DNA from: Clytia hemisphaerica
Taxonomy: Eukaryota > Cnidaria > Hydrozoa > Leptothecata > Clytiidae
NCBI GenBank assembly: GCA_902728285.1
Contig: CACVBU010001021.1
Location: forward strand, 248,001 to 312,000
Length of the DNA stretch: 64,000 nt
Direction: 5' to 3'
The notes under the pieces were generated by a model that made no database searches, was not told the origin of the DNA, and saw only the letters and a list, made by a program, of their open reading frames with translations. This document shows, piece after piece, positions 1 to 64,000 of this stretch; the stretch's first letter is position 1; the number at the start of each line of letters is the position of its first letter. The position numbers were made by a program, and so were the translations under genes.

Positions 1-267
1 GTCAGACTTCATCGTCTTTTCAATAAATTTCTCAATATTTGTTGTCAGCGATTTTCTTGAAAAAAGACAGAAAAAAACTTTAATTTCAGCTTTCTACTAT
101 TACACAATGGAGGAATATGGCAGAATTTCATCCTATGACAGAGATATATGCTGCTTTATTCACCCTGAAACCCCCTAAATACATTACAGGAAGAATGAGT
201 AGTCTTACAATTTAAAGTGTTTAGCTTTAAACAAGAGTTGTCATGAGAGACAGGAATTGATACTTAC

Positions 268-3200
268 CTGTGCTTGTATAGGTGTTGGTTTTGAATACTC
301 CGAACGTCGGATCACACTCATTAAATGAGAATCGAACCCGAAATGCACGAAACTGACTGATGGACAAGCAGGTGCCGAACCAGAAACCTAGAAGTGAGTT
401 TATGAAGGGATAACATCAAAACATTTGAAATTTTACTCATTGGGTAATCTTATTGTCATCTTTTGTTCGTGTAAATTTACATCTGACATTAAGCTCTGAG
501 TCCTTTTAAAGATTCAGATAACCGTGCATTCTAAATTGTTTCCATACACAGAGCAATCTTTACTACACTCATAAATGAAGGTTAAGAAGCATACGGTTGG
601 AGTTTTAATATAATCTAGCTTGTTTAGGAACCTCCAAAGGAAAACCCGGATCGGATTTCCGGAGATTTAAAAGACTCCAGAACGGGCGAGTTTGATTCAA
701 GAAGCGACTTACTTTCAATCCGAGAGACTTTCGTAATTCTTCCACTTGACTTCTCGTTAGTTTTTTGATATCGTCGTGCTCTTCATAGAAGTTACTCTCA
801 AAATTCGCATACTCCATCTGAAAAATAACAGAGATTTGTATCGTTAAGAAAAACAAAACATTTAAAAAATACCCTGGAATTTCAGCCCCACTAGGAAGTT
901 AGCCTTTGAACAATAGAATTTCTATCCCCATTGGGATTTCAATAGGAATTTTTACCCCCACTGAGGAAAAGAGTTCTACCAGGGCTGCGAGACAGGGGTG
1001 TACTAAAGTATATGGTCTAAATTCAAATTTCGAACAAAGAGGTTCTATTAGGAATATTATCAGTGGTCAAAGCAAAATTTATCGCCTAAGAGGGAAAGTT
1101 GATTTTACTCAGCAAATTAGCTCATGCATTCTTGAAACATTGGTGAAATATGCAGAATTTGAGATGAAAGTCTCTTTATGAACTTCACTGAGACGAAAAT
1201 CCGTCTGAAATTGAGGAACTTTCAACACTGAAAGAAGATCTATCAATTGTTGATAAAACTCACCTCGTCATGGTCAACTGGTGGCAAAGGGACAATAATC
1301 TGAAAAATAAAAGGTAATATCAAAAAAACTCAAGAAATGGTCCGTTTGAAGTGAAGTTTGAAAAACTCTGAAGAATTCAGCCAAAAAAACAGGCGAAATC
1401 AGGAAAACATAGTTTGTAGGCTCAAGGTAATTCTTAGCACATGCTTAAATTTCTGCCGTATCTAAGCCTAGATATGTTTATAAGTGCAATGCTTATAAAA
1501 AAAACATGTATCATTATTTAACTCAGCCCTCGTGACAACATTGTTTTAACGTATTGTCTTGAACTATGTCTGTACTTATATCACACAACACTCTGGTAGT
1601 AATGTAACCCGATCCCCACGAACTGCATGAGTTTGTCCTTGAGAAGGTAGGTAAACTAAAAGTTCCAATTGAAACGTGGCAACGAGTGAAATCGAACCCT
1701 GGCCTATGCACGCAGGTCAAGCAAGATAACTAAAATCCCATTACGCCCTCCCAAAGTAGAAAGAAGAGTTCAAAAAAGTTATTAAGAGGCCTATCTGTAC
1801 AACCTTTAGAAACCAAACCAAACTAATAAAAAAGAAAAGGAAACATGCAGACTGAGAAAGTCAAAATATTCTACAAAAGAAGAGTTACGTTCGTTGACAT
1901 TAAGTACGAAGAAAAGAGTTAAACGAGCATAATATGGTTTACTTTGGATCGTTCAGGAGGGATAGGGTTTCCATCAGAATCATATTCCATTTCTTCTTCA
2001 TCATCAGGATAAGCGAGTAATGGAAGATCTTCACGCGCTTTGAAGTATGATTCCTGGTCATCCTCTTCGTCGACATCCAAACGAGTTTCTTTGCTTGATC
2101 TTTGGAATGATGATATAAGCATAGTTAGCAGAAGGGTATGAACCTCTCCCATGTTTATTTCATCCCCTCTATATACTATAACCCTCCCTTCTGTAATAAA
2201 ATTTTCTAGGCAAATCTTGTTACCACCAACCCCTCCCCCTAAAAATGACCCAAAATATTTGGCATTTCCCTTCCCTATTAAAAATGGGTGCAAACTATGA
2301 TAAGTTGATGTAAATTAAACCAAATTACAGTCGACTCTCTCTAATTCGATTTTCAAGGGCACAGAATCTTCTTCGAATTACAGGAATTATTTCATACCAC
2401 TTTCCAGCTGAAGGGACAAATGTTTTCGTTCGAATTACGGGAAGAATCGAATTATAAAGATTCGAATTAGAGAGAATTTACTGTGTATATCGAATTAAAA
2501 GAGGAATGAAGTTCATAATTCACCAATACTAAACTAATGGTCTTGTCAAATTCAAATATCAAAAGGTGAAAGAGAAAGAACATAGCAAGAAATAAAATTT
2601 TCCTACTTTTTCTTGGATTTTCTGTCAGTTTCTTCTTTTTCCAGTGTCTCCTAAAGATGAAAATATGATTTTTCTAGAAACACAGAAATAATAACTGATG
2701 ATATATATATAATATCAGTTTAGTTGAATTCAATTTCATCAGTACAATGTATTTTGGCAAAAAAAGATTTGTAAAACTTCAAAAGTCCTTTAAACATCAA
2801 ATTGTCGTTGGTCCAGGTTGGTCGTCACTTGTATCGAAAGTTTAGACAACGATGAATGGGAAAGTCCAGAGAAGTCCTCAACAATGGTTTCGATACTATG
2901 CTATAGTCGAAGAAAAATCACTATCTAAGAAATAAGCGCAAAGCAGAAGAAAATTCGTAAACGGGTTTTTGCCGAAAAAGAGTTTACAGCCGGTAGTTTT
3001 CCTTTTTCTTCGAAACTCTCCTGCCGATTTTTTTCCGTAAACTCCACGCGCATAATATTTTCCCGGCTTTACTATCGATGTAACGGACGATAACATTGTC
3101 TATAGTTTCGATAGAACAACAGAAAATATAATCTACAAAATAGACAGCTCCAGGCTTTTAAGCCTTACTCTTGGTCTATAGGCACTGCTATAGGCGGGGA

Positions 3201-3628
3201 TTCCTTATTAATAGGTTTAAATATTATAAACAACTTTCACAAAAGATGTTTATCAATAGAGATTTCAAATAAGAATGTTTAATACACAGCTGATTGGCTT
3301 AGATTTCGAAACTCTTTATTGTTTCATTAAAACCTCGGTGCGCATGTGATTTATCCGGTGAATCTCAATATTCAAAACAAGAGCAGTGCTCATATCCCGA
3401 AGAGTAGGAGTTTTACGCTCGAAACGAAGGAAGATATGACGTAGCATACATAAAATAAATATCACGAACCTCAATTCCAGCCATGAATTTATCTAGTTCA
3501 TCTTCATCGCTCATTTCATCTTGTCTTGCGGCTTCTTGTTTGGCGACCACAGAGGAGATCTGATCGTCCACTGTGGATTTCTTCAATAAATCTTCAACAA
3601 TTGATTTGTCAGAGGCTTCGTCATCCAT
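268..3628 (-). CDS. DDX42: DDX42 ATP-dependent RNA helicase, N-terminal part (5' exons only, gene continues off the left edge)
   Basis: Six coding exons on the minus strand: 3628-3470, 2650-2607, 2099-1943, 1299-1264, 817-713 and 387-268. They join in frame to 207 residues. The product is the N-terminus of the DEAD-box helicase DDX42 (SF3B-associated, RNA annealing and unwinding, nuclear). Matching features are an acidic EEDDQESYF segment, an EYDSDGNPI motif, the FESNFYEEHDDI block and a Q-motif region ending SEYSKPTPIQAQ. The helicase core (motif I onward) would lie left of base 1. Introns are GT-AG; the first donor (GTTCGTG) is weak. The start at 3628 is chosen because an acceptor lies 10 nt upstream. 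If the donor-like site at 3695 is used, an in-frame TGA precedes this ATG. The N-terminus is shorter than the vertebrate one. Downstream of ASNSD1 and a small ORF on the same strand. Confidence 0.9.
871..1003 (+). repeat. fragment of a dispersed repeat (family A), DDX42 intron
   Basis: Shares TTTCAGCCCCACT... and ...GGGCTG, GAGACAGGGGTGTA with copies at 24875-25109 and 35102-35312. The left terminal repeat seen in those copies is missing here. Confidence 0.65.
1660..1745 (-). repeat. possible tRNA-derived SINE fragment in a DDX42 intron
   Basis: The minus strand carries a B-box-like GGGTTCGATTTC preceded by a weak A-box-like stretch. Cloverleaf pairing is not convincing, so this is a remnant at best. 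Confidence 0.3.
2327..2484. mobile_element. MITE in a DDX42 intron
   Basis: 158 bp, near-palindromic. Left end ACAGTCGACTCTCTCTAATT and right end inverse of ACAGTAAATTCTCTCTAATT, with TA on the left flank; the pattern suggests a Tc1/mariner-type MITE. Confidence 0.75.
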
Positions 3629-3638
3629 GTCCCATCGT

Positions 3639-3640
3639 CT
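3639..3640 (-). other. splice acceptor 10 nt before the DDX42 start
   Basis: Minus-strand TTCACTGACAG. It could join to a donor-like GTATGT at 3695-3690 (an untranslated first exon) or receive a spliced leader. Confidence 0.6.
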
Positions 3641-3762
3641 GTCAGTGAAAAATGTGGAATATTAATTTTGTTTATACAGTATACTTTTAACATACCATGA
3701 GTCAGGAAATTCATAAATAAATCAAGAATACATACACGAAGAAATGAAAATTTTTGCCCAAC

Positions 3763-3768
3763 TTTATT
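3763..3768 (-). terminator. candidate poly(A) signal for the small ORF
   Basis: Minus-strand AATAAA about 310 bases after the stop at 4080 and 123 bases before the DDX42 acceptor at 3640. Confidence 0.35.
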
Positions 3769-4079
3769 CACTCAGGAGTCACTTTGGGTGGCATAGCAGG
3801 TGTATGCATTTCGTCCATAGTGAACATAGTTCTACAGAAATTCTTACTTCTTCACATATATCATTATCAGTTTTGAATGAAGAACTTCAGTTGATTAGGG
3901 GGTTAAAAATGGTAGCATTAAAAATCAAGAATCACAATTTCGTAAGTACTACAGATATTTCATTGCAGTTGCAACCAATAATCTCTTTATGGACTTTGAG
4001 AATCAATAACATGATTAGGTGTTGAAGAAACGTTTGAATAAAATTAACTGCGATAGAGAGTTTAATAGAAAAGGTTTAA

Positions 4080-4355
4080 TTACGATTTTCGTTTCTTTTT
4101 CTTTTTAGGTGGCGCTTCAACCGGTTCTGGTTCTGGCTCCGCTTCATCAGAAGGGTTGAAAGGATCGTAAAGGTCGTCATCCTCAACAGGTGCTGTGGGA
4201 GCTGATTGTAAATATTTCTTTTCACTTTCGTCTGTGTGGAATTTGGGTAATGAACTCTCAGTTGATCCAACAGTTCGTTGAAAGGGTGATAAATTTGATT
4301 CAAGTCCACCTCTCTTGAATTGGATTTGAATTTTGTTGTTATAGTTTTTACTCAT
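4080..4355 (-). CDS. hypothetical 91-residue protein with acidic middle and lysine-rich tail
   Basis: Single-exon ORF of 91 codons. I do not recognise the family. The first third is basic and polar, the middle is acidic (EDDDLYDPFNPSDEAEPEPE), and the last residues are a run of lysines and arginine (KKKKKRKS), which would suit nuclear or nucleolar targeting. A longer reading frame opens at 4463, but acceptor-like AGs at 4374-4375 and 4360-4361 sit just before the ATG at 4355, so I chose that start. It lies 231 bases after the ASNSD1 stop and 451 bases before the DDX42 start, same strand, which looks like the middle cistron of a polycistronic unit. Reality is supported by codon-like composition, strand and spacing; function is unknown. 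Confidence 0.6.
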   Translation of the reverse strand: MSKNYNNKIQIQFKRGGLESNLSPFQRTVGSTESSLPKFHTDESEKKYLQSAPTAPVEDDDLYDPFNPSDEAEPEPEPVEAPPKKKKKRKS

Positions 4356-4359
4356 TTTT

Positions 4360-4375
4360 CTAGTACGTATTTTCT
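4360..4375 (-). other. acceptor-like sites before the small ORF start
   Basis: Minus-strand TCTTCACCAG ends at 4374 and GTACTAG ends at 4360, 19 and 4 nt upstream of the ATG at 4355. The first has the better pyrimidine tract. Confidence 0.45.
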
Positions 4376-4409
4376 GGTGAAGACATAAGAATATAGAAAT
4401 TGATGTTTG

Positions 4410-4415
4410 TTTATT
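4410..4415 (-). terminator. candidate poly(A) signal for ASNSD1
   Basis: Minus-strand AATAAA, 172 bases after the ASNSD1 stop and only about 35-50 bases before the acceptor-like sites of the next ORF. Confidence 0.45.
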
Positions 4416-4586
4416 TAAAGAAGGTTTTTCAAGAGAGAAAACACATAATTGCAACAATTTCAAGAAATTTCAAGACATACGAGACGGTCACTTTTGATTC
4501 TTTGATAAATTCAAAAATAAAGTATAAAAATTATAAAATGATTTACAAATGGTTAAAATGTAAGATAAATTTAGAGATCGTGATTG

Positions 4587-6419
4587 TTATTTCAAACGTT
4601 CACACTTTTCACTTCCTTTTTCTTTCCCACTTTCAAGCTTAGCAATACGCGAACCAAATTGAATTGCACGTTTAGGTAATCGACTAGCGAAATTCAACTT
4701 TAAATGATGTTCAGCCACTTCACGTAAAAGAATTTTCTCCCCATAACCTCGTTCCAATCTTGGATCACTTTTAACACAAACCGGAAGTGAATCCAAAAAC
4801 CTAACAACATTTTCATCCAAAAATGGAAAACGAGTTTCACGCCCATGATCTGAAATGCATCTATCATCTCGACCTAAATTACGAGAAGAAATTCTATCCA
4901 CTTCCATTTTCATTTCGTTACGTAATGCAGTCCAACCGCCATGCTCATACTTTGTGCGGTGTCTAGCGTACCCACCAAGCTGTTCGTCCGCACCCATTCC
5001 TGTAAATAATACTTTCACTTTCGATTTGTAACATTCATCTACAAGTTCCAGCTCATTTTCATCATTCAAACCATACCTCTTTCCCATACCTCTAGCAGCG
5101 AACCAGATGGCACAACCAATGCTATCGTCAAGAACAGTATTTAAGGGACATACAAGATCATTTATGCGAGATTTTCTTTCAGCTTGTAGTTCCTCTAAAG
5201 TGACGTCTACTTCAATGAAATTCCATTGTCGATCCTCTGGCAGTTCCTTAACAGCTTCTTTTCCTGTCAATCGATCAGGAACATTAAAACTTTTAACATC
5301 AGTATTATCATTACCAGGTTTATTAGCATACTTCTTTTTCATATTTTGAGGTATTTTCTTTTTCTCTTCAAAAGCGACATTGATAAGATCAATACTTTCA
5401 TTTGGGGGAACATGTCTATGAGCAAGAGCTGCCAAAACTACAGAGTCAATCCCTCCTGAAAAAAGGATTCCAAGACTTGTTTCTGGATTACCATCTTGCA
5501 AAAGTGGTCGAGGGATGGTTTCAACTCGAGTTCGAACTGAGTCACTAAGAACTTGTAAAAATTGTTCCTGTATTTTTTCTATAGAACTGTCATTGATTGA
5601 AAGATTCCCAACACAGTCAGCTAAATCTATCGTTGAGTCGTTCTCAAAGCAAGTGATATTTGCCAAATGTTCTAACCCCTCTGAAATTTTATTTTCGCTT
5701 GGAGGGTAATTAATTGTACATCTATGTATAGATCCAAGAAGAGAGTGCTTGTTGGGTTTTGGAGGCAGTATTTTTATTTCAAACGGTTTTGCTGCTTCTT
5801 TAAAAGCTGGCAATGACAAATCATCAATTTTCAAATCAACAAGATTCAAACAATAAATACTCTTAGCTTTGATTTCCTCACTTTCTTCTCTAAAATCTCC
5901 ACAAATAGCTGATGTTAGCAGGAAATTACCATCAATAGAAGATTGTATAAGACTTCTTCTACCAAAATAATCTCTACCATACCAGAGTTTATTCAGTGAT
6001 TTTTGATAAAATACAAAAGCCCACGGACCTTGTATCTTTGTAAACAAATCAGCCATATTCTTTTCAGCTGGTTCAACATTTTCAAGCATTTCTTGAGAGA
6101 TTGCGGTCAAATGTCGCATGAGGATTTCAGTATCATTTTCATGTAGTCCAACATCAAGTCCACCAAATATCTCACCATTCCACAACAAAACATCACCATT
6201 TGAATTTATTAATGGTTGTTTGGTAACACTCTCTCCTCGTAAGTGTAGAACTGTACTACAAAATGTTAGTTCCAATTCATCTGATCCAACCTTGACAATG
6301 CGTGTCAATGATTGACAACTATCTGGACCACGATTTTGAATAAGAGGTATGATATTATCATCAATAGGCTTTGTTTTGACTTCAAGCCTTTTGCAGATTT
6401 TGCAGAAAATGCCACACAT
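4587..6419 (-). CDS. ASNSD1: asparagine synthetase domain-containing protein 1
   Basis: One uninterrupted exon of 610 residues, close to the length of vertebrate ASNSD1. It starts MCGIF, the Ntn-hydrolase start of class II glutamine amidotransferases, so Cys2 (the glutaminase nucleophile position) is present. The N-terminal third is the amidotransferase-like domain. A PP-loop SGGIDS sits near residue 320 and GMGADEQLGGY near residue 475, both typical of the asparagine-synthase ATP-pyrophosphatase domain. The C-terminus matches the ASNSD1 type (ASRLPKRAIQFGSRIAKLE). Cytosolic; the reaction of ASNSD1 itself is not well established, so asparagine synthesis is only inferred from the domains. A strong acceptor (TTTTCTTAG) lies 36 nt before the ATG. 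First gene of a minus-strand trio with the small ORF and DDX42. In vertebrates the ASNSD1 transcript carries an upstream prefoldin-like ORF; I see none here. Confidence 0.93.
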   Translation of the reverse strand: MCGIFCKICKRLEVKTKPIDDNIIPLIQNRGPDSCQSLTRIVKVGSDELELTFCSTVLHLRGESVTKQPLINSNGDVLLWNGEIFGGLDVGLHENDTEILMRHLTAISQEMLENVEPAEKNMADLFTKIQGPWAFVFYQKSLNKLWYGRDYFGRRSLIQSSIDGNFLLTSAICGDFREESEEIKAKSIYCLNLVDLKIDDLSLPAFKEAAKPFEIKILPPKPNKHSLLGSIHRCTINYPPSENKISEGLEHLANITCFENDSTIDLADCVGNLSINDSSIEKIQEQFLQVLSDSVRTRVETIPRPLLQDGNPETSLGILFSGGIDSVVLAALAHRHVPPNESIDLINVAFEEKKKIPQNMKKKYANKPGNDNTDVKSFNVPDRLTGKEAVKELPEDRQWNFIEVDVTLEELQAERKSRINDLVCPLNTVLDDSIGCAIWFAARGMGKRYGLNDENELELVDECYKSKVKVLFTGMGADEQLGGYARHRTKYEHGGWTALRNEMKMEVDRISSRNLGRDDRCISDHGRETRFPFLDENVVRFLDSLPVCVKSDPRLERGYGEKILLREVAEHHLKLNFASRLPKRAIQFGSRIAKLESGKEKGSEKCERLK

Positions 6420-6455
6420 TTTGTATTGTACTTGAACTTTAACTTGTTGTATGTC

Positions 6456-6457
6456 CT
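6456..6457 (-). other. splice acceptor 36 nt before the ASNSD1 start
   Basis: Minus-strand TTTTCTTAG followed by GACATACAAC and then the leader to the ATG at 6419. No donor for a 5' exon was identified upstream. Confidence 0.6.
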
Positions 6458-6612
6458 AAGAAAAGAATATTTTTTTGAATGAAAAACCTTTAGGGTATAA
6501 AAAATATTGTGTTCCCAAACAGCCAAAATTCTTAATTGTGAACATGATAGATAACTGACAGATTATGTTACCAATTTGATTGAATACTTAGAGGCTCGTT
6601 TTATTAAAATTA

Positions 6613-6792
6613 AGATTAGAGACATGTTGCGGGTATAGGTGATTCCAGTACCTAACTCGAGATCGAAAGAGATTCGAAGAGCGCAAAAACTGGACAAAAC
6701 AGAGCTGCTTCTGGCTGAAAGCACAGTTTTTAAGGGTTAATATCTTGAGTTAGGTACAGAAATCACCTATACTTGCAATATATCTCTAATCT
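6613..6792. mobile_element. 180-bp palindromic MITE
   Basis: Both ends begin AGATTAGAGA, and the arms of about 50 bp share GTATAGGTGATT and GTACCTAACTC in inverse orientation. Confidence 0.8.
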
Positions 6793-8162
6793 AAATTTTT
6801 TTGAGAGCTTTCCAAAAATATACAAAAGGTCTCCGTTTTCTCAAGCTAAAATTTTCATCAATTTTTGACCCTATGAGACCATCATATTTGTCCGAAAATC
6901 ATACCAGTGTCAAAAATGGAACCTACGTAATTTTGATTCCCCTACCTCTTAGCTTTCCAAAAATGTATAACAAGTGCTTTGACCAAAACAATCGAGCGAT
7001 TTTACAAAATGCCCTCTTTACCCAAAAATTCCTTAAATCAAACAAATAATGTGTTCCCCATGTAATTTTAAGTTATGAACACTGTACTTTGTAAAATTGT
7101 TTTTCAGAAAAATTACTTAAAAATGCTTTGAAATTTTTATCAAAATTTTAACATAAAACATTGTACACATATGAAGCTAGTCCAGTGTACTTGAGCCACT
7201 GAACCAAATTTCAAAGCTATGTACCAAAGTGTGTAACTTCAGTTTTTCCTATTTAAAACAAAAATAACTGTTATAACCAATTCAAATTATTATGGTCAAA
7301 GTTAGCCAATAAAACCTCATCTTTTTTTCTAGGGTCACAAAGTATCCAAGCAAAAGCTACTTTTTTCACAAAATCCAAGCAAAAGTTGCTAGCTAGACCT
7401 CTCCTAATTCAGATGTGTCTCAAAAATAACATTTTCAAGTTTCTCAAAATATTTCTAAAATCCTGAAAAATTTAAACAGTTATACCACTGCCCTGACATG
7501 CCAACTTATTGCAGTTGATTTTTTTCAATACTATCAATATTGGGCAAGCTGATAAGTGGAAAAAATGAAAAAGGAAAGACAACAGCACAGAGATAACAGA
7601 AGATAACGTGAAGAAACTTGTTTTACATTGGATTTCGGACGTTTTAGAGGTAAAGAGCCACACATAAAAAAACGATTTTTTGGAAATCAAAATCAAAAGT
7701 TTTGCATTTTTGGATAAATATGACCAATCCTTTCTTTCATGTAAAAGATAAGATACTCAACAAAAGAGCCAGAGATTTTTCTAAAAATTCTTCATCATTG
7801 AGTAAAAAATCAGGAAAAATAATGAGAATATCCAAAAAACCTCATATTTAGGCAGATTTCGGCCCAAATTTAAACCAGGTTTCAAATTATAAATTTGACG
7901 CCATAGGTGAAATTTTTTTAGATGTTTGCAAGGCAGTTTTAGAATTTCACAATATAATTTGTAAGTTCTAGAGCATGATGAAATATACCTTGATATAAAA
8001 ACAATTTGGTAGAATAAAATTTAAAATATAAAATGCTTAGAAAAACTAAGTGCTTACTGAGAAAGTGATAAACGAAAGGCGAAGCTTATAATAGAGATAA
8101 TTAATTTTGTTTTTTTGTTTACTAGAAACAGACTGGACATTTAAATAAATATGATGAAAATA
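6793..8162. other. gene-free AT-rich stretch
   Basis: No ORF resembling a known protein, no tandem array and no clear inverted repeat. Likely old transposon-derived or unique intergenic sequence. Confidence 0.5.
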
Positions 8163-8960
8163 TAGAGTGCGGTACCAAGTTGGCGTGAGTTTATAAAGAA
8201 TGGTAACTTTCCCTAGAAAAATGAATCTGTTCTTTTCTTGTCAGACTCCTGGATTCTTTTGACAGGGGATATATATCTAGAGTCTGCTGGAATAGCAAAT
8301 GCAAATTTTATCTGATTTATTGCTCCTGAATTTTCAGATATTTCATACTCCTTCCTAGATTTTTGAAGTGCTTGGAAAATAGCTGGCTCCTTGATGCTAC
8401 TTCAAAATTCGCTCTCTTGGAAGAAAAAAAACAGATATTTTGAAAAAGTCACTGGCTGCTCATGTACAGGGTTGAAATAGAGGTCATGTCATTTTTTGCA
8501 ATTTTGTCTTTTTTTGCAAGTTTTTTTTCAGTGCCAGTTCATTTTGATGTCAATTTGAATTGGTGTAGAATTGCTTACACTTCAATAACTTCTAATGCTA
8601 TTTTTAGGTATCACGTCAATTGGGTAAAAGTGCAATTCTTTCTTGGTACCCTTATTTTGTCTTCGATATATCTTCTAAGGTGAAAATATTTTGCCATGAA
8701 ACTTTTTTTAATTTCTGGTGAGGAAAGATCTTATGTTTTCATAACAAAAAGGCTGATAAATGAAAAATAGAAAAAATATTACTGTTTAAAAATTGTGCAC
8801 CCTAAAACTGATATGGTGGATTTTTATTCCAAATTGTTACTCTATAAGTTACTAAAAGATGCCACTTTAAGACTCTGAACCTGACTTTCTCTGAAACCCC
8901 ATACATTTTGTTTAATTAGTGCCCAAATTTGAAATTCACGCCAACTGGTTACAGCACTAT
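8163..8960. mobile_element. ~800-bp non-autonomous TIR element
   Basis: Ends TAGAGTGCGGTACCAAGTTG and inverse of TAGTGCTGTAACCAGTTGGC, which share AGTTGGCGTGA. TA dinucleotides flank both ends, as for Tc1/mariner-like elements. No transposase ORF. Confidence 0.75.
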
Positions 8961-10491
8961 AGAATGTTTATGTTTAATCAGACTTGTGATCTGATTCTCA
9001 CGTCTGAAATGATGCAGCTTACTCTTTCTTTCTGCCTTCAATTCTTTTACTTCCCTTAAATATTTGTCCCCATGCAATTGTAAGTACATTAAATATTTTC
9101 CAGCTTGATACCGGCAGATCTATTGGCATCCTGCGGGCTAAACTCCTGTCCATCAGTCTATCAATTACAGCCAGCAATAAGCCGGTAGACAGTTTGCCAG
9201 CAACATTTGTGTAAATTCTGTTTTTTTTAAAGAATTTGGCCTATTGGGAGACTTTTGCTTTCTTTGCTAAGTTAAAATCCTAAGCTTGCCCTCTTTTTTT
9301 CTCTTGCAGATAGGATCTTTCCCCGCTAAAGGAGATTTTAAGTTAAGAAAGCAAAAAGAGTCTTACCTTTTTCAACACTCAGTTTAAGATTGGACCTATT
9401 GCCTCGATGACAGCTATATCAAACAGGCAGTATTCTAGAAAGGCAGGACAGTGTCTGTTGCCAAAAAGGGCAATTATTCTAGTATTTTTGCACTAAAAAG
9501 GCTGTTTAATCAAAATTTTAGCAATTTCAGGTACTAACAGGTCAAATACAAATAGCTGCTTACTTTGAGTGCTGCCCACACAGGACCACTAAACAGGGCA
9601 GATAAGGAGACGTAGTGTCGACCTGGCAATAGTCAAATGCCCTTTGAGTATAGAAATGGGGGTAATGCTTTGACAGCAAAAATTTTGAAATTTGGGAATT
9701 AATTCACCGTTGGCTTTTATTACATTAGGGGTAAAGGGACCCTATGATTTCATTCAACTGGATTTCTGAAATACTTCAAAATGCAATATTTCAAGTTTTA
9801 AAATGAGTTTAGAGGATCTTAACCCCTCATTGGATCAGAAATTTTATGGAGAATGCCCATTATGGACAGCTTGGTAAAATCTGTGTGTTTCCATTTTAAG
9901 GTATGTGGAAACCTTTGTTTCGAATCTTTATCAAAAAAATTTTTTTTTATGAATCTGATGTAAAATTTCCAAAGCTTTCCAGACATGTAATTATTGTTTA
10001 TCAATTCCAAATATTTTGGATGATATGAAAGGATTTCCATCTCTTTCTTGTTTCTGTTGTTTTTAAATAAAATGTCTCTCTTCTCTAGTTCAAGAAGACC
10101 GCGGAATAATGTTAAAAAAAGGAGGGGATTATTTGCGTTTTATATAAGAACGACTGCTTGGAAAAAAATTCTTAGAACAGTTAATCTTGTGCCCATTATC
10201 TTTTTGTCCATAGAGAGCCCTTTAGAAGTCATCAAAACAGATGAATGTATCATAATAAGGATTATGATTTATTTCAAAATACAATAGCGAAACGTTTCGG
10301 ACAAGAATAATTTTATTGAACTTTTCTTGTAAAAAATAGTTAGAGAGAACAGGAACTTTATGTTTAAAACTTCTGTTGTTTGATGAATAGTTTTGTTTAA
10401 TTTTTGTGCAAACAAAAGATTAAGGAGAAAACTTAAATCTATGATATCTCAAGACATAAAATCGAGATATCTAGATATCATTCCACAAGTA
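8961..10491. other. gene-free stretch
   Basis: Nothing coding recognised. A weak inverted pair (GACTTTTGCTTTCTTTG near 9250 and its inverse near 9355) hints at one more decayed MITE. Confidence 0.45.
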
Positions 10492-10705
10492 ATAAGTCCC
10501 CTTATGTCTGAGCTACAGACTTCTTTTTTTCTTTATTTTACTCAGGAAAGATAGATCTAAAATAGGTTGCCACGTTTTTCTTTCTTTTTGCCTTAAACTA
10601 AAATTATGACCCTTTAAAGAAAAAATTGGCTATTCTTTTCATGTTTTTTTGTGGATCATGATCATATAAAAAGTTTTATTAAATTGCCGACATAAGGGGA
10701 CTTAT
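10492..10705. mobile_element. 214-bp MITE
   Basis: Perfect 17-bp terminal inverted repeats ATAAGTCCCCTTATGTC, with no coding capacity between them. Confidence 0.7.
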
Positions 10706-11168
10706 CACTCTTTGAAGATGACATGGTCATATTCCCTTTGTCATCTTTTATTTCTTTGTCAAATTGACAAAATTTATTGGTGTCAGCATCAATCAATAGA
10801 GAATTTCATAAGCTTTCAAAAAATATATACTTTTATAATCGAAATACCATCAACTGCTCTAACTTGGGACAATTGGTGATGTGGATGTAACAGGGGATAA
10901 AAATATTGATATAGTTATGAAATATAAATCTTTGACGCCATTTTAATCAATTTTTGTTATCATACCCAAGGTGATGCAGGAGATATAATGAGATATGATA
11001 TATAGCGATTGTGAAATAGCCATTTTCCTACCAGGAGGCTGTTTAAAGATGAGATAAATATATATAACATGTGTACTTTGGATATAACATATGTAATATT
11101 ACCAATGACATTGAAAAGATAACTTCTATTATACATGCGTGATTTATGTGTAATATATAATATAAGTA

Positions 11169-11899
11169 TAGACCTTTTCGCCTTTCCGTCCGCCATCTTG
11201 AATTGTATGCAAAAATACAGGAACGAAAATGCCGTGGTTTGATTTAGTTGGAATGTATGCAAAACATATGCAAGTTTACACAAAGATTAAAAAGACAACA
11301 AAGCATCTTATAAATAAATATTATAATCATTAGAACAATAAAAGATGGAATTTCTTAATCCAAAAGGAAATATTTACAGAACAACAAAAGCCTTTTAGGA
11401 ATTTGTTCTTAAAGACATTGCATATTCTGTTTTCATGCCATAAAAAAATTCCACGAAGACGGAGTACACACATCAAACTTTCAAAACACGCAAACTGAAA
11501 GCAGTAATTATGACGTCACACTTTCTCAATGTTTTGATTTGATCATTTGGCGGCTCTATTCCCAGGAGAATAATTTGCCGTCAGCCGAATAAGGATTGTT
11601 TTTTACCTTCGCGGGTGTTTTTCAGCTTGAGTTTCTGTCTAATGTTATGGTCTTTTGAAGTGCTTGTTCTAAGAGATGAGTGAATATAATTGTTTTTAGT
11701 TTTCAAGAGAAGCAAATTTAATCTTTCTTCTACAAGATTAAACTTTAATATAATGCCAATTATGCATGTAAGTTTTTAATTCATACTTTCCTTTTGCATA
11801 TGTTTTGCATACTTTCTAAGGGAATTTCACCACGGCAATTCGGCCACCATAATTTTTGCATACAATTCAATATGGCGGATGGAAAGGCGAAAAGGTCTA
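11169..11899. mobile_element. 731-bp TIR element with ~110-bp arms
   Basis: Ends TAGACCTTTTCGCCTTTCC with few mismatches; the arms also share GAATTGTATGCAAAAAT, GCCGTGGT and GTATGCAAAACATATGCAA. TA flanks. Confidence 0.82.
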
Positions 11900-14214
11900 T
11901 TACAGGTCCGTGTTATACACAACACAGAATGCAAAAACACGTGGTAGGCACGTGGATAGATTTTGACCTTTAAAAAGGTTCCAGATCAAAAAAATACCTT
12001 CAGAATGATATTTCTAACGATTACGATTATTTTTCAAACATTTTCTTTGTTTTTTACATCAGTTAAAACTGACCTGTCAACACTGACCTGCGTCCTGTGT
12101 CCTGTTTCCTTCATCCTGTCTTCTGCGTTTCGAACCAACCGAGAATAATCATATTTATTCTGTTCTAGTTTTCATGTTATTAGATGCTGTTTTAGAGCTT
12201 TGGAGCTAGCCTGCCTGGAAACCTTTAATAACCCCCTTGGAAAATCTGAAAAATGAACAAAAACCCCTTGGAAAATCAAGGCTCAGACCCAGTTTGTCAA
12301 TACCCCTCTTCTTGACTTCTATATTTAAAAATGATTTAAAAATGGCATAGCCCATTGATTTCCCAGTTTGGAAATTGCGGCTTGTGCGCAGGATATCTCC
12401 AGCGTAGATTTGAGGTTTGAGATCTGCTGCCCTCAACTTTTTCCAGTTAAGTTGGCGCAGCTCCGGCGTAACATTTCCCTCCTTTCCTATTATTCCAGAC
12501 TGGTTGATTTCTAGGAAAAAAGACCAGTACTCTGAGAGTTAATATAAATGAGTTTCAAAAACAGAGGTAACATCCTGAAAAGTCAGTGAAATCTTAGTCT
12601 GGTTAGAAGAGTTGAATATAATCCAACAAAAAAAACAATACAAAAATACAATACAAAATGTACACAAACGCAACGTCTCACACGATCGATCTGCTCAAAA
12701 CAACTGCATTGTCTATCTCTTACATTACGATTTAATACATAATGGCTTACTTGTAGGTACACCTTTAGGCTACGTGCTTCAGAATGTAGTTTGACAAATG
12801 GAGTGACAAATGACTGGACTTTTGGCTTTCTTTGCCAGTCAAATTATGCCTACCGTACTTGCTTTTATGATTCTCCCGCTACAAGGCTACCATTTTGAAT
12901 TTACACATTCACATTTTAAAACCCAGATCTGAAGTATTACGGAGCTAAAAAAATAACTTTTTCCTTCCTGTCGACTAAGTTTTTTATCTCCATTAGCCAA
13001 CTAATATTGAGAATTCACACCAGGTCGATGCCGCATCAAGAAGAAAAGAAAATGGCGGATCAAGATGGCGCGTGTGCGCGTTCATTTTGAAGAAATTCAA
13101 ATCCTAAAATCCTAGAAAGAAAGAATCGAAAAGCTGTAATGTTTATCTATCTTTCCAATTAGAGGGTGATTTTTTTTTAATCTATATACCTCTTTTTTTC
13201 TTGATCTATATACCTCTACCTCTCTGTGGCTTAGCGAACTGAATGAGCGTTCATTCAATCATCAAGCGCATGGAGTAAAATAGGCCTAAGGGTTTGGAGG
13301 AAAATAGGGGTTTGGAGGGAAATAGGTGAGTGAAAAATTGGTCGCTATTGTTTTATTGTTTCAAAATCAGATTTATGTCACAATTCAATTTAGATAGATT
13401 AGAGAGAGTTATTTTATCTGACAAAACATGGGTAGGTAGGGTGCGCACTCGTCGCGGAACGAGGAAGAATTTACAAAAATGAACTTCAATGCATTAGTAC
13501 TTACCTTTAAATCATCCAAATCTGTTCATTTTTTAAAAAATCAATCAGGAATTATCAGGGAAACAAGTAAAAAAAACTGCATCCAGGTGTCTATTTTCTT
13601 TCCAAAGATATTCATGTTTTATGACGTCAAGGTGAAAACGCAATTTAGCGCTGACCACGGCACCGGAAAATTCGAAGAAATTGCGATTTTTTAACAAGAT
13701 TGCGGATTTTTTCATTTAAGCACCATACACCATCTGAAAGCTGAGGATTTCAGCTTTCTAGTGGTGAAATTTGTTTTTAGCTATCATTTCCAGCTCATTA
13801 GCGATAAGCTAAAGTTTAACAGTCATCGGGCCGATTTTCAGACCGCACCAGCAAAACTCCCCACACCCCGTCACACGGAAGACTAGATTTCATCCGCCAT
13901 TTTTGGCGCGATTTTGGTGCTTCCGAAAATTATTTCTTGCTGGCGTGGTGTAAGGAGACAATTCTTTGAAAAGGTGATTTTTTTGTGTTTTGAAAATGGA
14001 ATAACTTTGGGAATACTTAACCAATTCTAATAAATTACCCCTCATTTTTCTCACAAAGGTAAGGACTTTCAAATAAAATTAGTTTGGTTTCTAAAAATTG
14101 AGGGGAAAATTTTGGCCTGTCCACCCATGTCATGGGACGGCAATTCGGCCACCATTTCACCGAACCTCCAAAGTCATTTGATTTGAGTTAATGAACAGCA
14201 TATTAAAAAAGTGT
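11900..14214. other. gene-free repeat mosaic
   Basis: Apart from the repeat at 12217-12362, it holds small tandem duplications near 13170-13215 and 13290-13330. A block at 14127-14205 recurs, diverged, at 20457-20535 (AAGTCATTTGATTTGAG). No gene recognised. Confidence 0.5.
12217..12362. repeat. dispersed ~145-bp repeat, copy 1
   Basis: Shares TAATAACCCCCTTGGAAAAT, CAAGGCTCAGACCC and AATACCCCT with 54322-54452. Confidence 0.7.
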
Positions 14215-15529
14215 CTGAAAACGGCAATTTTTTCAACGATGAAATGCTGAATCAGCAAAATGTGTTGTCCTTTTAAGGGCAAAGATGTCAGAGGTGTTTG
14301 AAAATAGTAAAATTGCATCGAGAAAAAGGTTTTTCGGATTTTTAAATTGATTTTTTCAATTTTTCGTTGCTCAATACCAGACGGTATTAATCGATAAATT
14401 CGATTATCAAAGTAATTGATAATGATCGAAGTAATCCAACGACCATTTATCGATTAACAATCGAATTTGAGTACCAAAATTTCAAAAAAATTGTGAGTCT
14501 TCGATCACTTTCTTAACAACCCTTCGACGAATCGATTACCGTTTGAGTACTTTGATTGTTATTGATTACTTTCGATAACTTTGACAACTTCGATAACCAA
14601 TTGATTACTTTGATAACCAATTACTATGATATATCTAAAACCAAAGCACAAAAAGAAGACCCGCCATAAAGATTGACCTCCTTATAAATATTACCGTGAG
14701 AGGTCCTAAATCAGTGTAGCTGGAACCTCGATATTCCAGGATTAGAAAAAGCTATACCTGTTATCTTTTTTCTTTAAAGAATCAACAAGCCATCAACATC
14801 GATAAATTACACACATTCCCTCAGAAACTTTTAAAATTATCTGCCATTATGACTTTTATGAAGCCGTTCCGAAATTAACCAATCGGGTTAGGTATCGGAA
14901 TTCCTATGGGAGTTCTTTTCCGAGATTTGTAAAATAGCTAAGTCAGCAAAAAATCTTTTCCCGGGGGTTTGAGGAATAAACAGAACTGTTATCATTCGTT
15001 TTTTATTTAACCGTATATTTAAATTTGCGCTCAAAAATACTTTAATAAATAAGTTAATAATATTCAAATATACTATTTGTATCTCTCAGAAAATAAACAC
15101 TTACAGAACGACATAGTTTATCATTTGAACTACCCCCGTGTTTGGACCATTCTATCGTGGGCGCAAAATAGGGCGGAAACTAAGTAGCACCCTCAGTGCA
15201 AGATTGCCGCCTCATCTTTATTCGCCCGCACGAAAACGAGCTAGTCATTTTTTTCTCACGCGCTCAAGGGGAAAAGGAAAGTGATCGATATTCTTTGAAG
15301 AAAAAACGTCAGAAACAAACCCAAAGACCAAAAGATGTATTTTGTTGTTGAGAATCGATCCTGTGAAGATGAAAAAATTTCTGCTATGCGTTTTTTTTGG
15401 AACGGTGAAAAACTCTAATTTCGATCTTCCTTAAGGTAAAGAGGTTGCGAGATTTGGGCTAGCGAGGCAAAAATCGCTAAAAAACTGGTAAAATTGTAAT
15501 CCTCAAAAATCGAAGTTCCAGCCTCACTG

Positions 15530-16360
15530 TAAATCCGACACCACTGCCTAAATCCGATGGGGTCTTTCAAAGATACAAACTAAAATAAAAACAAACATTT
15601 CGCTGTGACGCAACAAAGATACCAAAGTGTCAACTAAACTGAGAGATATGATACACTGAACCAATTGAACCAAATAACAATAATTGCTTCTTATAACAAA
15701 ACATTTTTTTATTGCAATATGCACAATGTCATAAATGACAACAGTAGTAACAGCATCATAAAAAGTAATGAGATGTTTTGATTTTCCAAAGCACACGAAA
15801 ATATAAAAGAGGTCTGTGTACAAGCGTGCTCATTTTGAAACGTTATGTAATCAAGCCTGGTTTTTATTACTTTACACTGGCACTTGGCTTGATTGCGGGC
15901 CTTCCGTAAATAAACATCCGGAATTATGGGTGGTAAAGAGGGCGTTGATAGTTGCCGTCTCATTGATTCGATGTTTGTTATTCAAATTAAGTGCTACCGC
16001 ATCATCTGCCCTTTTTTCAACTTCGCGCCATTTTTGCAATTTAGTCTGTTTGTTTCTTGATAGAAACCAGCCCACGTTGTTTCGTATTTTTCCCGCACAA
16101 GTCACTTTTATTACAAAACACTGTTATCGTTTTAAACATGAGCAACTGATCCAGAATAAAAGGTAATTATTTTTACAACTCATTCTTTTTAATTACATTA
16201 ATTGACATCTTGACATTACAGCTATCTTGTAAGATGTTTTGTTTCGAGAGTTCTAGCAATAGTTTATTGTTCAACTTGGGGAGGGAATGGTTATAAACAT
16301 AGAATTTTTTTTGATAACAGTTATTTGGGGGGTCGGAATTAGACAGTGGTGTCGGATTTA
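15530..16360. mobile_element. innermost TIR element (family B), copy 1
   Basis: 831 bp, ends TAAATCCGACACCACTG in inverse orientation. The first ~180 bp and last ~140 bp match the copy at 19780-20140. Confidence 0.78.
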
Positions 16361-16438
16361 GGACCTCTCACGGTACCCATTTCGCCCGCCATTTTGTGTG
16401 CCTTCGCCCTGGGTTTCCTCAAGTTACCTCACATGGTG

Positions 16439-16519
16439 CGTTCTGATTGGTCAGAGAAAACAAAAGTGGTTTTTGCGCGTTCTGATTGGTCGGAGAAAAC
16501 GAAAGTGGTTTTCGCGCGT
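16439..16519 (+). repeat. two ~42-bp tandem repeats with inverted CCAAT boxes
   Basis: Unit core GCGTTCTGATTGGTC, GAGAAAAC and AAAGTGGTTTT, repeated twice; a third CTGATTGG-like site does not follow directly. Confidence 0.8.
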
Positions 16520-17628
16520 GAATCGCATGTTTTAATTGGCCAAAATTAACTTGGTTTCAGATTATTTTGACGCGCTGCTACTGGAAACATATTTGATAAA
16601 ATCGAAGGTATTCAATATGATCGAAAGTGATTAAAAGTAATCGAACAGTAATCGAAACAATCGAACAAATTGAAAATGATCGATAAAAATGCCATAATTT
16701 GGAGTTGAGTGAGTATTCGATCACCGATAGAATCGATAAGTGGTCACTGATCACCTTCGATTGTTATCGATCATTATTGATTACTTCGATCACAATCGAA
16801 CGTTTGGTTAGTACCGTCTTGTCAATAACATGAAAAGCTCTAAAATAATATGTTAAAAGATCCTGCATCGATGCCGAAGCACAGCCAGAAAGAGATAACA
16901 AAACCCCCTTGTAAATTTGTTTACATATGACTCGATTTTGCTCTCTGCATTTCCAACAAAAACCAGTTGAAAACAAAACTAAACGAGGCACAGTGGGCCT
17001 ACTTATCGCGAGGGTGTCAAATACCACGTGTTCAATAATAATATCAACTTTTATTTCCAAAAACGGCAATAATTGCCGAAAACGGCAATTTTCATTTATT
17101 TACTTTTTTATTTTTATGCTGATTCAGCATTTCATCGTTGAAAAAATTGCCGTTTTCGGCAATAATTGCCAAAAAGAGCAATAATTGCAGTTTATATCTT
17201 AAACACCCAACTGTGTGCACTCGGAGAGGAACGAAGAAGTACGATTGATAAACTTGGTGGAGTTATCAAAACAAAATTCAGTCAGGGCTTCCTTTCACTT
17301 TATCGATATTACGCGAACGGCAGTGTGCGCTAAATTATTTTGGTTTCACTTTCGATTTCAAGCAAAGGTCTTAAAGCAACAGGGCGTGCGTACATAGCAA
17401 CGGGGCTGGGTAGAAAAATCTAAACATAGAATTCAAAAAAAATACTGATCATAGTATTAGACAGGCAGCTGATAACATCAAAAAATGCAAAATAAGTGAA
17501 AATTGAGGAACAAATATTGAGTACTTATTTTGAAATCTTTAAAGTTCAGAAAAATTTACTCGGCGTGTTTAAAAATCTTTACCGGGCGTGTCTGAGAATA
17601 ATTTACAAGCAAGCAAAAGTGGGAAAAT

Positions 17629-18723
17629 CGGTTAGTGTAAAACGCAGGTCACAGGTCACAGGTCACAGGTCAGTGATGACAGGTTGACTCTAATCAATGT
17701 CATTGCAGAGGAAAATGTTTGGAAAACACAAAGAATTATCAAAAACATAATTCTCAAGCAATTTCATCCATGTAAAACCATTTCAAACATCAAAATTTAA
17801 CCATGTGCTTTTATCGATCTTTCGCAGTTTGCGCCGTGTATAACGCAGACCAGAAAATATTTGAAACCATATTATACGTATAATAGGTATATTACATATT
17901 GTAATGTTTGTAATGTTATATGATGGTTACATATAATAAAACACATCGCTCTAAAACTACCTTCTCAGATAGAGAACTCACGAGCTTCTGATTGGTGTAA
18001 TTTTATATCCAGCCATATTGTTATCATCATATTCGGTATGCTAAATATTTTTGGTGTTTTTCTCTTGTAAGACATGATATTTTGTGATTCTGTCAATATT
18101 TTTGTCAAAAATTGTCATTAAGTCATTAAAATAACAATTGAATGATTAATTAATAGTCTCATCCTTCTAAAACCACTCTCTTAGGGACCTCACAAGCTTC
18201 TGATTGGTGCCGTTTTATATCCATTCACACTATCAACATCACATTCTGTATTATAAATATTTTTCGTGTTTTTGTCTTTTCTTGCATCAGATTTTATGAT
18301 TCTGTTAATATTTTTGTCAAAAATTGTCATTAAGACATTAAAATAATAACTGAATAATTAATTAGTTCCATCCTTCTAAAACCACTCTCTTAGGGACCTT
18401 GCAAGCTTCTGTTTGGTGTCATTCATTCATCACATTTTGTATAATAAATATTTTTCGTGCTTTTGTCTTGTTAGGCATCATATTTAATGATTTTGTAATT
18501 ATTTTTGTGTCACTAGGTTGTTATTCTATTCAATTGCCATTTTATAATATCTAAATACCATGTATTACTTTTTTGTAATTTAATGCGTTATGTATTGATG
18601 TTATGTTATGATCTTATTATCTTTTTTTCCGGTCTGCACTTTGTTGACCTATGACCTGTGACCTGTAACCTGTGACCTGTGACCTGCGACCTGTGACCTG
18701 TGACCTGCGTTTTACACTAACCG
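17629..18723. mobile_element. TIR element whose ends are AGGTCA arrays and whose core is a tandem repeat
   Basis: 1095 bp. Both ends start CGGTTAGTGTAAAACGCAGG and continue as 7-bp-period AGGTCAC repeats (about four at the left end, about nine at the right). The core holds three ~210-bp tandem units (17951, 18167, 18374; the last is short), each with CTTCTGATTGGTG-like and TTTTTGTCAAAAATTGTCAT motifs. Flanks GTGGGAAAAT and GTGGAAAAT look like an imperfect target duplication. Confidence 0.82.
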
Positions 18724-18754
18724 GTGGAAAATTGATGTTGCAAAATTTCAAAGT

Positions 18755-19181
18755 TTTATATACCATTCGAAGCGTTTTTTTGATGTAGATTTCAAATCAC
18801 ACCAATCTCAATAAGTAAAAATTTGAATATGAAAAGTTATTAAAGGTCCGTAGCTCTTCTATGACGTCATTTTTGAAAAAATTGCCTCATTTTATAAGGA
18901 ATTACAATCTTAATTTTCTCAAGTTAGCCTGAGAAATCGAATATACCTGTTTAAATATCTTCTATATAGTTTTTGACGAGCTTACGAATGGTAGAAATTG
19001 TTTTTCGTTTTGATGACATTGAAATTTGACATTTTTAGGGGGTGAGACAGGGTGAGAGGGTCATGATTGACCAAAATCACATGTCAAATTTAAGTCATAA
19101 CTTTTGAAATCTAAATTTTTACCTATTGAGACCGATGTGATTTAGAATCTACATCGAAAAATGCGTCGAATGGTATATATA
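18755..19181. mobile_element. MITE with ~80-bp inverted arms
   Basis: Arms share TATACCATTCGA, GATGTAGATT and TCTCAATA.GTAAAAATTT in inverse orientation. Interior about 250 bp, non-coding. Confidence 0.72.
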
Positions 19182-19779
19182 TCATTATTATATGCTGAAA
19201 TCAAATTCTCACTTTTGGTGGTGACGTCATCAGTTGACTAATTACTACGGGACGTGTCCGTTAAATATATTTTCGTACGCCGAGTAAAATTTTTAGGATC
19301 AGTAGATATATGGGAACAAGAAAAATCAACTCGGCGTTTGTCCCAAAGTCATCCAGATTTTAGATGTGGACAGCTGCCTGTCTATATAGAGCACTAAAAA
19401 TTACCCCCTTTCTATGTTTAGTTTGTTCTACCTTGGATTATAACTGAAAATATTGCACGGAAGCGCTTCAAAACACCAGCTTTTTTGGAGTTTTGTCTCG
19501 TTTACCCAAACTCTTCGATCTCGCGTAGGCTTAGGGTTCAAGACTAGAACCCCCAATACGAGACATTTGTCTGACCGAAAAAAAAAATCATCATCAATTT
19601 TGTTAATTGTCAGAATCGTTTACTCACTGGAAATACGCAACTTTCTGAAGTTTCGTTTTTTTTCTGTTGTGCTTCATTTTAAAAATAACGAAGATGAAAA
19701 GTTATCATCAATCCCGCGAGTAAACGAAAGTAGTCCGACTAGTCTACGAAAAGTAGAAATAGAATATCTCGCGTGGTCC

Positions 19780-20140
19780 TAAATCCGACAGCCCTGCCTA
19801 TATCCGATGGGGTCTTTCAAAGATACAAACTAAAATAAAAACAAAACTTTCGCTGTGACGCAATGAATATACCAAAGTGTCAACTAAACTGAGAGATTTG
19901 ATACACTGAACCAATTGAACCAAATAACAATGATTGCTTCTTATACAAAACATAATCTTTTATTATAAAATTGTTGACGTTTTAATTTAAACACACAAGC
20001 AACGGATTCAGAATAATAGAGGTAATTATTTTAACAACTCACACTTTTTTGATCACATTCATTGACATCTTGAAATTATAGCAATCTTGTTAGATATTTT
20101 GTTTTGAGAGTTCTTGCAATAGTTTATTGTTCAACTTGGA
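19780..20140. mobile_element. family B TIR element, internally deleted and 3'-truncated copy 2
   Basis: Begins TAAATCCGACAGCCCTGCC and tracks 15530-15713, then jumps to sequence matching 16150-16290. The right terminal repeat is missing. Confidence 0.75.
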
Positions 20141-20417
20141 GACTGACCAATCAAAGCAGCAAAATTTCAAAACAAATGAACTACGCAGCTCCGCTCGCAG
20201 CTCTACTCTACAATTTTTGTTTTGATTTAACTTTGTATTTTAAGGACCAGCTAGGTCATTATTCCACTGATGCAAGTTATCTGACTTACGGTAATTAAAA
20301 CAGGAACCTTCAAGCCTAAAGGTGCAAGTCAAGGTCAAAGTTGAAATTATATATTTGAAAATGAAAAAAAAAAACAGAAAACTTAACGTTTGTCAAAATC
20401 AGCTCTCAGTATTAGTT

Positions 20418-20991
20418 CTACCGTCAACTACTCTAACTTGGGACTGTCTGACAAAACATGGGATGGTCATTCGGCCAACATTTCACCGATCCTCCAAAGT
20501 CATTTGATTTGAGTTAATGAACGGCGTATGAAAAAAATACACAATTTCTCTTTCGCATCGAATAGGCTTTTAAAATCAAAATATGAAAAAATCCGTAGTG
20601 CAACACACACGGCGAATGTCTGGAACGAAGAAGACCAAATTAGTGGCAAAACGATGGACCGTTTGACATCACACTCGCGTGGCAAGTTACACACTCGTTA
20701 TTTGTTAATCCCATCAGACGATAGGCGGTTAGGCAGCGGGCGTTCTCTAATTCTCCAATGCCGATTGGAGAGTCCAGTCATTTTGAATGATAAACAAAAA
20801 AGTTAAAAAGTGCGCGCTATCAGTGAAATTTATCGTGACATGTTATGACAGAAAGTATGATTGATAAACTTGGTGGAATTATCAATACAAATTTGTTGTC
20901 AAAGAGATTTAACAGTAAGTGAAAATACAGGCCAGATATCAACAGACCCATGTTTCGACCAATCGTCCCAAATTAGAGCAGTTGATGGTAG
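20418..20991. mobile_element. 574-bp TIR element
   Basis: Ends CTACCGTCAACTACTCTAAC and inverse of CTACCATCAACTGCTCTAAT, continuing to ACATGGG. A related end (CCATCAACTGCTCTAACTTG) also occurs near 10848. Confidence 0.75.
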
Positions 20992-21474
20992 TAAAAAATG
21001 GCCCCTGCCAAAATTAGTCCCTTTCAATTAGCCTTATCACAATTTTCCTTTTTCAATATTGTTCATTTATTTTTCAAGGCAAAGAAGAACCAATTTACCC
21101 TGTCAAAATTAGCTCTGTCCACATTGAAAGATATGCAAGCACGCCAAAATAATTCATAAAATAACTTTGTTATATTATCTAAAGGCTACAAACACAACAA
21201 CAAATCCAAATGGTGTCTCTAAGGGTAAGGTGTCAGGTCCTTTTTCAGTTTCTTTAAGGGTAAAAAGACCATGAAAAGTAAAACATTGATCTTGAAGGCT
21301 AGGAAAGTTTTCGAAAATTGTCTTTCTAAGGGTCAATTTTAACTTTATTTTTTGTCTTACACATACCGATATTATCAAACTCTTATACCCTGGGTGTTTA
21401 TTAATACGTTTATTTCATCTATAAATAATTTTGCATGAGTCTTCTTGTTCTTAATTCTATGACAATGATTTTTT
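20992..21474. other. upstream region of API5
   Basis: AT-rich, no ORF recognised. It must hold the promoter or outron of API5, but no core promoter motif stands out. Confidence 0.4.
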
Positions 21475-21476
21475 AG
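21475..21476 (+). other. splice acceptor 30 nt before the API5 start
   Basis: GATTTTTTAG followed by AAATACAAATTAAAC and the ATG at 21507. Confidence 0.6.
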
Positions 21477-21506
21477 AAATACAAATTAAACAAATAGTAA
21501 ACCAAC

Positions 21507-23449
21507 ATGCCTAGTGTAGAAGAGATTTACAAAAATTTTGGCATCCTTGCTGATGCTGGAGAGGAGGCAAGTAAACATCCAGAAGCATACCAGAGCATGA
21601 TTGATGCTACTAAAGGAGCTACTGCTGAAAAGAAATTGGCTTGTCAATTCATCCCAAGATTCTTTGTTCATTTCCAAAGCTTAAGTGATGCTGCAATCAA
21701 TGCACAGCTTGATTTATGTGAAGATGACGAGACTCCTATCCGACGACAAGCCATTCGTTCTTTACCAGAGTTCTGCAAAACATCAAACGACTTTATCAAC
21801 AAAATCACAGATATTTTGACACAACTTTTGCAACAAGAAGACGCCGTTGAATTGAAGATTGTCAAATCTGGATTGCAAGCATTGATCAGGAAAGATCCAC
21901 AAGGAGCCTTAAGTGGTATCTTCTCACAGATTGCTGATGGTGATGATCTTGTTCGTGAAAAAGCTATCCAATTTGTTTCACAGCTAGCCACAGGTTTGCT
22001 ATTTGTTTTTCTCTGTTCAATATTATATCTTTACTATTTATGTGAAATCTCTATAATAATAGTGCAAAGATGCTTTGTCTTTTTGGATAAAAGTTTTATA
22101 CTTGCAAATAATCTTTAATAAATATTAATGCTCATTGTTTGAAAGTCTTGTTTAGTAAGCCAATCACCCCCTTTTTCTCCCTTATTCCTTTTAATTCAAT
22201 CCCAAAGGTAGACTCGTTCCCAAAGAAAGTATAAGTCACATAATTCTAATGACCATTTTAAGGTGGTGTTTTGGACGGAATTGAGAATGCTGGTGAAGCC
22301 TTGTTACAGGAAATTCGTAAAATTTTGAGTGATGTCACTGGTGAAGAGTTTACGTCCTTCATTGCAATCCTTGGTACTGTCAAGTCCATCTCCTCAAAAC
22401 CTCAGAACCTGGCTGATATAATCACTGAACAGGCCGAGTTGGATAAAACGTTCCTACCAACAGAAGTGGAGAGCCTTGATCGACTGATTTGCTGCACCAG
22501 ACAAGCTTTACCGTTCTTTGGAAAAGGTGCATCTCCTGCCACCTTCATGGAGCATTTGTTTAATAATGTTTTCCCGAAATTGGATGAAGTGCCTTCCTCT
22601 GAAAGTGTCAATTACAAATATGAGGTGTTAAAATTGATCACTGAATTGAGTACTTACTCAACTGAGGACGTTGCTAAACAACACATTCAAACCATCTTTG
22701 ATCAACTCATGGAATGTTTGCCAGTTCCTTCTGATGAAGAAATAAAAGAAGAAGCTTTACAAAAACTTGATTTTTCTTCAGTCGAATGTTTCATTTTCAT
22801 CTTACACAAATTGGGTGCTAAAAATCCAGAATTCTTAACTGCAGAAGATTTTACAGATAAGTTGAAAGAGTTCCGTACACGTCTTCAATATTTTGGTCGA
22901 ATGGTACAAGCGTACATCAAGCAACTCAAGATGTCTCTGCAAGGTTCAGATGGTGCGAAATTGGAAGAATCAGATAATAAACTGAAAGTAGTTGTCTTGA
23001 GAACATGTAACAACATTTACGCTTTGCTCAAGGATTTCTTACGCAAGCCACCCTCTTATAAATGCAATATTCAGGTCTCTTGGAAATCGAAAGCTAACCC
23101 TTTGACCAGTTCAAATGAAAGTGTTGAGGAGAAGCGTAAACGTGCTGGTATTACACCAATCAGCTTGGAAAATCTTCCCGCTAAGAAAGAAAGAGCTGCC
23201 ACTGGAGGGGCTAAAGGAACACTTTATTCATTACCAAGTGAAAGAAAAGGAGTACGCATGGATGAGTATGAAAATACCAACAAGAATAAAAGAAATTCTT
23301 TCGAGAAATCGCCTGGACGTAGAGGTGGTGGCAGAGGTGGGAATCGTGGTGGACGTCGAAACAGCGGAGGAGGTGGCGGTTGGAATCGCAAACAAAACAG
23401 AGATTATGGCAGCAAGCAAGAAGAATATGAAAATTTCCTCAAACGTTAG
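21507..23449 (+). CDS. API5: apoptosis inhibitor 5
   Basis: Two exons, 21507-21993 and 22263-23449, joined across a GT-AG intron in phase 1 to give 557 residues (vertebrate API5 is a little over 500). API5 is a nuclear HEAT/ARM-repeat protein that suppresses E2F1-driven apoptosis and has been linked to mRNA export. The N-terminus PSVEEIYKNFGILADAGEE and the block INAQLDLCEDDETPIRRQAI are diagnostic. The second exon carries VTGEEFTSF, the DRLICCTRQALPFF block and LQYFGRMVQAYIKQL. The tail has a basic stretch followed by RGG/glycine-rich repeats (about residues 515-540), a likely RNA-binding segment. An acceptor (TTTTTTAG) ends at 21476, 30 nt before the ATG. First of three tightly spaced plus-strand genes with MED10 and TIMM29. 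Confidence 0.95.
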
Positions 23450-23719
23450 ATATAATTTTCATTCATCGTATCATTTGTGGCAGGTAGAGGAGAAGCTTTG
23501 ATTTTATGCTTAATTCCCAAACTACAACAGCATCACAAGGCAGAAAAAGATTTTGATAGATAAGGACAACATTTTCAACCCTTAGAGTGAAATGGTTTTA
23601 ATTGGGCCACCATTTCAACTTTCGTTTTTATTTGTATTTCTTTTTAGATTGTATAAAAATATTAGGAAGGCTTTAGATAAGTAGGAATCGTGTTTTTAGT
23701 TAACATTTTTAAGTAAAAC

Positions 23720-23725
23720 AATAAA
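23720..23725 (+). terminator. candidate poly(A) signal for API5
   Basis: AATAAA 270 bases after the API5 stop codon. Confidence 0.55.
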
Positions 23726-24335
23726 AATATTTCATAGCTTTTACTTTAGCTTTGTTGATTTTTTTACTAGTCTTTTATGATTTAACTTCTCAATTTTTTA
23801 AACTCGTAAGTGTAACTTATTTCAGAAATGCTGTAGTCCTCTTTTTGTTTTGGATCCCTTATGCTCCTTAATTTCAATATTTTTTTATTAGTTTCGCTCC
23901 TTGTGTTCAACTTAACTCAACTCCATACTCCTTTAGGAAAACGCAACGGTCTATTGCATAATTAATTACTCCACATTTCAACATTTCGTGGATGCAAGTA
24001 AAACAAGCGGGCTATAAGATATAAATAAGTTTTGTTCAAATTGGCACGCTAAAATTCTCCCGAATTAGCATACGATAACAATGCGAATCTTCTCGCGCGA
24101 CGTCCTATAAAGTATTAGCTCGGGTATTAGGGTTTTATAAATAATAGAATAGATGGAGTAATTTAGTGTGCGTCAATATGTCGTTGCGTTCTCCCAAACG
24201 ACTTTTCAACTTATGTAATTGACATTTTAATATTTTACTACTTCTATCTCCCTTTGATTTTAAGTTTCCAATTTGACTTCCAAGAATCAAACAGTATTTT
24301 TTGAACATGCTCCTAAATGTTTATATTTATTTTCC

Positions 24336-24337
24336 AG
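24336..24337 (+). other. splice acceptor 45 nt before the MED10 start
   Basis: TTTATTTTCCAG followed by an A-rich leader and the ATG at 24383. Confidence 0.6.
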
Positions 24338-24382
24338 GGAAAAAATAATTGAAAAATAACAAAGATATCAAAAAGAAAAAAG

Positions 24383-24811
24383 ATGAATGACAAACAAGAA
24401 GGTAAAGCGTCTAAACAAGATTTTGATCATTTGGAAAATAATTTAGCAGATTTTATAGAAAACTGTCGACAGATTGGTATCATGGTGAGTGACTTCCAAC
24501 CAGGTGCTCAACCAGCTCTTAATACAAAACTCAATGATATGATATCTAACATGCAAGAAATTGATAAAAACAAAAATGCATTTTCAGACATATTTGTACC
24601 ACCAGAAATTTTTAAATACATTGATGAGGGACGTAACCCAAGGCTATACACTAAGGATTGTTTACAAAAGGTCCGCGAAAAGAAGGAGGAGGTTGACAGC
24701 AAGGTGGATGCTTATAAGAATTTTAAAGGAATCCTTGAAGAAGAATTGAAAAAAGAATTGCCACAAACTATGGATAAGCATTCCAAATTCAAACGACAAC
24801 AACACAAATGA
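24383..24811 (+). CDS. MED10: Mediator complex subunit 10
   Basis: Single exon, 142 residues, near the usual length of MED10 (about 135 in vertebrates). MED10 is a middle-module subunit of Mediator and bridges activators and RNA polymerase II in the nucleus. Diagnostic segments are FDHLENNLADFIENCRQIGI, VSDFQPGAQPALNTKL, VPPEIFKYIDEGRNPRLYTK and a helical, lysine- and glutamate-rich C-terminal half. The start is the first ATG after an acceptor (TTTTCCAG ending 24337), 45 nt upstream. It lies 933 bases after the API5 stop and upstream of TIMM29 on the same strand, and a polyadenylation hexamer follows at 25194. No intron or truncation is seen. Confidence 0.95.
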   Translation: MNDKQEGKASKQDFDHLENNLADFIENCRQIGIMVSDFQPGAQPALNTKLNDMISNMQEIDKNKNAFSDIFVPPEIFKYIDEGRNPRLYTKDCLQKVREKKEEVDSKVDAYKNFKGILEEELKKELPQTMDKHSKFKRQQHK

Positions 24812-24874
24812 AAAAGTGATCTTGGTTAGTCCTGAGATTATGTTTTTGGATTCTTATTCAAGTTGTGATGTAAT

Positions 24875-25109
24875 ACACCCTGTGTCATCCCGGTGAGATA
24901 TAACCTACATTTTCAGCCCCACTTGGAAATTGACATTGTTTTCATCCTAGTTTGAAATTCAATGGAAGGAAAATTGCAATCCAAAACTATCCCCAATGAA
25001 TTTTTTAGACCTGAGCACAATAGAATTTTTATGCCCTTTGAGATTTCTTAAAAATGTTCATCTCCACTGCGGGAAAGAAGTTCCATCGGGGCTGTGAGAC
25101 AGGGGTGTA
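24875..25109 (+). mobile_element. short TIR element (family A), MED10 3' region
   Basis: 235 bp, left end TACACCCTGTGTCATCCCGG, right end the inverse of TACACCCCTGTCTCACAG. No coding capacity. Confidence 0.7.
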
Positions 25110-25193
25110 ATAAATTCGTTATGCAAATTTGTTTGCATGATTGTGATTTCAATTGATAACATGAATGGACGCCAGGATTTTATAACATGGAGT

Positions 25194-25199
25194 AATAAA
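25194..25199 (+). terminator. candidate poly(A) signal for MED10
   Basis: AATAAA 383 bases after the MED10 stop; a small TIR element lies between. Confidence 0.45.
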
Positions 25200-25937
25200 G
25201 GTTTACTTTGGGGATATCTTCATGGAATGCAATCTTTATTATTTTCAAGTGCGAGAAATTAATTTTAGGGGTGGTTATACTTTCCAGACAAAAAGGTGAT
25301 TGGATCAAACCTAAGGTAGTTTTCTTGACATAATAAGCCTCTTGCCGTATTGAATAGATATGATTTTTTTAGATTCACAGGATTCACCAATTTACATTAC
25401 AGGATTTGATTTACCTTGAGTTCTCCTTGTATCGCTGGGAATTTTGAATGTAGTTTTTTAAAGTTCGCTTGAATTTGTAAATAGATAATTGTGATTAAAA
25501 GTAATGAATTATCTCGTTGTCGTCATTTTGATATAATTGAATATTGACAATTCTGCCTGTCAATATCAAAGCACCTCATTGGTAAAAATTCTGGTCCCGG
25601 ACAATTTGACGAAATTTAAAGGTTTTGTTTTTAAATAAGAGTGACATCGTTTGTTTACTCATCAATTTTAATTCACAAGCTTTTTCACATTGGATTGACA
25701 CATATGTGGAGCAGGATTTGTCAGAAAGAGGAAAAGAAAAACATTTTTTGCTTATATCAGCATAATATAACAATAGCAAGACACTGTCCTGATATGAAAT
25801 ATGTGTCTGGTATGAAACGGAAACACTTATGTAAAAATAAAACCTTTAAAGCTTGAACTTTTTACATTCTGTTCTAAATTGAATCGCCTAGTTTTTAAAA
25901 TTGCTCATTATACACCATATATAATATTTTTTCTTTC

Positions 25938-25939
25938 AG
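25938..25939 (+). other. splice acceptor 40 nt before the TIMM29 start
   Basis: TTTTTTCTTTCAG followed by TAACAAAAATAAC and the ATG at 25980. Strong pyrimidine tract. Confidence 0.65.
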
Positions 25940-25979
25940 TAACAAAAATAACACATTAAATATAAACAAAAAAGTCAAA

Positions 25980-26537
25980 ATGTGGCGGCAGGCACGCTCA
26001 GTGAATCAAAAACTATTTCCACAATTCGAAAGTCTGAAGCAAGGACGATTATCGAAGGTGTTTGATATGTACCGTGATTACACGCAGGCTTTGAAAGACA
26101 CAGTGGGAGTAATCAAGGAAAAACCTATCAAATGTACCGTATACGGAACATTATTGACACTTTCCGTATATTGCAATCACCGTAATCCGGACATGGGCAG
26201 TTACAGGCAATCATTATTGGATGCATCTAATGAACACACTTTGCTTAGTGATTCTATACGGAATAAAAAATCAGCGGACGAGGTTAAAAAACTGATGAAA
26301 TATGTTGCCGAAGATAGGCTACAATTGATTCATTTTGGAGTGTTTTCTGTCATTTTATTAAATGATCATTCGAAATATCATGATGCTTATGATAAACACT
26401 GTAGTACTATACAATCACGTTGGATTTATATTGATGAGTGGAAGGAGAGAATAAAAGATGTTGGATTTTTGGATAAATGGTATTTTTTGGAGCGAAACAT
26501 GATTGATTTTGATGTCAATGAGGATGAGTTTAATTGA
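25980..26537 (+). CDS. TIMM29: mitochondrial import inner membrane translocase subunit Tim29
   Basis: Single exon, 185 residues. The family member in vertebrates (TIMM29/C19orf52) is longer at the C-terminus; this one stops soon after the conserved NEDEF motif. TIM29 is a subunit of the TIM22 carrier translocase in the mitochondrial inner membrane and contacts the TOM complex. Matching features are the RDYTQALKD motif, a hydrophobic stretch around residues 50-65 that could be the membrane segment, a conserved SLLDASNEHTLL block, and the C-terminal DVGFLDKWYFLERNMIDFDV segment. The basic, arginine-containing N-terminus suits mitochondrial targeting. The ATG follows an acceptor (TTCTTTCAG ending 25939) by 40 nt. 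Last gene of the plus-strand trio. Confidence 0.88.
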   Translation: MWRQARSVNQKLFPQFESLKQGRLSKVFDMYRDYTQALKDTVGVIKEKPIKCTVYGTLLTLSVYCNHRNPDMGSYRQSLLDASNEHTLLSDSIRNKKSADEVKKLMKYVAEDRLQLIHFGVFSVILLNDHSKYHDAYDKHCSTIQSRWIYIDEWKERIKDVGFLDKWYFLERNMIDFDVNEDEFN

Positions 26538-26754
26538 GATTTTTCAATTTGTTTACTGTTTTTTGGATCGAAAAATGAAAAGATTTTTTGCTGACAGTCT
26601 ATATTATAACGTAGAACAAAATTTATTATAGAATTGTATATACCTGACCTTTTTTTATAAGAAATCCGAAATTCGTTTTAACATACACATTTTACAATCA
26701 CCTTTTAAATACCCAAAATCGCTTTATCTCTGTTCGAAGTGTTGATAAACACGG

Positions 26755-26760
26755 AATAAA
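26755..26760 (+). terminator. candidate poly(A) signal for TIMM29
   Basis: AATAAA 218 bases after the TIMM29 stop. Confidence 0.5.
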
Positions 26761-28865
26761 AAGCCCTTCAATAGAAATTTTACAAACTGCTGAAATTTTA
26801 CAACCCTTCAAAGCTGGCTGAAATGGCCAAAATGTGTACAACTGACCCAATTTAGAGGGACTCTAAATGAAATAAATATGAATATACATATCTGAAATCG
26901 GACAGTGATTTGAAATTAATTTTTTTTTGAAAAAAAATGGAATCCAAGTTTTAAGCTTTTTGAGAAATGCATTTCACAGACGATGATTTGAAATTTAAAT
27001 TTTTTTCGAAATTCAAAAGTTGATTTTTCTTGAGCTACTTCAAGTCTGCACAAAAGTTGAACGAAAAAAAAAACGAAATTCAAGCTTTGAGATTTTTGAG
27101 AAATCAGCCAATATTTTCAACAATTTTTAGGCGTTTGGTCTAGTAGAAAAGAAAACCTACCTATCTTCGTCTTGAAACTTTTGACTTCAGCACTTGAGTA
27201 TTACTAAATAACAAAAAATGCTTCCAAATGAGCAATTCCTTACGGTTTGGAACAAGTTTGTGTTGTGAGCGTGTGAGAATAAAATGGTGGTGCTATTTTT
27301 TCGAATTCGTCCTTCTTTTTTTTCGCCATCTGCTAAATTAAATTCCCGCCAAATTTAATTTTTTTCTTTTTATGTCCGATTTTTCACAATTTACCCCCGA
27401 TATCAATGTTTTCACCCTGATTTCGGATTTAAAAATCCGTCACCCGTCAAATTAAATCTCGCCAAAATTAGCTTTTTCCCTGATCCGCCAAATTAAATTT
27501 CCTGCGTAAAAAACTTTTGCAGTCATATCCGCCAAAATTTCTTCCTTTAAAGTGGAAGTCAGGAAAAAAAAGTTAACTGAAACATTTTTCTAATTTGCTT
27601 TTCCGGTTTTCCTGGCAAAAGACGTTGGACGACAACAATAAAACAATAATGAAGAAATGAAACGACTAGACAAGATAATGAAATCAAACAATGTACAAAG
27701 GGATCCCTAAAAAGGAGGCATGTTTTTTGAAATCTGGCGATGTGCTTTACTTTCAATCTAGCGTTTGTGTGAAAACCACGCGAGTCATGCGTTTAGGTTG
27801 GGAATAAGTGGCTTTATTTTCCATCCAGGAGTCTCGTGTCTAACGTTTTGGGCTTGGAAATCAATGTTTATCCGATGAAAAGTATGTTTCACTGTTGCAA
27901 CTAGGTAAGGAAGTAGGCTATGTTATATACTCTAAACACTGTTCGTGCCCAATGAAGAAATAGAAATAAAAATAAAATTGATTTTGGTAGTACATTTTTA
28001 TTTCCATTGCTTTACAGACTGCCAAATTTTCAAAATTTTGGTAGTTTTTCCAAGGTTTTGAGAATTTTATGTTCAATTTTTCATTTTATCCATGAATTTG
28101 AACTTTTCGTGTCTTTATATTTTCTATTTCGCATTTTTGTCGAGATGTCCATGTAGTAGTTTTTGTTGCCTTTTTAGTAGATTTTATAGATGAAGTTCTA
28201 CTTTTATTTTTATTTCTTCGCCGACCGACTCTCTTTTTTGGGTAGCTTGCCCCGTAAAACAACAAATTAAATTGGCCTCGCCTAAGAATTTAATTGAAAA
28301 ATGACGTTATGAACTTTAAAAAGACGTTAATAATATGTTGCATCACCCTCTTTTATAAAAAGTGCTAGTTTTAATGTGTAATTAACCATTTTGTTTCGAA
28401 ATTTTTTCAAACTGTCCGCAAAGAATTGAACTGTTTTGAATTTTTCAGAAAATTTTTTTAAATTGATGCATCAAAAGTCATAGCTGTTTTTCTGTGATCA
28501 ATTGGTATGAAAAATAGGTCAAAAAGCACTTTTTTCAAGATTTTGAGACAAGTAAGCTTTTAGAAAAAATTTCCGAAAACATGTTTTTAGTTCGGTAAAG
28601 GATACACCATCTACCACAAAAGTTTTTTCAAAATATCTCTTCTTTAACCAAACTAAGCTCTTCAAAGTTGAAATACTCTTCATCGCAAAAGTCTTCATTT
28701 TCTTCTTCGTCAAATTTTTTCTTTGCGATTCTTAAAGATTCTTATTCTCAAGGATAGTTGGCCTAACAGAAAATGTATAACATGTCAAAGTTTTGTTAGC
28801 TACATCAGGCAGCAGTAACTTATATTTTGTACATGACAATTATCAAAATTCACTATGGTCAGAGC
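26761..28865. other. gene-free repeat remnants
   Basis: 27310-27560 repeats CCGCCAAATTAAATT-type phrases and ends CCGCCAAAATTTCTTCCTTT, matching the end of the element at 28866-29336. No gene seen. Confidence 0.5.
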
Positions 28866-29336
28866 CCTTAAAAGGGAAGAAATTTTGGCGGGAATTTAAT
28901 CAATCAAATTAAGTTCCCGCCAAATTTATCAAATTTATTTAATTTTTTCCGTCATCCGCCAAATTTAAGGCCGGCGCAAATGAATCCAACATTCAATCTA
29001 ACATTTCCAATTCATTGTTGGACGACATGTTGGACGAAAAGTCACGTGGAAAAATTCGAAAAGTTGCATGAAAAGTCATTTGCGCAAAAACGTCAAACAT
29101 TTTCATCCAACATGATTACGCAAATGCATCCAACATTGAAACCAACATAAAAGTGACGTCAATCTCATTAAAAAATGTTGGATGAAAAGTTTGACGTCGA
29201 TCAAACTTCATCCAACATGATTTCCAACAATTTTCTTAAAAAGCTGCGATTTTATTTTTGGACAAAAATGTCCTTCATCTGCCAAATTAAATTCCCTCTG
29301 AAAAATGGCCATCCGCCAAAACTTCTTCCTTTAAGG
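28866..29336. mobile_element. 471-bp TIR element (family C)
   Basis: Ends CCTTAAAAGGGAAGAAATTT and inverse of CCTTAAAGGAAGAAGTTTTG, both running into GGCGG. The interior is rich in ATCCAACAT phrases. Confidence 0.7.
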
Positions 29337-29344
29337 TAATTAGA

Positions 29345-29757
29345 GCCAGGGCAAACCAGTCCAACATTTCATCCAACATGATTGATGGAAAAACTTGCGT
29401 TGGATGAAGCGAAAATCAAGGGAGGGGCAAACCAATCCAACATTTCATCCGACATGACTTGGAAAAAAAATGAAAATTCAAAAAATAAAGAAAAAAGTAC
29501 CACCAAAGCAATCCAACACGAAAAATTACACAATTCAATGAAAGAGCTTCTTTGATCTTGCCGCAAATGTTGGATGTAATGTTTGATGGGGATCAAACTT
29601 CATCCAACACCGTCCAACACGATTTTTTTCTTCTTTTTTGAATTTTCATTTTTTTCCAAAAATTTGAATTGACGCAAACCAGTCCAACATTTCATCCAAC
29701 ACCAGAAAAAACGCAATGCCAATGTTGGATGAAATGTTGGATCGGTTTGCCCTGGCC
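29345..29757. mobile_element. 413-bp TIR element made largely of CCAACATTTCATCCAACA phrases
   Basis: Ends GCCAGGGCAAACC followed by TCCAACATTTCATCCAACA in inverse orientation. The same phrase recurs internally many times on both strands. Confidence 0.75.
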
Positions 29758-31316
29758 TTTAGCTTTAGACTCAAAACAAAAGGCTTTCGTGGCAACACGC
29801 TATAATTATGTAGATTTTTGATAAGCAAGCAACAACATGTTGAATGGACCTACCTGATGATGAGAATCAGATAAAAATAAGACAAATAGCAAGAGTGTAA
29901 AAAAGTGTAGTGATGAACAGCTTGAATAGATTACCGTGAAAATCAATACTGAGGTTAAGCATACCAGGATAATCCACAGATATCTGTAAAGCCCGAAGGG
30001 CTAGATAGGCAACTTTAAGCTTTCTCCAGCAAAAAAAAGTGAAGCAAAAATTTGACTTTTTAAATTTTGTGCCGATGGATAGGATCTAGCATTTTAATTG
30101 TTTTAGGAATCGTTTTGAAATATGATTTAGAGGGTTTTGGGCATAAATTTATTTGCATGAAAACCTTTAACATCTCTACTTTATTTCCTTGAAGTTCTTT
30201 TTCAAAATTTTCAATTTCAACAATATTTTTCAATCGCTTAAAGATAGGTAGCTTTTTTCTAATGGCCCCCAAAACGGAGGTTTGAAATTTTAGCGATTTC
30301 TCGAGATATCTTTAAGATATGAATACAAAATTTTAACCATAGTTTTGAAATATGATTTAGAGGGTTTTGGGCATAAATTTATTTGATAAAAGTTTTACAG
30401 TATACTCCTGGTTGTCAAAATGCAGGTTTGGGGCCCCCAAAACGGAGGTGCAGTTAAAATCAAATTATTAAGCCCAGTGGTAATAGGGGGAAAAACTATG
30501 AACATATTTGTGTTTACCCTTAAATTTACGACCCGATAGTTGTAAGATTTATGATTTTTATGAAATATTTCAAGATTTTCGATATTGCAAAGTCCAAACT
30601 GAAAAATTAGAAATTTTCAAAATGACAATTTTGATTTAACAACGTCTTAATTAAGTTTTTGAAAACAAATCTCTTTTGAAAATAGTTCCATTCATGTATG
30701 GAATAAGCTGTGAAAATTTTAGAAAAAAAGCTTAACTGAAACTGAAAATATTAAGCTTTAAAGATATTTTTCTCCTATATTTTGCAAAAAAATGACAGTA
30801 TTTGCTGTTTTTGCTGATTCAGCGAAAAATTTTATATATAATGTTAATTTTTTGTTATAAACTATTAACTCAAGGTGATAGGAATAGAATTCCAAGATTT
30901 TTTGCTTTTTTTCATATTTAGAATTTTCGGTTTTGTCAATGCTGATTCTAGGGCTCCAAAATACTGGTTGACCTTCAAGATGCTATATCTTTTATCCAGC
31001 CTCTAAAGTCACAGATGTATTTGCATTTTCTAAACGGCATTAGGTGTAGAAAGTTTCCTATATCCCGTTTTCATAACTTATTTTCAATATCCAAGGAGCT
31101 AGAGTGAGTTATATGCAATTTTTGTCTAATTTTGGTGTTAAAATATTTCCTTTAGACGCAAATATGTTATTTTGTTATTTTGTCTCAAACCATCAAAAAT
31201 ATGCTCATTCTTTCAAAATAAACAAAAATCGTTTAATTCTGATAAATCTACAAGTCAGAATCTTCATTTTAATGAAAACCTCCGTTTTGGGGGCCGTCTC
31301 CGTTTTGGGGGTCATA
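29758..31316. other. gene-free stretch with duplicated phrases
   Basis: TTTGAAATATGATTTAGAGG and the next ~22 bases occur at 30113 and again at 30344. CCCCCAAAACGGAGG occurs at 30268 and 30432 and inverted near 31283 and 31300. No coding signal. Confidence 0.55.
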
Positions 31317-31897
31317 TACACTGTAAAAAATAATTTTCTTAAGCTAGATAGTCATCTCAATTTAAGAAAACTTAACTGATTTTAAGATGTCATTTCTTAA
31401 ATTAAGATTAAAATTTTCGAGTTTTGAAATAAGTGTACGTTATCCTAAAATTAGATAAAATTTCTTATATTCTAGGGCGGTCAGATAAAATATCTAGAGC
31501 TATAGAGAAAGTGTGCGAAGCGAAATAAAAGGATTTACTAAAGCATGAAAACTTCTTTTGTTTTTAATCAAAAGAATAGTTTATTGAATGAAAAATTTCA
31601 CTACGAAGGTTTTAACATTTTTTTGAAGTTTTTTTTGTGAGAAGTTTTGTATGTATATTGAAGAGATTCTTTTTGAGGGGAGAAGAGCAAAGACAAGACG
31701 CGATTATAAGATAAGTATTTTTTTTATATGTTAACTTTACTGAACCTACCTACCTACCTACAATCTTACAAATATGGTTTGAGCCTGTTTCACTTAATGA
31801 TCACAAGAGCATAAGGGATATATTCTAGCAAGATTCGTAACGATATCAATATTCTTGAATGAGACACTTCGTGTTATAGGCAAGCATAAATGCGTGG

Positions 31898-33080
31898 CAA
31901 CAATTACAATTTGTAGTCATGTACTACCTAAATTGTGCAGACTACCGGGCTACCTTAACGGAGCGGCCCGTTTGTTTCTACAAAACCTTAGAAAGATAAC
32001 AGTAACATTGGCAAGTCAGTGCAGAAACAATTTGTAGTCATGTGCTACCTAAATTGTGCAGACTACCGGGCTACCTTAATGGAGCGGCCTGTTTGTTTCT
32101 ACAAAACCTTAGAAAGATTACTGTAACATTGGCAAGCTAGTGCAGAAACAATTTGTAGTCATGTGCTACCTAAATTGTGCAGACTACCGGGCTACCTTAA
32201 TGGAGCGGCCTGTTTGTTTCTACAAAACCTTAGAAAAATTACTGTAACATCGGCAAGTTAGTGCAGAAACAATTTGTAGTCATGTGCTACCTAATTTGTG
32301 CAGACTACCGGGCTACCTTAACGGAGCGGCCCGTTTGTTTCTACAAAACCTCAGAAAAATTACTGTAACATTGGCAAGTTAGTGCAGAAACAATTTGTAG
32401 TCATGTGCTACCTAAATTGTGCAGACTACCGGGCTACCTTAACGGAGCGGCCCGTTTGTTTCTACAAAACCTTAGAAAAATTACTGTAACATTGGCAAGT
32501 TAGTGCAGAAACAATTTGTAGTCATGTGCTACCTAAATTGTGCAGACTACCGGGCTACCTTAACGGAGCAGCCCGTTTGTTTCTACAAAACCTTAGAAAG
32601 ATAACAGTAACATTGGCAATTCAGTGTGGAAACAATTTGTAGTCATGTGCTACCTAAATTGTGCAGACTACCGGGCTACCTTAATGGAGCGGCCTGTTTG
32701 TTTCTACAAAACCTTAGAAAGATTACTGTAACATTGGCAAGTCAGTGTGGAAACAATTTGTAGTCATGTGCTACCTAAATTGTGCAGACTACCGGGCTAC
32801 CTTAATGGAGCGGCCCGTTTGTTTCTACAAAACCTTAGAAAGATAACAGTAACATTGGCAAGTCAGTGTGGAAACAATTTGTAGTCATGTGCTACCTAAA
32901 TTGTTCAGACTACCGGGCTACCTTAATGGAGCGGCCCGTTTGCTTCTACAAAAACTTAGAAAGATAACAGTAACATTGGCAAGTCAGTGTGGAAACAATT
33001 TGTAGTCATGTCTGCTACCTAAATTGTGCAGACTACCGGGCTACCTTAATGGAGTAGCCCGTTTGCTTCTGCGTAAAAAC
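31898..33080 (+). repeat. satellite array, period 121 bp, about 9.7 units
   Basis: The phrase TTTGTAGTCATGTGCTACCT starts at 31910, 32031, 32152, 32273, 32394, 32515, 32636, 32757, 32878 and 32999, exactly 121 bases apart. Each unit carries a potential hairpin CGGGC...GCCCG. Confidence 0.95.
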
Positions 33081-33157
33081 CTTGAATACTATTTTGGACT
33101 TTTTTCTGGTACAAGCCATTTATATTGAAATCAAAGCTCTTTGTATTTTTTTTTCAG

Positions 33158-33482
33158 GAAAAGTGAAGTGCAAACCCGGAAGGGAAACGTCATCTACTTG
33201 TCTACATCTCTACAAGTCGTCTTCAAAAGGTAAGAAAATTTCTGAATTGTTTACCCAGCACCTTCAATATTTGCGTCTTCATCACTCCAAGTACAAAATC
33301 TCTTCAGAGTCATTTAGCAAACGTAGGTGGAAAGAAGCACTTACTTATCTTTGAGCTATGTTGGCTTGTGAAGTCTAATATATTCTAATTTCCTTTTCTA
33401 CAGGAGACTGATCAACCGAACGCAAGAAAGAAAGAACTGTTTGCCTGAGATGCCAAGACTAATGGTAGAAGTTAGGACATGA
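33158..33482 (+). other. pair of candidate exons after the satellite
   Basis: 33158-33229 has a strong acceptor (TTTTTTTTTCAG) and donor (AAAAG then GTAAGA). 33404-33482 follows an acceptor CTTTTCTACAG. Joined, they stay open for 50 codons and end in TGA at 33480. I recognise no protein family and the 5' exon is unknown. It could be a non-coding transcript of the repeat. Confidence 0.25.
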
Positions 33483-33676
33483 AAATCGTTTATCGTGTAC
33501 GGTAGCAAGATTTTGACGGTGGAGCCGCTTCCACTCGGTTTCTTATGTTTAATGGTTTTGTTTTACTTGCTCCACGAATACTATCCAACAGACAGAGCTG
33601 ATTACCTACATGCATGACAATCTAGCACCGTTCGTCTTCAAAGACACTTGTTGTAAAGATTCTCATTACGAAAGCT

Positions 33677-35060
33677 TTAACTCTTTGGCGGATATGGGGG
33701 TCGTTAACGACCCCCCATTAAATTATTGAGAAAAACAGAGTTTCTAGGCTATAAAAACCCGTGATTTTTATATGTACAGGTGAACTTATGTTATTAGAGA
33801 CGGAAAAGTCTCAGTTGAACGATCATAGACCCGTGTGCTAATAATAATATGTAGGCTGACAAGCTGTAAAATCAAAACATTGAAATATTCAGTTTCAAGC
33901 AGCCACACTGGTTGACTTTAAAGAAGACTTGAGCAGATTCAACTGGTTTTTATGGTCGAAATCAATGCAGAATGAACTTTTATAGTTTGTGTAATGTTTT
34001 GGCTTCAAATTATTTGTAAAGAGTAACTCATTCTATCACACAATATCCATGGGGGTTGAATTGGTATACGTCAGACGTCGCCCACATTTTTGTCAGATGA
34101 AATGACATTAGTAACATGTCTCATAATCCAGTTTTCAAGCCACAACAAGGCTAACTAAATCTTTTTTGTATAATTCTGAAAGAACACTCAATTTGCATAC
34201 AAAGTGGCTCTCATTGGACTACCCAAGCTCTTGTGGTGTGGTTCAAAGTTTTCGTATATAATTCAACATTTCGTGACGACAAAGACCAGGCTGCACAAGC
34301 CGTCTCCATGACCATATAAATGACTAGCACTTGGATTTATCACTGATATACTTGCTCAAATCACATACAATGGCCTTTGTTTACAACAGAAAGGTCATTT
34401 GACCAATTTCATCTCATGGACATTTCTGATTTTCAAGTTGCCGCATGACACCCTGAATGGACGTAGCATAGCTCACGTTATTGCCGTACATGGTTAAAAT
34501 TTGAAAATGGACATATTAACTGGCCAATTCCTAGCAAGACATCATTAAATATACTTAGAATGTCTAGTTTCATGATTTTGAACCCTTGAAATAGACTCAT
34601 AAGAAGAATTTCATGTCATGATACTGATAGTAGATTTATTACAATTTTATACCATTTTCTGTCATTTTACGCGTTCACCGAAATATCAATATTTTCAGTT
34701 TTCGTAAAGCCTTAGGTCTAAAATTTTCAGCATTTGATTATATTGTATATAAAAACATTTGTACAAAGTTTTAGAGAAAACTAACAGTTATTTTGGATTT
34801 TATGATTATTTAAGTGAAAAAAAAATATTTTTACGTAAAAATTTATTTTTTATTTTCAAACTTAAAATCCCTGCTGACGTCAGCAAAATAAAAATTTGGA
34901 TTTTTTTTTTCTTTCATCTCAAAGGTTTTTTACCCAGCTTTCAGAAAATATATACTTTATAGGGTGTATTAGCAACCTTTCAAGAGATATCCCCCTTATA
35001 CTGAAGGTGTGTAAAATATTTTTCGAATTTGGAAAATTATTAAAACCGCCAAAGAGTTAA
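33677..35060. mobile_element. piggyBac-like non-autonomous element
   Basis: 1384 bp with TTAA at both edges and inverted ends CTCTTTGGCGG. The left subterminal region has a perfect palindrome GGGGGTCGTTAACGACCCCC. TTAA target sites are the hallmark of piggyBac. No transposase ORF. Confidence 0.7.
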
Positions 35061-35101
35061 TAATGCAGTAAAAGACTTCAGAATTTCTACCCAGCGATTT
35101 C

Positions 35102-35312
35102 GACACCTCTATCTCACAGAGCCGCTGGGACCCCGCCCAACTGAAAAATTTGACAAAAATTTCGTCGCGGTAGGAAAAAAACCTGAAATTTCAGTCCCAC
35201 TGCTGGGAAATTAACTTTGATTCCTTCCCTATTCGAAATAAACTATTCGCACTGAAATTCTTATCCCCAATGAGGAAAAAAGTTCCACTGGGGCTGTGAG
35301 ACAGGGGTGTAT
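35102..35312 (+). mobile_element. short TIR element (family A), third copy
   Basis: About 210 bp. Left end ACACCTCTATCTCACAGAGC is the inverse of the right end GGGCTGTGAGACAGGGGTGT with mismatches. The interior matches the other two copies. Confidence 0.65.
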
Positions 35313-36190
35313 TTCATTTTGTGGTTTATTTTTATAACTACTATCGAGTTTTTTAGAACTTTAGTAGAGCTTATTTTTGTTAATAATTTATACAGTTCGT
35401 TTTCGTACTTTTCAAACTTTTTTTCAGTGCAATCGAATGACCATATAATTGGGTTTCTTTTTTGTAGTTCTATTGCACCTTAAATTCAACCATCCCTTCA
35501 TCGAGCAAAGTCTCGCATACACTAAGGATTTTAACTTGGAATTGTTTTTGAATGGAATTTTTGCGTACAGATAAATAAAGGTGTATACATATTAATATTT
35601 TCGTTAATTGTTATTACTCTTAAAGATGTATATATGAAAGGCTTTCAACAGGCCTTCTTTATTTTTGTTGATGATAGGATCCAAAAATCTCGAATTCGTC
35701 CACGGATGTATTGTTGGTCTGTCGAACTTGAGATTTTTGCGGCATTTTAATCACGGAGAAAAGATGAAACACCAGCCTTTTGGTTCAAATTATACAGACT
35801 CAATTTTATTGAAAATCACGCATTTCTGTCGGTACCCATTTCTGTCTTTACAATGTATCAACTGGGTAATTCCCATATACAACAACTTAAATCAAGAAAG
35901 ATCTCTATTGTGAAAATATCTAAAAACAAGATATGACAAGAAAAAATATCTAATAATATTATCCTGTTTTGAGAAAAATATCATTTTAAAACAAGATAAT
36001 TTAGGTTGAAATGTGCACTTGGTTTTAATCTTAAAACAAGAAAATTCTTCTAGATAAAAAATCTATGCCATCTCAAATCAAGATAAAATTTCTTACCCAT
36101 CGGAATAGAAAATTTATCTTGAAAGTGGGATAATTTATCTAGTATTAAGAATTTGTATCTACTTTTTAGAAAATTATTTTTTACAGTGTA

Positions 36191-37559
36191 CTGTATGCCT
36201 GTTATATTTTCGTTCGTCGTCGTGACTTTACCGATTTACTTAATTAATTGGTCAGCCTAAGCTGAGCATTCAAATAGGTAAAATTTTCCATAAGACGGCA
36301 AAAAAAAAATCCGATTTTCCGATCTCACTTTGATTTCTAAACTTTCTTCCGATCGGGTTCACTTTTTGGGTACTTTTAGCGTGCGTTGTTTTTACAGATC
36401 ATAATGTAGTTTCAAGATGGCGGCTCAAGTGATAGTCAGATGTGATAAGTCAGTGTTGTACCAAAGTATTTCCAGTGTAAATCTGTTGCAAGCTTCAATT
36501 TCTGTCATTTATTTTCTTAACTCGGCAAATCAAACACATGATTTTCATCAAGGGGATTCTTTTTCTATATCCTTTGAAGGTTTAAAGCCGTTTGCTCAAG
36601 TTTTTGTTTATGTTGAATTTTCTGATATATACTTTTTATTGCTGCTTTTTAATAGTTTTTGCAATAAAAACATATTTTTCTTGTTTGCCTCTAGGGGAAT
36701 TGATGGTGTTATAATGTTATTGGGATTTGATAAAGTTTACAAAAGTACAGCCACTGTATAAATTTGATATGTGCTTTTTTGGACTTGGACGTGTTTGTGA
36801 TAAAGGCGAATCGCAAAAAACTGTTTGGTTCTCGCCATTTCTACTTTAAAAAGTGGGAGTCGTTCGGCCGGGAAGTTGAAAATATTTTTCTGTTAAGAAG
36901 CAGCTATACATCTTGTTGAAAGGGAATTCGTGTGGGCTGATCCAAATTTTAAAATTGAGAAACCGTGGATAAACTGGTGTTTTCGGTTTACTCTCCATTA
37001 GCATGCGGCTCTCTACTTCGATTTGAAAACTTTTAAACACAGAGCGTGAAGAGGTCGACAGTGGAAATCCAGCAAAGCAGCGGAAAAGCTTTCCGACTCT
37101 CCAGCTCTACCTGCTGACCGTAAATCAGATGACGGGAACCAAATGATGACATCACATCTCCTATTATTAATTGGACTTGCAAAATTATGACAAATGGTCT
37201 TTGGAATTTGATCATTTATATTAATATTAATATATACAGTTCTTGTTGAAATTGATCAAACTATTTTTCACGCAGTTCCGGACGCAGATTGTGTTTTTCT
37301 TAACCTTTTCTAACCTTGGCGCACATTTTGGCTGAATGATGGAATGGAATGAATGGCGATAACAGTTTATAGATATCTCTTATCAGACTTGCCGAAAGTG
37401 GGCTGCCGTCAAGTTACACAACATGCACACTCTCGTCACAACTTGCACAGCCATAACAAACAGGTCTGGTCTTCATTTAACATTGTTTTAAAGTTTAAAA
37501 AACACTGCCAGTGCTTGGCACAGAAGAGAGGACTCGCAGTTGTAATTAATTGCACATTC
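36191..37559. other. gene-free stretch
   Basis: A 115-codon ORF from 36417 (ATGGCGGCT start) has no recognisable domain and a hydrophobic, low-complexity end. I do not call it a gene. Confidence 0.45.
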
Positions 37560-38474
37560 TGATAAATAACGAGATTGCTCACGAGAATTTTTAACCCGCG
37601 CGAGCAAACCCGCACCTGTCAATCATTTTTTAGACTTGTCAATCAATTTTTAGCTGCTTTTTTTCACTTGTGGTTCTGAAAAAAAGTGATAATAATAAAA
37701 AAAGACAAAAGTCGATTTTTATGCATGTTTTTTAGTTGAAAGTTTTGGAATACTGGATTTTCAAGCGAAGGGAAAGTCAGACTCTTGACTCTCCACCCGC
37801 TAACCACAACCTGATCTATTTTGAAATACTGTACTTGACATTGAGTCAAACTGCAATGAGGTGACACCACTTACAAAATTTTCTTAAAAATATAACGGAG
37901 ATTTTCAAAAATATCAATAAGAGCTCATAAAACCAGAAAAAGTTTAGTCAATGCTGACAAAATAACGCAAACTCCAACGCACCGTATAGGATTCGAACTC
38001 TCGAAAATGACTTTCACAAGCCTTCCAGACCAACACCTTATCCGCTCGGCCACTGAAAATGCAATAATTTTAGACAATGATGAAAGATACAATAAGTTTA
38101 TTTACCATGACCTGTATAGTTTTATTTACCCTGTCATGGTATTAACTGCTTAAACAAATGATTTTAGATCATTTCCAACATGCGGGAGCCGATCGCCGAT
38201 TCTCATGGGATTTACAGGACTCTTTAGTGGGACTGCTGCAAACGGGCTGTAAACCCTACTAGCGCCTGTAAAATTAGAATTTTCATCCGGGGGGAGTTAG
38301 GACACTCTCCAATCTCATTTGAGTCTCAAAAGACTGAGGAGAGGAGCTTTTTTTTTGCATACAGTACCCATATACAGCAGACAGAATCCACAGAGCGTAC
38401 ACGCGCGGGCGATTAAACACGATCGCGCGGAATGCGGGTCAAAAAATTCCCGTGAGCAATCTCGTTATTTATCA
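37560..38474. mobile_element. 915-bp TIR element containing a tRNA-like remnant
   Basis: Ends TGATAAATAACGAGATTGCT continuing to CACG.GAATTTTT and ACCCGC in inverse orientation. Confidence 0.75.
37975..38055 (-). pseudogene. tRNA-like sequence, probably a SINE head
   Basis: The minus strand shows an A-box-like GTGGCCGAGCGGATAAGG and B-box AGTTCGAATCC with class II (Ser/Leu-like) spacing. The anticodon stem does not pair well. Confidence 0.45.
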
Positions 38475-38756
38475 AAAAGTTTAATTGCTACACCGCTGCC
38501 CTGTTGAATTTGTTTATTATGGTTGTGTGTTTATTCCGCCAAGGCGGTAAATCAATCGCCCAAATTCATAGACAAATTAAAAGCGAGTTTAAAGCAAAAC
38601 GGGGGAAAAATGAGCTTCCCCGCATAGTTATGAATTTTAAGTTTTGCTTTCGATTATCATTTGCGTCCAGCAAAGTCTTCAAGATGGTTGTGTGCATGTT
38701 GTGTAACTTGACGGTTACTAAACTACAAAATTTCTTTACCCAGACTGGAGGGGCCA

Positions 38757-38907
38757 TCCATATAGTACGTACACAGTGAAGGGGGAGAGGGGGTTCAGCA
38801 AAAGCGTACATCTATTGTTTAAACAAAGTCATTTCTATTGTTCTCTGCGTACGAGGGGGGAGGGGGCGTCAAATATTTGGAAAATCTTTGCATACGTACT
38901 ATATGGA
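38757..38907. mobile_element. 151-bp MITE
   Basis: Perfect 15-bp ends TCCATATAGTACGTA in inverse orientation; G-rich interior. Confidence 0.75.
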
Positions 38908-39938
38908 CAATGTTAAAGAGAAGTATACTTTGAGCTTCTCGTGGGGGGGGGGGGGTGGAGGAGCTCTCAGGCTTGTTTTACATAATTTTAAATCAAGTTA
39001 TCAAATGTTTCACATTTTGTACATTATTCAACATATTTAGTCTACTCTGTTTCAGTGCATCTCTTACATCTGTTAAACCACTTATTAAAGCTATCTAGCT
39101 AAGCTCTATTGGCTGACCTTCCAGCCTCGGCTGGTTTATTTCACTAATGTAATATCGACTTGTGAAGTATAGTAAAAGTCGTATGACTCACAGTCGTAGA
39201 TACTGGAGTAAATAAATATTTCAGCGTGGTTTCCCTATTGACGATAAAAGGTGATTTCCATGTTAGGCACTTTTTGGCCCAAATTTGCCTAAAAATTATT
39301 TTTTCGAAAATTGGGCTCCATCAGAAATTAAATATTACCATTTTATATCGCTATGCAAAAAATAAGAGAAAAACACCAATTCAATCTGGAGAAATGCTCA
39401 TTTTCCCTAAATATGGCAAAAGGGAATTTCCCCAAATAAGAAAATCCGATTTTTAGGACCAAAAGAAATTTCGGAAAAAACTGCTTTAGACACTTTTTAG
39501 AGAACCTCGCCCTCTATCTTTATGCAAAAAATCAATTTCACAAAATTAATTTTTTTCGAAAATCGGGCTCCGTCACTTTTCGGGAATCACCATTCTACAT
39601 TACTGTGCAAGAAATCAGAAAAAACTAATGAGCCAATCTCGAACGAACATCGGTTAATTTAAAGAATCTCCATCCAACGGGGTAGGCCCGACAAAAGGAT
39701 GACTGAAATAAATAGATATTCATTTCTCAAGATAATTGAAATGGTTTTTGGGATTCAATTTCGCATAAACCCTGAGGAAGATTTTTCAATTATTTCGAAA
39801 AGAGATTTTTTCGGTATAAATAAGGGTACCCTTATGGCTCACAGCATCCCTTTCTCCCCGGGACATGGAGCTAATCACAATGGGAATGGGAACTGGAACC
39901 ACACGGAGAATACTGAAGAACGAATGAACGGGATGTGG
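38908..39938. other. gene-free stretch with a ~250-bp direct duplication
   Basis: 39290-39400 and 39540-39650 share TTTTTTCGAAAATTGGGCTC (second copy ATCGGGCTC) and following text. An ORF from 39699 runs antisense to the NACA 3' end and is not credible. Confidence 0.5.
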
Positions 39939-39944
39939 TTTATT
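39939..39944 (-). terminator. candidate poly(A) signal for NACA
   Basis: Minus-strand AATAAA 142 bases after the NACA stop. Confidence 0.55.
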
Positions 39945-40085
39945 TATATTTTATTACAAAGAGGTCTGTATACAAAGTTTGGTGGTTTTGTACATGAGGT
40001 TGTATGCCCCACTCATCAAACACAATCCCTGTGTATTGATTTGCGTAGATGTCAGAATGCTTGAAGGTTTTGATAGTTTTGCCAT

Positions 40086-54924
<14,839 letters not shown>

Positions 54925-54925
54925 A

Positions 54926-54927
54926 CT
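54926..54927 (-). other. splice acceptor one base before the NACA start
   Basis: Minus-strand TTTTTTCGCATTTCAG, then T, then the ATG at 54924. The transcript leader must therefore come from an upstream exon or a trans-spliced leader. Confidence 0.7.
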
Positions 54928-57900
54928 GAAATGCGAAAAAATAGACAATTTAAGAGCTGTGTAATCTCCTACTGGAAAAATAGAATCCAAAGAGCAAACT
55001 TCAAAACCCTTACTTTGTAATAACGTTATAAACCAAGCTTTTTCAGTAAAATTTCAGACGATGTTAATGGATGAAAACTCCCTTCAAGCTTCTACAACAA
55101 CCATTTCTTCAGGCGTCTAGAGGAGAGATCTCGCTTATCAAAATAAATTTTTAATTGCGCACGCGCTGCTGAAAGCGTCAGGTAAAGTTTACGGTATCGA
55201 AAAGCTTCGATTCTTCCAGAAATTCTGATTTTCGCTAGCGATATTTTTAAACGGCGGAGTCGGCTCAGAAAGCGTTTAAGATAATACTTATTGAATACAT
55301 CGCAGTCTGGAAATTTCACGTATTGAGAAACACAGGTCAGATCTGGAAAAATCCCTTATTCTTAATCTTAGATGGCTTTTTGACGACTCTCGGGGTACGA
55401 GCAAAGACTACTTTGTACGAGGTTGATATGAGGCAGGCGTTTGTACGTTGGGATGTTTGGCATAAGGAGAGCAACATTGCTAAGCAAAGGTTCACTTTTT
55501 TCGCTGGGAATTAAGCCTAAATTCTAATTTGTTTTTGTATACTGTTTAATTGCACTCTCTCTTTGCCCTGCACCGCAATTATTGCATTTAAGATGATAAC
55601 GCTTTAACGCGTTGAAAAAACAGGATTTAGTCAAAATTTCAGTTCCAATAGCTCGCCTTCTATTACTTAGAAGAATAGTCAACTTTAAAATAGCTATACC
55701 ACAAGATAATTAAAAATAAGTGAGACAAAAAAATCTATACCGATTACTTATGTTAAGAATAAATAAATTTGGTTATCCTAAAAACCATGACATTTTTAAA
55801 ATTTTTAAAATTTGGAAATACAGTTTTTCACCCAGTTTAGTTTACATACTAGCCGTCCCGGCGTCGTCCGAGACGACTTCTTACTCCTTTTAATACGCTC
55901 GCTTCGCTCGCTTTTCTATTTTTCAGAAACTTGTAGGGATTTGTATACAAATGTACTTATTTTGCGAGAAGAAATGTTCTTAAATTTAGGCCTTTTTTCG
56001 TAAAAATTGATGTTTAAAATTTTTAAGGGGACACTAAAATTAATGCACATTAAAAAATATGGTGAAAGTATTTTTAGTTGAATTTTGATTTTTCTTCTCC
56101 TTATTAAATTGTATAAATTTGTCATAATTTCTTTTGTTGAAAACCTTCAAACAATAATGTTCTTGACTCGCTAAAAATAATGCTCATGCAAATATTGGTG
56201 AAAATTGAGTTAAAAATTTCTCGCGAGAAATCGGTCATACTTTAAACGTGCTTTTTTTGGGTTTTTGGGAGAGGAAAGACTATTATTTTCCTCACGCAAG
56301 GATGAAGATAAAAAACAAATAGAAATTCAAATTCAGTATTAGAGGTACTTGGCAACACCGATCACTCCAAAGACCACAGTGCTTTACGGTGGAATATAAA
56401 GAGTGCCTTTTTTCAATACCACTTAACAGAGTCAAAAATTATTTAACAATTAAACTCAATGCGTAAGTAAAAGCGTTTTCATTTTGCTATCTCAATAGAA
56501 CAAAAAATAGCAAACATTGATTAAAAAATTTCATAATTGAATTGGGAATAAGTCATCAACTTTTCTCATATTGTCAAGTCCATTAAATTGAAATGTTTTT
56601 ATCAGAGTAACAAATAGAAGGGAAATGTCATCAGAGCTTTATTAATCTCAAGGGTAATCATAAATATGATGTCTTTTTGAAAACTCAAATTTTATCTTCG
56701 ACGTATTCCCATGTGAATCAAAATTAATTCATAACCGACATAAACTTTTTTTTAAAAAACTATACATTATGCTGATAGTGCTATTGCACAGTCAGTTTTG
56801 TTTCTCCATCAAGGAGAAATGTGCTCTCTTGAATGGAAGTGCACTTGGCGAATAGAATTGAATATACAATCAAAAAGGCGCGAAAAAAATTGCCGTGTAT
56901 TTAAAAATCGCTAGCGAAAAAGCCTCATGCGAGAATGGGAGAGTTCCGATTTAAGCGTATTATAATATAGATAGGCATTGCGGCCTGCTTTTATAAAAAG
57001 CATAATAAAACAGATAAAAGACAGTCTTTTGAATTTAAAGTTACGTTTTTTCTTTTGAGTTATATATGATACTATATACATTATCACATTATTAATGCTT
57101 CTTGAGGAATAGGGAGATATTCTACATAAAAACACCATTCTGAAAGATTAGATTTTAAAATTTTCAAAGTTTTCGATTTTTGAAATTGATTTAAACGCCT
57201 ATGAAATAGGAGAAGACTAGATTGCTTATAAAAAAGTTCTTGGGTTTATGATAAAGAGGTGTTAAAATATTTAGCCGCTATGGAATGTTATAAAACACTG
57301 GTTACAAGTAAACCAAGTCCTCTTTATTGGAATCTAGCCTATACGCGTTTGTTAACCTGGTCATAAAATGCTAAGAGTAGGTGGTGGAAACTGGCTATTA
57401 GTTAGTTAATTAGTTTAGAACTAAAAAACATGCCATAAATTCAGTTTGCACAGAATGATATACGTGGTATAAACACAACAAAAAACCGCACCTCAAATAA
57501 TTTCATACTAAATAAACTAAAAAAAATTGGTCTAAATTTTCATTTATCTGTTTATAATATAGAATAATATATAAAAATAACATAAAAAACCAAAAACCCT
57601 AGCTACACTATATTACAAGAATTTGACCAGCAAAAAAAAAACAAAGAAAAAATAATTTAAAAAGATGCTGCAAGTCAGTCTAAAAAGTCACTGAGTTGTG
57701 AGAATAAAATAGGAAATGTAGTCATTGCTGAATATTCTAGGGCTAATTACCAAGGCGCTTAAAATCTGTTTGGGGAGGAATCGTAACTATCAGCTTTCCA
57801 GGATCTCAAATTAAGGTTTAAGGTGTCAATTCTTTCTTTAAAAATTGGTTTAAGCATGATGCCATAAGAGGACTCAGCCTTTTTCATCAAAAGTGAACCC

Positions 57901-58146
57901 TGAAAAAAGCTCTCTACACAGTACAAGAAACGATTAGAGGCTCAAATCTAAAAAAATAGCTAAGAAGAATATGACTATGCCTTTAAAAACTCGTGAATAA
58001 AGAACACCGTTATAAACAATGTTCACATATTCAAGTGTTAGAAACCACAACAATCAAGATATAATTGTGTTATAGATTCTGAAGAGACTGAAGATTTCTC
58101 ACTAAAATATTATTAGTATGAGCTAAAGTAATAAACACAAAACCTG
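54928..58146. other. intergenic region between NACA and the FBXL gene
   Basis: No gene recognised. It must contain the NACA promoter, most likely 55.0-55.4 kb where GC-richer sequence lies, but no 5' untranslated exon could be placed with confidence. The rest is AT-rich with scattered short ORFs. Confidence 0.45.
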
Positions 58147-58152
58147 TTTATT
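58147..58152 (-). terminator. candidate poly(A) signal for the FBXL gene
   Basis: Minus-strand AATAAA about 570 bases after the FBXL stop. Confidence 0.35.
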
Positions 58153-58718
58153 AGAGTCAGTATTGGACTGTTCCATTAAAAAACCACACAGGGTGGGTGG
58201 ACGAACCTTTTCAAGTCAAAAAAAGATTATTCAAAATGTTTGCCAAGGATATAAAAAGGAACGGCCCATTGCCACTAGAAGTTACAAACGAGCTATTGAT
58301 TTGTGCAGTCAGAGTAATATTTAGTGGTTCCTTACTCCATGTAAAGATAAATCTAATATTTTGGTTCAAGGCACTTTTTTTGAGGTACTATGTATTGAAC
58401 CTTGCTGAGAATATCAATTCATGACAGATGCCATCAACCACCTGAATGGGAAAGGAAGGGGGAATGGAGGAAGGGGTTGGGTTCAAAAAGTTGGGTTGAA
58501 TTGAACATTTTGAGGAGGTTCTGGGACCTTATTTGTTATTCTCAGCATTTAATTCCTGGTTCTTTTTGCAAATTGCAATTTCTCAGTTTTCTTTTTTATA
58601 CATAGGCATAGCCTGAAATACCGTTAAATGTTCTTGGGTCAAATTCAACGAAGACAAGAGCGTGCTTCTAAACTATGTGTTTCAATGGTGGCGACCTTCA
58701 TCTTCTATTTTATCTGTT

Positions 58719-61700
58719 TTACAATATCTCGCAACATCTACATGAACGTTGGCGTCGATTGGGCGTGGCAGGCGGTGGGGTGACGGGTGCAAAGTAGGCT
58801 TGAACACGAACGTTTGGGAGACGACTCTATGAAGAGAAAAGAAGATATTATAAGACATTATGTCTTGCTTAGTATTGTAGTAAAATGTCAAATCAAAAAT
58901 AGTCGGTGTCGTAGTAAGTTACCAGACGCCGTATCTTATATCTGGGAATTTTTTAAACTACGCACCCATATAATGTTAACAAATATGTAGAAAGAAGAAG
59001 AGAAAGAAGCATCTTGTAACATTTGAAAAATCACCAATCAACTGATTTTTTCTAGAGAAAATGTATTAGCGGATTCTGATTAATGATCATCTCTGGTGGT
59101 CAGGCCCCTATTAGAAAATCGCTTTACATATACGAGCTATACACCTATCAATCCTTTACTACGCGGTCGGCTTCGGAGGGTACTGGTAATGAATTTTACA
59201 AGGAAATGACGTCTAAATATGTTGTCTTTGAGAATGTTCACGCAAGCAACGATTTCAGACATTTTGACGTCATTCTTTCCTGGTAAACTCGAACCCAGTC
59301 TCCAAGTGTTGATAGGTGCATAAAATAAAGAAGTCGTACCTTAAGCCTTCGGATACCACCACGGGTGATATTATGACAATCATAAAGTTCCAGACGATTC
59401 AAGGAGCGACAATTCCTAAAGAAATAAGAAGAACGTTCATCATTTTGTCATTATTGGAGAAAGTTTGAAAATTTGAACAAGAAACCAACAGTGGGGTTGT
59501 CAAAAAATTGGCCTAAATCCAAAGTTTTGTGCTAGCCCTACTTGCTATTTATTTATGCTTCAGTGTATAAAATTTCAAATAAACTAGAGCAAAAAAGGTT
59601 CTTAAAGGTCAAAACGATAAAAGAAATTAGAGCGAGAAGAATTAGAGGGAGAAGAATCATAGAGGAATTTCTAAAATTTCTAAATGCTTATGGCTAGTTA
59701 GGTTAGTGTTACTATGGCAAAATTTAATTCGATTTTTCTAATTTAATTTTAATTTAATCTAAATTAATTTTTCTAACGTAATTCTTTGGCAATTAAAGTA
59801 AATATCTTAACAATAGAATGATCCTATTGTAATGGTTCAATTATTAGTCAATCGTAAATTGTCTTTTAGTAGCCTGATGACGTTATATTAACTAACCACC
59901 TGGGCGAGTAGAACATTCTAGTTATTTGATCAGTCATAGACCTTTTTTATAAGAAAATTCAAAATTATTGAACTCTTCGAATGTTCTTAATTTGACCAAT
60001 TTTGTGAGTATTTTGATAATATTATTATGCAAGTTCTTTAGAAATTGGGTGTTTTAGAGACCATTAAGGCTTAATAAATTATTCTTAACTTAAGCCTTGT
60101 TCTTATACAGTTTGTTCTTATAAAACGTTTAGACTTCCTCTTTCGTTAATATTTACAACCTGTAAAACTGTAAAACTCAATACAGTTAAAAAGGTTCGCC
60201 AACAGAGCAAATAAAATATATGGTTTCGTTTTTTAACTACCCTTGTTTTATTACTGAAACAGTTAGAACCGATAACCAGTAGGTATGATATGAAATAAAG
60301 GATTCTAATATACCAATGGAGATTGAAAAAGACCTGTTTCATCGTCTCGGGATAGGAGGAGACTATTGTTTACAGCACCAAAAATCTTGTGTAGATACTT
60401 AGAAATTTTCCACGTGGGGATTACATTACTTCTTTCCTCAGCAGAAAGATTTTTACAGAAAAAAGCATCTTTAAATGAATCAAAAATTATAATTAATACC
60501 AGGCAGGTTTAGATTTGGTAACAGAACTTACATCAGGTACTCTAACGCTTGATCAGTGATGAGTGGACAATTATCAAGTTCAATGATTTCCAATTTCTCT
60601 ATTGCGCATGTTCCTCCAGCTAAATGACGTATTCCTTCGTCGGTGATCAATTCACAATGTGAGAATGTCTGTAAGAGAGATGGAGCATTTCATTTTTCTA
60701 TAAAATTGTATGGAATTGGTATTGAGATTGGTTTAACACGTTTATTGGCGACTAAGGGTACTCGAAAAGTTCTGCGTCGATCAGTCACAATCCAAATGCA
60801 TTTGAAGTTCAAGGGGTCAATTTTTCGATTTCCGAAAATGGGGGGCGGCAGTGAACGTGTTTAGGCATTGAAAAACGCAAAAGGGAAATTTTAGTAGAAA
60901 GGAGTTTCAGGAGTTTCAATGGAGAATTTTACCAGCGCGAGTAAATGCTCTTAATATAATTGATTTTTAGACTACCTTGTTTTTCCAAGTTAGAAATTTT
61001 CTATAAAGGCTAAAATATGTCAATGTCTGCTCAACTTCCTTGTTAGGACGGAAAACTTTTTATGTGAAAAATATGAAAAATATAGAAATAACCACACCGA
61101 CCACATCTATTGCTTTGGTGACCATGTGTTTATTATGGAAAATAAATTTTCTAAAAATGTTCCACGAGGAAGTTAAAACAAATAATTCTTTTTAATTTAG
61201 AAATACCATGCAAAAAGTTTCAGCAAACAAAATCGGTTAGGTTGAGTTCTTGTAGAGCGAAATCCACTAAGGAAAACGAGTCTAATTACACGTTGTTTTT
61301 TTATAAGAACATCCAAAATTTTTGAGGCCTTCAGATGTTCTTAACTTTCTGAGTTCCAAGCCTAAAAATATTCTTAACATGTTCTTATTTTCTCCATTTT
61401 TTATGTGTTTTTGTCAATTTTCCTAAGAAATTGGCTGTTTTCGAGTCCGCGAAGCCTTAAAATGTTCTTAACTTTTTCTTAACATTTTGGCCATCAAAGC
61501 CTTATGTTCTTACATAGTTTGTTCTTATAAAAAACGTGTAAGTACTTACCAAATTGACAATTTCTGAGCAATTGTACGACAGACAGTGAAGTGTATGATC
61601 GGTTATCTAAAGAAATAAACAAACAAAGTTTCATTCCACTGGTTTCTTTGAAAAAATGACTTATATTGATACAACATAAGAGGGCTGGAATCTCCAGGCG

Positions 61701-63771
61701 TACCCCCACGAAAATTTAATCTAAAGTTATTTCTTTAAGGAAATATTCACAAAAGAATGATAGAATAATGAAATGTTTTCCCTGTTTACAGTAAAAATTG
61801 GAAATTTGTCAAGAAGATTCAAAAATTTTAAACAATAACTAACGCTTTGAAATGCAAAAATACAAACATCTATACATACCAAGGTACATTCTTCAAGATC
61901 AAGCCTCTGCATGCTGTGACAACCACGGGCTAACGTAGAAAAGCCTGTATCTGTGAACTGTGAGCAGCGGGCAGCTTCTAAAGTCCTAGAGATGAAAATT
62001 ATATATAGAATTTCGTAGATAGTTTCTGAAAGTTAAAAAAGAAACAGCTTTGCAGGTAGAAGGTATACAACTCTATTACTTTACCATTGATCTTGATAAG
62101 TAGAGAATTTCTTTCAGATCGAAGAAACTTCTAGAAAGAATAAACATCTTACTTTAATTCATGGCAGCCATCAGCAATATATTTCAAGGTTTGATCAGTC
62201 AACGCCTCACATTCTGAAATATTGACGAACTCCAACGCGTTGCAATTGTCTCCCAAAGGTTTGATACCATTGTCAGTTATGTTCTATTGCAAAAAATATA
62301 CAAAATAAGGTTTAGTATTTATTTCAAAGAATTTAAGGAGCGCAGAAGACATAAAAAGAAACTTAAAAAAAAATAACCATTCATAGTTTCTAACCCCTAT
62401 ATTTAGGGGGTTCAAGTAAATTTCCAACGGGTTAATTTCCGGGGGTGGGTGAGTTTGTTTCTAGGAGGGGGTAATGAACAGATTGCATCTATGCACATTT
62501 TGAGTTTAGAACATTTTTCTCTGACAGTACATTCAACAAAGAGATAAGTGTCTCTTATTTGGCTAAAAACAAGAGAGGTGATTATCCTATGGTCACAAAA
62601 AGGAAAGTGAAAAAGAAGCGTTTCTCTTGGTATCAAAATAGAGCTTGCTTCAATATCAATACTTACAGTGCACCCTTGCAGAACAATCTTTTTCAATCCA
62701 CCACAGTGGACAGCCAGCACACGAAGACCTTCATCTCGTATCTGTAAAAAAACATCAAAAAAATAAAAAAATTATCATTATTACCAAGATAAGGGATCCC
62801 TGGAAATTAGATAAAGGAGAAAGACGAGGCTAAATTGAGAGGCATAATCAAGGCATAATCATATTAATTAAAGTCTATTCCAAAAAAAATTGACGATTCG
62901 CACGTTTTGATACATAGCTCTTGAAGAAGGAAAGATATAATCGAAAGTAATACCTCGTTGAAAAGATCAAGTGGAAGATTCTAAAACTCCAAAATAATTC
63001 AAAATTTCGAAAACGAAGATGGAACAAAAATCTTTTCGAGTCAAGAAAGATATGAAAAATCTGAAAACATATTTGAAATCAGCAAAGTTCCAAGTTTAGG
63101 AAAGGTATATTGTTGGTCTAGTGGAAAAAAAAAAAACATTTTTCATCATAATTTTCGAAATGTTTGACAGTCTTTTTTTTTTGGAACAAGAAACGAAATC
63201 TTCAATAAAGCAATGTATTTCACTCAAGGCATAAACATAAAACTGTATCAGATTGGTTAAAAAGAGTACAATTATATCTTGTATTTTACATGTACAAAAT
63301 ATAAATTGACGAAAAGTTGCTGCATTGTAGCGGTAGAAGCAAACTAACGCCACTTTGCTACAAAAGTGCCCTGCGCTTTTTTCCAACATAAAAAGTGCAT
63401 TTTTTGGGTCACTGATAAACCAGTTATCAGACATTTGCTTGTACAATATGAAAATAATTCACTCGTTCCGGATTTTCCGTATATTTTCCTCGCCTAAAGA
63501 CTCGAAAAATATTGTACGGAAAAATCTCGGAACTCGTGAAATATTTCTCATATTGTACTCACAACTGTCCGATAACTATTACGTATTTCACTCAAGGTAT
63601 AAAAATAAAACTGTATCATTAAAATATTTCTATATGCTGCTTACACTGACACATCCACTAGCAACCAAAAGTTCCAACGATGGACACCCATGGGCAATAG
63701 CTATCAGTCCAGCTGAGCTCACTTTCCTACACCATGCAATATTCAAATGCTCCAGTTTCGAACATCCAGAA
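58719..63771 (-). CDS. FBXL20: F-box/LRR-repeat protein of the FBXL2/FBXL20 type, C-terminal part (F-box exons beyond the right edge)
   Basis: Eight minus-strand exons: 63771-63645, 62741-62667, 62283-62153, 61985-61880, 61606-61550, 60668-60532, 59415-59340 and 58826-58719. They join in frame, all with GT-AG introns, to about 271 residues. The product is a run of cysteine-containing leucine-rich repeats (GCPSLELLVASGC, ITDNGIKPLGDNC, LEAARCSQFTDTGFSTLARGC, LDLEECTL, HCELITDEGI, IELDNCPLITD, LELYDCHNITRGGI), followed by the FBXL2/20 tail AYFAPVTPP. It ends CRCCEIL, a CaaX box. The family recruits substrates to SCF (SKP1-CUL1-F-box) ubiquitin ligases, and vertebrate FBXL2 is geranylgeranylated on its CaaX cysteine. 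The F-box and first repeats must lie right of 64000. FBXL2 and FBXL20 cannot be told apart here; an invertebrate pro-orthologue is likely, so the symbol is provisional. Confidence 0.92.
59938..60132. mobile_element. short TIR element (family D) in an FBXL intron, copy 1
   Basis: Left end AGACCTTTTTTATAAGAA, right end TTCTTATAAAACGTTTAGAC, with internal TTCTTAACTT phrases shared with the element at 61286-61541. Confidence 0.5.
61286..61541. mobile_element. short TIR element (family D) ending beside an exon, copy 2
   Basis: 256 bp, ends TTACACGTTGTTTTTTTATA and inverse of TTACACGTTTTTTATAAGAA. Its right end is 8 bases from the last base of the FBXL exon at 61550-61606. Confidence 0.65.
63421..63578. 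mobile_element. 158-bp palindromic MITE beside an FBXL exon
   Basis: Arms of about 62 bp: GTTATCAGACATTTGCTTGT against the inverse of GTTATCGGACAGTTGTGAGT, continuing ACAATATGA. It lies 66 bases from the exon edge at 63645. Confidence 0.75.
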
Positions 63772-64000
63772 CTAAAGCAAAAATGGTATATATCAATGGC
63801 AGATTAACCTATTAACACGTTGGCTGGAATAGAAAATACAAGTCGTTGCATTTGAATCCTTTGTCTTTTACGGCTATCAGATATGGTAGGTAAATCCTAG
63901 ACCTAGTCTATCTGACTAAGACCACCAATCGATGAAAGAGACCAGGGGAGAGACAAGACAAAAAGTTAATATATTAGATTTACCACGAATATGACAAAGC

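Follow-up and report, generated by a model that had tools for sequence, protein, structure and literature searches.

A 3′ splice acceptor lies 1-45 nt ahead of the start codon in all six gene starts within the window, by which we mean the whole 64-kb stretch of DNA that was analysed (35% G+C by base counts). The six sites are well supported as true 3′ splice sites, that is, as exon boundaries. Spliced-leader trans-splicing is probably the most economical account of all six, and we infer that a spliced-leader (SL) RNA is the source of the leader. The initial annotation of this DNA had claimed such an acceptor for every gene start and had concluded that most transcripts receive a spliced leader. 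The first claim stands for six of six starts, and its seventh case is probably an internal coding exon. The second keeps its place as the preferred reading of well-supported splice sites, and cis-spliced 5′ UTR introns would give the same acceptors.

The result is likely one more case of a known process, here identified from the genome sequence by itself. If it is true, genomic DNA is enough to reveal that the 5′ ends of animal messages are made by trans-splicing, and gene annotation changes accordingly in its start sites, its operons and the lack of 5′ UTR exons.

Genes of the window and the acceptors ahead of them

Seven host genes were recognised by a codon-usage scan together with Pfam and PDB comparisons. 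Weaker coding-like segments were also seen in the scan, and further genes are possible. Six of the seven genes (DDX42, ASNSD1, API5, MED10, TIMM29 and NACA) start inside the window, and the start of the FBXL-like gene lies beyond it.

4587..6419, minus strand: ASNSD1 coding sequence, single exon (Pfam Asn_synthase, 5e-23)
From 4355, running off the window, minus strand: DDX42 (Pfam and PDB comparisons, codon-usage scan)
4084..4355, minus strand: probable exon 1 of DDX42, the small ORF of the initial annotation (coding signal, phase)
3470..3638, minus strand: exon 2 of DDX42, with the ATG at 3628 earlier taken as the DDX42 start; it probably follows a coding intron of 445 nt that ends at its acceptor
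21507..23449, plus strand: API5, two coding exons (Pfam API5)
24383..24811, plus strand: MED10, one coding exon (Pfam Med10, 8e-36; PDB)
25980..26537, plus strand: TIMM29, one coding exon (Pfam Tim29, 1e-43; PDB)
40086..54924, minus strand: NACA, six coding exons (PDB match over its length)
63771 to 59340, minus strand: exons of the FBXL-like leucine-rich-repeat gene, start outside the window

The FBXL-like gene has one LRR_6 match, below the Pfam cut-off, in one of its six exon pieces, and its name is our assumption from the repeat pattern in the exons. TIMM29 has been described as metazoan-specific (PMC5016092), so the source of the DNA is taken to be an animal. Coding introns are absent from ASNSD1, MED10 and TIMM29; the initial annotation had also counted three such genes.

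The positions of the start codons were checked against human proteins. API5 aligned with human API5 from residue 1 onwards, residue 9 of NACA with human residue 11, residue 12 of MED10 with human residue 3, and residue 30 of TIMM29 with human residue 38. The ASNSD1 protein begins MCGIF, which we take to be the catalytic N-terminus of its enzyme family. The first exon of DDX42 gave no alignment. The acceptors and the short leaders that they leave ahead of the start codons are as follows.

4356..4373, minus strand: DDX42 leader (ahead of the small ORF), 18 nt before ATG 4355; acceptor TATGTCTTCACCAG just above 4373, score 7.0
6420..6455, minus strand: ASNSD1 leader, 36 nt; acceptor TATTCTTTTCTTAG just above 6455, score 10.2
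21477..21506, plus strand: API5 leader, 30 nt; acceptor AATGATTTTTTAG just before 21477, score 6.05
24338..24382, plus strand: MED10 leader, 45 nt; acceptor ATTTATTTTCCAG just before 24338, score 12.1
25940..25979, plus strand: TIMM29 leader, 40 nt; acceptor ATTTTTTCTTTCAG just before 25940, score 10.1
54925..54925, minus strand: NACA leader, 1 nt; acceptor TTTTTTCGCATTTCAG just above 54925, score 7.1

The distances given earlier for ASNSD1 (36 nt), API5 (30 nt), MED10 (45 nt), TIMM29 (40 nt) and NACA (1 nt) were thus confirmed, each with a score of at least 6.05. For the small ORF an acceptor 4 or 19 nt upstream had been proposed. The farther site, at 4373, holds at a distance of 18 nt, and the 4-nt site is poor (-8.2 in a position-specific model). 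NACA has a second strong acceptor, from which the exon would start at 54971, 47 nt upstream of the ATG (score 8.6, 60-nt range), and its leader may be 1 or 47 nt long.

The acceptor model was trained on the acceptors of 18 coding introns in DDX42, API5, NACA and the FBXL-like gene, with the start sites excluded. When each of these introns was scored with itself left out of the model, the scores ran from 2.8 to 12.7. The model pools positions and was chosen after the first scores from a position-specific matrix had been seen. That matrix, built from the same number of sites, was dropped as noisy (NACA -1.2, API5 3.2, DDX42 exon 2 -1.4). A count of pyrimidines before the AG was added as a training-free check.

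Controls and the base composition of leaders

The start acceptors were compared with 1360 control ATGs on both strands; known coding regions, an LTR element and the loci of DDX42 and the FBXL-like gene were excluded. The threshold of 6.05 is the score of the weakest of the six start acceptors, and the search covered 45 nt before each ATG. A site reaching the threshold within 1-45 nt was present at six of six starts versus 10.4% of the control ATGs. It was also present in 9.8% of 132 tiles lying 46-1000 nt upstream of the same six genes, and at none of 22 internal Met codons. No comparable acceptor precedes the start codon of the LTR element (best score -1.2).

Fisher's combined p for the six starts is about 5e-6 at the 45-nt range, a limit that was set in the initial annotation and equals the longest leader, and is hence post hoc. 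With 1359 control ATGs, the combined p varied with the search range, being 0.08 at 30 nt, 3e-5 at 60 nt, 3e-4 at 100 nt and 2e-3 at 150 nt. The pyrimidine count, applied at four cut-offs, was passed by 6/6, 5/6, 5/6 and 4/6 starts versus 43%, 26%, 14% and 7% of control ATGs (p = 0.006, 0.005, 3e-4 and 3e-4, respectively).

Base composition changes at the same points. The leaders, 170 nt in total, are 63% A and 17% T, versus 28% A and 45% T over the 100 nt that precede each of the six acceptors. This switch from T-rich to A-rich DNA is absent in 142 control ATGs with an equally good acceptor, where A and T stand at 32.5% and 32.7%. By excess of A over T, each of the five leaders of at least 15 nt ranks within the top 1-4% of 96 control leaders. 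No ATG occurs in the 170 nt of leader, versus a total of 18 in the 200 nt upstream of each of the six acceptors. The leaders of API5 and MED10 each contain an in-frame stop, and these two stretches are therefore non-coding.

Probable trans-splicing, candidate operons and the alternatives

Under trans-splicing, each pre-mRNA would begin with a T-rich outron. The spliceosome would remove the outron and join a short leader from a separate SL RNA to the acceptor, and translation would then begin at the first AUG. The same process could supply the 5′ end of each downstream message in a co-transcribed cluster, and the window has two groups of genes arranged in a manner that fits operons. ASNSD1 and DDX42 lie head to tail on the minus strand, separated by a short spacer.

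4374..4586, minus strand: candidate operon junction, the ASNSD1-DDX42 spacer of 213 nt from the ASNSD1 stop to the DDX42 acceptor; an AATAAA lies at 4415

API5, MED10 and TIMM29 follow one another head to tail on the plus strand, with stop-to-acceptor spacers of 888 and 1128 nt. Both same-strand clusters may be operons; co-transcription, suggested by gene order and spacing, would be less sure for API5-MED10-TIMM29 than for ASNSD1-DDX42. A spacer of 417 nt with a T-rich tract and an acceptor is reported to act as a trans-spliced operon junction in Hydra, as shown by transgenes, mutation of the acceptor and RT-PCR (PMC3273482).

The acceptors could instead close ordinary cis-spliced introns in the 5′ UTR, each gene having an upstream non-coding exon that is joined to the acceptor. 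In a variant of this explanation, neighbouring genes share one upstream exon through alternative splicing. DNA alone cannot distinguish a trans-spliced leader from a cis-spliced 5′ UTR intron at these acceptors. The start acceptors resemble those of coding introns, which either mechanism would produce, and human NACA and ASNSD1 presumably have 5′ UTR introns.

Ordinary 5′ UTR introns place the same type of acceptor just before the start codon, but they need a separate upstream exon for each gene and are described in about 35% of human genes rather than in all (PMC2864569; PMC5311483). At that rate, which is human and may not be this animal's, six of six would arise by chance with a probability of 0.35^6 = 0.002, and requiring the intron to end no more than 45 nt from the ATG lowers the figure further. 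5′ UTR introns are described as less frequent in mitochondrial genes (PMC5311483), of which TIMM29 is one. An acceptor between the transcription start and the start codon, as expected for trans-splicing, is present in six of six genes, and the minority occurrence expected of 5′ UTR introns is not what the window holds. Trans-splicing is favoured because six of six is improbable at the human rate, and ordinary 5′ UTR introns appear an unlikely explanation for the whole set.

The ASNSD1-DDX42 spacer, the one in which donors were scored, bears on the same choice. It contains two fair GT donors, its best, which score 3.0 and 3.3, and both are weaker than the weakest of 19 confirmed donors (3.6). 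They would yield introns of 173 and 107 nt, and the 17 confirmed introns span 135 to 8253 nt. A cis-spliced intron in the spacer is thus possible, since 173 nt falls within the confirmed range. However, unless the first exon is located further upstream, the 213 nt would also have to fit that exon, a promoter and the 3′ end of ASNSD1.

The proposal that the sites are unused and due to chance, T-rich AGs being common in A+T-rich DNA, gains something from the 10.4% of control ATGs with such a site and from the combined p of 0.08 at the 30-nt range, but it is very improbable given six of six starts, the p values of 5e-6 (45 nt) and 3e-4 (100 nt), and the change in base composition at these sites.

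The proposed trans-splicing has parallels in several animals. The hydrozoans Hydra and Hydractinia, like the source of the window, combine an A+T-rich genome with a T-rich tract and AG near the start codon and with short same-strand spacers. Leaders and SL RNA genes are known in those animals, and neither was seen in the window. Leaders have been reported on at least one third of genes in Hydra (PMC7986045) and also in Hydractinia (PMC11067881). The ctenophore Hormiphora californensis, in which at least 56% of Iso-Seq reads carry a leader (PMC8527503), has a high leader rate of the kind that six of six would imply, but its leader has no convincing copy in the window. In the glass sponge Aphrocallistes vastus, also a non-bilaterian animal, a leader of about 37 bp is described on 4% of the long reads (PMC10282587), a much lower rate than six of six. 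Spliced leaders are also reported in Schistosoma (PMC5832876) and copepods (PMC4664967).

A hydrozoan or a ctenophore may be the source as far as the window goes, and in either of them trans-splicing would be expected. In a lineage from which leaders have not been reported, it would bear on how often trans-splicing arose in animals. A further reading, which we consider doubtful, is that trans-splicing is near-universal, and includes operons like ASNSD1-DDX42, in an animal lineage without a prior description of the process.

The search for a leader RNA gene that the initial annotation had suggested covered the 64-kb window, where no SL RNA was found with Rfam at gathering scores or at E up to 5. 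The Hormiphora leader was the only leader tried against the window. Its best resemblance, at 40971 inside an LTR, scored 37 and is probably due to chance; that score was equalled by none of 10 plain shuffles and by one of 60 dinucleotide shuffles. Among pattern matches to API5 exon 2, none of 17 in genome contigs and none of three in viral contigs was confirmed, and for NACA exons 1-2 none of 18 in viral contigs was.

The probable first exons of DDX42, repeats and a candidate tRNA

DDX42 had been given a start at ATG 3628 with an acceptor 10 nt upstream, at 3638, and the small ORF had been listed as a separate gene start. The small ORF (start at 4355) and the sequence following 3638 probably belong to a single gene, as its exons 1 and 2. 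The site at 3638 is thus most likely the acceptor of a coding intron, which brings the number of gene starts from seven to six. An acceptor ahead of 4355 is present under either model of DDX42.

Phase, a sequence motif and the length of the N-terminus all point to a single gene. In the codon-usage scan, the coding signal of the small ORF runs nearly to its end. The sole GT of the small ORF that is in phase with exon 2 lies at the end of the ORF, and the GTAA of that donor itself forms the apparent stop. The joined frame reads ...KKKKKRKS^RWDMDDE..., in which RKS^RWD resembles the KRKKSRWD found at the human DDX42 C-terminus; this likeness came from a second alignment, which at -2.1 bits is not significant. 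We take the RKSRWD of the joined protein to resemble a UHM-ligand motif. Ahead of the region aligned with human DDX42 there are 128 residues in the joined protein and 105 in the human one. The N-plug of human DDX42, residues 69-81, is described as binding SF3B1 (PMC9935549), and a start at 3628 would leave little space for this region. If the small ORF is exon 1, RKSRWD stands near the N-terminus here, and the similar motif stands at the C-terminus in human DDX42. The small ORF also contains an in-phase GC site, which would score 1.5 as a GT; it was disfavoured, as its use would remove RKS^RWD.

A two-gene model, with the small ORF on its own and DDX42 starting at 3628 behind its own trans-splice acceptor, is unlikely. 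In its favour, the joining donor, ATC|GTAATT, scores -0.6, under all 19 confirmed donors (3.6-11.4), and the score of the acceptor at 3638 is 6.1. Pfam gave nothing for the small ORF up to E 0.1, and the PDB matches of this ORF are weak (E 0.23 and 0.34). Many trans-splice acceptors of Schistosoma are reported to lie at intron-exon boundaries (PMC5832876), so the site at 3638 could act in both cis- and trans-splicing. Against two genes, an out-of-frame AUG with A at -3 and G at +4 comes first after that acceptor, and the ATG at 3628 comes second. The single-gene model also retains the RKS^RWD junction and the N-terminal length.

The LTR element is a BEL/Pao retrotransposon at about 40590-48290, with an open frame of 2037 aa at 41579-47692 on the plus strand (Pfam Peptidase_A17, 1e-27). 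It sits in coding intron 4 of NACA (48611-40359, 8253 nt), on the strand opposite to NACA. A tandem repeat occupies 31906-33070, with a 121-bp unit in 9.6 copies and 95% matches, and a 31-base stretch of it had no matches in viral contigs. Two 7-bp arrays lie 1 kb apart at 17645-17672 and 18645-18707; they consist of CAGGTCA and its reverse complement TGACCTG, in four and nine copies. On the opposite strand within NACA intron 1, a candidate tRNA-Arg (CCG) at 52731-52815 scores 31.3 versus an Rfam cut-off of 29 bits, and this feature is a candidate tRNA gene or tRNA-derived repeat.
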